64,000 nt of DNA from positions 1 through 64,000 of the forward strand of contig JBAIAA010000664.1 in assembly GCA_037893245.1 (NCBI GenBank), given 5' to 3'. The number at the start of each line of letters is the position of its first letter. Position 1 is the first letter of the stretch. The position numbers and the translations under genes are program-made. Under the pieces are notes generated by a model. The model had not been told where the DNA came from. It made no database searches and was given only the letters and a program-made list of their open reading frames with translations. This DNA comes from Crossaster papposus (Eukaryota > Echinodermata > Asteroidea > Velatida > Solasteridae). Positions 1 to 64,000 of this stretch are shown here, piece after piece.

Positions 1-195
1 CTTTTTGAGTTTCGAGTTGACTTTTTGAGTTTCGAGTTGACTTTTTGAGTTTCGAGTTGACTTTTTGAGTTTCGAGTTGACTTTTTGAGTTTCGAGTTAA
101 CTTTTTGAGTTTCAAGTTGACTTTTTGAGTTTCGAGTTGACATTTTGAGTTGACTTTTCGAGTTTCGAGTTGACTTTTCGAGTTTCGAGTTGACA
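1..195. repeat. 20-bp tandem repeat array at left window edge
   Basis: About nine head-to-tail copies of a 20-mer (ctttttgagtttcgagttga), with small variants and shortened units toward the right end. The array continues off the left edge, so its size is unknown. It has no coding potential and no CRISPR-like spacer structure. Confidence 0.9.
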
Positions 196-1239
196 AAAAG
201 TGGGTACCAGTGTGTGATGTACTGGTATCACTTCCCATTGTGGTTCACTTACCGGTACATAAAAACATATTGGTTTTACGAAAACAATCCTGGTTACACA
301 GTCTTATGAAATTTCTTCTCATCAAGGAGTTAAAGGTACGTGTATAAAATACACCATATGTTTTTAGTTGTTTTCGTTTTTTTAATTTGATGGGTTTAAG
401 AGGTTCATATTTATAGTAAATATTGTTACAATGACCTGTATTTAAAGATTTGTGGTAATTGGTACTGCTGGAAAACTGACCAAGAACATTAATTGTGTTT
501 GTGTAGTCTGGTTCCTTGACTTCCTTCAAACAAAACATAGCAATGTATAGATGTACGGTAATTATCACGTCAGGAAACCGGCCCCATCCACGGATGTAAA
601 ACATATTGCAAATAATTATAATGTGGACTAGCTAAATTTAATAAATTGAGGGCTATCGTTAAAAATTGATACAAAATTCCATTTTTTTGAGAACCACAGC
701 ACACCCGATGCTGTGATTTCACAGGATGCTTAAGACTACATGTACACTGTTAACTGACAGCGAAGTAATGTATTTTATAATATTTAGGTAGTTTTGGTTG
801 TTTTTATTTGCAAATGGTGTATACTAGCTTTAATTTAAAAACAAGAGGGGGGGGGGGTGCAACATTTTTAATGATCTTTTAATTGAGTTTCCTTTTTGAT
901 GTCTAACTGCAGCAATAACTGCAATGAACAATTCAGCCTTGAACTGTGTGGACCACTTGGTGGAAACATACATATGGAGAGAGCATGCCAGAGAAAGTCC
1001 ACAAACAGAATGGGAAGTAGAAATAGCCCCTCATTTGAATGACAAATCCATAACTGTTGAAAAACTTTGGTGAAAAACTCCAAACTTGAAAAGTCAACTT
1101 GAAATTTGAAAACTCTCATGACGACCTATCACAAAGGAGGGGTGGTTCCCTACGTTTCACTTGCTTTATATGCATGTAGATCATCATTTTTCTCTATAGA
1201 GCCTGAACACCTAGTATCTTTTAAAGAATTTTAAAGTGT
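196..1239. other. Intergenic, no gene recognised
   Basis: AT-rich sequence with short random ORFs on both strands and a poly-G run near 847-857. I see no domain, splice-site chain, RNA gene or clear repeat boundary. Confidence 0.5.
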
Positions 1240-2190
1240 GGGCATTTATCACTGGTTTAATGCGCAACACTCTTCCTGTACAAGCAATGCATAGTCTGTT
1301 GAAACATAATACTTACTGTTTCCCGTTTGATTCACCTTATGACACCTCTTCCCGTACGTATCACCGGCTTATCACTAGAATGCACATAATATGCGCACGC
1401 AAACAAGGAACTATAACTTCATATTTAAAAGCTCTCTCGAAAAATTGTGATCACAATTTGCAATTCGAAGGCGCAGCTAGGTCTCACAACAACAGCTCGG
1501 CAAGACGACAGTTTAATAGAGGGTCGTTATTCAGCAAATTGCAGTGAGTAATACTGTTTCTTTCTTCCATTCCGCAGCACAAACTTTTCAATTGTTTTTT
1601 GTATTGGAGGCATGTTGTCTGATGGTTGTTGGATTCTCATATTACAATGAAACAAATTTGTGCACAAACCTTCGGGGTTCTGTGAACCAGTTAAACAGGT
1701 TTCTCCCTGATTAATCTTGAAATTGTACATGAAGATTGGAGCACTCTTGTTTTTAGTTCGAACATTGGTTGCATGCGTACTGTATTACGTAAAATAAAGG
1801 CAAATTAGGCTTATATTGTCAGAACCATTAGTAATACTTTGGGAATTTTACAATTTATGTTTCCAGGCTATTTTCAACATTTTTATTCAAGTGTACCGAT
1901 TCTTACATTTATTTTCGCTTTAACCAAACTAATTTAGTCATTTACCATTCCATTTCCAATTTTTGTTAAACCAATGTTCAACTTATTATTCTTAGTAAAT
2001 TAGTTTGGTGTTTGAGTCGAGCACCCATTTTAGACTAATTTATTTAACATAAGTTTGAAATTGATTGACATAAGACGAATTCGATTTCTGATTGCTGCCT
2101 TTCGGCAACAGCTTAGACGAAATTAATATGTAATGATGAATGTTCACCCAGAAATGTTTACATTGTATTTGGGTTGACCTAAATTTGTAA
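1240..2190 (+). repeat. Orphan copy of NLR upstream flank (block alpha, copy 1)
   Basis: This stretch is clearly homologous to the DNA upstream of the NLR genes at 11880-12500, 30560-32110 and 57390-58230. Shared landmarks include a reverse-transcribed-looking run around 1330-1400 ('cttcccgtacgtatca'), the segment 'cagaaccattagtaatactt' near 1820, and 'gcctttcggcaacagc' near 2097. No NLR gene follows. The copy is cut by a MITE at 2191, and a second partial copy follows at 2581-2795. I read it as a leftover of an earlier tandem NLR duplication. Confidence 0.75.
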
Positions 2191-2580
2191 TTAAGGTAGG
2201 ATACACCATTTGCAGATTTCGAAAATATTTACTACCAAATTATTAAGAAGTATCTTACTTATCTGAAAGTAAATAATGATTCTAAGCATCCAACTAAATG
2301 ATTGCGCTAAATATCCTGTATTTGTTCAAAAAATTGAATTTGATTTACAAATAATTTACGTTCACCGGACGGCTATTGCAAAAAAATTAAAAGAACAACA
2401 TAAGAGTAACTGCTCGACGCCGGGTGAAAACAAACGCTGTTTTTTCATGCTTTTCTCGGCATCCATGATTGTAAAACTTCGTACAGGTCAGTTAAACGAT
2501 AATTACTATAGAATACAACCCCCCAAATCCACCCATTCATGATAATTCAAGCAATTACCAATGGTGTATCCTACCTTTAA
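2191..2580. mobile_element. TTAA-flanked MITE, piggyBac-type (copy 1)
   Basis: About 390 bp with terminal inverted repeats (left 'ggtaggatacaccatttgc', right ending 'ccaatggtgtatcctacc') and TTAA at each end. The family recurs at 9002, 9283, 19317, 26680, 35690 and 55090. TTAA target duplication is the hallmark of piggyBac-type insertion. It has no transposase, so it is non-autonomous. A small ORF inside (2276-2542) is repeat sequence, not a gene. Confidence 0.75.
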
Positions 2581-2800
2581 ATGGTAAACGACTTGTTTTA
2601 TTAGGGGCATGTTGTCTGGTTGTTGGGACTCTATCAAACGATTTGTGTGTGAATAGCAATTAAACCAATTTGTGCCGAAAACCTATAGGTGCGCTGTGAA
2701 CCAGTTAAACAGGTTTTTTCCTAATTAATCCTGAAACTGTACATGAAGATTGGAACAATCTTGTTTTTAGTTAGAACATTTGTTGCATACTGGGTGACTG
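2581..2800 (+). repeat. Partial second copy of NLR upstream flank
   Basis: About 215 bp match block alpha just before its 'gaaccagttaaacaggtt' segment (compare 1680-1760, 12230-12390 and 57640-57820). It is a truncated fragment placed after the MITE at 2191-2580. Confidence 0.65.
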
Positions 2801-2809
2801 ACTGCTCTA

Positions 2810-5010
2810 TGTTCCCCTATGTTCCGACACTTCACACTATGTTCCGACACCCCTAAGATCCCACACCCCTAACTTCCCACACCCCTAGCTATAGCTTTCC
2901 ACACTCCTAGCTAGCTTTCCACACCCCTAGCTTGCTTTCCACATCACTAGCTAGCTTTCCACATCCCTAGCTTGCTTTCCACACCCCTAGCTAGCTTTCC
3001 ACATCCCTAGCTTGCTTTCCACATCACTAGCTAGCTTTCCACGCCCCTAGCTAGCTTTCCACGCCCCTAGCTAGCTCCCCAAACACCCAGCTAGCTCCCC
3101 ACGAACCCGCTAGCTAGCTTTCCACAACCCTAGCTATAGCTTTCTACACCCCTAGCTATAGCTTTCCACACCCCTAGCTACATTTCCACACCCCTAGCTA
3201 GCTTTCCACCTCCCTAGCTTGCTTTCCATACCCCTAGCTAGCTTTCCACGCCCCTATTATAGCTAGCTTCCCAACCCCTAGCTAGCTCCCCAAACACCCA
3301 GCTAGCTCCCCACACCCCCAGCTATAGCTCCCCCAGCTAGCTCCCCACACCCGCTAGCTAGTTTCCCACACCCCCTAGTTAGTTCTCCCCCCCCCCCCCC
3401 CCCAGCTAGCTCCCCACACCCCCAGCTAGCTCCCCACACCGCCAGCTAGCTCCACACACCCCCAGCTAGCTTCCCACACGTACCCCTAGCTAGCTTTCCA
3501 CTCCCCTAGCTAGCTTCACAACCCCTATAGCTAGCTCCCCAAACACCCAGCTAGCTCCCCACACCCCCAGCTAGCTCCCCACACCGCCAGCTAGCTCCAC
3601 ACACCCCCAGCTAGCTTCCCACACGTACCCCTAGCTAGCTTTCCACTCCCCTAGCTAGCTTCACAACCCCTATAGCTAGCTCCCCAAACACCCAGCTAGC
3701 TCCCCACACCCCCAGCTATAGCTCCCCCCCCCCCCCAGCTAGCTCCCCACACCCGCTAGCTAGCTTCCCACACCTCCTAGCTAGCTCCCCACACCCCCTA
3801 GCTATCTCCCCACACCCCCTAGTTAGTTCTCCCCCCAGCTAGCTCCCCACACCCCCAGCTAGCTCCCCACACCCCCAACTAGCTCCCCACACCCCCAGCT
3901 AGCTTCCCACACGTACCCCTAGCTAGCTTTCCACGCCCCTAGCTAGCTTTCCACGCCCCTAGCTAGCTCCCCAAACACCCAGCTAGCTCCCCACGAACCC
4001 GCTAGCTAGCTTTCCACAACCCTAGCTATAGCTTTCTACACCCCTAGCTATAGCTTTCCACACCCCTAGCTACATTTCCACACCCCTAGCTAGCTTTCCA
4101 CCTCCCTAGCTTGCTTTCCATACCCCTAGCTAGCTTTCCACGCCCCTATTATAGCTAGCTTCCCAACCCCTAGCTAGCTCCCCAAACACCCAGCTAGCTC
4201 CCCACACCCCCAGCTATAGCTCCCCCAGCTAGCTCCCCACACCCGCTAGCTAGCTTCCCACACCCCCTAGTTAGTTCTCCCCCCCCCCAGCTAGCTCCCC
4301 ACACCCCCAGCTAGCTCCCCACACCGCCAGCTAGCTCCACACACCCCCAGCTAGCTTCCCACACGTACCCCTAGCTAGCTTTCCACTCCCCTAGCTAGCT
4401 TCACAACCCCTATAGCTAGCTCCCCAAACACCCAGCTAGCTCCCCACACCCCCAGCTAGCTCCCCACACCGCCAGCTAGCTCCACACACCCCCAGCTAGC
4501 TTCCCACACGTACCCCTAGCTAGCTTTCCACTCCCCTAGCTAGCTTCACAACCCCTATAGCTAGCTCCCCAAACACCCAGCTAGCTCCCCACACCCCCAG
4601 CTATAGCTCCCCCCCCCCCCAGCTAGCTCCCCACACCCGCTAGCTAGCTTCCCACACCTCCTAGCTAGCTCCCCACACCCCCTAGCTATCTCCCCACACC
4701 CCCTAGTTAGTTCTCCCCCCAGCTAGCTCCCCACACCCCCAGCTAGCTCCCCACACCCCCAACTAGCTTCCCACACCCCCAGCTAGCTTCCCACACGTAC
4801 CCCTAGCTAGCTTTCCACACCCCTAGCTAGCTTTCCACACCCCTAGCTAGCTCCCCAAACACCCAGCTAGCTCCCCACACCCCCAGCTATAGCCCCCCCC
4901 CCCCCCAGCTAGCTCTCCACACCCGCTAGATAGCTTCCCACACCCCCTAGCTAGCTCCCTACACCCCCTAGTTAGTTCCCCCAGCTAGCTCCCCACACCC
5001 CCAGCCTATT
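2810..5010. repeat. GCTAGC-rich minisatellite with higher-order structure
   Basis: Roughly 2.2 kb of degenerate ~20-bp units of the type 'ctagctagctccccacaccc'. A block beginning at 3101 recurs at 3993, and one at 3482 recurs at 3626, 4368 and 4512, so there is a higher-order repeat of about 890 bp and a smaller one of 144 bp. Poly-C tracts interrupt the array at about 3387, 3726, 4611 and 4896. It is non-coding. Confidence 0.9.
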
Positions 5011-5032
5011 ATGTTCACAATTTCTTGCCATT

Positions 5033-5279
5033 CTGGGGCCAATTTCATAAAACATGTAAGCACAAAAATGTGCTTAGCACAAAAAAGTCTTGCTCAATAA
5101 AAACAGGTTATCGGCCAAAACTCCATGTGTTTTTTCATTCAAAGCAAAAAAGAGCTGAATACCAGTCACAAACAATAAACATCAACTGAAATTTTGGTTT
5201 GTAACCCTGTTTTTTACAAAGAAGAATTTTCATGCTAAGCAAATTTTGGTGCTTACACGTTTTATGAAATTGGCCCCAG
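5033..5279. mobile_element. Short MITE with ggggccaatttcataaaac TIRs
   Basis: The left end 'tggggccaatttcataaaac' is the inverse of the right end 'gttttatgaaattggcccca' (perfect over about 20 bp), and the inner arms also pair ('gtgcttagc' with 'gctaagc'). The element is about 247 bp with no coding capacity and no obvious target-site duplication. Confidence 0.75.
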
Positions 5280-5529
5280 GAGTACAAGGGAGCAGCCATA
5301 ATTTGTTCAAATTTCCCGCCTCGCCCGGGACATTATGACGTAATGTCTGCACCTCAATGCACATTGCTTTATTGCCTGTTGTTCGCATATGGTGCATCAT
5401 TTGGGGGGAATAATTTGGACGGTCGTGCTGAGTAGTAATACTGGTCACTACACGTACTACAGGGTTGGTAACCTGACTGCTATGTATTAATGCTGGGCGC
5501 TCAACGCTTATACCATCGAATAGTCTGTG

Positions 5530-5955
5530 ACCCATTTTAATTGTACAATGTATACAGTCCCTAGTGGCGTACACACGACTTTTATACCTTTTTCTAATAA
5601 CCAAAATTATGGGTTAATGCACCTAAATAATCTCATTTAGATAGGGTCTTATAGAAAAGGGTATAAAAGTCGTGTATACGAACAACTAGGGACTGTATAC
5701 AATTAACTAGGGACTGTATCCATTTTTATTGGTTAATTATGCACCTAAATAATCTCATCTAGATAGGGTCTTATAGAAAAAGGTACACAAGTCGTGTATA
5801 CGAAAAACTAGGGACTGTATACGAACAACTAGGGACTGTATCCATTTTTTATGGGTTAATTATGCACCTAAATAATTTCATCTATATAGGGTCTTATATA
5901 AAAGTCGTGTATACGAAAAACTAAGGACTCTGTATACAATTTAACGGGACTGTAT
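5530..5955. repeat. Tandem ~100-bp repeat with an inverted partial copy
   Basis: Three direct copies of a unit containing 'gcacctaaataatctcat', 'gggtcttatagaaaa' and 'aactagggactgtat' run from about 5610 to 5950. A partial inverted copy lies at 5535-5600 ('cagtccctag', 'acgacttttatacc'). The minus-strand ORF at 5230-5604 spans the edge of this and the neighbouring MITE and is not credible. Confidence 0.75.
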
Positions 5956-5959
5956 CCAT

Positions 5960-6430
5960 TTTATTTTTCCTCAAAAAACTTACTTTCTAGTTTGTACACG
6001 GTTCTATGGAGTAGTGATTTCATTCCCGTGTAGGATTTGTGTAGTGATTTTTTGTGCACGGGTCTATGGAGTAGTGAGTAGGGATTTCATTTTCCCTCGA
6101 AAAATTACTTTTTAGTTTGTACACGGTTCTATGGAGTAGTGATTTTATTCTCGTGTAGGATTTGTGTAGTGATTTTTTGTGCACGGGTCTATGAAGTAGT
6201 GAGTAGGATTTCATTTTCCCTCGAAAAATCACTTTTTAGTTTGTACACGGTTCTATGGAGTAGTGATTTTATTCTCGTGTAGGATTTGTGTAGTGATTTT
6301 TTGTGCACGGGTCTATAGAGTAGTGAGTAGGGATTTCATTTTCCCTCCAAAAATTACTTTTTAATTTGTACACGGTTCTATGGAGTAGTGATTTTATTCC
6401 CTTGTAAGATGTCGGAAATACGGTTCGAGT
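5960..6430. repeat. 127-bp satellite, about 3.5 copies
   Basis: Direct repeats built from 'gtacacggttctatggagta' and 'gtgtaggatttgtgtagtga' segments recur every 127 bp (for example 6116 and 6243). The two similar minus-strand ORFs here (6020-6232, 6269-6472) are translations of the satellite. Confidence 0.85.
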
Positions 6431-8397
6431 CATTGAAATAGTAGGTGTAGGGCTTGTAGTACTACTCAACACATATGGGCAAATTCTTCCCCCCCAATCG
6501 TGCAGGGTATCGTTGTTCGCACTGGTATCCCACCTTGACGCGGCTAACTACATTATGTAGACGTAAGTTGTACGGCGCCCGACTATTGCGAGTACATGTA
6601 TTGCATTTCTGTGCAGAATATCAACTTGACGTGCCACAAACTATCGTTCATTTTTTTATTTTCTGAGAAGAATAGAAAATCTGTGAGCTAGTAATTATGG
6701 CATCATCAGGTCCTTCTCCGTATGATTTTAAGCCCACTTTCACATGTACAGTACACATTTCAATATGTATACACCAGGGGGGGGGGCGGAGGGGGGCCCT
6801 TCGAGACTGTGATTGCGCAACGCTGACGTACCGTCCATTCTCAAAATAGGGGGGAACAATTTTCTCACGCGAAAAATAAAGAGTTTTTGGCATCCAATCT
6901 TAACATCTTGTCTTTTGAAGTTGTAAAAGGTTGTTATTTACCTTAATTTTTATCATCCAATGACAAAAATTGTATTGAAAATAAAAAAAAGCAGTCGAAA
7001 AAATTAAGCGTTGACGTACCGTTGATGCACGTAGAGATTGTGCACAAATACTAAAACGACGTTGACAAATACCTCCCCTAAAAAGGGCAATAATAATCGA
7101 TAAATTGTGAAAAATCGTGCTTCGAACCCACTCACTTTTTTCCATGGATACGTTTAAAAAGGATGTAGCAGTGATATACTGAATTTTAAAAAAAATCTGC
7201 CTGTGAACCCCTTGCGTTTTATCGTGTTGTTTTCGAACGAAAATGGCAGAAAATGACATCGCCCCAAAACAAATTCGTGTAGATCGTGCCTGTGTACCTG
7301 GCTTTGCGGACGTTATATGAATCACTGAATTCGAAGAGCGAGCGCGGAGCAAATTTGTACGTGTTTCAACGGTGCGCTTCGCGGTAGCGATCTACATGTA
7401 TACGTATTTACTGTGTGAGATGTGTGGCTCATGAGCGTGGAAGAACGAATGAGATACATTTCAACGTTGGTGGCGCACTTTGTTGGGCCCCCCCCCCCCT
7501 CCGCCCCCCCCCCCCCCCCCCCCCCCCCCCCTGGTATACACTATGCCGTACACACAAGGGTTCACTTGCATTTCTTGCACGTGCAGGGCCGCTTTCGATC
7601 TCGGATGTACCCGATAAACCAGAACAAAATGGCGGCTCGCATGACGGTAAGCGCAGTGCGAGAAAATCTCTGTTTTATATGATTACCGAAACTGATAAAA
7701 ATGAAATAAAAATCAAGTCACAATGGCAATTGACACTCTTTTAAATTATGCAATTATAAACTATTGATGAAGTTTCCCTTTAAAGAAAAAAATAGCGCAC
7801 TTTCAGGCGCCTGTGTTTTCCTTCCTCCATGATCATGGCACAAGCAATAATGGTCCTTCTAATCCTATTCTATCAGTATCATGTGCAACAGAGGGAAATC
7901 AAGACTCTTGCCTGATGTGCAAGCAATGATCACATAACTACACGCTTAAAGACCTACACCAACGGTTTTAAAATTGCTTGAATTATATGTTATTGTGTTC
8001 AGTAAATAATAAACTACACATTTATTTCAAAACAATGTTTGTTATGCGTATACATTTTGTGTTATTTTGCGATAAATTCTGGACGGTTTTTGTCGAGTTA
8101 TTGAAAACTTTCTACAAATTGACCGCTGGCGGCGCTGTTGAGAAACGAACAATATCTGACGTACTACCGGAAAAAACAAATAAAACTGGTACCCGTTTGA
8201 CAGCTGGTTTCGGTTATGCATGTCTACAAATAAATGCACGTACGCACCCGTACCTACCCGTACCGGTGCGTACCCACACACGCATGATCGATCGCGTTAG
8301 CTAGCTGCATTCGTGCTTTTGCTAACGAGGTGTATGTACATGTATGTACGCTTTGTACTCGTCAAGTTTATAATTTTGTCTCCATGCTTTAACAAAA
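6431..8397. other. Intergenic with long poly-C tract
   Basis: No gene is recognised. Poly-G at about 6777-6796 and near-continuous poly-C at about 7488-7531 dominate. ORFs crossing the poly-C (7415-7744, 7422-7682) owe their length to Pro/Gly codons and have no domain. The last kilobase lies upstream of the THAP exon and could hold its promoter; I see no clear TATA box. Confidence 0.45.
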
Positions 8398-8757
8398 ATG
8401 CCTAAATCGTGTGTGGTTGGTGGTTGTACACGAAATTCTGCCAAAGAACTGGAATTGCGATTTTTCGAATTCCCGAAGAATGAGACCGTTCGGCGACAGT
8501 GGATCAAGTTTGTTGAGACGACGCGGTCAGACTTCTGTGTATCAAAATGGAGTCTCGTCTGTGGCGAGCATTTTAGTGCCGATTGTCAGGACCCGCAGTC
8601 CAAAATGAAAGCCACGTTGGGGATCGTTTGCAAATACCGTCTGCGGAAGGATGATGTGCCGTCAATTTACATGAACACATGTACATGTATTGAATTTGAA
8701 TTTGTTAGATCGCATACGTACGTACTACACGTACATATTGTTACAACTTCCCCCTGA
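8398..8757 (+). CDS. THAP-domain zinc-finger protein, N-terminal exon or truncated gene
   Basis: The 119-residue ORF begins with a textbook THAP (C2CH) DNA-binding domain. It opens MPKSCVVGGC, giving the first two zinc ligands Cys5 and Cys10 (C-x4-C). A central Trp follows (RRQWIKF), then C-G-E-H-F supplying the last Cys and His, and a VPSIYM ending that matches the AVPTIF-type box closing this fold. THAP domains bind DNA and occur in transcription regulators and in P-element- and Kolobok-type transposases. After about residue 96 the sequence loses similarity and stops, so this may be the first exon of a spliced gene, with the 3' boundary unknown, or a decayed transposon relic. The start is set by the canonical Met-Pro-x-x-Cys opening. 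Confidence 0.75.
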   Translation: MPKSCVVGGCTRNSAKELELRFFEFPKNETVRRQWIKFVETTRSDFCVSKWSLVCGEHFSADCQDPQSKMKATLGIVCKYRLRKDDVPSIYMNTCTCIEFEFVRSHTYVLHVHIVTTSP

Positions 8758-9001
8758 TTTGTTTATAACCCTAACTCCCTGGGGTGTGTTCAAAATCATA
8801 TTGATTTTGTAGGATTTTGGAGGGTTGGTGTTAATAAGACTTATTAATATGGAAATTGGGTACGATGTAGTCCACAAACGAAGTGTTATAAAAGTTCAGT
8901 CCTGTTTTGTTTATTTTAAAGACTATACATGGTAACAAGTGAGTATATAGTTCACAACAGATCGAGAAAAACAAAAACAATTCCGGGGCATTTCACAAAC
9001 C

Positions 9002-9282
9002 TTAAAGTAGAATACACCATTTGCAGATATCAACAATATTTATTAGAAATGTCTTACTTATTTGAAAGTAAATAATGATTCTGGGCATCCAACAAAATTA
9101 AATTAAAAAAAAAACCAGAACATAATAATCACTGCCTGAGAACGCCGTTTTTCTTGCTTTTTCCAGCATCCATGATTGTAAAACGATATTTACTATAAAA
9201 TACAACCCTACAAATCCACGCACTGGTTTATCCGAAGTAGAGTGTTCAAACAAATTACAAGGTTTCCAGTCGTTAAAGGTAT
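9002..9282. mobile_element. TTAA MITE, truncated (copy 2)
   Basis: The left end matches the family (TTAA, then 'agtagaatacaccatttgc'). The interior carries the family segments 'gaaagtaaataatgatt' and 'agcatccatgattgtaaaac'. The right TIR is missing and the sequence runs directly into copy 3. Confidence 0.65.
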
Positions 9283-9580
9283 GATACACATTTGCATATA
9301 TCGAAAATATTTACTACCGAATTATTAAGAAATATCTTACTTATTATTTGAAAGTAAATAATGATTATAGGCATCCAGCAAAATGATTGCGCTAGATAGT
9401 AGATATCCTGTAATAATTCCGAAAAATAGAATTGTATAACAATTTTTTTTTCATGCTTTTCTCGGCATCCATGATTGTTAAACTTCGCAAAGGTCAGTTA
9501 AAGCGATATTTACTACAGAATACAACCCCCAAAATCTACCCATTCATGATGCAATTACCAATGGTGTATCCTACCTTTAA
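9283..9580. mobile_element. TTAA MITE, piggyBac-type (copy 3)
   Basis: TTAA at 9283-9286 and 9577-9580 bounds TIRs 'aggtatgatacac' and 'atggtgtatcctacct'. It has an internal deletion relative to the ~390-bp copies and sits head-to-tail with copy 2. Confidence 0.75.
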
Positions 9581-10793
9581 CTAAAATTCATAATAAGGAA
9601 AGGACAATATAATTATTTTAAAGTTGGGTTGTACAAATATGTAAAATAAAGACCGTTTAACTTGGAAAGCGAATTTCCCCTAAAGCAATTTCCTTGTGTC
9701 ATTTATTTGAGTAACTAATCAAGGGGCGGTTATTTAAAACCTTTGTACTGGCCATCTGGATTGGGGTAGGTCCTACGAATAGTATCCATCACACAAGATG
9801 GAAGTGGTACTCGGTTGAAACGGCCCAGGTATCCCCAACGCCATCTCACTACTTGTCGATAAGCAACATGGCGAAACTTTCTGAAATGAAAAGAATGCAG
9901 ATTGCTAATGTTATCAAGTTTAATACTTATGTACAGATAAATGTTTTTATTATCAAATTCTTTGGACAAGGATGCCCAACAATTTTTCTGATGCGAACAG
10001 GGTTTGAACTGTAGAGCTGCCGAAATTGATAATCACGTGGGGCTATCTTCACAGAAAATAAGGGCAAGGGTTCCATACATGAACATCGCTTGAAGTGTTT
10101 TCTCAGTAAATGCTTCAATATCTGTCCTGCTAATTTGGAAAATTGCTAATTTTTATATTTATAAGTACATGTACTTACTGGTCAACTGTTCCCTAGCTCA
10201 ACAACATGCCTGCCATATTGTGTCTGGTACTGCATATGTGCAGTTTGTAGAGTTGCAGGATGTAAGCAGCAAGCTTCAAACCAAGGGTGTTGGGTTAGGC
10301 ACTGGTTGTAATCGTCAACGTTCACCTCTAACTCGGTCATTTTATTTGCCGTCTTTTCCACTTCCTTGCAACAAATGTTATTCAGTGCACACTGCTGAAT
10401 TGTACACCTTCCACATGTACACCTGTGGATGATAAGATACACCATGTAAGGATTGGAAAACGTTGACAAAATGAACATATAAAATGATATATAGCCAGCG
10501 TAATTGCAACTGATTTTCAAAATACACGTACATGACAACTTTCTGTATCATCAACCATGCATGGATTTGATAAGTCAATGGGCCGCCGTATAGGGCCGCC
10601 GTATAAGCACCGGTACGGCAGATTGCAGCCCGCACAAGACGCTGACAAAAATGTGACAGAAACGAGAAACTCAACACGCAAATGTGCAAAACATGTTCGT
10701 CATTTTTTGTAAAGAAACGATCTACTGGAAACGGCATTTAACATATATGAAATTGATATTTGTATCGACATCGCAGTTCATACCAATCTGTAT
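9581..10793. other. Intergenic, no gene recognised
   Basis: Several overlapping short ORFs on both strands (up to 119 codons) have no motif, no repeat structure and no consistent splice context. Confidence 0.4.
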
Positions 10794-11147
10794 TTAGAAG
10801 ACGGTTTGGGTCGCCTTCGTTGTGTCCATTTCTGGGGCGACTTCGTCCGGTCCTACGACGGGCTCGTACCGATACGGCTCCACACCGCGGATTCCGTTGT
10901 GAACCTCCTCACCCTCGGACTCGTTATCGTCTTCTCCGTCTTCTTCATACGACGAAGAACCAGCCAAACTGCTGTCTGAACTGGAATCACTTTCACGTGA
11001 ATACAATTCTTCCTCATCGAAGCTGTGTTGTTCCCAAGAATCATCACTTTCGGTCAAGTTAAAACTAAATTCACGCGAAAATACACCCCCGTATTGAAGG
11101 AAAGTCGTATTGAACACTGGATTAACCGTACGTGCACTAATGTACAC
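10794..11147 (-). CDS. Acidic low-complexity protein or first exon, unknown function
   Basis: The 117-residue minus-strand ORF has a dense Ser/Asp/Glu-rich centre (about residues 33-80, including ESDSSSDSS and EEDGEDDNESEGEE), followed by VEPYRYEPVV. A PYRFEP-like motif after an acidic stretch is something I associate with N-terminal exons of invertebrate proteins annotated 'P2X purinoceptor 7-like'; that link is from memory and weak. There is no zinc finger or membrane segment. The initiator could be the first Met at 11147 or the exon could begin downstream. The composition bias argues for real coding, but a chance ORF remains possible. Confidence 0.35.
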   Translation of the reverse strand: MYISARTVNPVFNTTFLQYGGVFSREFSFNLTESDDSWEQHSFDEEELYSRESDSSSDSSLAGSSSYEEDGEDDNESEGEEVHNGIRGVEPYRYEPVVGPDEVAPEMDTTKATQTVF

Positions 11148-11447
11148 ATGTACATTGTACGTCCGATTACCGTACGTCTATACAATGCGCGTGGGTGCAG
11201 CTTTCTCGCTGATCAACGGTCACACGTCACCGAATTCGCTATTCATTAGATGCTAATGAGCTTTGACGTCACGCTCCTTTTTACAAAAGCAGCATTGACT
11301 CGCGCAAAAAAGGGCTACAAAAATGCTATTTTTCTCGGAAACACGTGCGTAAAAAAATATATATTGACACATTCCTGTTTTATTAGACATCGCTCTTCTG
11401 AATAGGACTTCAATATAAGAAAATTCGAAAACCGTTAGAGTAGGTCT

Positions 11448-11862
11448 AAAGTGTTGAATCAACCTTGTATAAGTGTGCAGTCAGTGACTACTCTATAAAA
11501 GTTAAAATTCTACAACTGATGAATTCAACACTGAATGTGTTGAATTCATCAGTTTAACCAGTTCGTGCCGGAGGACGTATATACACACTCAGTTTTCCCC
11601 AGCTTCAAAACGGATGACGCATAAACATGTAACAAGCAAGGCCGGAAATGTCTGTCAGCAGCGAGCAAGGCCGGAAATGCGTGGGTGTGCTTCCCGGTAC
11701 CATCGGCTTGAACCCGCCTCAGATAGAGTTTCGTTAAAAATAATCTCGCGCCTCGGCTCGTTGATGTGAAAATAATCCCGGCGCGAACTGGTTAATGATT
11801 GAAATCCCAACTTTTAAAGAGTAGTCACTGACCGCACACTTATGGTTGATTCAACACTTTTG
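11448..11862. mobile_element. MITE with ~60-bp TIRs (aaagtgttgaatcaacc)
   Basis: The left arm 11448-11508 ('aaagtgttgaatcaacc', 'agtcagtgactactct') is the inverse of the right arm about 11805-11862 ('agagtagtcactgaccg', 'ggttgattcaacactttt'). A smaller perfect hairpin ('aactgatgaattcaacac') follows the left arm near 11513. The core ('gagcaaggccggaaatg', 'gcttcccggtaccatcggc') recurs at 42630-42845, so the element family has at least one other copy here. Confidence 0.75.
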
Positions 11863-11879
11863 TTTTAAACGTGCGTGTA

Positions 11880-12600
11880 TGTACAATGGCGGAAACACCC
11901 TTCCTGTGCAAGCAATGCTGTATATTTGATTCACGTTATGACACCTCTTCCCGTACGTATCACGGGCTTATATCTAGAATGCATATAATTATGTGCACGC
12001 AAACAAGGAAATATCAATTGTTTGGACATCAGTAACTCTCTCAAAAAATTGTGATCAAAAATTACAATTTCGAAGGTGCAGCTAGGTCTCGCAACAACAG
12101 CTCGACAAGACAGAACTACTTAGACGGCTGCAGTTTAGATTAAAAAGCATACCGTGATATTTTAGGCACATTGTTTCTTTCTTTCGCAGCCTAAACCTTT
12201 GGCAACATTTTGTTTTATTAGGGGCATGCTGTTTGGTTGTTGGGACACACGATTTGTGTGGATCACAACCAAAACATTTTGTGCACAAACCTATGGGGTG
12301 CTATAAACCAGTTAAACAGGTTCTTTTCCTGATTAATCCTGAAATTATACATGAAGATTGAAGCAATCTTGTTTTTAGTTCTAACATTGTTGCATGGGGA
12401 ACGGAAAAAAATGTATGCAATATTAGGCTTATTTACTGTCAGAACCATTAGTAATACTTTGGAAACTTTCTAAGATGAAATAAAAACTTGAATTTTATAT
12501 TTTAACATTACAATTTATGTTTCTCATAATCTCATATTATTCTACTTTAATTGGTGAATTGATAATGGAAAAAATAAATGCATGACTAGTCCACTGTCTT
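11880..12600 (+). repeat. NLR upstream flank (block alpha, copy 2)
   Basis: Homologous to 1240-2190, 30560-32110 and 57390-58230. It leads directly into NLR-1 and therefore is probably the 5' regulatory region or a 5' untranslated exon region. Short minus-strand ORFs inside it are not conserved between copies. Confidence 0.7.
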
Positions 12601-12754
12601 CATAGGATTTGTGCATGAACTGCATTGGTTGTCTCAGTGTCATCCATACCCATGATGCAAATGCAATGTCGATCATATTTATTTTTAAAAAATGAGGCAC
12701 AGTTTATTATTAATCATTGCTAACAGGATTTGTGGGCGGGTGATCCAAAGTACC

Positions 12755-15700
12755 ATGGGTGCGGCAAAATCCAAAGCAGCCCGTAAACAGACTGATGGCC
12801 CAACCGTAAAACCACAGGAGGCTCCGGTACCTGCCCCCTCTGCTGCAACAGGTCAGTACATAGTAGCTAGTTGCTTAGAGTCAGTGTATAACCTTATTGG
12901 GGAGTGAAGGGGTGTTTATTACCACCCTCCCCCTACCAAAGCAGCCTGTAAACAGACTGATGCCCCAACCGTGATACCACAGGAGGCTCATGTACCTGCC
13001 CCCTCTGCTGCAACAGGTCAGTACGTAGCTAGTTGCTTAGAGTCAGTGTATAACCTTACTGGGGAGTGGAGGGGTGTTTATTACCACCCTCCCCCTCCCC
13101 ACCTCACCAGACGATTTGTTTTTCTGATGATCAGGACACATTTTTTTCTTCTTTTAAAAGTAATATTTTACAAGTACAGACGATCATTAGATCTTGAATC
13201 GAGTACATGCAACATTTTGTCGGCTATTTTATTTAAGGATATTTTATTTCTTGCTTCTGATTTTAGATTCTCCACAACAAACTGGAACCATCGAGAACAT
13301 TGACACAGTCAGTGGTAGCCACAACCCTACCATTGTTGGTCCGAGTGCAGTTCACTTCCCGATGGAGAGACCAGGTAAATACCATGTTTGTTAATGTTAC
13401 AGAAATTGTGAATCAAATGTAGTAGTCTGGGAGCCACAAGTTCGAAAAAAAGCTTATTGTTTTTAGTTAGTTTCACCTGTAAATTGGGAAAGGTTTGGCA
13501 CTTGTACATGGGAGGGGGTTGTCTCTGAAGTATCGGGTGTAAGCATCCAAGGTGGCAGCAAGGTACTTTAATTCACCAATCTCTCAAGTTACCCCCGCCG
13601 TGCTACTCAACTCCCCCAAATGTCTGTTTTGTAGGAAAATTATAGGTAGAATTTAAAAAAAAAAAATTGTACACACCATTTATATTTATATTGAAAAACA
13701 ATATGGTCCAAGGATGGTGTTGTTTCCTATTAGACCAATCCACACGTTAACTTTCTGTCGGCTATCAGAACAGGATTTTGAATGGTAATGATTGGAGGAA
13801 ACAATAAACAGGTGCTTAACAATCGCAATGTTTAGCTCCACAATAATGAACTTTAAATGATCTATTTATAATAGCCGGACATTTTGGGCACACTTTCTAT
13901 TTCTGAGGACATTGACTTTGATGTAATTTTTTATTTTTTTACTCGGCCTATACTTTGTTCCTACAAAAATATAAATTGGGGGATGTGATTAGCTACTTTA
14001 TTTCAGGATATTTTAATTCTTGCTTCTGATTTTAGATTCCCCACAACAAACTGGAACCATCGAGAACATTGACACAGTCGGTGGTAGCCACAACCCTACC
14101 ATTGCTGGTCCAAGTGCAGTTCACTTCCCAATGGGGGGACCAGGTAAATACAATCATGTTTGTTAACATTACAGAAATTGTATATCAAATGTAATAGTCT
14201 GAAAGCCAAGTTCGAAAAGAAGCTTATTTTTAAAGTTCGTTTCACCTTTAAAGGGGAAAGGGTTAGGCACTTGTACATTGGAGGGCGGTGTCTCTGAAGA
14301 ATTATGAGACCGGGTGTAAGCATCCAAGGTGGCAGCAAGGTACTGTAATTCACTAATCTCTCAAGGTATTCCCGCTTTGCTACTCAAATCTCCTAAATGT
14401 CCGTTTTGTAGGAACAAAGTATAGGCTGAGTAAAATTTTTTTTTTAAATGATTGGAGGAAAGTAGGAAACAATAAACAGGTGTTTATACAATCGCAATGT
14501 TCAGCTCCACATTAACGAAATGTGAATGATCTATTCAGATTAGCCGGACATTTTGGGCACACTTATTAAATTTATAAGAAAATTTACTTTGATGTAATTA
14601 TTTTTTGTTTTACTCGGCCTTTTCTTTGTTTCTACAAAATAGAATTTTGGGGATAGCTACTTTATTTAAGGATATTTTAATTCTTGCTTTTGATTTTAGA
14701 TTCCCCACAACAAACTGGAACTCCCGCAAACATTGACATCACAGTCGGTGGTAGCAACAACCCTACCATTGTTGGTGCAAATACAGTTAATATCAATTAC
14801 ATCCAGGGATCAGGTAAAAACAATCATGTTTGTCGAAATTAATATACCCAGCACAATATGAGACAGAGGAACCCCCCCCCCCCCCCTTGGTCCCTCATAC
14901 CTATACACTCTCTAGACAATTGTTACCTAATGCACCTCCCCCCCCCCCCCACAGAGGGACTCCCCCCTTAGTCCCTCATGCCTATACACTCTCTAGACAA
15001 TTGTTAACCCCCCCCCCCTCCATTCCACAAACACAATGACCACTACAAAGAAAGGGGGGGGGGCCTCTGTCTCATATCTTGCTTCATATGAAACCGAAAG
15101 TTTAGCTTGATATCAATTCAAATGTATTTTGGAGGAGTAGGTGGTAAAATACATAAACATTGGACACAACAAAAACTTATGTCAGGTTGCGAGCTAATTA
15201 AGAGTCATCGATTTTCTTTGGTGCAAATATAAGCCAGTTGGATATAATGGTGGACACAATATGAGGGCACTATTTATAGCGATGACGTCTTGGAATTTGT
15301 TCTTTTATGAATCCATGCCAAATAGCGCCCTCTATGTTGCACATTAATTTTGGATTGATGTACGAATGACGTGAATAACGGCACTATTCTGGGAAAAAGA
15401 ATAATCATGATCAATGTGCGTGGTAGTAAAATCCAGTATATTTCACGAGTTTGTAGATTGCCACAGACTTCAACTTATCTTTAATCAGAATTTGAGGAAC
15501 CAGATATGGCTTATTAGGGGTGCACATCCACAAGATGATAAGTTGCTATCATCTCAGTAAGTCTCGGGAGAATGAGGTCCAGTCATTGTTTTGTACACCT
15601 GCAGTTACCAGCTTTTTGTCTGGATTTATTTTTGTTGGTTTTAAAAATGGGAATGTAGTCAATGTACCTTAAGAAAACACTTGACAAGTTTGCATCTAAC

Positions 15701-18149
15701 AACGCTATAGTAGTCAAAACATTTGTATATTATTTACCAAACTTAATTGTGCAGTGTCTTACAGTAGCACCAGAAATCCCAAAGTCATTTTTTGTACATA
15801 CAATTTTGGTTTAGACTAGTCACAATCCTTTTCAGAAACAATCTTTTATTGAAGCAAAATTTGTTCTTGTTTTGGTTTTAAATAGGTATTCCTGCACCAA
15901 TACCTCAGCTTAGTCAGAGACCAGACCAAGAACCAAGGTTGGCGGCTCCTAGCTATCAAGATGTCGGTAACAAGACCAGGGATATTTTGAAGACAGTTTA
16001 TAAAACAACAGGCAGTTACGTGCAGTTGTTGCCTAGCGTTGATAATGACCAGATGCACATAGCTGGCATATACACTAAAGTACAGTTAGAAACACGGGAA
16101 GGGGTAGCAGTTGGCCAGAAAGGAGAAACTGTAAACTCAACAGAGTATGACAAAATATTAACATTAAAGACAAGAAACGGGGAACTTATCAAACACCTCG
16201 TTTTCTATGGTATGGGAGGAGTCGGTAAGTCAACCATTTTTGACAAGATTGTATACGATTGGGCCGAAGGGGTAAGTGAAATCCTGAACAGATTCAAGCT
16301 CGCCTTTCTTTTAAAGATGTGTGCCCTGTCGCAGGAATCTGATTTCGTTAAGTCCTCTTTGGATCAACTTGTAGGCGAAGATTCGGGAATAGCAAATGGT
16401 GAACTTGATCAATTCATCCTGGCCAACCCAAATGAGGTCTTAATTCTTTTGGATGGTTTCGATGAAATGAAGACCAAACCACTCGATGCGGCCTCGTTCG
16501 GTTCTATTTTCAAAGCGCTCAAGAGAACAAAATACCGTGAATGTTTCATATGTGTCTCGACCCGCCCCTCTCATCTTGAGGCACTGATGTCACTTGTCCA
16601 AAATCCTTGCACACACATAGAGGTTCTGGGGTTTACCGACAAGGATGTCAGTGAATACGTTCAGAAATTCTATGACAATGATCCTGATAGCGGCATTGCA
16701 CTAATCCAAACCATCCAAAACTCCAGCACGCTGCGTGATTTTGCTAAGAATCCAATGATATTGATGTTAATGTGTGCATTGTGGAGGGAAAATAAGCAAC
16801 TTCCAGAAACAATTTCACGCCTCTTCACTGAAGCAGTAAATTACATGTTCACAAGAAAAGACAAGAACAGTGAAAGACCCTCAGATGAAAACAAAAGAAC
16901 GCCAGACGAGCCCAACGTATCAGAAACATTGAATGCCATCGGACAAACTGCGCTGCGTGGACTCATGCGTGACAATGACAATTTCTCATTTCAAGAAAAT
17001 GAGTTTGAACCGAATGCACTGAAACTGGCACTGAAAGCAGGCATCCTAACCAAGCAGAGAGTTATCAAAAACCTCAAATCCCACAACAACATACAATTCA
17101 TGCACAAGACCATACAGGAATACTGTGCAGCGAAATACTTGCAGAGTGTGCATATGTCAAACCAGGGATTTGCAAAGCGTACGGTGTTCAAAGTTTTTCC
17201 AATCGGAAAATTTCAAAACAGTTTAAGACAACTTTGTCAGACAATGGAGGGCGTGGTTTCAAACGATTTCCTGTTGCGTTTTTGTTGTGGTGACAATGAG
17301 AAATGTATGGCTGACATCGTAAACTTCCTTGATCGTAAGTTCAATAAGGATGATGATAAGCCAAAGTACCAGTCAGGTGTTATACAAGCGATTAGTCGCA
17401 ACTGCTTATTGGAAAGCCAGGCAAGCAAAGTCCCACAGTGTCTCACTAGCGACTCGCTCATCCCATCAGATATCGTTGTGCGTCACAATAATGATTTCCG
17501 CAGTCTCACATACCTTCTGAAAATCATCTGTGGGTCCGACAACCGCACGGCGCAGCTGGCACGCGTTAAAACTATTGATTTTTTGGCGGTATCTTCGGTC
17601 AGCGATTTAGCCTTCGCCCTGGGTTACATGGAAAACCTCCAGGAATTGACACTTTTCAATTGTACTTTAGTGAAGGGGGATCTTGAGAAAATCATGTCGT
17701 CAATGAAATGCAACCAAAACCTGACCAGTCTTGACTTGAAATCCTGCCATACATTGGGAGGTAAGGCTGTAGAATGGGCCCATCATATCAAACACTTTAC
17801 AAGACTAACAACGCTTCGTATATCTGATTGCGAACTAACGGGGACAGACATTGAGCACATTGCATTGGCTGCACGCGACATCCCCAGACTGACTATCTTG
17901 AACCTTGATGACAACGAGAGATTGGGCGGGTCGGCCGAGTTGTGGGCCAAGGAATTGACGAAAATGAAGCACTTAAATAGGCTGGACCTGAGAGGGTGCG
18001 ATTTGACACCGACAGACATTGAACACATTGCCTTGGCTGTACGTGACATGCCGAGACTGACTAATTTGTATTTAAGTTTCAACCAGCTATTGCATGGATT
18101 AGATGTACAGTCCCGCTTCCCGTCGCTTAGGGTTGACCTTTACTTTTAA
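12755..18149 (+). CDS. NLR-1: myristoylation signal, 3 RHIM-like repeats, NACHT, LRR
   Basis: Predicted exons are 12755-12851, 13267-13374, 14036-14143, 14700-14813 and 15886-18149 (2691 nt, 896 residues). All introns are phase 1 with GT-AG ends. Residues 1-7 read MGAAKSK, a Src-type N-myristoylation signal, in a strong start context (accATGG). Residues 33-142 hold three repeats with a GSxNPTI(V/A)G core, candidate amyloid signalling motifs. The large exon encodes a linker with IAGIYTKVQLE, then a NACHT ATPase: Walker A GMGGVGKST near 251-259, Walker B VLILLDGFDEM near 327-337, sensor STRPSH near 368, NPM near 431. The C-terminus carries ribonuclease-inhibitor-type LRRs of about 28 residues, from about 730 to the end. 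The family senses danger cues and oligomerises on ATP binding. The NACHT exon has no in-frame ATG near its start, which supports upstream exons. Candidate poly(A) signal AATAAA at 18509. Confidence 0.85.
12938..13016 (+). pseudogene. Duplicated partial copy of NLR-1 exon 1
   Basis: A tandem duplication of about 180 bp has copied the end of exon 1 (KQTDAPTVIPQEAHVPAPSA) and its donor site (caacag|gtcagt) but not the ATG and myristoylation signal. The frame is open and the donor phase is 1, so it could be spliced as an extra linker exon if an acceptor such as the AG near 12942 is used. More likely it is a dead exon copy. Confidence 0.65.
13267..14813 (+). repeat. Tandem repeat-exon array of NLR-1 (3 exons)
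   Basis: Three phase 1-1 exons of 108, 108 and 114 bp (13267-13374, 14036-14143, 14700-14813) lie in tandemly duplicated exon-intron units of about 769 and 664 bp. The first two encode the 'A' type (NPTIVGPSAVHFPM, with NPTIAG in the second). The third, next to the NACHT exon, encodes the 'B' type (NNPTIVGANTVNINY). Flanking intron sequence is duplicated with each exon. Confidence 0.85.
14840..15090. mobile_element. MITE with poly-C/poly-G arms in the last NLR-1 intron
   Basis: The inverted ends 'atatgagacagagg' (near 14856) and 'cctctgtctcatat' (near 15064) bracket long C runs and G runs plus 'tatacactctctagacaatt' repeats. The same insertion is present at the same intron position in NLR-2 (37730-37990) and NLR-3 (59790-60000), so it predates the gene duplications. 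A partial inverted copy lies at 52690-52835. Confidence 0.6.
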
Positions 18150-19316
18150 TGAAAGGCCTCATAACAAAAGTGTTAAACATTTTTTTATAGAGGCAGTGGC
18201 GTAAATCTGTAAATCTGTAAATCTGGGGGAGGGACAGGGGACACGGCTGCATGGTTTCACGATACCAAAATGTACATGTCATGTATGGTTCAATCCCATA
18301 CGATGTACAATATTAGGAAACATGCTGCTCCGAAAACCATACGGAATCGGCACTTTCTCGCTATACATGTCAAGATTTTACACGCGCAATTTGTTGACAA
18401 ATTAACTTTAAAACCATGTCAACCCTAAAAGTTGGTTTCGGATTCATATGAATTTATGTTCTTGTCAAAATCCATTCGCTGAAAATATTTGTTAACATTG
18501 TCTTTGAAAATAAACAGTAATTCAACCAAATTTTAATACAAAAATAAAATCTTTCAAAATTTTATAAACTAGCTAGTTGGCCTGAACATTATAGTACTTG
18601 TGTAAAAACGTGAACGAAATTGAGTATTGAGTATTTTTGGGATTACTCCAACCACTAATGAGAGTACATGTAATAATACTGTCAAAATGTAAATAAAAGT
18701 ATATATTTTTTAAAAGAAATGTATTTGTTTTAAAATGTGTTTATATTTTGTGGAAACTTTGGTGCGAAGATTGTTGTGAAGATCACTTTTAAATACTGTG
18801 AGCGAAGCAAAAACTGTTAAACGGGGGACGGGGTTCAATGAAAATCTGTAGTCAGGATTATATCCGTTGAAAATGAAGACTACCAAATGTGGAAAAACAA
18901 TCTGGCGTATTTTGATGTCAATCAAGTTTAATGTCAACTGCAGTCTGTGTCTTGCAGTAGCTAATATGCCGGGTTAGACTTTTTAATTACGGCATTTCAG
19001 TTAAAAGAAAGTGAATAATTGTGAAATATATATCTTGAATGACCAGATTAAGTAATGTACATGTTTTTCATTATTGAACGGTAATCGTGACGTACTCGTA
19101 AAAAATGAAACAATATTTTCCTTGTTTCGCAAGTTGTAGCCTGATTGGGTGAGACGTATTAATTGCATTCTGATTCCAATGGTTAAAATACACTGTTTGT
19201 ATCTCGCAATTGTTTCTGGTGCATTTTGTGTCAATAGGGCAGCGCCTGTTCAAAAAATGTGCCTGTTAGGAACGGCCATATTGCTTGGCCTTCGATATAG
19301 ACCAATATGTATGTTC
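18150..19316 (+). repeat. NLR 3' flank, copy 1
   Basis: This stretch matches the DNA after NLR-2 (42240-44400), its second copy (46400-47100) and the start of NLR-3's flank (63151-63600). Landmarks are 'gcaaaaactgttaaacggg' near 18810 and 'ctggcgtattttgatgtcaa' near 18900, which also appear in the gene-less units at 23713 onward. It contains the likely 3' UTR and poly(A) site. No additional gene is seen. Confidence 0.7.
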
Positions 19317-19604
19317 CTAAAAGTAAAATAAACTATTTGCAGATTAAACATATAAGTAACAAAAATTAATACCGAATTATTAAGAAATATACTACTTTTT
19401 TGAAAGTAAATGCCCATTCTTAGCATCCACCAAAATGATTGCGCTAGATATTCTGAACAACTGCCGAACCCCGGTTGTAAACGAACGCCGTTTTTTGTTG
19501 CTTTTTCATGATTGTAAAACTTCCAACAGGCAGTTAAACGATATTTAGTATAAAATACAACCCCCAAAATCCACGCAAATACCAATGGTTTATCCTACAG
19601 TTAA
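19317..19604. mobile_element. TTAA MITE, diverged (copy 4)
   Basis: The interior matches the family ('ccgaattattaagaaatat', 'gcatccaccaaaatgattgc', 'caatggtttatcctac'). The right end abuts TTAA at 19601-19604. The left TIR is diverged. Confidence 0.65.
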
Positions 19605-19793
19605 AGATGTTTTTGTAATTTGTTTGACTAGCTTTGTTCTGTATTGTTCTTAATTTTTCGTTAACCTTTGTAATTGTACATATGCGTATTTGTGTTTGTT
19701 TGTAATCCTGCCAAATAATAAATGAAAACGTTGCGGTATATTGCAGTGTTTGTTCAAAATGTGAAAATGTGCAGCATACTTCATTTTGTTAAA

Positions 19794-20101
19794 GTTGGTG
19801 TGTCTGTGTTTTTAGGGGGTTGCACCCTGGACCATAGATTTCCAAATGGAATTGATAATGTTATAGCATTGTATTTGTTATGAGCTTTCGAATGAGACAT
19901 CGCACTATAGAATAATCTTCCATATAAATGTACACAATACAACGCGTGTTGAGATGCAGTCGATAAAGCGCGTGGTCATACTAGACCGGGACGCGATGCC
20001 TCATTCGAAAGCTCATAACAAATACAATGCTAGAAAATTAACACATAAATTTGAAAATCTATTTTCAGGGTGCAACCCCCTAAAAGCACGCACACACCAA
20101 C
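19794..20101. mobile_element. Foldback MITE with ~140-bp inverted arms
   Basis: The left arm begins 'gttggtgtgtctgtg' and 'agggggttgcaccctg'. The right arm ends with the inverse 'cagggtgcaaccccct' and 'cacacaccaac'. The inner segments 'attgtatttgttatgagctt' and 'aagctcataacaaatacaat' also pair. Weaker pairing extends outward toward 19735 and 20150. The ORF at 19954-20157 lies in the arm and is not a gene. Confidence 0.8.
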
Positions 20102-20499
20102 GTAAACCTCACTCAAATTGCAACAATATTTTGTTTCACCACAATATATTCCTTTAAGGTCCCTAAAATGACACACTAAAAGTATCAACAAATTCAAAGT
20201 GATGGAAATATGCCTGTCTAACTTTAATTTGCATAAATCGTTAATAGGGTCTACCTGCCCTGTAATATATTTATTCCAATATTTGGATAGGCCTATATTT
20301 TATTTTTTGAAAAGTGTTATTTTTGTGATTCTACTTGCAAATTCTTACTTCAATAACATTTTCTAAAGCATATAAGTAACTAAATAATTACGAGAACATA
20401 GTAATGATCCAAAATGACCACAATACCCTTATAATTTGCGCGCATTTACCTTGTCTCCAAATATATAATGTATATATATATATAATATATGTAACGTCA

Positions 20500-20690
20500 G
20501 TTTCCTCCCTTGGTACTCCGCCAGGTTCAACTGCCCGTTATTACTCCTTCAGCTCCTTTCTGGTAACTGCCAGTACCCTCTAGGTACTCCACCAGGTTCA
20601 ACTGCGATCTTTTACTCCGTCAGCTCACTTCTGGTAGCTGTCAGTACCCTCTAGGTACTCCGCCAGGTCCAACTGCGTCTAATACTTAGC
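20500..20690. repeat. ~70-bp tandem repeat (ggtactccgccaggttcaac)
   Basis: Three copies of 'tactccrccaggttcaactg' begin near 20513, 20584 and 20654, with 'agctcctttctggtaactg'-like segments between them. Its host element is unclear. Confidence 0.7.
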
Positions 20691-21370
20691 GTGACTTCCC
20701 GGAGTCACCGGAGTTTCTTGAGTCGGAGTGAGTTACCGCTACTTGGCCCCTTTAAACTAAATAGCACACTCGTCTCAGCTTACGGCAACTCATAACATTT
20801 AATTCTTATTCACAATAACAATGCACAATTTAGTCGGAGCAATTAATAAATATACACAATAGGACCGGAGTTCTTGTAACCAGATTAAAGTTAGATAAAT
20901 CCATCCAATAATAAAGAATGAAATAAATAAATAAAGTGTGTGACAATCATTTGTGTGCAGAATGATTGGCCATAGATTCCAGCAAAAGTCAATTATTTGA
21001 TCAGTGAGAATGAACAGATGGGCTTCGTACTTATTTAGCCCCCAGAGATAATAATAAAGTTTCTTACCTAAATAGCACACTCGTCTCAGCTTACGGCAAC
21101 TGATTGAGGGCGCCGCGCACCGGCTTTTATACTTCCCGCTGCGCGTCAACGAATTACACAATTGGTTCGAAAGTTGTTTACACATAGCAACCAAGATGGC
21201 ATCCCGGTAACGCGGTATGTGAAATTAGTCAAGTTACAAAGTTAAAGTGCACTTTATCATCATTTTAGAACAACAAATATTATCTAAGGAACTTATAATT
21301 ACTAGCATCCAAATTATTAGGATAAATTTGCTAATTTTAGAAGTTTAAATCAATTAATACTAAGTGGGCA
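20691..21370. other. Unresolved region with a 33-bp direct repeat
   Basis: The segment 'taaatagcacactcgtctca' with the following 13 bases occurs at 20758-20790 and again at 21067-21100. The sequence between has only a minus-strand chance ORF (20799-21194). It may be part of a retroelement LTR, but I could not find matching ends or a target-site duplication. Confidence 0.35.
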
Positions 21371-21379
21371 CGTGGTCTG

Positions 21380-21512
21380 GAATGATGACGTCACAACACT
21401 CGAGTTTGTACTATAAATAAATGCTTCGCCAGTGATTTGTTTACGGCAAATACTACACGTGAAACCTCGTCCTGTTTGCTTCCTACAATCACGGTATGTT
21501 TATACAGGTAAG
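21380..21512 (+). promoter_or_regulatory. Orphan promoter-like segment: CRE, TATA box, splice donor
   Basis: A perfect CRE palindrome TGACGTCA at 21386-21393 is followed by TATAAATA at 21412-21419 and then a consensus donor (CAG|GTAAGT) at 21508. That spacing would suit a short untranslated first exon. No coding exon is recognised downstream before the NLR-like repeats start near 21780. It may be a transposon promoter or the remnant of a lost gene. Confidence 0.35.
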
Positions 21513-21779
21513 TTGATTGATACTAATAGTGAATTGCAGCGAATAAATAGAGCTTCATCTAAACAAGTTAAGGGAGACTGACGTCAAACCACCTCACGTC
21601 ACACTTACAAGCAATATTCTTTTTGCATTTTGAAATTTTATTTGTAAATTTGGGGCTTTACACACAAGCACTTTGTTCACATAATTATGGGCGTTAAACC
21701 TCAACATTCCTGAATCATGCAATGTTAATTTAAAAACCAACCAGTTTTAAACACTTTTTAATTAAGGCCTTTCAGTTAA

Positions 21780-23830
21780 AAGGGAAATTATTAATTTACA
21801 TTTACATGTTTTTAATTTACGGTAATCACATACACGTACTTGTAAAAAAGGAAAGTTGTAACCTGATTGGGTGGTCGTATTAATTACATTCTACTTCCAC
21901 AGGTTAAAATACATGTACGTGTATCTCACAATTGTTGTGCCAATTATAATCTATTATATTGCTTTCAACATAAACACTAGTTTTAACTTGTAAATACAAA
22001 CTGGAATTGGAGGTCGTTATATGTTGCAACGCATAAGCAAATCGCAACAAAATAATCCCCACGCACTTTGCAATATTTTCTCCACGTGCAGATATGTTAA
22101 TTTTGGGTCACGTAATTTTGGGAGTGGGTATAAATATTTGTAACAACAATAGGACGTTTTTTCATCTACATAACCAGAGCATTAAAAAGGTAGAGGCTGG
22201 GGGTTCATAAACACACGCACGCACGCACACAAGAAAATAACATCAATTTATTTGGACGTCAACAACTAACTCTCGAAAATTGGAACATAAAATTACAATT
22301 TTGAAGGTGCAGTGCTTACAACAACAGCTCGCCAAGACAACAGTTTAGAGGGCCGTTATTCAGGAAATTGCAGTGAGTATTAAGAAGCATAGCCTATAAT
22401 AGTTATAGTTTCGCAGCCCAAACTTTGTTCAACTTGGGTTTTTTTACGTTGGGGACATGTTGGAACTACCGTACGTGTGGAGACAATCTGTGCACAAACC
22501 TAGGCTATATATTGAACCAAATTGTAACTTTCTTGTGATTGTGAATGCTTGCTTATTGTACATTAAGAATTGAGCGATAAATTGATGCGTGTATTTGTTA
22601 CTGATATGTATTTTTTTAAAGTCATTTCTTAAAGGGATCGTATACGTTTGGTAATTGGAACCCATTGTTTGTTCCACTCTATAGTTATAGATATATATAC
22701 CATAAAACTAACCTGTACAAATTTCATTTCAAAAGGTGGTTGCGATTTTGAGATATTGCCGAAAATCTGGAGCGGTTATGTTCACGCAGGAATAATAATC
22801 TGCTTTGCAATACACAGTCTGAGAAACGTCACTGTACTGTAGTAATGCTTCTCAGACTCAAATTTTTGGGGATAAAAAGTGATATCTTTTCCCATAACCG
22901 CCGTACTTCGAAGTGAAAAGTTTATAAAAATGCGTTATATTATCCAAAGCTGCTGTACTTCTTACCAAGTAAGTTTTTATTGCCATTAATTTTTGGAGTC
23001 ACTACCAAACGTATACGATCCCTTTATTGTCCGATGATGATCACAATGAAGACACTATTATTGGGAGCCACTTTTAGACGCAATGTAACCTTCCAAATCG
23101 ACCAATCAGGATACTAACCAATCACATCTGTTCCTCTGGGTATAATGAATGGGCCTACCTGAAAATACATTTCAATATCTTCTTTTATTTCAAAAATAAA
23201 ACAAAACACTGAGTTTTAATTACAATATATGTTTCTCATAATTTTATAATATTCAATGCTTTAATAAGTGATCAGATAGTTTGAGAAATATTGGAATAAT
23301 TAATTAAAAGCATGACTGATTCACTATCTCCATAGGATTGGTGCATGAACTACATTGGTTGTCTGTCATTCATACCCTAGATGCAATATCGATCATATTT
23401 ACTAATAATCCCAAATGTTTAGACTATGCTTGCCTTGCCTGGTTATTGGTGTGTTAACCAAATCTGCTGAAAGCATGTTCACACTTAATACTTGCTTACT
23501 ATATTATTGGCTTGATAAGATTCTAATTGGGGAAAATCGGATCTCACGTGGCGACGAATTAAGTCTGTTTTTACCCCAGTGTTTACACCGCACACAAAAA
23601 CAAACTTCTTTGAAGCAAACCAAAGTATCGACTGTACCGTGTGTGTGTTTGGGGGGGGGGGGGGGGGGTTTCGTTTTGGCTTCGGATCAGCTGAAGGAGA
23701 TTATTAGACCATGATGTAATATCCGTTGGAAATTAAGACTGCCAACTTGTGGAATCTTCTGGCGTATTTTGATGTCAATCAAGTGTAAAGTCAAAACTGC
23801 AGTCTGTGTCTTGCAGTAGCTAATATGCCG
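21780..23830 (+). repeat. Gene-less NLR unit 1 (beta 1)
   Basis: The unit contains NLR 3'-flank sequence (from 21780), then block alpha-like 5' flank ('gaaggtgcagtgcttacaac' near 22302) ending with the segment that immediately precedes NLR exon 1 ('cataggattggtgcatgaac', near 23330). Instead of exon 1 and the gene there are about 300 bp (23420-23710) and then 3'-flank sequence starts again. Short ORFs inside (22444-22677, 22648-22842, 23415-23714) show no domain. Confidence 0.7.
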
Positions 23831-25895
23831 GGATTGGCTTTTTAATTAAGGCCTTTCAGTTAAAATGAAATTAATAATTTATATTTACATGTTTTTCATT
23901 TACGGTAATCACATACATTGTACTTCTAAAAAGGGAAAGTTATAACCTGATTGGGTAGACGTATTAATTACATTCTACTTCCACAGGTTAAAATACATGT
24001 ATGTGTATCTCACAATTGTTGTGCCAATTAGAATCTATTATATTGCTTTCAACAAAAACACTAGTTTAATTTGTAAATAAACTGGAATTGGAGGTTGTAA
24101 TATGATGCAACGCATAAGCAAATCGCAACAAAATAACCCCAACGCACTTTGCAATATTTTCTCCCCGTGCAGATATGTTAATTTTGGACCACCGAATTTT
24201 GGGAGTGGGTATTAATATTTGTAACAACAATAGGGCGTTTTTTCATCTACACAACAAGAGCATTGAAAAGGTAGAGGCTTGGGGGTTCATAAACACACCC
24301 TGTATGCGCACGCACACCAGGAAATAACATCAATTTATTTGGACGTCAACAACTAACTCTCGAAAATTGGAACATAAAATTACAATTTTGAAGGTGCAGT
24401 GCTTACAACAACAGCTCGCCAAGACAACAGTTTAGAGGGCCGTTATTCAGGAAATTGCAGTGAGTATTAAGAAGCATAGCCTATAATAGTTATAGTTTCG
24501 CAGCCCAAACTTTGTTCAATTTTTTTTTTACGTTGGGGACATGTTGGAACTACCGTACGTGTGGAGACAATCTGTGCACAAACCTAGGCTATATATTGAA
24601 CCAAATTGTAACTTTCTTGTGATTGTGAATGCTTCCTTATTAGACATTAAGAATTGAGCGATAATCTCTTCCTAAATTGATGCGTGTATTTTTTACTGAT
24701 ATGTATTTTTGTAAAGTCATTTCTTAAAGGGATCGTATACGTTTGGTAATTGGAACCCATTGTTTGTTTCAATCTATAGTTATAGATATATATACCATAA
24801 AACTAACCTGTAAAAATTTCATTTCAAAAGGTGGTTGCGATTTTGAGATATTGCCGAAAATCTGGAGCGGTTGTTCACGCAGGAATAATAATCTGCTTTG
24901 GAATACACAGTCTGAGAAACGTCACTGTAGTATACGCTTCTCAGACTCAAATTTTTGGGGATAAAAAGTGATATCTTTTTCCATAACCGCCGTACTTCGA
25001 AGTGAAAAGTTTCTAAAAATGCGTTATATTATATTATCCTGTACTTCTTACCAAGTAAGTTTTTATTGCCAATAATTTTTGGAGTCATTACCAAACGTAT
25101 ACGATCCCTTTATTGTCCGATGATGATCACAATGAAGACACTATTATTGGGAGCCACTTTTAGACGCAATGTAACCTTCCACATCGACCAATCAGGATAC
25201 TAACCAATCACATCTGTTCCTCTGGGTATAATGAATGGGCCTACCTGAAAATACATTTCAATATTATCTTCTTTTATTTCAAAAATAAAACAAAACACTG
25301 AGTTTTAATTACAATATATGTTTCTCATAATTTCATAATATTCAATGCTTTAATAAGTGATCAGATAGTTTGAGAAATATTGGAATAATTAATTAAAAGC
25401 ATGACTGATTCACTGTCTCCATAGGATTGGTGCATGAACTGCATTGGTTGTCTGTCATTCATACCCTTGATGCAATATCGATCATATTTACTAATAATCC
25501 CAAATGTTTAGACTATGCTTGCTTTGCCTGGTTATAAATGTGTTAACCAAATCTGCTGAAAGCATGTTCACACTTAATACTTGCTTACTTTATTGGCTTG
25601 ATAAGATTCTAATTGGGTAAAATCGGATCTCACGTGGCGACGAATTAAGTCTGTTTTTACCCCAGTGTTTACACCGCATACAAAAACAAACTTATTTGAA
25701 GCAAACCAAAGTATCGACTGTACCGTGTGTGTGTTTGGGGGTGGGGGGGTGGTTTCGTTTTGGCTTCGGATCAGCTGAAGGAGCTTATTAGACCATGATG
25801 TAATATCCGTTGAAAATGAAGACTACCAACTTGTGGAATCTTCTGGCGTATTTTGATGTCAATCAAGTGTAATGTCAAAACTGCAGTCTGTGTCT
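23831..25895 (+). repeat. Gene-less NLR unit 2 (beta 2)
   Basis: A tandem copy of beta 1 about 2.07 kb further on, highly similar throughout ('gggatcgtatacgtttggta' at 22634 and 24727; 'aatcggatctcacgtggcg' at 23536 and 25621). No NLR exon is present. A poly-G tract lies at 25736-25752. Confidence 0.75.
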
Positions 25896-26679
25896 GGCAG
25901 TTGCTAATATGCCGGGATTGGCTTTTTAATTACGGCCTTTCAGTTAAAAGGAAATTAATAATTTACATTTACATGTTTTTCATTTACGGTAATCACATAC
26001 ATTGTACTCGTAAAAAAGAAAAGTTATAACCTGATTGTGTAGAAGTAATAATAAATTACATTCTACTTCCACAGGTTAAAATACATGTATGTGTATCTCA
26101 CAATTGTTGTGCCAATTATAATATATTATATTGCTTTCAACATAAACACTAGTTTTAACTTGTAAATACAAACTGGAATTGGAGGTTGTAATATGATGCA
26201 ACGCATAAGCGGACCGCAACAAAATACTCCCAACGCACTTTGCATTATTTCCTCCCCGTGCAGATATGTTAATTTTGGACCACCAAATTTTGGGAATGGG
26301 TATAAATATTTGTAACAACAATAGGGCGTTTTTTCATCTACATAACCAGAGCATTGAAAAGGTAGAGGCTGGGGGTTCATAAACACACCTTGTATGCGCG
26401 CGCACACCAGGAAATAACATCAATTTATTTGGACGTCAACAACTACTGTCGTAAATTGTAATCCAAAAATACAATTTTTGAGGTGCAGTGCTCACAACAA
26501 CAACTCGCCAAGACAACAGTTTAGAGGGCCGTTATTTAGGAAATTGCAGTGAGTAATAAGAAGCATAGCATATAATTACTTATAGTTTCGCAGCCGAAAC
26601 TTTGTCCGACTTTCACGTTGGGGACATGCATGTTGGAAGTACGTCTGGAGTCAATCTGTACACAAACCTATGCTGTATA
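25896..26679 (+). repeat. Gene-less NLR unit 3, truncated (beta 3)
   Basis: A third tandem copy begins with the 3'-flank landmark near 25900. It is interrupted by an inverted TTAA-type MITE at 26680 and does not return to the exon-1-proximal segment. Confidence 0.7.
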
Positions 26680-27051
26680 AGGTAGGATACACCATTGGTA
26701 ATTGCTTGAATTGTCATGAATGGATGAATTTGGAGGGTTGTATTTTATAGTAAATACCGTTTACCTGACCTGTCCAAAGTTTGACAGTCATTGATGCTGA
26801 GAAAAGCACAAAAACGGCGTTCGTTTTTAACCGACGTCGAGTAGTTATTCTTATGTTATTTTCGTTTTTCGCGATCGCCGTCCGGCGATCACGAATTTGT
26901 CTTAGTTCTATTTATCGGAATAATTACAGGATATCTATAATCTAGCGCAATCATTTTGTTGGATGCCTAGAATCATTATTTACTTTCAAATGAGTATTTC
27001 TTAATAATTCGGTAGTAAATATTTTCGATATCTGCAAATGGTGTATCCTTT
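26680..27051. mobile_element. TTAA-family MITE, inverted (copy 5)
   Basis: The ends 'aggtaggatacaccattgg' and 'gcaaatggtgtatcct' match the family in reverse orientation. The interior has the palindrome 'gcgatcgccgtccggcgatc'. The TTAA is decayed. The paralogous site at 22530 ('aaccaaattgtaactttct') is empty, and the site at 55090 carries the same insertion, so the insertion predates duplication of this segment. Confidence 0.7.
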
Positions 27052-27870
27052 TTGTAACTTTCTTGTGATTGTGAATGCTTCCTTATTGTACATAAATAAT
27101 TGAGCGATAATCTTTTCCCAAGTTGGTGCTTGTATTGTTTACTATAACTTTTAATAAAAAACCAATTATGTATTTTTGTTTAAAGTCAACTTCCTTTTTA
27201 CTTGACCTTACTACTCAACAATCTAAACTATACGACTCCACATCAGCTAGCGGGTGCCGCGCGAACATCCCGCTAGTAATAATGAATACCGGCCTCCCGA
27301 GGTGATCCATGGAGCATTCTATTTTCCCGAGGCTAAACTGAGGGAAAACGGAATGCTCCATGGATCACCGAGGGATGCTAGTTTTACTACATAACGAGAT
27401 AAAGCATTCAATTCTTGTTTTTATAACACCTCACCCACAGATTCTGCTTGGTTTTAATATTTTAAAATTATCTAAATCTAAATACAGTTGAAATGAACTT
27501 CGATTTCAATACAAAATTGGTGGAAAATGTCTTTGCTCTTTTCTAACCACCCCTTCACAAAATGTTTTAATCCATCTCTGTGGCACTGGCTCTTTGGAAA
27601 AATATACACGCAATGCACAACGCGCACACGTACATACATTTGCACACGCTTGGCCTTGCACAGAAAGATAGTAAAAATAGAAATTTCCACGTGACTAGCT
27701 CTCGGCCAATCAAGACACAGAATCTGTGGGTGAGGTGTTATAATACCCATTGTTTCCTGTGCGCTTCATATTTTGCGTATCACGGGCTTATATATCTAGG
27801 AGCAAGTTTGGTTGGGCGACTAGATCGACTAGACTTAACCATTTAAGAGTCAATCTAGTTGTCACTCGTA
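27052..27870 (+). repeat. Segmental duplicate of 55463-56400, with a hairpin
   Basis: Collinear with 55463-56400. It includes a hairpin at about 27294-27376 ('cgaggtgatccatggagca' paired with 'tgctccatggatcaccg'), repeated at 55650-55735. The hairpin looks like a small foldback insertion. No gene is recognised. Confidence 0.65.
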
Positions 27871-27877
27871 CCATGTG

Positions 27878-28016
27878 TGGTTTGACTAGCTAGTCCAACT
27901 GGATCAACCTAGCCAAGGACCATGGTTTATCTAGTCACTTGCTGTGTGGTTTGACTAGCTAGTCCAACTGGATCAACCTAGCCAAGGACCATGGTTTCTC
28001 TAGTCACTTGCTGTGT
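27878..28016 (+). repeat. 69-bp satellite, two copies
   Basis: Two units of the repeat carrying 'gactagctagtccaactgga' and 'agccaaggaccatggttt'. One more copy lies at 30167-30235 and about nine at 56420-57040. Sequence 28017-30160 appears inserted within an ancestral array, because the flanks on both sides match the uninterrupted array at 56.4-57.0 kb. Confidence 0.85.
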
Positions 28017-28710
28017 AGTCTAGCCCTAGACCCTTGTGTTATTTCGGCGCCCACCACGCGCGCAGATTCGTTAACGCTGTCTCTTTTTCAAATCCCGGCT
28101 TCGTGTGCGTTCTGGTCTCACGCATGCGTAGTTTACAAAATGCGGCTGGATCCATGTTCGCACTGGAGCCGACGTTTGACAAACGTACATGATTTTGGAT
28201 TCCCAGAAGGGTCTAGCACTAGTTGGCTAGCAATTGTTAACTTTAACCTTAGTTTTCGACGAATCTCCCTCGCTTTTCCGAGGGATCCAATCAGCGACCG
28301 AGTTTGAGCCTCATCATGAATTATTCATTATACACAAATATAAGATACTGTGTGTGTGTACACAAGACAGTGTACATGTACAATGTACATGTATGTGATG
28401 GTGACTGTATGCACGTGCATTGCGCGAAATGTGCAGACTTTTAATAGCATTGTACATGTACGTACGTGTGTCCGATCTTCCGGGGCATGGCAGTGCAAGC
28501 TAGCTACAGCCGGCCACCGGTACCGTACCGCGGGTCTGCCCGCTGCAGCATCGCTATGTTATGGTGCTTCAGCGCGGTGCGTTTTTTTGTATTCCAGTGT
28601 ATCGAACGTACAGTACGTCAGTATTAGCCTCAAATCTAGTGAGGTCGTGCTTCATTTTGGCAAACAGTTAATTACCTGCAAAAACTACCTTTCCCTGAAA
28701 TAAAAGGGGA
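28017..28710. other. Inserted segment, no gene recognised
   Basis: Part of the approximately 2.1 kb that splits the 69-bp satellite. It is relatively GC-rich around 28040-28160 and 28470-28580 and contains palindromic 'gtacatgtacat' runs. The plus-strand ORFs at 28008-28307 and 28350-28703 show no domain. Confidence 0.4.
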
Positions 28711-29226
28711 AATTTATGGTGGCTCTGCATGGAGGGACATAAAAGTCGTGAATTTGTTTGCGAGTAGTTGTGAAACTATTCGCGACTTGTCGTGAATTTA
28801 TTCGCGACTGGTTGTTAATATTTTTGCGACTAGTCGTATAATTCGTGATTATTAGTGAATATTTTCGCTACTAGTCGCGAATTTTTTTCGCGACTATTGA
28901 AAATATTGACGACTATTCGCGAAAAAATATTTACGATTAGTAGCAAAAAATATGTCGTAAAAAATTCAGGACTCAAATTTGCGACTTGTCGTTAATTTAT
29001 TTGCGACTGGTCGTAAATATTTTTGCAACTAGTCGCAAATAATTTCACAACTAGTCGTGACAAAATTCGCGACTAGTCGCAAATTTTGTCACGACTAGTT
29101 GTGAAATTATTTGCGACTAGTTGCAAAAATATTTACGACTAGTCGCAAATAAATTAACGACAAGTCGCAAATTTGTCGCGAAAATGTTCACGACTTTTGA
29201 TATCCCTCAGGGCCACCATATAAATT
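28711..29226. mobile_element. Foldback element built from cgactagtcgc palindromes
   Basis: The ends 'aatttatggtggc' and 'gccaccatataaatt' are inverse, as are the next segments 'gggacataaaagtcgtgaa' and 'ttcacgacttttgatatccc'. The interior is a degenerate array of roughly 15-bp units, each itself palindromic ('gcgactagtcgc' type), and left and right halves mirror each other. The whole 516 bp would form a long hairpin. It has no coding capacity. Confidence 0.85.
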
Positions 29227-29229
29227 AGT

Positions 29230-29388
29230 AGCCCCAGTCCCACTGAAGCCGGATATGCTACGGATCGCCCCGGATAGTCCCGGATAGTCCCGGATTATCA
29301 CGGTTTGACTAAGGTTCCACTCCGGATGACCCCGGATATGAATCCGGGTTGATCCGTAGCGTATCCGGCTTTCGGTGGGACTGGGGCT
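29230..29388. mobile_element. Small MITE with 37-bp TIRs
   Basis: The left 'agccccagtcccactg' and 'gccggatatgctacggatc' are inverse to the right 'gatccgtagcgtatccggc' and 'ggtgggactggggct'. The centre is an imperfect 'cccggatagt' repeat. Total 159 bp, no clear target duplication. It abuts the preceding foldback element. Confidence 0.85.
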
Positions 29389-30166
29389 TTGGAGGTTTTC
29401 ACCATAGAGCAAAGTTGTTTCAATTCACCCGCAGTCACAAATAAATGCCGGGGCAGCTATGATTTGCTGTGTCAATGTACATGTAAAGTACATGTACATG
29501 TACATGTACTGTATGGTGCGAAATACGGTACCTCTGGAGACGTGAACACAATGGGGACAATGGGAGTAAAAAGGTCTCCAAAGGGTGATTTATATTTAGG
29601 TCTCCATTAGGAATTTCACGAATTAGATTTTTGGATTGTACTTAAATTACTCAAAAGCTAGGGTTAGGATGTGGGTTAGTGTTTGGGTTAGGGTATAATA
29701 TAGGGTATTATTGGTTGGAAATTTCAACCCAGGAAAATAATTGTGGTTAAAATGGGAGCATTTTGAAAAAAGTGCTCGACTTTCTAACCATTTTGTACAC
29801 GAGAACATGTCATGTTCGGTAAGGGAAGCCATGTCTCCGTCCACAGTGATACAAAAATGCGAATACATGTACAGTATAGTACATGCACATCACGCCGGCC
29901 GGGTCAATCGCGGCGTGTAACGTTTTGCGTAACCCTCACACGAATTTGCCTATAACCGTCCATCATTATCACGTGATATGAATAATGCATATATTACAAT
30001 AGTCTGACCACGCCCCCTGTGTGCCAACTTGTCCAAGACCTTCGAGTGAGTCCACTGAGTTCGCGGGTGCGATTCGTCTGTAGAGGGCGCCCTCTATAAC
30101 ATCGGTGGTTTGTGTCAGTGATCGCGGAATAAACAACACGAAGGTCTTGGAACCAAGACTACTTGC
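29389..30166. other. Intergenic, TTAGGG-like stretch, no gene
   Basis: Contains 'gtacatgtacatgtacatgt' near 29495 and short telomere-like TTAGGG/GGGTTA motifs at 29660-29707. I see no gene. Confidence 0.4.
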
Positions 30167-30235
30167 TGTGTGGTTTGACTAGCTAGTCCAACTGGATCCA
30201 CCTAGCCAATTGGACCATGGTTTCTGTAGTCACTT
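30167..30235 (+). repeat. 69-bp satellite, single copy
   Basis: One unit of the 'gactagctagtccaactgga' repeat, followed by the same unique sequence ('tacgtcactgttttaagatg') that follows the long array at 57040. Confidence 0.85.
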
Positions 30236-31061
30236 GCGAAATACGTCACTGTTTTAAGATGGAGGAAAATCAAACGGGGGCAAGTTTTGCAAAAGTTTAC
30301 GATACATTTTTAAGATGCAATAAGAAATGCTTTTATTGCACTAAATTAAGTGGAGGAAATAATAAAAATAAATCATTTAAAAAATAAAAATTACGGGCCA
30401 ACATTTTGCTTCTATAACAACGTGAAGGCCTGTCGTCTGCACACGTACACAAACTAGATTTGACGTCATCGATGGACTAGACGCGTTCGAGTGAAAAACA
30501 GACCACCCATGCGTGAAGTTGAATCAGAAATTGACAAAAGGGATTAGTTCAGCAGCGCCCGATAACTTGCTCTGTATGCGCATAATAAATATGCGCACGC
30601 ACACCAGGAAATACTTCAATTTATTTAGACATCAGTAACTCTCGAAAACTTGTGATCAAAAATTACAATTTTGAAGGTGCAGCTAGGCCTCACAACAGCT
30701 CGGCAAGACGACCGTTTAATAGAGGGCCGTTATTCAGCAAATTGCAGCGAGTAATACTGGATTAAAAAGTCTACATATAAAGGCACGTTGTTTCCTTCTT
30801 TCGCAGCACAAACGTTTGACAACTTTTTTTTATTGGGGGCATGTTGTCTAGTTGTTGAGACTCTCTCACACGATTCGTGTGTGGATGACAATTAAAGCAG
30901 TTTGTGCACAAACCTATGGTGAACCAGTGAAACCTGTTTTTTTTTCCTGATTAATCCTGAAATTGTACATGAAGATTGGAGCAATCTTGTTTTTAGTTCG
31001 AACATTTATTTGTTGCATGTGTACTGTGTATTACGTAAAATAAAGGCAAATTAGGCTTATA
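30236..31061 (+). repeat. NLR upstream flank (block alpha, copy 3)
   Basis: Collinear with 57041-57870: 'gatggaggaaaa', 'agaccacccatgcgtgaag', 'cagctcggcaagacgac' and 'ggcttata' in order. It is interrupted at the TA dinucleotide at 31060 by the mariner relic, resumes at 31969, and is interrupted again near 32110 by the palindrome region before resuming at about 34515. Confidence 0.75.
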
Positions 31062-31966
31062 CAGGGTGAACCTAAAAAAACAAAACCCACCGGAAAATGG
31101 CCATAATCCCGAAAGTATATATTTCATTGAAAAACTGAAGTCAATATCAGAAAGTAGGAGCTACAAGCTTTCTTCTGACACCTACATCGCAGGCCTATAC
31201 GGTCACTGGTAACTGAGTACCATTGTCTTGAAAACCATAGGCAGATTTCAGAAATGTCCAAATACTGCGTGTTGTTATCTTCGTGTAGGCAAATGAGGTC
31301 CCCTGGAAAACTGAACAAGAACATAATTCCCTTTGTTATAACCTGTTTATTTGAAACAATAACAATGAAAACACTTATTTGGCTTTCATAAGCATCTTTC
31401 TCAGTCCTTAAGGTCCGACTCCTCCAACATGGCCGCCACCTCTCTCAACGCAGATTTCACATCGTCTTTGCATATCCTGCACTGTTCTCCTCACCATCCC
31501 CGGATCTTGTCGTAAAATATCAACTTCTTGCTGAATCCTCTCCCGTAATTTCACAAGGTCCCATGGGGGACTAGCGTATAGACCTTATTCTTAAGGTATC
31601 CCCAAAGGAAAAAGTCACATGGTCAAGTTAGGTCAGGGGATCGTGGTGGCCACTCCACTTCATGATTCAAGGCAATCACACGGTGTGCAAAGAGTTCTCG
31701 AAGACGTTCCCTGACGGCGATAAGTCAAATGATGGGCAGGAGCACCATCTTGGGCCCACCACAGACTGATTTGGACATTTCTGAAATCTGCCTATGGTTT
31801 TCAAGACAATGGTACTCAGTTACCAGTGACCGTAGGCCTGCGATGAAGGTGTCAGAAGAAAGCTTGTAGCTCCTACTTTCTGATATTGACTTCAGTTTTT
31901 CCATGAAATGTATACTTTCGGGATTATGGCCATTTTCCGGTGGGTTTGTTTTTTAGGTTCACCCTG
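31062..31966 (-). mobile_element. Mariner/Tc1-type transposon relic with ~200-bp TIRs
   Basis: A 905-bp element flanked by TA at 31060-31061 and 31967-31968. The ends 'cagggtgaacctaaaaaa' and 'ttttttaggttcaccctg' start inverted repeats of about 203 bp each (31062-31264 and 31769-31966), nearly identical to each other. The paralogous site at 57864-57880 reads 'ggcttatatattgtcag', exactly the pre-insertion sequence with one TA. The core holds a broken transposase on the minus strand. Confidence 0.9.
31408..31766 (-). pseudogene. Broken mariner/Tc1-like transposase, C-terminal part
   Basis: Read on the minus strand, the fragment begins WWAQDGAPAH, which carries the second catalytic Asp of the IS630/Tc1/mariner triad in its QDGAPAH context. 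It continues VRERLRELFAHRVIALN, then EWPPRSPDL and CDFFLWGYLKNKVY (third catalytic acidic residue in SPD), and ends in a helical tail with QDPGMVRRTVQDMQRRC. At least two frameshifts and an in-frame TGA (within the SPDLT-CDFF segment) break it. The N-terminal DNA-binding part and first catalytic Asp are missing, replaced by the long TIR. It is inactive. Confidence 0.8.
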
Positions 31967-32109
31967 TATATTGTCAGAACCATTAGTAATACTTTGGGAA
32001 TTTTACAATTTGTGTTTCTCGTACCAATGTTTGATTCCAGGCTATTTTAAAACATTTTTTATTCAAATGTATTGATTATTACATTTACATGTATTTTCAA
32101 ACCATTTCA

Positions 32110-32821
32110 GTCGATTTTTCAGTTGTTTTTCTGTTGAAAATGTCAAAATATAACAGTATATATTACTGTTTTGGGAATTCTTCGCATAGAAACAAAACTA
32201 GTACTGTCTATGTACATTTTTCTTAATTTCTCTGTTTGGTTACAGAATGTTTGCTGTTAAATTAAAGTTTTGTACTGGAACAAAAAGCATCATGTTTTGA
32301 ACAAGCATTCCCTTCCGTCTGTGTTAAGACACAACAACATCACTGTTTTATAACAACCACATTTTGCTGTAAATATACAGCAAGTTTACATACAAGTATT
32401 TATTTACAGAGAATCTACTGTTCTCCTACATGAATCTCATTACGCAGCAACTGACCAATCAGAAGTGAAGAAATTAGTGTTCACAAAAGTCATGTTAAAC
32501 TGTGTTGTTTTACAAAAAAACAAAAAAACACACTTTGTTGACCACTTTGTGTAATTATTAAAGCAATTCCCTGATACAATTTATATTTTTTGCAAATAAA
32601 GCTGAAGAATCGCATCCCATGTTCCTCCGCATTGAAATATTGAAATTATTCATTTGAAAGCGTGACTTCATCATTGCGGGAAAAGCTGAATATAAAAGTA
32701 ACTCACGACAATGGTTAAGTGTTTAGTAGGTAACCGTAGCATTTGTACTATCTATTTGACATGTAGTTACTTCTATAGGTCTGGTTCCCATTCCCACTTC
32801 ATTCATCAATGTAAATTGCCG
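32110..32821. other. AT-rich insertion flank, no gene recognised
   Basis: Not homologous to the other NLR flanks. With 34271-34515 it brackets the palindrome. Both sides are rich in 'acagta' and 'tactgt' words, so the palindrome may sit in a larger decayed element. Confidence 0.4.
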
Positions 32822-34270
32822 TATTAGGGACATGGTGAAAATAATTATTTTCTCTCACTTCAGCTAACTCGTACGTACGACTTATATGTCGTACGTACGA
32901 CTTATATGTCGTACGTACGACTTATATGTCGTACGTACGACTTATATGTCGTACGTACGACTTATATGTCGTACGTACGACTTATATGTCGTACGTACGA
33001 CTTATATGTCGTACGTACGACTTATATGTCGTACGTACGACTTATATGTCGTACGTACGACTTATATGTCGTACGTACGACTTATATGTCGTACGTACGA
33101 CTTATGAAATGTAACTCGTACGTACGAGTTATATGTCGTACGTACGACTTAAATGTCAGACTTATGTCGTACGTACGACATAAGTAGGCCTATGTATATG
33201 TCGTACGTACGACTTAAATGTCAGACCTATGTCGTACGTACGACTTAAATGTCAGACCTATGTCGTACGTACGACTTAAATGTCAGACTTATGTCTTACG
33301 TACGACATAAGTAGGCCTATGTATATGTCGCACGTACGACTTAAATGTCAGACCTATGTCGCACGTACGACTTAAATGTCAGACTTATGTCGTACGTACG
33401 ACTTAAATGTCAGACTTATGTCGTACGTACGACATAAGTAGGCCTATGTATATGTCGTACGTACGACTTAAATGTCAGACCTATGTCGTACGTACGACTT
33501 AAATGTCAGACTTATGTCGTACGTACGACTTAAATGTCAGACTTATGTCGTACGTACGACATAAGTAGGCCTACGCCGCGCGCACCTCATTCGGTAGGGC
33601 GACCGTGGAGCTACTCCAATGCTACTAGGTACTGGTAGACCTAGTCTGACATTTAAGTCGTACGTACGACATAGGCCTGACATTTAAGTCGTAAGAAAGG
33701 ACATATACATAGGCCTACTTATGTCGTACGTACGACATAAATCTGACATTTAAGTCGTACGTACGACATAAGTCTGACATTTAACTCGTACGTACGACAT
33801 ATAAGTAGGCCTACTTATGTCGTATGTACGACATAAGTCTGACATTTAAGTCGTACGTACGACATATAACTCGTACGTACGAGTTACATTTCATAAGTCG
33901 TACGTACGACATATAAGTCGTACGTACGACATATAAGTCGTACGTACGACATATAAGTCGTACGTACGACATATAAGTCGTACGTACGACATATAAGTCG
34001 TACGTACGACATATAAGTCGTACGTACGACATATAAGTCGTACGTACGACATATAAGTCGTACGTACGACATATAAGTCGTACGTACGACATATAAGTCG
34101 TACGTACGACATATAAGTCGTACGTACGACATATAAGTCGTACGTACGACATATAAGTCGTACGTACGACATATAAGTCGTACGTACGAAGTCGTACGTA
34201 CGACATATAAGTCGTACGTACGAGTTAGCTGAAGTGAGAGAAAATAATTATTTTCACCATGTCCCTAATA
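32822..34270. mobile_element. 1.45-kb palindromic foldback element with 20-bp satellite arms
   Basis: The ends 'tattagggacatggtgaaaa' and its inverse, ending at 34270, bracket mirror-image arms. Each arm is a homogeneous array of 20-bp units (gtcgtacgtacgacttatat) followed inward by a ~31-bp variant unit with 'taaatgtcagac'. The arms meet at a short unique centre (about 33585-33650). The core of each unit, gtcgtacgtacgac, is itself palindromic. TA flanks both ends if the TIR is taken to start at TTAGGG. The long ORFs across it (Met-Ser-Tyr-Val-Arg repeats) are satellite translations. Confidence 0.9.
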
Positions 34271-34514
34271 CAGCTTCGTACATAACAACAGAAAACTGTA
34301 CTTCAACAGGAGCGGGTTTTTTTTGACAAACAACAACGGGTTAATCACTGTTGCTAAACAGGGGAATCCCTGTAGGTGTACCAGTACCCAATACAGTAGA
34401 ATCTCTGTTAATAAACAGAGATAAAAACAACAGTAGAATGTACTGTTAAAAAACAGTACCTTCTGTAATGCCAATTGACAATAGAATGTACTGTTAATTA
34501 ACATTTTTGTAAAC

Positions 34515-34920
34515 AGTGTGCCTTTCGGCAACAGCTTAGACGAAATTGATATGTAATGACGAATGTTCACCCAGATATGTTTAATTGGTTTGACCAAAAT
34601 TTGAAATTAAATGATAATTGACTAAATTGGTTTGGTAAAAGGGTGTATACATTTTTTTCAGGGGACGAAATTGAATGTGAGAGTTGGTGAATTTGAAGAA
34701 AAATGTTTTTAAATAACCGGAAAAACTTTGCTTCAATTAATGATGGAAACATTTAATGCACGACTGGTTTACCAGTGTCTCTCCATAGGATGAACTGCAT
34801 TGGTTGTCTGTCATCCATACCCCTGATGCAATGTCGATCATATTTATTGAAAAAAAAATGAGACACAGTTTATTATTAATCATTGCTAACAGGATTTGTG
34901 GGCGGGTGATTCAAAGTACC
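34515..34920 (+). repeat. NLR-2 proximal 5' flank
   Basis: Resumes homology with 58165-58573 ('gcctttcggcaacagcttag', 'ttttttcaggggacgaaatt', 'cactggtttaccag') and with 12600-12754. It ends at exon 1. A conserved 'cattgctaacag|gatttgtg' lies about 30 bp upstream of each NLR start codon and could be a 3' splice acceptor of a 5'-UTR exon. Confidence 0.65.
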
Positions 34921-37910
34921 ATGGATGCGGCAAAATCCAAGGCAGCCCGTAAACAGACTGATGCCCCAACCGTGATACCTCAGGAGGCACCGGTACCTGC
35001 CCCCTCTGCTGCAACAGGTCAGTACATAGTAGCCAGTTGCTTAGAGTCAGTGTAATAAACTCACTGGGGAGTGGAGGGCGGGTGTTTATTACCACCCTCC
35101 CCTCCCCACCCTCCCTCTCCCCACAATCATGTTTGTTAACATTAAAGACATTGTTTATCAAATGTAATAGTCTGGAAGCCAAGTATGAGTTCGTTTCACC
35201 TGTAATGGGAAAAAGGTTTGGCACTTGTACATGGGAGGGGGGTGTCTTAGAAGTATTATGAGGTCGGGTGTAAGCATCCAAGGTGGCAGTAAGGTACAAT
35301 GTGATTCACCAATCTCTCCAGGTACCCCTGCCTTGCTACTCACATCCCCCAAATGTCTGTTTTGTAGGAACAAAGTATAGGCAGAGTAAAAAACAAAAAA
35401 TGTACACACCATTTATGTTTCTATTGAAAAACAATGGTCCAAGGATGGTGTTGTTTCCCATCAGACCAATCCACATGTTGACTTTCTCTCGGCTATCAGA
35501 ACGGGATTTGGAATGGTAATGATTGAAGGAAACAATAAACAGGTGCTTATACAATCGCAATGTTTAGCTCCACAGTAATGAAATCTATATGATCTATTTT
35601 GAATAGCCGGAAATTTTGGGCACACTTATTCTATTTCTGAGGAAATTGACTTTGATGTAATTTTTTTTACTCGGCCTATACTTTATTTGTTAAAGGTAGT
35701 ATACACCATTTGCAGATATCGAAAATATTTACTACCGAATTATTAGAAAATATCTTACTCATTTGAAAGTAAATAATGATTTTAGGCATCCAGTAAAATT
35801 ATCGGCTAGATATCCTGTAATTATTCCGAAAAAATTAATTTTATAATGCAAAATTCGCGATCGCCAGACGGCGATCGCCAAAAAACACAAATTACATAAG
35901 AATAACTGCTCGACGCCGGTTGAAAAAAACCCCGCTGTTTTTCGTGCTTTTCTGGGCATTCATGATTGTAAAACTTAGGACAGGTTAGTTAAACGATTAT
36001 TTACTATAAAATACAACCCCCCAAATCTACCCATTCATGATATTCAAGCAATTACCAATGGTGTATACTACCTTTAATACAAAAATAGAAATTTGGGGGA
36101 CGTGATTAGCTATTTTATTTGAGGATATTTTAATTCTTGCTTCTGATTTTAGATTCCCCACAACAAACTGGAACCATCGAGAACATTGACACAGTCAGTG
36201 GTAGCCACAACTCTACCATTGTTGGTCCAAGTGCAGATCACTTCCCAATGGAGGGACCAGGTAAATACAATCATGTTTGTTAACGTTAAAGAAATTAAAT
36301 ATCAAATGTAATAGTCTGGAAGCCAAGTTCGAAAAGAAGCCTATTTTTTTAGTTCGTTCACCTGTAAAGGGGAAAAACGTTTGGCACTTGTACTTGGAAG
36401 GGGGGGGGGGGGGTGTCTCTGGAGTATTATGAGACCCAGTGTAAGCATCCAAGGTGGCAGCAAGGTACTGTAATTCACCAATCTCTCAAGGTACCCCCGC
36501 CTTGCTACTCACGTCCCTAAAGTGTCTGTTTTGTAGGAACAAAGAAATGACACGCCGTTTATGTTTCTATTGAAAAACAATGGTCCAAGGATGGTGTTGT
36601 TTCCCATCAGACTAATTCACATGTTAACTTTCTCCCGGCTATCAGAACGGGATTTTGAATGGTACTGATTGGAAGATAACAATAAACAGGTGCTTATACA
36701 ATCGCAATGTTTAGCTCCACAATAATAACATTTATATGATCTATTCTGAATAGCCGGAAATTTTGGGCACACTTATTCTATTGACTTTAATTGAATTGAC
36801 TTTAATTGATTTTTTTTTTTTTACTCGGCCTATACTTTATTTGTTTCTACAAAAATAGAAATTTGGGGGATGTGATTAGCTATTTTATTTAAAGATATTT
36901 TAATTCTTGCTTCTGATTTTAGATTCCCTACAACAAACTGGAACCATCCAGAACATTGACACAGTCAGTGGTAGCCACAACTCTACCATTGTTGGTCCAA
37001 GTGCAGATCACTTCCCAATGGAGGGACCAGGTAAATACAATGTTTGTTAACATTAAAGATATTGTGAATCAAACATAATAGTCTGAAAGCCAAGTTCGAA
37101 AAGAAGCTTATTTTTTTAGTTCATTTCACCAGTAAAGGGGAAAAGGTTTGGCACTTATACATGGGAGGGCGGTGTCTCTGAAGTATTTTGAGACCGGGTG
37201 TAAGCATCCAAGGTGGCAGCAAGGTACTGTAATTCACCAATCTCTCAAGGTATTCCCGCTTTGCTACTCAAATCCCCTAAATGTCCGTTTTGTAGGAACA
37301 AAATATATAGGCTGAGTAAAAAAAATTGTTTTTAAATGATTGGAGGAAACAATAAACAGGTGTTTATACAATCGCAATGTTTAGCTCCACAATAATGAAA
37401 TTTAAATTATCTATTCAGAATAGCAGGACATTTTGGGCACACTTATTCTATTTATGAGGACATTGACTTTGATGTAATTTTTAATTTTTTTACTCAGCCC
37501 ATAAATTTGTTCCTACAAAAATAGAAATTGGAGGATTTGATTAGTTACTTTATTAACGGATATTTTAATTCTTGTTTCTGATTTTAGAATCCCCACAACG
37601 AACTGGATACATCGGAAACACTGGCACAGTCAGTGGTAGCCACAACCCTATCATTGTTGGTGCAAATACAGTTAATTTCAATTGCATCCAGGGATCAGGT
37701 AAAAACAATCATGTTTGTCGAAATTAATATACCCAGCACAATATGAGACAGAGGAACTCCCCCCCCCCCCCCCCCCCCCCCCCCCCACCAGTCCCCCAAT
37801 CCATACACTCTCTAGACTATAGTTACCTAATAAGGCATCCTCCCCCAACCATGTAAAAGGAATTCCTAAGAAACCACAACATTTCACAAACACAATGACT
37901 ATACTACAAG

Positions 37911-37942
<32 letters not shown>

Positions 37943-40900
37943 GTAGGAGAGTAAGGGGGTTCCTTTAGTCTTATATCTTGCTTCATGTGAAAACTAAAGT
38001 ATAGCTTGATATCAATTCAAATGTATTTTGGAGAAGTAGGTGGTAAACCACATAAACATGGACACAACAAAAACTTATGTCAGTTTGCGAGTTTGGTGCA
38101 AATATAAGCTAGTTCGATATGCTGGACACAATATGAGGGCGGTATTTATAGTGGTGACGTCTTAGAATTTGTTCCTTTATGAATCCATGTCAAATAGGGC
38201 CCTCTACGTGTACCACTTCAGAAAAAGGCCAAGTCGTACATTAATTTGGGATTTATGCACGAATGACATGAATAAAGGCACTATTGTGGGGAAATTAATC
38301 AATAATCGAGATAAATGTGCGTGGTGGTAAAAGCCACGTACATTGGACGGACTTTAACTTATCTTTAATCAGAATTTGAGGAACCATGCTTATTTGGGGG
38401 TGTACAACCACAATATGATAAGTTGCTATCATCTCAGTAAGTCTTGGGAGAATGAGGTCCAGTCATTTTAGTTGGTACACCTGCAGTTACCATCTTTTTG
38501 TTTGGATTTACTTTTGTTGGTTTTAAAAATGGGAATGTACTTTAAGAAAACACTTGACAAGTTTGCATCTAACAACGCTATAGTTGTCAAAACATTTATA
38601 TATTATTTACCAAACTTATTTGTGACACGATCAAGCGGAATGAGTCGGATGTCGGCCCCGGTCAAAAAATGAGTTTTCATGTAGTTTTAAAGAGGGCATC
38701 TGTACGTTTTAAAAACCGAAAACCCCATGTTGATACGATGTTTTGTTGTTGAGTTATGTAAATTTGTTTAAATACCAACGAAGAACACAGTTCATTTTTG
38801 GAATTCCCCGACATCTGACTCATTCTGCTTGATCGTGTCACATTTGTGCAGTGTCTTACCAGAAATCCCAAAGTCATTTCTTGTACTTACAATTTTCTTC
38901 TAGACTAGTCACAATCCATTTTAGAAACAATGCATTATTGGAGCAAACCTTTTTTCTTGTTTTGGTTTTAAATAGTTATTCCTGCACCGATACCTCAGCT
39001 TAGTCAGAGACCAGACCAAGAACCAAGGTTGGCGGCTCCTAGCTACCAAGATGCCGGTAACACGACCAGGGATATTTTAAAGAGAGTTTATAAAACAACA
39101 GGCAGTTACGTGCAGTTGTTGCGTTGCGTTGACAATGACCAGAAGCACATAGCTGGCATATACACTAAAGTACAGTTAGAAACACGGGAAGGGGTAGCAG
39201 TTGTCACTGGCCAGGAAGGAGAAACTGTAAACTGTATGACAAAATATTAACATTAAATACAAGAACTGGGGAACTTATCAAACACCTCGTTTACTGTGGT
39301 ATTTCACAGTGCACAAGCTGGCAGTCGTGTGAACAGCTTTTTATTTTGTTTACAAACACTGAACTTCACAGCCCACAAAAATGCTCGAATAGCAGAGAAA
39401 TTGAGTGCACACAAACGGTGATTTGGCCTGCGCAGGCAATTTTTGACCGATACAGTCTACAACCTTTTCTCTACCTACTACCCACGCAAAATAGCACTTT
39501 GTATTATCTGCCACACCTGGATTAAAATGCAAATAAGTTTGCATTTGTGCTTAAATGAAAGAAATAATGCGAATGTTATTGAAAACAATTTATTCTTTGT
39601 TGATAAACTGAGCTGTTTAGCAAAGCCTATTTTTTTCCGAGTTCATAGATAGCAAGTGACTTCAACTTTATCTCCAATCAGAATTGAAGGAACAGATTTG
39701 TCTTTTTTTTGTGGTGAATACCACCCCCCCCCCCCCCCCCTCCAAAAAAAAAGAAGATTATTACCTCATTTTTGAATTTATTTTTGTTGATGTAAAAATT
39801 GATTGTACTATGAAGCAATATTTGCATACAAAAAGAAGTGCTGGGTCGGATCATTCCTTTTTTTCTCTTTTGACAAATTTATTTTCTACCTTGCCTTTGA
39901 CATTCAAAATAGTCATAATTTCCTTGCCATGTCTTTCTCTGTAGAGGAAGATTGTTTAATCCATTTTAGAAACTTTGTTTTATTGAAGCAAAACATGTTG
40001 CTTGTTTTGATCTGAATAGGAGTGCCTGCACCTCAACATAGTCTGAGACAAGACCAAGAACCAAGGTTGGAGGCTCCTAGCTACCAAGAGGCTGGTAACA
40101 AGACTAGGGACATTTTGGTGAAAAGGTACCAGACTACGCGCAGTTATCTTCAGTTGAACCCTGGGATTCCTGATGATCAAAGACCCATCGTTGGCATTTA
40201 CACTAAACTGCAGATTAGAACAAAGAAAGGTACTGTAGAAGAAAGATACACCGACGACATTGTATATTCAACCGATTATGACGCAATATTCAAACATTGG
40301 TACGATTGCAATCGTCTTATTTTAATTGGCCTAGGCGGTGTGGGGAAGTCTACCATATTTGATAAGATTGTATTGGACTGGGCCAACAGGGTAAGCGAAA
40401 TCCTGAATAGATTCAAGCTTGTCTTCCTTTTAAAGATGTGTGCCCTGTCGCAGGAATCTGATCTCGTTGATTCCTCTTTCGATCAACTTGTAGGCGAAAA
40501 GTCAGGAGTAGACAAAAAAGAACTTGATAAATTCATCCTGGCCAACTCAAATGAGGTCTTGATTCTTTTGGATGGTTTTGACGAAATGAAGACCGAAACA
40601 CTCGATGCAGCCTCATTCGGTTCTGTCCTCAAAGCACTCAAAAGAACAGTATACAGGGAATGTTTCATCTGTGTCTCAACCCGCCCCTCTCATCTTGAGA
40701 CACTGACATCAAAACTCGTCCAAAATCCTTGCACACACGTAGAGGTTCTGGGGTTTACCGACGAGGATGTCAGTGAATACGTTCAGAAATTCTATGACAA
40801 TGATCCTGATAGTGGCAATGCACTAATCCAAACCATTGGAAAGTCCAACACGCTGCGTGATTTTGCTAAAAATCCAATGTTACTGTTGCTTATGAATTTG

Positions 40901-42232
40901 TTGTGGAGGAAGAATAAACAACTCCCAGAAACAACTTCACGTCTCTTCAATGAGGCAGTTAATTACATGTTCACAAGAAAAGGGGATATCTGCGACGAAG
41001 ATGCTTCAAAAACAGTGATTGCAATAGGAAAAACTGCGCTGCTCGGACTCATGAATGCCAACCAGAAATTCTCATTTCAAGAAGATGATTTTGAACCGAA
41101 TGCACTGAACCTGGCACTAAAAGCAGGCATCCTAACCAAGCAGAGAGTTATCAAAAACCTCAAATCACACAATGACATACAATTCATGCACAAGACAATA
41201 CAGGAATACTCTGCAGCGAAATACTTGCAGAGTGTACATGTGTCGAACCTGGGATTTGTAAAGCGTACGGTGTTCAAAGTTGTTCCATTCAGAAAATTTC
41301 AAAACAGTTTAAGACAACTTGGTCAGACAATAGAGGGCGTGGTTTCAAACGATTTCCTGTTGCGTTTTTGTTGTGGTGACAATGAGAAATGTATGACTGA
41401 CATTGTAAACTTCCTTGATCGTAAGTTCAATAAGGATGATGATAAGCCACAGTACCAGTCAGATGTTATACAAGCGATTAGTCGCAACTGCTTATTGGAA
41501 AGCCAGGCAAGCAAAGTCCCACAGTGTCTCAACAGTGACTCACTCATCCCATCAGATATCGATGTGCGTAACTATACTGATTTCCGCAGTCTCATATACC
41601 TTCTGAAAATCATCTGTAAATCCGACAACCGCACGGCGCAGCTGGCACGCGTTAAAACTATTCAGGTGGTTTCGGTGTCTTCGGTCAGCGATTTAGCCTT
41701 CGCTCTGGGTTACATGGAAAACCTCTGGAAACTGACACTTATCAAGTGTAATTCAGTGGAGGGAGATTTTGAGAAAATCATGTCGTCAATGAAATGCAAC
41801 CAACACCTGACCAGTCTTGTCTTACTGGATTGCTATACAATGGGAAGTAGAGCTGTAGAATGGGCCCCTAATATCCGACACTTGACAAGTCTGACAACGC
41901 TTTGTATATCTGGTTGCGAACTAACGGGGACAGACATTGAGCAAATTGCCTCGGGTGCACGCGACATCCCCAGACTGACTGACTTGGGCCTTCATGGCAA
42001 CAAAAGATTGGGCGGATCGGCCGAGTTGTGGGCCAAGGAATTGCCGAAAATGAAGCACTTAAATAAGCTGGACCTGAGCTGGTGCGATTTGGCACCGACA
42101 GACATTGAACACATTGCCTATGCTGCCCGTGACATGCCCAGACTGACTAATTTTCATTTAGGTGACAACAAGCTATTGCATGGATTAGATGTGCAGTCCC
42201 ACTTTCCGTCGCTTAGAGTTCACCTCGCTTAG
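34921..42232 (+). CDS. NLR-2: N-terminal signal with Gly2 lost, 3 RHIM-like repeats, NACHT, LRR
   Basis: Predicted exons are 34921-35017, 36153-36260, 36923-37030, 37588-37698 and 40020-42232 (2637 nt, 878 residues), phase 1 throughout. The N-terminus reads MDAAKSK where paralogues have MG, so it cannot be N-myristoylated. Three repeats follow (about residues 33-141). The first two carry NSTIVGPSADHFPM and the third NPIIVGANTVNFN. The big exon starts GVPAPQHSLRQ and encodes a NACHT with Walker A GLGGVGKST near 255-263, Walker B VLILLDGFDEM, STRPSH, then RI-type LRRs ending HFPSLRVHLA. The region between the linker and Walker A is more diverged than in NLR-1 and NLR-3. The last intron (2.3 kb) contains a broken duplicate NACHT exon. 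A TTAA MITE sits in intron 1, where one repeat exon seems to have been deleted. Candidate AATAAA at 42576. Confidence 0.8.
35690..36077. mobile_element. TTAA MITE, piggyBac-type (copy 6) in NLR-2 intron 1
   Basis: TTAA at 35690-35693 and 36074-36077, TIRs 'aggtagtatacacc' and 'ggtgtatactacct', interior palindrome 'gcgatcgccagacggcgatc'. The homologous intron positions at about 36840 and 59570 lack it. This copy best shows the TTAA duplication. Confidence 0.85.
36153..37698 (+). repeat. Tandem repeat-exon array of NLR-2 (3 exons)
   Basis: Exons 36153-36260 and 36923-37030 (108 bp, A type) and 37588-37698 (111 bp, B type) are spaced 770 and 665 bp apart, the same spacings as in NLR-1. The two A exons are almost identical to each other, with an Asn-to-Ser-type change to NSTIVG and Val-to-Asp to SADHF shared by both, which points to local duplication or conversion within NLR-2. 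Confidence 0.85.
37730..37990. mobile_element. MITE with poly-C/poly-G arms in the last NLR-2 intron
   Basis: Orthologous in position to 14840-15090 in NLR-1. The C run at about 37758-37787 and the G run at about 37915-37943 are unusually long. The ends 'atatgagacagagg' and 'cttatatcttgcttcat' match the NLR-1 copy. Confidence 0.6.
38976..39303 (+). pseudogene. Truncated NACHT-exon copy inside NLR-2 last intron
   Basis: The segment matches the 5' part of the NLR large exon (IPAPIPQLSQRPDQEP, then KTTGSYVQLL and IAGIYTKVQLE) more closely to NLR-1 and NLR-3 than to NLR-2's own exon. A 7-bp deletion near 39232 shifts the frame to a stop at 39248-39250, and homology ends near 39303, just before Walker A. 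The acceptor is intact (aatag) but the first exon base is T instead of G. It cannot encode a NACHT. It could yield a short isoform if spliced. Confidence 0.8.
39304..40019. other. Rest of NLR-2 last intron, no gene
   Basis: AT-rich with a poly-C run at 39724-39740. It ends in an intron 3' end like those of the paralogues ('gaagcaaaac', 'cttgttttgatctgaatag'). Short ORFs have no domain. Confidence 0.5.
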
Positions 42233-42630
42233 GGTTCACATTTACTCATAACAAAAGGCCTCATAACAAAAGTGTTAAACGTTTTTTATAGGCAGTGGCG
42301 TAAATCAGTAAATCTGTAAATCTGGGGGAGGGCCAGGGGAGGGGGGAGCACGGCTGCATGGTTTCACGATACCAAAATGTACATGGTTCAATCCCATACG
42401 ACGTACAATATTAGGGAACATTTTACACGCGTAATTTGTTGACAAATTAACTTTAAAACCATTTCAACAAATTCTGTACCCTAGAAGTTCGTTTCGGATT
42501 CATATAAAAAAATGTTCTTGTCAAAATCCACTTTTTATACATTCGCTAAAAATATTTGTTAACATTGTCTTTGAAAATAAATTCAACAACATTTTAATAC
42601 AAAAATAAAATCTTTCAAAATTCAGGTGGT
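42233..42630 (+). repeat. NLR-2 3' flank and likely 3' UTR
   Basis: Homologous to 18150-18570 ('cataacaaaagtgttaaac', 'tggtttcacgataccaaaat'). Candidate poly(A) signal at 42576-42581. Homology with the NLR-1 flank is interrupted near 42630 by a MITE fragment and resumes around 44025. Confidence 0.65.
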
Positions 42631-42845
42631 GTTTAAAACGGAGTGCATATATACACGCAAAGTTTTCTTCAGATTTAAAACGGATGATGCATACACACGT
42701 TACGAGCAAGGCCGGAAAAATATCTGTCGGCAGCGAGCAATGCCGAAAATGTTGTGGGTGTGCTTCCCGGTACCATCGGCCTGAACCCGCCTCGGATCAA
42801 CTTTCGTTAAAAATAATCCCGCACCTCGGCTCAGTGATGTTAAAA
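42631..42845. mobile_element. Partial copy of the MITE seen at 11448-11862
   Basis: Shares 'aaaacggatgatgcata', 'gagcaaggccggaaa' and 'gcttcccggtaccatcggc' with 11590-11790. The outer TIRs are missing. Confidence 0.65.
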
Positions 42846-44475
42846 TAACATAGCAGCATTACATTTCGCGGGAAAGAGAATGGCGCACTTGTGGTTAAAT
42901 TGGCAGCTCTTTTGCCGAAATTGACCGGGAAAACCTATAACTACATTTTAATGTTGGAAAGGTACAAGATACCTCAAAACCAGCATATTCTTTTTTTATT
43001 CTCACCACAAAAATCTGGGGTGATCGAATGACCCACCCCCGGTCCAAAAAAACGAGGGGGGGGGGGAGTGGTTGTATGCCCATGAATAGGTAAAAACAAG
43101 TTTTCATAACTTCGAAAATACAGTTCAGATAAAGATTAGAAGGAGACTTAATAGTGTTGATCGCGGCTACGTTTTCAAGTTCTTTAAAGTAACAATCCCA
43201 GCCACAATAACAGCTACTTTTTTGGCAAAATCAGAATCTTCTGTCTAACAAAAACAATAATTGACACCATAAAATCGGGAACCTGTGCAAATTCCACAGA
43301 ACAAAATCGATAAGTAAAACTCTGTCACTCCAGGATGCCTGCTTGCAGTTTAAAGCATAAACATCGTAACGTACACATTCTCGATTCAGATCGTCAGTTG
43401 CGTCACACTGCGCGTAAGACAATTAGCTCTTCACCCTCTTCGTACGAAACGGTGGTTTGCCATCAGAGTCGAACTTACACTCTTATAAGTCCCGACTCGG
43501 ATTCTACACTGAATTCGGGTCAGATATGACCAAATAATCTCTCGGGTCAAAATGTATTTTTTCCCTCTAAAATTACATTTTGCTTAATAGGCCTAAATCG
43601 AAAAGACAATTTCTATGACAAAATGACGATTATTTGTGTCAGTGTCAAATGATCGGAAATTAAGGTGACTCGCATTTGGGTCAACTCTGACCCGGGTCTT
43701 TGTAGAGTGTTTTGATGATTCGCCGATTGTGCATCTGCAAACAGTTTAAATTGACCAACGAAATTACCGAAGACTTCAAATCTGTCTGTGTGTGCATAAA
43801 AACAATTACTAGTGTGAATACTTAGTGGATGTATGACACGCGTTGATTTCTTATCCAACACTGAGGCTGTATGGGTGGTTTGGTTCATTTCCTTCACAAC
43901 TTGAAACTTGTTGGCCAGATAACAATTGTGTTTATGTATAACAGTGAGCATCCTTTGGGTAGGTTTGTAATTATTTCAAACATTGATGGCTAATACATGT
44001 ATTCTTTGTAAATATAGGATTAATTGTATAAACTAGCTAGTTGGCCTGAACATTATAGTACTTGTGTGAAAACGTGAACAAAATTTAGTTCTGGGTACTT
44101 TTGGGATTACTCCAACCACCAATGAGAATACATGTAATAATACTGTCAAAATGTAAATAAAAGTATATATTTTTTAAGAAACGTATTTGTTTTAAAATGT
44201 GTATATATTTTGTGTAAACTATGGTGCTAAGATTGGTGTGAAGATCACTTTTAAATACTGTAAGCGAAGCAAAAACTGTTAAACGGGGGATGGGGTTCGA
44301 TGAACATCTGTAGTCAGGATTATATCCGTTGAAAAAAATGAAGACTACCAAAATATTGTGCCAGAAAAACATCTTCTGGCATATTTTGATGTAAATCATA
44401 TTTTGTGTAAACTATGGTGCTAAGATTGGTGTGAAGATAATTTTGAAATAGATAACTTGTATGAACAGATTACGT
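42846..44475 (+). repeat. Segmental duplication, copy 1 (NLR 3' flank)
   Basis: About 1.6 kb that recurs at 45315-46935, offset by about 2.46 kb. The right-hand 500-600 bp are essentially identical. The last part (from about 44025) is NLR 3'-flank sequence. The small minus-strand ORF at 44085-44399 is identical in both copies only because the DNA is. Confidence 0.8.
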
Positions 44476-45314
44476 CATTTACCTGTTTTTGCAAAGGAGG
44501 AACTTTCATGCTAAGCAAGAACTTTCATGCTAAGCAACTGTTTTGGGCTCCATGTAATTGGCCCAAGGTGGTCTAGTCATTTGAAATATTGAAGAGGTGA
44601 CACCTGAAAAACACACTGCATGCATGGAACAGACATACATCCCCAATGTGTTGAAAATTAAAGAGAAGAGACATTAAAATACAATTCATAAATATCAGAG
44701 ACAGTTTTCTATTATTCGACTATTTTGCTGCGAAATAGATTGCACATTCTTAATAAGCGGCCACGCATATCCCTCAAACCGAAAGCCTAATCACGTATTT
44801 GTAACCGCTGAAATGAAACGTTAGGCACATTCATTTATTTGAATGAAACAAAAATGAAACCGAATGCTCGTATTTAATTAAATAAAACCCGGATATACGT
44901 CGTTATCAGAATCAGCGCGAAATGTAATGTATCTTTTACAAATGAATGTGCACATTTTCCGATATCGTCCGGCAAAACCTATAATATTCTTCACATCGCT
45001 GTGCGGTGCAAAAACCGGTCGCCCTCATTACTACTATGCTAACCCTTGATTCGTATAAACCCGTGAAAAATGCAGTTGAAACATATTACTATAAAGGAAA
45101 CAAAAGTTTAACAGAGCGTTTTTTAGATTGCACAAATGACGGAAATGCCTGCCCAATAATAACTTCGAATGACCGTACATATTAAACGCCTTGAAAACGC
45201 TCGTGCGAATTTGAATGCTGTTTTGTTTAATTGTTAAATTGGATGGTTATTTTTTTAAATCGAATGACACAACAGTTCTTTTGCCAAGTTATAAAACAAA
45301 ATCAAATGACCATT
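44476..45314. other. Spacer between the two flank duplicates, no gene
   Basis: Contains a short repeat of 'ctttcatgctaagcaa' near 44510-44535, also found in the MITE at 5233. No gene or element boundary is recognised. Confidence 0.4.
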
Positions 45315-46935
45315 TTCAGCATTAGATTTCGCGCGAAATAGAATGACGCAGCAGTTAAATAAGTCTTTCTTTGCCGGAATTGACTGGAAAAACCTATAAT
45401 TAAATTTTAATGTAGGAAAGGTACATGATACCTCAAAACCAGCATATTTGTTTTATATTCTCACCACAAAAATCTGGGGTTATCAAATGACCCATTACCC
45501 GGTCCAAACAAAAAAAGGGGGGGGGGGGGGGTGGTGGCTGTATGCTAATGATTAGGTGAAAACAAGTTTTCATAACTTCGAAAATAAAGTTCAGATGAAG
45601 ATTAGACGGAGACTTAATAGTGTTGATCGCGGCTACGTTTTCAAGTTCTTTAAAGTAACTATCCCAGCCACAATAACAGTACATTTTTTGGCAAAATCAG
45701 AATCTTCTTTTCAACAAAAACAAATTGACACCATGAAATCAGGAACCTGTGCAAATTCCACAGAACAAAATCGATAAGGAAAACTCTGTCACTCTAGGAT
45801 GCCTGCTTGCAGTTTAAAGCATAAACCTCGTAACACATTCTCGATTCAGATCGTCAGTTTGGTCACACTGCGCGTAAGACAATTAGCTCTTCACCCTCTT
45901 CGTACGAAACGGTGGTTTGTCATCAGAGTCGAACTTACACTCTTATAAGTCCCGACTCGGATTCTACACTGCATCCGGGTCAAATATGGCTAAATAATCT
46001 CTCGGGTCAAAATGTATTTTTTCCCTTTAAAATGACATTTTCCTTAGGCCTAAATCGAAAAGGCAATTTCTATGACAAAATGACGATTATTTGTGTCAGT
46101 GTCAAATGATCGGAAATTAAGGTGACTCGCATTTGGGTCAACTCTGACCCGGGTCTTTGTAGAGTGTTTTGATGATTCGCCGATTGTGCATCTGCAAACA
46201 GTTTAAATTGACCAACGAAATTACCGAAGACTTCAAATCTGTCTGTGTGTGCATAAAAACATCACTAGTGTGAATACTTAGTGGATGTATGACACGCGTT
46301 GATTTCTTATCCAACACTGAGGCTGTATGGGTGGTTTGGTCCATTTCCTTCACAAGTTGAAACTTGTTGGCCAGATAACAATTGTGTTTATGTATAACAG
46401 TGAGCATCCTTTGGGTAGGTTTGGAATTATTTCAAACATTGATGGCTAATACATGTATTCTTTGTAAATATAGGATTAATTGTATAAACTAGCTAGTTGG
46501 CCTGAACATTATAGTACTTGTGTGAAAACGTGAACAAAATTTAGTTCTGGGTACTTTTGGGATTACTCCAACCACCAATGAGAATACATGTAATAATACT
46601 GTCAAAATGTAAATAAAAGTATATATTTTTTAAGAAACGTATTTGTTTTAAAATGTGTATATATTTTGTGTAAACTATGGTGCTAAGATTGGTGTGAAGA
46701 TCACTTTTAAATACTGTAAGCGAAGCAAAAACTGTTAAACGGGGGATGGGGTTCGATGAACATCTGTAGTCAGGATTATATCCGTTGAAAAAAATGAAGA
46801 CTACCAAAATATTGTGCCAGAAAAACATCTTCTGGCATATTTTGATGTAAATCATATTTTGTGTAAACTATGGTGCTAAGATTGGTGTGAAGATAATTTT
46901 GAAATAGATAACTTGTATGAACAGATTACGTCATT
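45315..46935 (+). repeat. Segmental duplication, copy 2 (NLR 3' flank)
   Basis: Second copy of 42846-44475, more diverged at its left end and nearly identical at its right end. After 46935 it continues with NLR 3'-flank sequence ('ttacatgtttttcatttacg') that copy 1 has lost. Confidence 0.8.
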
Positions 46936-47134
46936 TACATGTTTTTCATTTACGGTAAATGTGATATACTCGTAAAAAAGGGAACAAAATAGTTTCCTTG
47001 TTTCGCCTGATTGGGTGAGACGTATAAATTGCATTCTGATTCTACAGGCTAAAATACAGTTTGTATCTCACAATGGTTTCTGGTGCATTTTGTGTTATTT
47101 TGTGTCAATAGCGCATGCCCGTTCAACAAAAATG

Positions 47135-47825
47135 TGCCTGTTAAGCCCCTTTCACACTAGACGATTTCCCCGGCAATTCCCCGGGAATTTCGGTCGGTCT
47201 GTTCACACTGCCAAAGAAATCTCCGGGAAACTGCTTTTCCCCAAGAAATATTTACCCCTGCTCGGGAGTAGGGTTAAAGGAGAAATCCCCGGGGTTTAAC
47301 GTTTTTCCCGGGGAAAAGCAACTAGTGTGAACGTCGCAGGGTTTGAACTTACCCCACCTTTTTGCGTCCACGGGTAATCTCGAAAGGTCACAGGGTCACA
47401 AATAGCGAGCCAAATAATTCGCGCGGTGACTTAGTATTGTAATGAAGTACCTTTCAAACTTGTCGTAAATATATTTACAGTTAAGTACAAAAGACAAATA
47501 ATAACGTTTGAAAATTATACAAATGATTAAATTTTGAAGAATATGAGCAAAATGAATGGTTTTAATGCTTAATAAAAGAAGTCTCGTGAACAAGACTGTG
47601 TTTAGCTTCCTTCTCGTGTACGTGTATATATAATTTTCTGGGGTTTGATGGCCAGTGTGAAACGACCGTGCATATTCCCGGGAAATCGTGTCCCCAGGAG
47701 TTGCCAAATGGGTCTAGTCATGGTGAACGGTTGCTGGGGTGTTGGTGGGGTAGAAAAATCCCCGGGAAATTCCCGGGGATTAATTTCCCGGGGATTGGCT
47801 CTGCAGTGTGAAAAGGGCTTTTGAA
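47135..47825. mobile_element. ~680-bp TIR element (agcccctttcacac)
   Basis: The left 'aagcccctttcacactag' pairs with the right 'cagtgtgaaaagggctt'. The interior has repeated 'ccccgggaaattcccggg' words facing each other. The homologous flank after NLR-1 (19255-19285) reads 'gtgcctgttaggaacggcc' with no insertion, an empty site. The target duplication is unclear, perhaps 3 bp. No transposase is seen; short ORFs within are not conserved domains. Confidence 0.75.
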
Positions 47826-48006
47826 ACGACCAAATTGCTTGGCCTCGGGTATAAACAACCCGCATGTGTGGTTTTCACAAGGCTGGTTACATACTAGCCT
47901 TGGTCAAGGCGAGTTCGTCGTTATCCGTCCGTCGTTATCCGTCCAGAAATACACTGTACGCGCGCCGCGCCCCGCTTTATGCTGCATGCTAGCTATAGCT
48001 TGCGCC

Positions 48007-48374
48007 CACAGACATAAATAACCTTTAGACGGACAGCAGGGGGCGCCAGAGTGAAATTTCATGAAAGCCACAAATCGTGGGCAAATTGCTTAATTTCTGT
48101 AAGAACTCATTATTTTTGACAATTTTTTTTTTTTTTAGAACTATGCAGCATTTATATAGTTAACAGCTGAAAGTATTTTTAGTCGACATCAGCTGCGTTT
48201 TCAACCGAAATTACCGATTTGTATCCGTCCTCCCGAAGTTTGTCCATAGAGTCGTGCACATTTGTCAATCACTTCCGCCCACGATTTCATACTTAGTCAG
48301 GGGCCGTCGAAATTACGGTACCTGGACGTTGATTTCCATAGGCGCTGTCCGTCTATAGGTTATTTATGTCTGTG
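48007..48374. mobile_element. hAT-type MITE with perfect 8-bp target duplication
   Basis: TIRs 'cacagacataaataacc' (left, continuing 'tttagacggacagc') and the inverse 'ggttatttatgtctgtg' (right) are flanked by cttgcgcc at 47999-48006 and 48375-48382. The 368-bp length, 8-bp duplication and lack of ORF suit a non-autonomous hAT element. Confidence 0.85.
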
Positions 48375-48639
48375 CTTGCGCCCCGTGCAAACATACAGCG
48401 CGAACAGCGACCTCATACGGCCACTATTTATGCAAATCTACTGAGGCTACTTTTTCGCCTTGGATCATTGGGTTTTTGAAATCTTATGTTTTTCCTATAT
48501 TTTGCGCCACATTTGTGGCGCATGACCTCGTATGCGAATACAGATAAGTATAGGCGGGACTAAGATGTGAAGTGTCCAATCACAACGCGGTTGAATCCCG
48601 ACGTCATCAAATTTGATGCAGCATGACATTTAAGACAAA

Positions 48640-48840
48640 ATGGCAGATATTCAGCGTCGTCTGTCGTCCGAAGATCTCTCATGTTGTTTGAATTTTGCAG
48701 CGAAAATATTATCCCTCGAAGATTTTAGACCCGAGCAGCGAAAGGCCATTAGAATCCTTTCTTCGTGGTCACGGTGTTTTTGTGGATTTGCCGACAGGTT
48801 ATGGGAAATCCGTCATTTTTCAGGCAGCCTAAGCCCCATT
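48640..48840 (+). pseudogene. RecQ-like helicase N-terminus, frameshifted
   Basis: The frame beginning MADIQRRLSSEDL leads to FAAKILSLEDFRPEQRKAI, which contains the RecQ motif 0 (F-R-x-x-Q). The next residues continue only in another frame: SFLRGHGVFVDLPTGYGKS then VIFQAA, giving the SF2 helicase Walker A (motif I). One extra A near 48749 explains the shift. A stop follows QAA, and motifs Ia-VI are absent downstream. The open frames further on (to about 49061) show no helicase motif. The fragment lies inside a TIR element. It is not functional as it stands; an exon ending after QAA is a less likely alternative. Confidence 0.75.
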
Positions 48841-48929
48841 TTTGCTCGGAGCTCGCACGTACGTACGGCCAGGTACTCAGCGTCAGTTTTCAGCGTGTTC
48901 GGTCAGTTTCTTATCGCCGCATAATCGGC

Positions 48930-49620
48930 ATTATCCCAGGCATGCTGGTCTGTGCGTTAACGCCACATTGTATGGTCCAAGCATGGCCCAACGCTGTGGG
49001 GAGGGGGCATGTTTACGGCTGCAGGACCAACCTTCAAAGTGATCGCAATATCGTAATTTAAACACGGACAAGTGTCTTATATCCTCAATAACTTCTCAGA
49101 TTATTTTCTTGGCAAAATTCAGCCGGCAGGGCATTTAATTATCAGAGTTCCGCGTTTTACCGAGCCACGGTTTTCAGATCAGCTGGATTAGATGCGTGTG
49201 ATATAATGTAGGGCCGAGTTCGACACGTTTCAATAGAGTCGCGGCCTTCTCCAGTCACCGCGGTTGAAAACTCAAAACTAAGCAGCTAAACACAACTAGT
49301 TTTGACCATAACATTGTCAACATTCAAGAAAATACCCAGTAAAACGAGCAAAATAACTGCGACCCTCACCAATCAAGCAAGACAGTTCAAATCTTCATGT
49401 GTAATTCCTACAAGCCTTCGTAAAAATCACTCAACTTTCTCCGATCATAGCTCCGATAAAATATGTCAACGATGGCGGTGTTCGTAAACACTTGCGAGCT
49501 AGCTATGACCTTTCACCGCTAGCTCAAATTATGCAGTTTCTACGCAACGATCGACCAATAAGAAAACGACTATAAAGGTCAGCTTAAGCTATTAGCATAA
49601 TGAGCAACGCCCCAAAAATC
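48930..49620. other. Interior of the TIR element, no gene recognised
   Basis: After the helicase fragment I find no further helicase motifs, nuclease or transposase signature. The 61-codon ORF at 49302-49487 has no domain. Confidence 0.45.
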
Positions 49621-50159
49621 TCAAATTAACCAATGATCCAAGGCGTTCGAGTATCCTCAGTTAGTTTGCATATAATACTGTAACGTAGAATTCTCTGGGG
49701 TCGACTACACACACAAGAAAGACTCTAGACACAAGTATTCTTGTTCTTCCGGTGATTCTCAGCCGTTTAATCTGGACTCTCGCCAACCAAACATGGACAT
49801 CAGGCTCACACAACTCACGCGGTACCAGAACTGGTTAGAACCAGTTCGGCGCTTGCGCAATCCAAAGGCGGGTTTCCGGGGCGCACCAGCAGGAGCCACC
49901 GGAGTGATCCCACCACCGTGGAATCGCTCCAGCGCCCTCTACCGCCCAACCGGCACGGGCGTTACACAGCCCCCCACGAAGACCTTGTTTGCCCCCAAAC
50001 AAAACCATGGGCGCCGCTGCCGCACCCCGGCCAACCGCCCTGGAAAACGCATAACGCCAACAATTACACAACAATTTACATTACAACAATTTACATTAGA
50101 ACAATTTACATTACACAATTTTTTTTACAACAATTTACATTACAACAAATTTGGGGTAA

Positions 50160-50675
50160 GCCCCTGGCCCCGGCACACCCCTGGCCCGGGCACACCCCTG
50201 GCCCCGGCACACCCCTGGCCCCGGCACACCCCTGGCCCCGGCACACCCCTGGCCCCGGCACACCCCTGGCCCCGGCACACCCCTGGCCCCGGCACACCCC
50301 TGGCCCCGGCACACCCCTGGCCCCGGCACACCCCTTGGTGTCGGCACACCCCTGGCCCCGGCACACCCCTGGCCCCGGCACACCCCTGGCCCCGGCACAC
50401 CCCTGGCCCCGGCACACCCCTGGCCCCGGCACACCCCTGGCCCCGGCACACCCCTGGCCCCGGCACACCCCTGGCCCCGGCACACCCCTGGCCCCGGCAC
50501 ACCCCTGGCCCCGGCACACCCCTGGCCCCGGCACACCCCTGGCCCCGGCACACCCCTGGCCCCGGCACACCCCTGGCCCCGGCACACCCCTGGCCCCGGC
50601 ACACCCCTGGCCCCGGCACACCCCTGGCCCCGGCACACCCCTGGCCCCGGCACACCCCTGGCCCCGGCACACCCC
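50160..50675. repeat. 17-bp GC-rich minisatellite inside the LTR element
   Basis: About 30 units of 'ggcacacccctggcccc', nearly identical, with one variant unit near 50333-50345 ('cttggtgtcggca'). All six frames stay open for up to ~300 codons, giving repetitive Pro/Gly/His or Cys/Gly/Arg ORFs that are not genes. Confidence 0.95.
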
Positions 50676-50684
50676 TCCAATGTT

Positions 50685-51060
50685 AAGACTTGACTGCGAC
50701 TGTGACTGCGACTGGCTCCTCTGACTGCGACTGGTGCCTTCGACTGCGGCTGGCTCTTGCGACTGCGACTGTGGTTCCTGCGACTGCGACTGCGGCTGGC
50801 TCCCGCGACAGCGACTGGCTCCTGCGACTGCGACTGGCTCCTGTATCTGGTGCCTGCGACTGCGACTGGCTCTTGCGACTGCGACTGCGACTGCGCCTTG
50901 CTCCTGCGACTGCGACTGGCTCCTCCGACTGCGACTGGCTCCTGTGGCCGCGACTGTGACTGCCTCTTGCGACTGCGACTGATTCTTGCGACTGCGACTG
51001 ATTCTTGCGACTGCGACTGATTCTTGCGACTGCGACTGATTCTTGCGACTGGCTTAGAGA
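50685..51060. repeat. Hexamer-based tandem repeat (gcgactgcgactggctcct)
   Basis: Degenerate array of 'gcgact' hexamers punctuated by 'ggctcct' and, at the right end, regular 'gattctt' units (four 20-bp copies, about 50978-51050). Non-coding. Confidence 0.9.
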
Positions 51061-51553
51061 GCGTGGGCGTCCCGGCGAGGCCCCGCCCCCGCTGCGCCGA
51101 CGGGCACGGCTCGGGCTCGCTCCGAGTGTTGCGAGCCGTCTGCCGCGCCGCCGTCTACAGCATGGGCCGGGCCCCTCCGACTCCTCTTGTGGCGGTCCCT
51201 TGTGACTGTCCCTGCGGCTCCGACTGGCTTAGAGAGCGTGGGCAACGTTGACGGATCCGCTCCATTGCACTGTGTGCGGAGCAGCTCCGCTCCATTGACT
51301 CCCATGCGGAGCAGTGCCGACGGCTCCGCTCCATTGGTTTGTGTGCGGAGCAGTTCTGCCCCCGTTGCGTCGACGAACACAACCCGCGGACGCTCCGAGT
51401 GAAACGACCCGCCGGCTGCGCCGTCGTCCACGGCCCTGGGCGGCCCTCCCGCCGTGGGGCGAGTTGGCTGCCGTGCTATCGTGTTTTTCTCAAAACATGA
51501 ACACTTCACCTGGTCTTTTCTTAGTCCTCCTGCATGCCGACCGCTGCCACCAA
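51061..51553. other. GC-rich interior of the LTR element
   Basis: High-GC sequence with 'gcggagcagctccgctccat'-like repeats around 51255-51345 and a duplicated 'tggcttagagagcgtggg'. The long ORFs (for example 51054-51587 minus) reflect composition and lack any retroviral-type motif. The sequence next to the right LTR holds the candidate primer-binding site. Confidence 0.5.
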
Positions 51554-51949
51554 TGTAACGTAGAATTATCTGGGGTCGACTACACACACAAGAAAGACTC
51601 TAGACACAAGTATTCTTGTTCTTCCGGTGATTCTCAGCCGTTTAATCTGGACTCTCGCCAACCAAACATGGACATCAGGCTCACACAACTCACGCGGTAC
51701 CAGAACTGGTTAGAACCAGTTCGGCGCTTGCGCAATCCAAAGGCGGGTTTCCGGGGCGCACCAGCAGGAGCCACCGGAGTGATCCCACCACCGTGGAATC
51801 GCTCCAGCGCCCTCTACCGCCCAACCGGCACGGGCGTTACAATACTTAATAGTGGCCGCGTGAGGTCGTTGTTTGAGCTCCGATTACCGCTGCGCTGTAC
51901 GTACGGACGGGTAACGATGAACGCCTTGACCAAGCAAGGCTAGTTACAT

Positions 51950-52640
51950 ACAAACTGAATCCGTTTCGGCAATGTGTAAACAAACGTACAGCAAACGCAA
52001 AGCGAAGTGTGTGTGTTGCCTGCATAATGGAAACGTACAAATGAGCATTTCTGTCCCGTGCACGGGTGGAATTTCGACTTGTAAATAAATGGTCCTCCCT
52101 CGTATGGCATAAATACAACTTGAATATGTTTCGGCAATTTTCCTGTTAAAAAAATATACGGCACTCGAATTGTGTGTACGGGATATATGAAAACGCTCAT
52201 ATGACCATTTTCGTGCGGTACACTATCCACATGCTAGTTTGGAAGTTTGCCCGTTAGAAATGGTCTCCACAAGACAGGATACCTACAAATTGAAGATTTT
52301 CGCCCATCTCATAGAAAATGTGCAGCGTGCAAAAGTGTGTAACGCGCCTGTGTAAACTCAATAAAGAGCCTGTTTTACACGGCTCACTATCCACATGCCG
52401 CATGTGTAATTTGGACTGTTAGAAATGGTCGCCATATGGCAGGTTATACACAAAGTGGACGCGGTCCGCCAATCTCGTAGGAAATGTACAGCACGCGAAA
52501 AGTGTGTATTTGACATATGGAAACGCATAAATGAGCATTATTTGTCCCGCACACGTAGTACATTGATAGACGACTATTTCCTTCCCCTCGGACACTTTGC
52601 ACACAAACTGAACATTTCGCTGATCTCGTTGAAAACCACC
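51950..52640. repeat. Degenerate ~170-bp tandem repeat, about four copies
   Basis: Units start near 51951, 52107, 52284 and 52449 with an 'acaaactgaa...ttcgg' opening and share 'gaaaatgtacagc', 'cgaaaagtgtgtat' and 'tggaaacgcataaatgagca' segments. They are diverged from each other. The short ORFs inside have no domain. Confidence 0.65.
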
Positions 52641-52689
52641 CACCCCCCTTTGTGGCGGTCATTGTGCTTGCGGAATGTTGTGGTTCCTC

Positions 52690-52835
52690 AGGTATTATTT
52701 TTAGGTTTCGGGGGGGGGGGGGGGGGTGCGTTAGGTAACAATAGTCTAGAGAGTGTAAAATGTATTGGGGATTAAAGAGGGGAGGGGGGGGGGGGGGGTT
52801 CTTGGTCTCGTATCGCGCTGGGTATACCAACGTTA
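52690..52835. mobile_element. Inverted fragment of the poly-C/poly-G MITE
   Basis: Reverse complement of the left half of the intronic MITE at 14840-15090: 'gttaggtaacaatagtctag', then long G runs, then 'ggtctcgtatcgcgctgggt'. It shows that the MITE family also inserted outside NLR introns. Confidence 0.6.
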
Positions 52836-52919
52836 TCGTGAAAGTTACTTTTAGTTGCCCGTTATAGCAGAACATTCAACCTACGTCACAACAACAGTAA
52901 ACAACGTTTGTAATACACG

Positions 52920-54290
52920 GTGTCTGCATTATTTCCTCCCCGGGCAGATATGTTAATTTTAGGTCACCGTAATTTTGGGAGTGGGTATAAATATTTGTAA
53001 CAACAATAGGTTGTTTTTTTCATTGACACAACCAGAGCATTGAAAAGGTAGAGGCTGGGGGTTCATATCACACCTTGTATGCGCACGCACACCAGGAAAT
53101 AACATCAATTTATTTGGACGTCAACAACTAACTCTCAAAAATTGGAACATAAAATTACAATTTTGAAGGTGCAGTGCTCACAACAACAGCTCGCCAAGAC
53201 AACAGTTTAGAGGGCCGCTATTCAGGAAATTGCAGTGAGTAATAAGAAGCATAGCCTATAATAGTTATAGTTTCGCAGCCCAAACTTTGTTCAACTTGTT
53301 GTTTTTTTACGTTGGGGACATGTTGGAACTACCGTACGTGTGGAGACAATCTGTGCACAAACCTAGGCTATATATTGAACCAAATTGTAACTTTCTTGTG
53401 ATTGTGAATGCTTCCTTATTGTACATTTAGAATTGAGCGATAATCTCTTCCTAAATTGATGCGTGTATTTTTTACTGATATGTATTTTTTAAAGTCATAT
53501 TTTAAATGTCCGATGATGATCAGAATGAAGACATTATTGGGAGCCACTTTTTGACAAAATGTAACCTTTCAAATCGACCAATCAGGATACTAACCAATCA
53601 CATCTGTTCCTCTGGGTATAATGAATAGCCCACCTGAAAATACAATTCAATATTATCTTCTTTTATTTCAAAAATGAAAAAAACCACTGAATTCTAATTA
53701 CAATATATGTTTCTTATAATTTCATAATATTCAATGCTTTAATAAGTGATCAGTTAGTTTGAGAAATATTGGAATAATTAATTAAAAGCATGACTGATTC
53801 ACTGTCTCCATAGGATTGGTGCATGAACTACGTTGGTTGTCTGTCATTCATACCCTTGATGCAATATCGATCATATTTACTAATAATCTCAAATGTTAAG
53901 ACTGCTTGCCTTGCCTGGTTATTTGTGTTAACCAAATCTGCTGAAAGCATGTTTACACTTGATACTTGCTTACTATATTCGCTTGATAAGATTCTAATTG
54001 GGGAAAATCGGATCTCACGTGGCGACGAATTAAGTCTGTTTTTACCCTAGTGTTTACACCGCATACACAAACAAACTTCTTTGAAGCAAACCCAGGTACC
54101 GAATGTGGACATGTGTGGGTGGGGGGGGGGGGGGGGGGGGTGATTGGTTTCGAAACCCTAGCTTCGTTTTGGCTTCGGATCACCTGAAGGAGATTGTTAA
54201 ACCATGATGTAATATCCGTTGCAAATTAAGACTACCAACTTGTGGAATCTTCTGGCGTATTTTGATGTCAATCAAGTGTAATGTCAAAAC
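52920..54290 (+). repeat. Gene-less NLR unit 4 (beta 4)
   Basis: Same order as beta 1-3: alpha-like 5' flank ('aaggtgcagtgctcacaac' near 53166), the exon-1-proximal segment near 53810, then about 330 bp without NLR exons, then 3' flank ('ttctggcgtattttgatgtc' near 54248). A poly-G tract lies at 54120-54140. Confidence 0.7.
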
Positions 54291-55089
54291 TGCAGTCTGT
54301 GTCTGGCAGTAGCTAATATGTCAGGATTGGATTTTTAATTAAGACCTTTCAGTTAAAAGAAAATTGATAGTTTACATTTACATGTTTTTCATTTACGGTA
54401 ATCACATACATTGTACTTGTGAAAAAGAAAAGTTATAACCTGATTGGGTAGACGTAATAATTCCATTCTACTTCCACATGTTAAAATACATGTATGTGTA
54501 TCTCACAATTGTTGTGCCAATTATAATCTATTATATTGCTTTCAACATAAACACTAGTTTTAACTTGTAAATACAAACTGGAATTGGAGGTAAATATGAT
54601 GCAACGCACAAGCAAATCGCAACAAAATAATCCCAACGCACTTTGCATTATTTCCTCCCCGGGCAGATATGTTAATTTTGGACCACCGTAATTTTGGGAG
54701 TGGGTATTAATATTTGTAACAACAATAGGGCGTTTTTTCATCTACACAACCAGAGCATTGAAAAGGTAGAGGCTGGGGGTTCATAAACACACCTTGTATG
54801 CGCACGCACACCAGGAAATAACATCAATTTATTTGGACATCCGAACAACTAACTCTCGAAAATTGGAACATAAAATTACAATTTTGAAGGTGCAGCGCTC
54901 ACAACAACAGCTCGCTAAGACAACAGTTTAGAGGGCCGTTATTCAGGAAATTGCAGTGAGTAATAAGAAGCATAGCATATAATTACTTATAGTTTCGCAG
55001 CCCAAACTTTGTCAGACTTTTACGTTGGGGACATGCATGTTGGAAGTAGGCCTACGTGTGGAGTCGATCTGTACACAAACCTATGCTGT
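54291..55089 (+). repeat. Gene-less NLR unit 5, truncated (beta 5)
   Basis: Counterpart of beta 3 (25896-26679). It is truncated at the same point by the same inverted MITE, so the beta 2-beta 3 pair and the beta 4-beta 5 pair descend from one segment. Confidence 0.75.
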
Positions 55090-55462
55090 AAAGGTAGGAT
55101 ACACCATTGGTAATTGCTTGAATTATCATGAATGGATGGATTTGGAGGGTTGTATTTTATAGTAAATACCGTTTACCTGACCTGTCCAAAGTTTGACAGT
55201 CATTGATGCCGAGAAAAGCACGAAAAAAGGCGTTTGTTTTCAACCGGCGTCGAGCAGTTATTCTCATGTTATTTTTGTTTTTTCGCGATCGCCGGACGGC
55301 GAGAATGAATTTGTCTTAGTTCTATTTATCGGAATAAATACAGGATATCTAGCGCAATCATTTTGCTGGATGCCTAGATTCATTATTTACTTTCAAATGA
55401 GTAAGATATTTCTTAATAATTTGGTAGTAAATGTTTTCGATATCTGCAAATGGTGTATCCTT
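55090..55462. mobile_element. TTAA-family MITE, inverted (copy 7)
   Basis: Paralogue of the copy at 26680-27051 at the same position in the duplicated segment. Ends 'aggtaggatacaccattgg' and 'caaatggtgtatcct'; interior 'gcgatcgccggacggcgag'. Confidence 0.75.
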
Positions 55463-56419
55463 TTTGTAATTTTCTTGTAATTGTGAATGCTTCATTATTG
55501 TACATAAAGAATTGAGCGATGATCTTTTCCCAAATTGGTGCTTGTATTCTTTACTATAACTTGTAATAAACAATCCAAACTATACGACTCCACATCAGCT
55601 AGCAGGTGCCGCGCAAACACCCCGCTAGTAATAATGAATACTGGCCTACCGAGGTGATCCATGGAGCATTTTATTTTCCCGAGGCTAAAACCGAGGGAAA
55701 ACGGAATGCTCCATGGATCACCGAGGGATGCTAGTTTTACTACAAAACGAGATAAAGCATTCAATATTTGTTTGATAACACCTCACCCACAGATTCTGCT
55801 TGGTTTTAATATTTTAAAATTATCTAAATCTAAATACAGTTGAAATGAACTTCGATTTCAAAACAAAATTGGTGGAAAATGTCTTTGCTCTTTTCTAAAC
55901 CACCCATTCACAAAATGTTTGAATCCAGCTCTGTGGCACTGGCTCTTTGGAACATTAACAATATACACGCAACGCACAACGCACACACATGTACGTTTGT
56001 TTATGGTGTAAATCGAGGAGTTTCCTTTGTTCCTCTCGAAAATTTCCTTTGTTTGTACTCTAACGTCTTTCGACGGCTCTCATTGGTTTTGTACACGAAT
56101 CTCAATCGAGGTCGTCCTCGATTCTAACCCTAACCCCAATTCACCTTCGTGTCGCCAGGTATGTGTCCTCCATTTACACCATAAACAGACGCGTACATAC
56201 ATTTGCACACACTTGCCTTGCACAGAAAGATAGTAAAAATAGAAAATACCACGTGACTAGCTCTCGGCCAATCAAGACAATCTGTGGGTGAGGTGTACCC
56301 ATTGTTTCCTGTGTGCTTCATCTTTTGCGTATCACAGGCTTATATATCTAGGAACAAGTTCGGTTTGGCGACTAGATCGACTAGACTTAACCATTTAATA
56401 CTAGTCAATCTAGTTGTCA
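55463..56419 (+). repeat. Segmental duplicate of 27052-27870, with an extra insertion
   Basis: Collinear with 27052-27870, including the hairpin at 55650-55735. About 185 bp at 56002-56190 are unique to this copy and have matching ends ('gtttatggtgtaaatcgagg' and the inverse 'tttacaccataaac'), so a small hairpin-ended insertion is likely. No gene. Confidence 0.65.
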
Positions 56420-57040
56420 CTCGAACACTCTGTGGTTTGACTAGCTAGTCCAACTGGATCAACCTAGCCAAGGACCATGGTTTCTCTAGTCACTTGCTTT
56501 GTAGTTTACTAGCTAGTCCAACTGGATCAACCTAGCTATGGACCATGGTTTCTCTAGTCACTTGCTGTGTGGTTTGACTAGCTAGTCCAACTGGATCAAC
56601 CTAGCCAAGGACCATAGTTTCTCTAGTCACTTGCTTTGTAGTTTACTAGCTAGTCCAACTGGATCAACCTAGCTATGGACCATGGTTTCTCTAGTCACTT
56701 GCTGTGTGGTTTGACTAGCTAGTCCAACTGGATCAACCTAGCCAAGGACCATGTTTTTTCTAGTCAATTGCTGTGTGGTTTGACTAGCTAGTCCAACTGG
56801 ATCAACCTAGCCAAGGACCATGGTTTCTCTAGTCAATTGCTGTGTGGTTTGACTAGCTAGTCCAACTGGATTAACCTAGCCAAGGACCATGGTTTCTCTA
56901 ATCACTTGCCGTGTGGTTTGACTAGCTAGTCCAACTGGATCAACCTAGCCAAGGACCATGGTTTCTCTAGTCAATTGCTGTGTGGTTTGACTAGCTAGTC
57001 CAACTGCATCAACCTAGCAGAGAACCATGGTTTCTTTAGT
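56420..57040 (+). repeat. 69-bp satellite array, about nine copies
   Basis: Units contain 'gactagctagtccaactgga', 'tcaacctagccaaggaccat' and 'ggtttctctagtcacttgc'. Two variants alternate near the left end (one with 'tttgtagtttactagc', one with 'tgtgtggtttgactagc'), giving a local two-unit higher-order repeat. Confidence 0.95.
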
Positions 57041-58573
57041 CACTCGCGAGATACGTCACTGTTTTAAGATGGAGGAAAAGTAAACGGGGGCAAGTTTTGC
57101 AAACATTTACGATACATATTTTTCCAATGATAATAACTATTTGCAATAAGAAATGTTTTTATTGCACTAAATTAAGTGGAGGAAATAATATAAATAAATC
57201 ACTTAAAAAATACAAATTACGGGCCAACATTTTGCTTCTACATGTATAACAACGTAAAGGCCTGTCGTCTGCACACACACTAGAATTGACGTCATCGACA
57301 GACTAGACGCGTTCGAGTGAAAAACAGACCACCCATGCGTGAAGTTGAATCGGAAATCGACAAAAGGGATTAGTTCAGCAGCACCCGATAACTTGCTCTG
57401 TATGCACATAATAAATATGCGCACGCACACCAGGACAAAACTTTAATTTATTTAGACATCAGTAACTCTCGAAAACTTGTGATAAAAAATTACAATTCGA
57501 AGGTGCAGCTAGGCCTCACAACAGCTCGGCAAGACGACAGTTTAATAGAGGGCCGTTATTCAGCAAATTATAATATTCAGCATATTTAAGGCACGTTGTT
57601 TCTTTCTTCCGCAGCACAAACTGTTGACAACCTTTTTTTTATTGGGAGCATGTTGTCTGGTTGTTGGATACTCACACACGATTTGTGAGTGGATGACAAT
57701 TAAACCAATTTGTGCACAAACCTATGGTGCGCTGTGAACCAGTTAAACAGGTTTATTCCCTGACTAATCTTGAAATTGTACATGAAGATTCGATAACTCT
57801 TGTTTTTAGTTTAAACATTTATTTGTTGCATGCGTACTGTATTACGTAGAATAAAGAAAAAATAGGCTTATATATTGTCAGAACCATTAGTAATACTTTG
57901 GGAATTTTACAATTTATGTTTCTCATTACAATTTATGTTTCCAGGCTATTTTAAAACATTTTTTATTCAAATGTACTAATTTTTACATTTATTTTCGCTA
58001 CTATTCTAGTCATTTACCATTTCATTTCCAATTTTGGTCAAATCAATGTTCAACTTATGCTTAGTAAATTAGTGTGCTGTGCGTTTGAGCCGATCACACA
58101 TTTTAGACTAATTTATTTAACATAAGTTTGAAATTGATTGACATAAGACGAAATCGATCTCTGATTGCTGCCTTTCGGCAACAGCTTAGACAAAATTGAT
58201 CTGTAATGACGAATGTTCACCCAGAAATGTTTAATTGGTTTGACCAAAATTTGAAATTAAATGATAAATGACTAAATTGGTTTGGTAAAAGGGTGTATAC
58301 ATTTTTTTCAGGGGACGAAATTGAATGTGAGAGTTGGTGAATTTGAATGCAAAATGTTTTAAAATAACCGTGAAAACTATTCTGCTTCAATTATTGATGG
58401 AAACATTTAATGCACGACTGGTTTACCAGTGTCTCTCCATAGGATGAACTGCATTGGTTGTCTGTCATCCATACCCCTGATGCAATGTCGATAATATTTA
58501 TTTTAAAAAAAAGAGGCACAGTTTATCATTATTCATTGCTAACAGGATTTGTGGGCGGGTGATCCAAAGTACC
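57041..58573 (+). repeat. NLR upstream flank (block alpha, copy 4), uninterrupted
   Basis: The most complete copy of the NLR 5' flank. It lacks the mariner element and palindrome present in copy 3 and holds the pre-insertion TA site at 57871. It ends with the conserved 'cattgctaacag' and the start context accATGG of NLR-3. Confidence 0.75.
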
Positions 58574-61500
58574 ATGGGTGCGTTAAAATCTAAAGCAGCC
58601 AGTAAACAGACTGATGCCCCACAGGAGGCTCCGGTACCTGCCCCCTCTGCTGCAACAGGTCAGTACATAGTAGCATAGTTGCTTAGAGTCAGTGTATAAA
58701 CTCACTGGGAAGTGGAGGGGTGTTTATTACCACCCTTCCCCTCCCCCTCCCCACCCTCCCCCCTCCCCACCCTCCCTAAGTACAGACGATAATTAGATCT
58801 TGAATCGAGTACATGCAACATTTTGTCAGCTATTTTATTTAAGGATATTTTAATTCTTGCTTCTGATTTTAGATTCCCCACAACAAACTGGAACCATCGA
58901 GAACATTGACACAGTCAGTGGTAGCCACAACCCTACCATTGTTGGTCCAAGTGCAGTTCACTTCCCAATGGGGGGACCAGGTAAATACAATCATGTTTGT
59001 TAACATAAAAGACATTGTGTATCAGATGTATTAGTGTGGGAGCCAAGTTCGAAAAGAAGCTTATTTTTTAGTTCGTTTCACCTGTAAAGTGGAAAAGGTT
59101 TGGCACTTGTACATGGGAGGGGGGTGTCTCTGAAGTATTATGAGACCGGGTGTAAGCATCCAAGGTGGCAGCAAGGTACTGTAATTCACCAATCTCTCAA
59201 TGTACCCCCGCCTTGCTACTAACATTCCCCAAATGTCTGTTTTGTAGGAACAAAGTATAGGCCGAGTAAAAAAACAAAAAGGTACACACCATTTAAAAAA
59301 CAATGGTCCAAGGATGGTGTTCTTTCCCATTAGACAAATCCACACGTTAACTTTTTCTCGGCTATAAGAATGGGATTTGGAATGGTAATGATTGGAGAAA
59401 ACAATAAACAGGTGCTTATTTAATCGCAATATTTAGCTCCACAATATTGAAATTTGAATGATCTATTCAAAATAGCCAAAATATTTTAGTCACACTTATT
59501 CAATTTCTGAGGACATTGACTTTGATGTAATTTTGTTTTGTTTACTCGGCCTACACTTTATTATTTCTACAAAAATAGAAATTAGACGATGTGATTATAT
59601 AGCTATTTTATTTAAGGATATTTTAATTCTTGCTTCTGATTTTAGAATTCCCACAACGAACTGGAACCTCCGCAAACATTGGCATCACAGTCAGTGGTAG
59701 CAACAACCCTGTCATTGTTGGTGCAAATACAGTTAATATCACTTACAACAAGGGACCAGGTAAAAACAATCATGTTTGTCAAAATCAATATGCCCAGCAC
59801 AATATGAGACAGAGGAACCCCCCCCCCCCCCCCCTTAGTCCCCCATACCTATACACTCTCTAGACTATTGTTACCTAACGCACACCACATGTAACAAAAA
59901 CTCGAAGAAAACTACAACATTCCACAAACACAATGACCACCACAAAGGGGGGGGGGGGGGATGTTTCTTTCTCGTATCTCCCTTCATATGAAAATGAAAG
60001 TATAGCTTTATATCAATTCAATTGTATTTTTATTTTTTTATTTTTTTTGGTTAACCACATAAATATTGACACAACAAAAACTTGTCAGTTTGCGAGCTAA
60101 TTAAAAGTCATCAATTTTCTTTGGTGTAAATAGCCAGTTGGACATATGGACACAATATGAGGGCGGTATTTATAGTGGTGATGACGTCTTAGAATTTGCC
60201 CTCTGTGTACCACTTCTGAAAAGGGTTAAGTAGTACATTAATTTTGGATTGATTCACAAATGACATGAATAAACGGCACTATTGTGGGGAAAATAATAAA
60301 TAATCATGATAAATGTGCGTGGTGGTAAAAGCCAGTATATTTTACGAGTTTGTACATTGCGACAGACTTCAACTTATCTTTAATCAGAATTTGAGGAACC
60401 AGATATGGCTTATTTGGGGTGCAACCACAAGATGATAAGTTGCTTTCATCCCAGTAAGTCTTGGGAGAATGAGGTCCAGTCATTTTTTTGTACACCTGCA
60501 AATACCAGCTTTTTGTCTGGATTTAGTCTTGTTGGTATGTACTTTAGGAAAACACACAAGTTTACATCTAACAGCGCTATAGTTGCCAAAACATTTATAT
60601 ATTATTTAACAAACTTATTTGTGCAGTGTCTCACAGTAGCGCCAGAAATCCCAAAGTCATTTCTTTTACATACAATTTTCTTCTAGACTACTAGTCGCAA
60701 TCCATTTCAGAAACAATGTATTACTGAAGCAACACCTTTTCTTGTTTTGGTTTTAAATAGGTATTCCTGCACCAATACCTAAGCTTAGTCAGACACCAGA
60801 CCAAGAACCAAGGTTGGCGACTCCTAGCTACCAAGATGTCGGTAACAAGACCAGGGATATGTTGAAGAGAGTTTATAAAACAACAGGCAGTTACGTGCAG
60901 TTGTTGCCTGACGTTGATAATGACCAGAAGCACATAGCTGGCATATACACTAAAGTACAGTTAGAAACACGGGAAGGGATAGCAGTTGTCACTGACCAGA
61001 AAGGAGAAACAGTAAACTCAACACAGTATGACAAAATATTCAGATTAAGGACAATAACTGGGGAACTTATCAAACGCCTCGTTTTTTGGGGTGTGGGAGG
61101 GGTCGGTAAGTCAACCATTTTTGACAAGATTGTATACGATTGGGCCGATGAAGTAAGCGAAATTCTGAACGGATTCAAGCTCGTCTTCCTTTTAAAGATG
61201 TGTGCCCTGTCGCAGGAATCTGATCTCGTTGATTCCTCTTTCAATCAGCTTCTAGACGAAGATTCGCGAATAGCAAATGATGACCTTGATACATTCATCC
61301 TGGCCCACCCAAATGAGGTCTTGATTCTTTTGGATGGTTTCGATGAAATGAAGACCAAACCACTCGATGCGGCCTCATTCGGTTCTATCTTGAAAGCGCT
61401 TAATAGAACAAAATACCGCGAATGTTTTATATGTGTCTCAACCCGCCCCTCTCATCTTGAGGCACTGACGTCAAAATCACTTGTCCAAAATCCTTGTACA

Positions 61501-63150
61501 CACGTAGAGGTTCTGGGGTTTACCGACGAAGATGTCAGTAAATACATTAAGAAATTCTATGACAAGGATCCTGATAGTGGCAATGCACTAATCCAAACCA
61601 TTGGAATGTCCAGCACGCTGCGTGATTTGGCTAAGAATCCAATGATGTTGGTATTAATGTGCGCATTGTGGAGAGAAAATAATAAACTTCCAGAAACAAT
61701 TTCACGCCTCTTCACTGAAGCAATAAATTACATGTTCACAAGAAAAGACAAGAACAGTGAAATACCCTCAGATGCCAACAAAAGAGAGCCAGACGAGCCC
61801 AACGTATCAGAAACATTGAATGCCATAGGAAAAACTGCGCTGCGTGGACTCATGCGTGACAATGACAGTTTATCTTTTCCAGAAGATGAGTTTGAACCGA
61901 ATGCACTGAAGCTGGCACTAAAAGCAGGCATCCTGACCATGCAGAGAGTTATCAAAAACCTCAAATCCAACAATAACATACAATTCACGCACAAGACTAT
62001 GCAGGAATACTGTGCAGCGAAATACTTGCAAAGTTTAGAAGATGGCGAATTTCAGAGCATTTTAAGTAAATTGTACTTAACGATTGATGATGTTGTTTCA
62101 AACGATTTCCTGTTGCGTTTTTGTTGTGGTGACAATGAGAAATGTATGGCAGACATCGTAAACTTCCTTGATCGTAAGTTCAATAAGAACGATACGCCAC
62201 AGTACCAGTCATGTGTTATACAAGCGATTAGTCGCAACTGCTTATTGGAAAGCCAGGCAAGCAAAGTCCCACAGTGTCTCACCAGCGACTCGCTTATCCC
62301 ATCCGATATCCATGTGCGTAACAATAATAACTTCCGCAGTCTCACATACCTTCTGAAAATCATCTGTGGGTCCGACAACCGCACGGCGCAGCTGGCATGC
62401 GTTGAAAATATTCGTGTGGATTCGGTGTCTTCAGTCAGCGATTTAGCCTTCGCCCTGGGTTACATGGAAAACTTCCGGGAACTGAGACTTTTCAGTTGTA
62501 TTTTAGTGGAGGGTGATCTTGAGAAAATCATGTCGTCAATGAAATGCAACCAACACCTGACCAGTCTTAAATTAACACTCTGCCATACAATGGGAGGTAG
62601 AGCTGTAGAATGGGCCCCTCATATCCGACACTTGACAAGTCTGACAACACTTCACATACTTGATTGCGAACTAACTGGGACAGACATTGAACACATTGCC
62701 TCGGCTGCACGTGACATGCCCACACTGACCAAACTGGACCTTGGCAGCAACCAGAGATTGGGCGGATCGGCCAAGTTGTGGGCCAAGGAATTGCCAAAAG
62801 TGATGCACTTAAATGGGCTGGGCCTTCGCTGGTGCGATTTGACACCGACAGACATTAAGCACATTGCCTCGGCTGCATGTGACATGCCCAGACTGACTAA
62901 CTTGGTCCTTGCTATCAACCAGAGATTGGGCGGATCGGCCAAGTTGTGGGCCAAGGAATTGCCGAAAATGATGCACTTAAATACGCTGAACCTGCGCTGG
63001 TGCGGATTGACACCGACAGACATTAAGCACATTGCCTCGGCTGCACGTGACATGCCCAGACTGACTGATTTGTATTTAAGTTCCAACGAGCTATTGCGTG
63101 GATTAGATATGCAGCCCCGCTTCCCGTCGCTTAGGCTTCACATCGCTTAA
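58574..63150 (+). CDS. NLR-3: myristoylation signal, 2 RHIM-like repeats, NACHT, expanded LRR
   Basis: Predicted exons are 58574-58658, 58873-58980, 59646-59759 and 60761-63150 (2697 nt, 898 residues), phase 1 throughout. The N-terminus is MGALKSKAASK, a good N-myristoylation signal; exon 1 is 12 bp shorter than in the paralogues. Two repeats (about residues 29-102) are one A type (NPTIVGPSAVHFPM) and one B type (NNPVIVGANTVNITY). The NACHT has Walker A GVGGVGKST near 213-221, Walker B VLILLDGFDEM, STRPSH and NPM. About 20 residues are missing after the conserved QEYCAAKYLQS segment. The LRR region has one extra pair of ~28-residue repeats, visible as two tandem LGGSAKLWAKELPK blocks. It ends FPSLRLHIA. 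This is the cleanest of the three genes. The equivalent poly(A) hexamer has changed to AATAGA. Confidence 0.85.
58873..59759 (+). repeat. Repeat-exon array of NLR-3 (2 exons)
   Basis: Exons 58873-58980 (108 bp, A type) and 59646-59759 (114 bp, B type). One A-type unit fewer than NLR-1 and NLR-2. Exon boundaries and phases are identical to those of the paralogues. Confidence 0.85.
59790..60000. mobile_element. MITE with poly-C/poly-G arms in the last NLR-3 intron
   Basis: Same intron position and ends as in NLR-1 and NLR-2. C run at about 59818-59834, G run at about 59947-59960. Confidence 0.6.
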
Positions 63151-64000
63151 GGTTCACATTTTACTCAAACAAAATGCCTCATAACAAAAGTGTTATATTG
63201 TTTTAATAGAAGCAGTTTTAATAGAAGCAGGGCAGCACAGCTGCATGGCTGCATATCACATAACGTGATGGGCGCTGTTCACGATACAAAAGTGCACATG
63301 TCAAGATTTTTCACGCGTAATTTTAAGACAAATTAACTTTAAAACCATGTCCACAAATTCTGTTCCCCCAGAAGATCGTTCAAATTCATATGAAATGATA
63401 TTCTTGTCCAAAACAAAACGTAACATGTAAACAAACGAAATCCGATAATGAGGTATTTTTGTTTTTGTTCATAAACCACCTTTTCTACATTCTCTAAAAA
63501 GATTGGTAAACATTGTTTTAAAAAATAGACAGTAATTCAACCAAATTTTAATACGAAAATAACATCATCCAAAATTAAGGTTTGTATACAATGATAACAT
63601 TGAAGATATTCTTCACATTGCTGAGCAGTGCAAGAATCGGTCGCCCCCATTACTATGCTAATAACCCTTGATTCGTGAAACCCGTAAACAATACAGTTGA
63701 AACTTATTACTTATTAGCAATTTGGGTCTTCCTCGCTAAACGATACACGGTGGATTCAGATTTTCTAGTGTTTTTGTTTTGTGCTTTTTATAGGTTTTCC
63801 CAGTTAACTTAATTTCGGCAAATGAGCAGCCAATTTAATTTTCGTGCGTTCGAAATAAAGTGATTTTGCCTCTCCAGTTTTTACCCCGTTTCACATTCAG
63901 AATTAGGGCATTAAATTGAGTTTTGAGGCATTGGCAAATTCCTTTAGCAATGTGTTCAATTTAGCACATCGTCGTTCTTTTTTATGACGCACAATCGACA
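63151..64000 (+). repeat. NLR-3 3' flank to window end
   Basis: Homologous to the NLR-1 3' flank up to about 63560 ('cataacaaaagtgttata', 'caaatttaatacgaaaata'-like segment near 63540). Then it is similar to 44985-45070 ('cttcacattgctgagcagtg', 'ttactatgctaa'). The last few hundred bases show no gene. Confidence 0.5.

Follow-up and report, generated by a model that had tools for sequence, protein, structure and literature searches.

In CARD, PYD and Death inflammasomes, the NLR and the caspase have one homotypic N-terminal module in common (PMC11508797). In fungal NLR/effector pairs (PNT1-HELLP and NWD2-HET-S), the executioner carries the same short motif as the N terminus of the NLR (PMC7889193). 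The EADs of Kaur et al. pair one copy on a STAND NTPase with a second copy on an effector, for example a caspase; that text contains neither the term RHIM nor the term "short motif" (PMC8195603). The RHIM tetrad is V/I-Q-V/I-G, and no homologue of RIPK1 was detected in echinoderms (PMC12119088). Our literature search, with subscription papers and preprints mostly outside its reach, returned no comparable NLR-caspase motif system.

We analyzed a window of 64,000 nucleotides from Crossaster papposus. It contains NLR genes with a short N-terminal motif that is also carried by caspases. Judging from the sequences, the motif is probably a homotypic NLR-to-caspase adaptor that couples sea-star NLRs to caspases.

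The NLR locus

The window encodes three tandem NLR paralogues on the + strand. Each contains exon 1, small motif exons, and then a single NACHT-LRR exon. Every join in the three gene models is phase 1 with AG/GT boundaries, and all three models are in frame through to the stop. The closest protein matches of the window, by protein search, were Patiria miniata NLRs. The sequence-only reading had described three paralogues with repeat exons, NACHT-LRR, and phase 1 splicing, which holds; it had also given all three an MG start, which gene 2 lacks.

Gene 1. Exon 1 (12755..12851) encodes MGAAKSKAARKQTDG..PSAAT, with Gly2 and Ser6-Lys7. Three motif exons follow. Two are type A, at 13267..13374 (phase 1-1; DSPQQTGTIENIDTVSGSHNPTIVGPSAVHFPMERP) and 14036..14143 (core ..GSHNPTIAG). 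The third is type B and adjoins the NACHT exon (14700..14813; DSPQQTGTPANIDITVGGSNNPTIVGANTVNINYIQGS). The NACHT-LRR exon, including the stop codon, is at 15886..18149. The model has 897 codons including the stop, and its NACHT match was 81 bits (1.1e-22; cut-off, 26.7 bits).

Gene 2. Exon 1 (34921..35017) begins ATGGAT and encodes MDAAKSK.., without Gly2. It is followed by three motif exons, two of type A (36153..36260 and 36923..37030, both with the core GSHNSTIVG) and one of type B (37588..37698). The NACHT-LRR exon, including the stop codon, is at 40020..42232 and was 73% identical to that of gene 1 over query residues 3-326. We read the stretch at 38976..39290 (+ strand, end approximate; repeat family D8) as a second, broken copy of the beginning of the NACHT exon.

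Gene 3. Exon 1 (58574..58658) encodes MGALKSKAASKQTDA.. and is followed by two motif exons, one of type A (58873..58980) and one of type B (59646..59759; EFPQRTGTSANIGITVSGSNNPVIVGANTVNITYNKGP). The NACHT-LRR exon, including the stop codon, is at 60761..63150. The model has 899 codons including the stop, and its NACHT match was 77.5 bits (1.4e-21). Gene models 1 and 3 also contain LRR matches above the cut-off (two models scanned), and both have the metazoan NLR order of NACHT and then LRRs.

Start of exon 1

The N-myristoylation consensus is Met-Gly with a small or polar residue at position 6. Gly2 and Ser6-Lys7 of gene 1 presumably agree with it. The start MGA(A/L)KSK is encoded by two of the three genes (1 and 3). 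Nine exon-1 copies were recovered with the fixed start context GTACCATGG: five encode MG..SK, one encodes MD..SK, and three encode MDEQ. An MGxxxSK start was present in 2 of the 26 P. miniata motif NLR records (P0003 and P0021); in P0009, P0016, and P0017, the MG start lies within the motif itself. These starts weaken the case for a myristoylation signal as a family trait, and it would appear not to be one. The N-myristoylated start proposed earlier is still predicted for genes 1 and 3 and does not extend to gene 2 or to four of the nine exon-1 copies.

The motif and its spread

The motif encoded by each small phase-1 exon is about 36 residues long, ..VSGS(H/N)NPxIVG... There are two classes, type A (36 amino acids, five copies) and type B (37-38 amino acids, three copies); a type B copy adjoins the NACHT exon in each of the three genes. 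The core GS(H/N)NPxIVG, earlier ascribed to all repeats, is exact in five of the eight. One of the others has IAG, and two have NS in place of NP.

A 39-amino-acid type B motif matched 105 places at E <=10 in its own 1.02-Gb assembly, a number that takes its occurrence beyond chance. A P. miniata-style motif matched 128 places in the same genome at E <=10. The 26 P. miniata NLR records with the motif have one copy each, and no tandem copies were seen across them. The motif was not found among the NLRs retrieved from Acanthaster planci and Asterias amurensis.

Several further candidates were rejected. Six stretches (on C315, C536, C591, C441, C208, and C7) were read for other effectors, and five of them are broken NLR frames. 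The L069 stretch, one of the six, contains motif exons but no other NLR-type frame of at least 100 amino acids. Another clade of sea-star NLRs (P0036 to P0038) has a look-alike stretch (..ISGSGNVPTINPTG..), and there is one in Asterias P0026 and P0031; neither scored above the best shuffles with the motif profile. The motif profile had no match to PDB chains at E <=10. The motif had no match in PADLOC, and in NCBIfam nothing stronger than two single-member matches at E 0.06-0.1.

RHIM and death-fold domains

The CARD, PYD, DED, Death, and RHIM models did not match the motif. A genome scan with Pfam RHIM (PF12721) gave no match over the cut-off and none at a motif exon, and the RHIM model matched 0 of 14 motif sequences. 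Gln is absent from the tetrad position in all 14 aligned motifs, as had been said of the core from the first; the nearest forms are ISVG and IIVG. A true RHIM that has lost the tetrad Gln is highly improbable. Its IxVG followed by N/T-rich residues does resemble the V/I-Q-V/I-G tetrad, and the P. miniata caspase P0055 has ISVG, but the RHIM profile gives no match over the cut-off in the genome and none in the motif sequences, and the motif profile matches no PDB chain. We therefore reject RHIM membership, and "RHIM-like" does not stand in the sense of a family member.

No death-fold domain was found in gene models 1 and 3 or in P0003, P0004, P0021, and P0024. In P0022, which is 60% identical to gene 1, residues 30-106 form a Death domain and the motif is absent. 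Acanthaster P0011 and P0025 contain two Death stretches each. The motif is seen to occupy the position that a Death domain has in related NLRs. Its proposed place in the N-terminal signaling slot of the NLR, with no CARD, PYD, or Death match, is borne out and is common to a second sea star.

Constraint and beta propensity

Pooled dN/dS among paralogous motif exons was 0.84 for type A and 1.64 for type B. It was lower in decayed loci (0.48), the opposite of what constraint predicts, so dN/dS gives no support to purifying selection among paralogues. Between species, identity was 67% in the motif core, 49-51% in the core flanks, 62% in exon 1, 65% in the linker, and 67% in the stretch before the P-loop. 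The sequence-only reading would have been undone by dN/dS near 1 with no conservation of the core; this is half borne out, by the ratios among paralogues. Between species the core is more conserved than its flanks, though not by much more than exon 1 and the linker. The motif could instead be a flexible, low-constraint linker that was spread by exon duplication and has no function of its own. The paralogue ratios near or above 1, the decayed copies, and the near match of exon 1 and the linker to the core in identity fit such a linker. It is nevertheless improbable, since identity in the core is above that in its flanks and as high as in the stretch preceding the P-loop, and since the core recurs in caspases and in P0054.

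Hot spots were scored in nine N-terminal stretches with an aggregation propensity scale. They lie within the motifs, with one exception, in P0003. Among the window genes, 1 and 3 were scanned: their three type A copies lack beta-prone hot spots, which do occur in type B copies and in the motifs of P. miniata. The type A copies, five of the eight in the window, do not contain the last VxIxF-like strand. The motif is plausibly a beta/amyloid motif.

The motif on caspases

Among the 128 places was a match on C. papposus contig C261 at E 1.9e-5, with no NACHT match there among the matches listed. The C261 motif exon (GYYIGNSGTVSGSNCPIIVGSSGLTLNFNTPEPVLPA) has AG/GT boundaries and is phase 1-1, like the NLR motif exons. 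In the predicted model, an exon about 1.7 kb further joins it in phase and leads to p20 caspase exons that encode SHG and QACRG. The caspase pieces matched Peptidase_C14 at 5.5e-28, and p10 and C-terminal matches (523091-523222 and 518246-518374) lie downstream of the p20 exons on the same strand. A search of 526900-535800 did not reveal the first exon of the C261 caspase. C747 encodes a similar caspase, and none of the 128 listed places lies on that contig.

A motif-plus-caspase query (126 candidates) retrieved four proteins at E <=0.001, P0055 to P0058, and each is a caspase of P. miniata. P0055 contains two copies of the motif and P0056 contains one. P0057 and P0058 do not contain it, perhaps because their gene models start late. 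No death-fold domain was found in P0055 to P0058. P0055 to P0057 and 12 of the 26 motif NLR records give one and the same length, 28,613,699, for their longest contig. Exon usage is backed by the public P. miniata gene models.

These finds are not independent of the motif, because the C261 caspase was found through it and the query for P0055 to P0058 contained it. A motif profile was built from 21 NLR motifs and no caspases. It gave whole-protein scores of 38.2 bits for C261, 35.0 bits for P0055 (18.7 and 20.4 bits for its two copies), and 29.8 bits for P0056; the best of 1,500 shuffles scored 5.8 bits. In the reverse search, the P0056 motif matched 25 places in the C. papposus genome at E <=10 (0.016 to 3.1). 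All 25 were already among the 128, and the C261 caspase was included. The caspase-borne motif is known from only two species, C. papposus and P. miniata; the same short motif lies on NLR and effector, as in the amyloid signaling motif class. This is the profile expected of an NLR-to-effector signaling motif. It suggests that receptor and protease may find each other through the common motif.

Two other uses of the shared motif were weighed. The exon of a caspase prodomain may have been taken over by NLRs to lure pathogen proteins directed against it. Phase 1-1 exons shuffle easily, and motif places and NLR places are many where caspase matches of the C261 type are few. We consider an integrated decoy quite unlikely, since the motif sits in the N-terminal adaptor slot (the Death domain in relatives) and not as an added extra domain. 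The NLR and caspase motifs may also both bind another protein or scaffold and not each other. P. miniata encodes a third protein type with the motif, P0054, which starts with MGNLWSR and whose body is matched by no Pfam model above the cut-off; the motif is its sole significant similarity to the NLR P0004 (E 8e-9). A common third partner is unlikely, as tandem copies on receptor and caspase fit self-stacking more simply.

Proposed NLR-caspase coupling

Coupling through the motif itself would proceed as follows. A ligand would be sensed by the LRRs, and the NACHT domain would oligomerize. Oligomerization would bring the motifs together in a cluster; each receptor of the window has two or three of them, and each P. 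miniata NLR record has one. The cluster would capture caspases with one or two motif copies ahead of the protease, and proximity would activate them, with cell death or the processing of cytokines as the outcome. In paralogues that start with MG, myristate may place the receptor at the membrane. The motif would comprise about 28-30 amino acids: a beta-prone stretch, an SGSxNP turn, IxVG, and then a VxIxFN-like stretch. It most likely binds other copies of itself in a beta stack, much as RHIM and fungal PP motifs do. A fuller version is tentative, and we place it somewhat below an even chance: a sea-star NLR-caspase death pathway in which exon-coded motifs, many of them in tandem, on partly membrane-tethered NLRs template the caspase motif, as a new animal signaling amyloid that stands in for the CARD, DED, and Death domains of other animals.

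Comparison with known systems

A motif common to an expanded animal NLR family and to caspases is a concrete candidate whose proposed partners can be named: P0055, P0056, and the P. miniata motif NLRs. It resembles the fungal PP, HRAM, and sigma amyloid pairs, in which a short N-terminal NLR motif is also on the executioner. The sea-star executioner differs in being a caspase, in an animal host, with its motif at the N terminus. There is also no sequence family match to those pairs, and the sea-star motif is a putative amyloid. RHIM (RIPK1, RIPK3, TRIF, and ZBP1) resembles it in a short Gly-containing core, beta-prone residues, and a metazoan cell-death pathway, but the sea-star motif lacks the Gln tetrad and is not matched by the Pfam RHIM model. 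EADs, like the sea-star motif, are placed on the receptor and on a caspase effector; those described are folded domains (Death-like and TRADD-N) (PMC8195603). As in the CARD, PYD, and Death inflammasomes, a single N-terminal module is on both NLR and caspase. Their module is a six-helix bundle, whereas the sea-star module has about 30 amino acids and no death-fold match. If the coupling is true, it would be a route to animal caspase recruitment that uses no death-fold domain.

Motif-bearing NLRs of the window and the genome

The three NLR genes of the window (genes 1 to 3) are tandem paralogues on the plus strand, as the sequence-only reading proposed. They contain an exon 1, then three, three and two motif exons, respectively, and then a single NACHT-LRR exon, and every join is in phase 1. 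The motif is a repeat of about 36 residues (type A, 36 aa; type B, 37 to 38 aa, adjoining the NACHT exon). Its proposed core, GS(H/N)NPxIVG, is present in five of the eight window repeats and absent from the other three. The full gene models match NACHT and LRR in Pfam. The best protein matches of these NLRs are from Patiria miniata (top five, 56 to 67% identity), with Acanthaster and Asterias lower in the list, and on this basis the DNA is assigned to a sea star. The window also contains a 20-base array (32745-34305), several copies of a repeat of about 2.09 kb between the NLR genes (21879-26618 and 53069-55025), and a 17-base array (50093-50761) within GC-rich sequence, where it gives rise to long spurious reading frames in both orientations.

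The 1.02-Gb assembly, whose contig C664 supplies the window (positions 1-64000), contained at least 100 NACHT matches. Among the matches listed, 35 places, the window's three included, shared at least 69% identity with gene 1 across query residues 15 to 326 or more; three of these contained one stop. Two different motif queries matched 105 and 128 places (E ≤ 10). The loci at hand gave 40 distinct motif-exon sequences with open frames and intact boundaries, which were filter conditions, so this count is no test of intactness. Six loci (L069 to L074, on contigs C441, C315, C536, C591, C208 and C7) are decayed motif-NLR copies, with broken NLR frames in five. Some of these stretches contain retroelement-like frames, as judged by reading the frames.

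Exon 1 and predicted myristoylation

The MG start proposed as common to exon 1 does not extend to gene 2, which reads MDAAKSK. Nine copies located by a fixed start context began MG..SK (five), MD..SK (one) or MDEQ (three). Among 26 P. miniata NLR records matched by the motif profile, P0003 and P0021 have an MGxxxSK start. In P0009, P0016 and P0017 the MG start falls within the motif itself, and most other records start MQ, MA or MD. Given these mixed starts, N-myristoylation is predicted for some family members only.

Exon-1-like sequence was also seen elsewhere. A copy without a start lies at window 12935-13015, between gene 1 exon 1 and its first motif exon, and the P. miniata protein P0028 contains many repeats of a similar unit. 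C237:321313-323095 contains 17 exon-1-like matches on a single strand, spaced mostly 106 bases apart. C867 contains seven beside its motif exons.

The motif in front of caspases

A P. miniata-style motif query matched the genome at C261:532591-532674 (E 1.9e-5), on a contig with no NACHT match among the matches listed. This motif exon is phase 1-1 and is followed on the same strand by an in-phase joining exon and caspase p20 exons. The exon pieces match Peptidase_C14 (5.5e-28). Search matches to caspase p10 and the C-terminal part lie farther along, and exon 1 was not found in the 8.9 kb examined. C747:465004-466236 matches a second caspase of this type; this contig is absent from those with listed motif places for the same query.

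A motif-caspase model passed four proteins from the protein collection (126 candidates), all P. miniata caspases. The motif lies upstream of the protease in P0056 (one copy) and P0055 (two copies) and is absent from P0057 and P0058. None of the four has a death-fold match. With a profile built from 21 NLR motifs, the C261 caspase scored 38.2 bits, P0055 35.0 (copies 18.7 and 20.4) and P0056 29.8; the highest score among 1,500 shuffled sequences was 5.8. The motif led to the C261 gene and was part of the protein-collection query, so neither search was blind to it; even so, the scores far exceed those expected by chance. The top pairwise alignment of P0055 with the NLR P0004 covers the motif region (E 8e-4). 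In reverse, the P0056 motif matched 25 places in the whole genome at E ≤ 10 (0.016 to 3.1). The single E-values are weak; the weight lies in all 25, C261 included, being already in the list of the P. miniata-style query.

A third carrier was sought among motif proteins of about 210 to 670 aa (7,219 candidates, E ≤ 10). The five matches were four NACHT proteins and P0054 (P. miniata LOC119733290; E 1.5). P0054 is a non-NACHT protein with an MGNLWSRF start and a motif scoring 50.1 bits with the NLR-motif profile. The motif is its only significant common stretch with P0004, and its body has no Pfam match above cut-off.

Adaptor position and proposed mechanism

Some close relatives of these NLRs have a Death domain ahead of NACHT. 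In P. miniata P0022, which is 60% identical to gene 1, it spans residues 30 to 106, preceded by a start resembling exon 1 and followed by the usual linker. Acanthaster P0011 and P0025 are further cases. Because it swaps with a Death domain in the receptor and also precedes a caspase, the motif is best read as a putative adaptor. At the level of sequence, receptor and caspase have a common motif, tandem copies and an adaptor position. NACHT oligomerisation would bring motifs together, and the clustered motifs may capture the caspase through like-with-like beta pairing.

On an aggregation scale, hot spots in nine N-terminal stretches fall inside motifs, the sole exception being GAVVS in P0003. 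Those of genes 1 and 3 are confined to type B copies, and no type A copy has any. For this reason type A copies may act as weaker partners or as partners of a different sort.

Conservation and selection

Genes 1 and 3, minus type A repeats, were compared with 13 hand-picked records of the 26 from P. miniata. Identity was 67% in the core, 49 to 51% in the flanks, 62% in exon 1, 65% in the linker, 67% in the pre-P-loop stretch and 75% in the P-loop stretch. The core is only slightly more conserved than exon 1 and the linker. Pooled dN/dS among copies in this genome, from few substitutions, was 0.84 (14 type A exons), 0.48 (6 exons from decayed loci) and 1.64 (10 type B exons). These values give no sign of constraint and count against a signalling motif.

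Comparison with known families

The repeats had been called RHIM-like. A RHIM profile search of the genome does not bear this out: it gave three matches (E 3.5 to 9.75), all below cut-off and none at motif exons. In Pfam, the first 151 residues encoded by gene 1 matched only Candida_ALS (E 2.2). Fourteen motif sequences gave one weak DUF in Pfam, two weak single matches in NCBIfam and none in PADLOC, and their profile matched no PDB chain at E ≤ 10. The sea-star motif is not described in the portions consulted of PMC7889193, PMC12261475, PMC7885112, PMC11508797, PMC12119088 and PMC8195603. The known systems treated in those portions are PP, RHIM and BASS motifs, death-fold NLR-caspase pairs and effector-associated domains.
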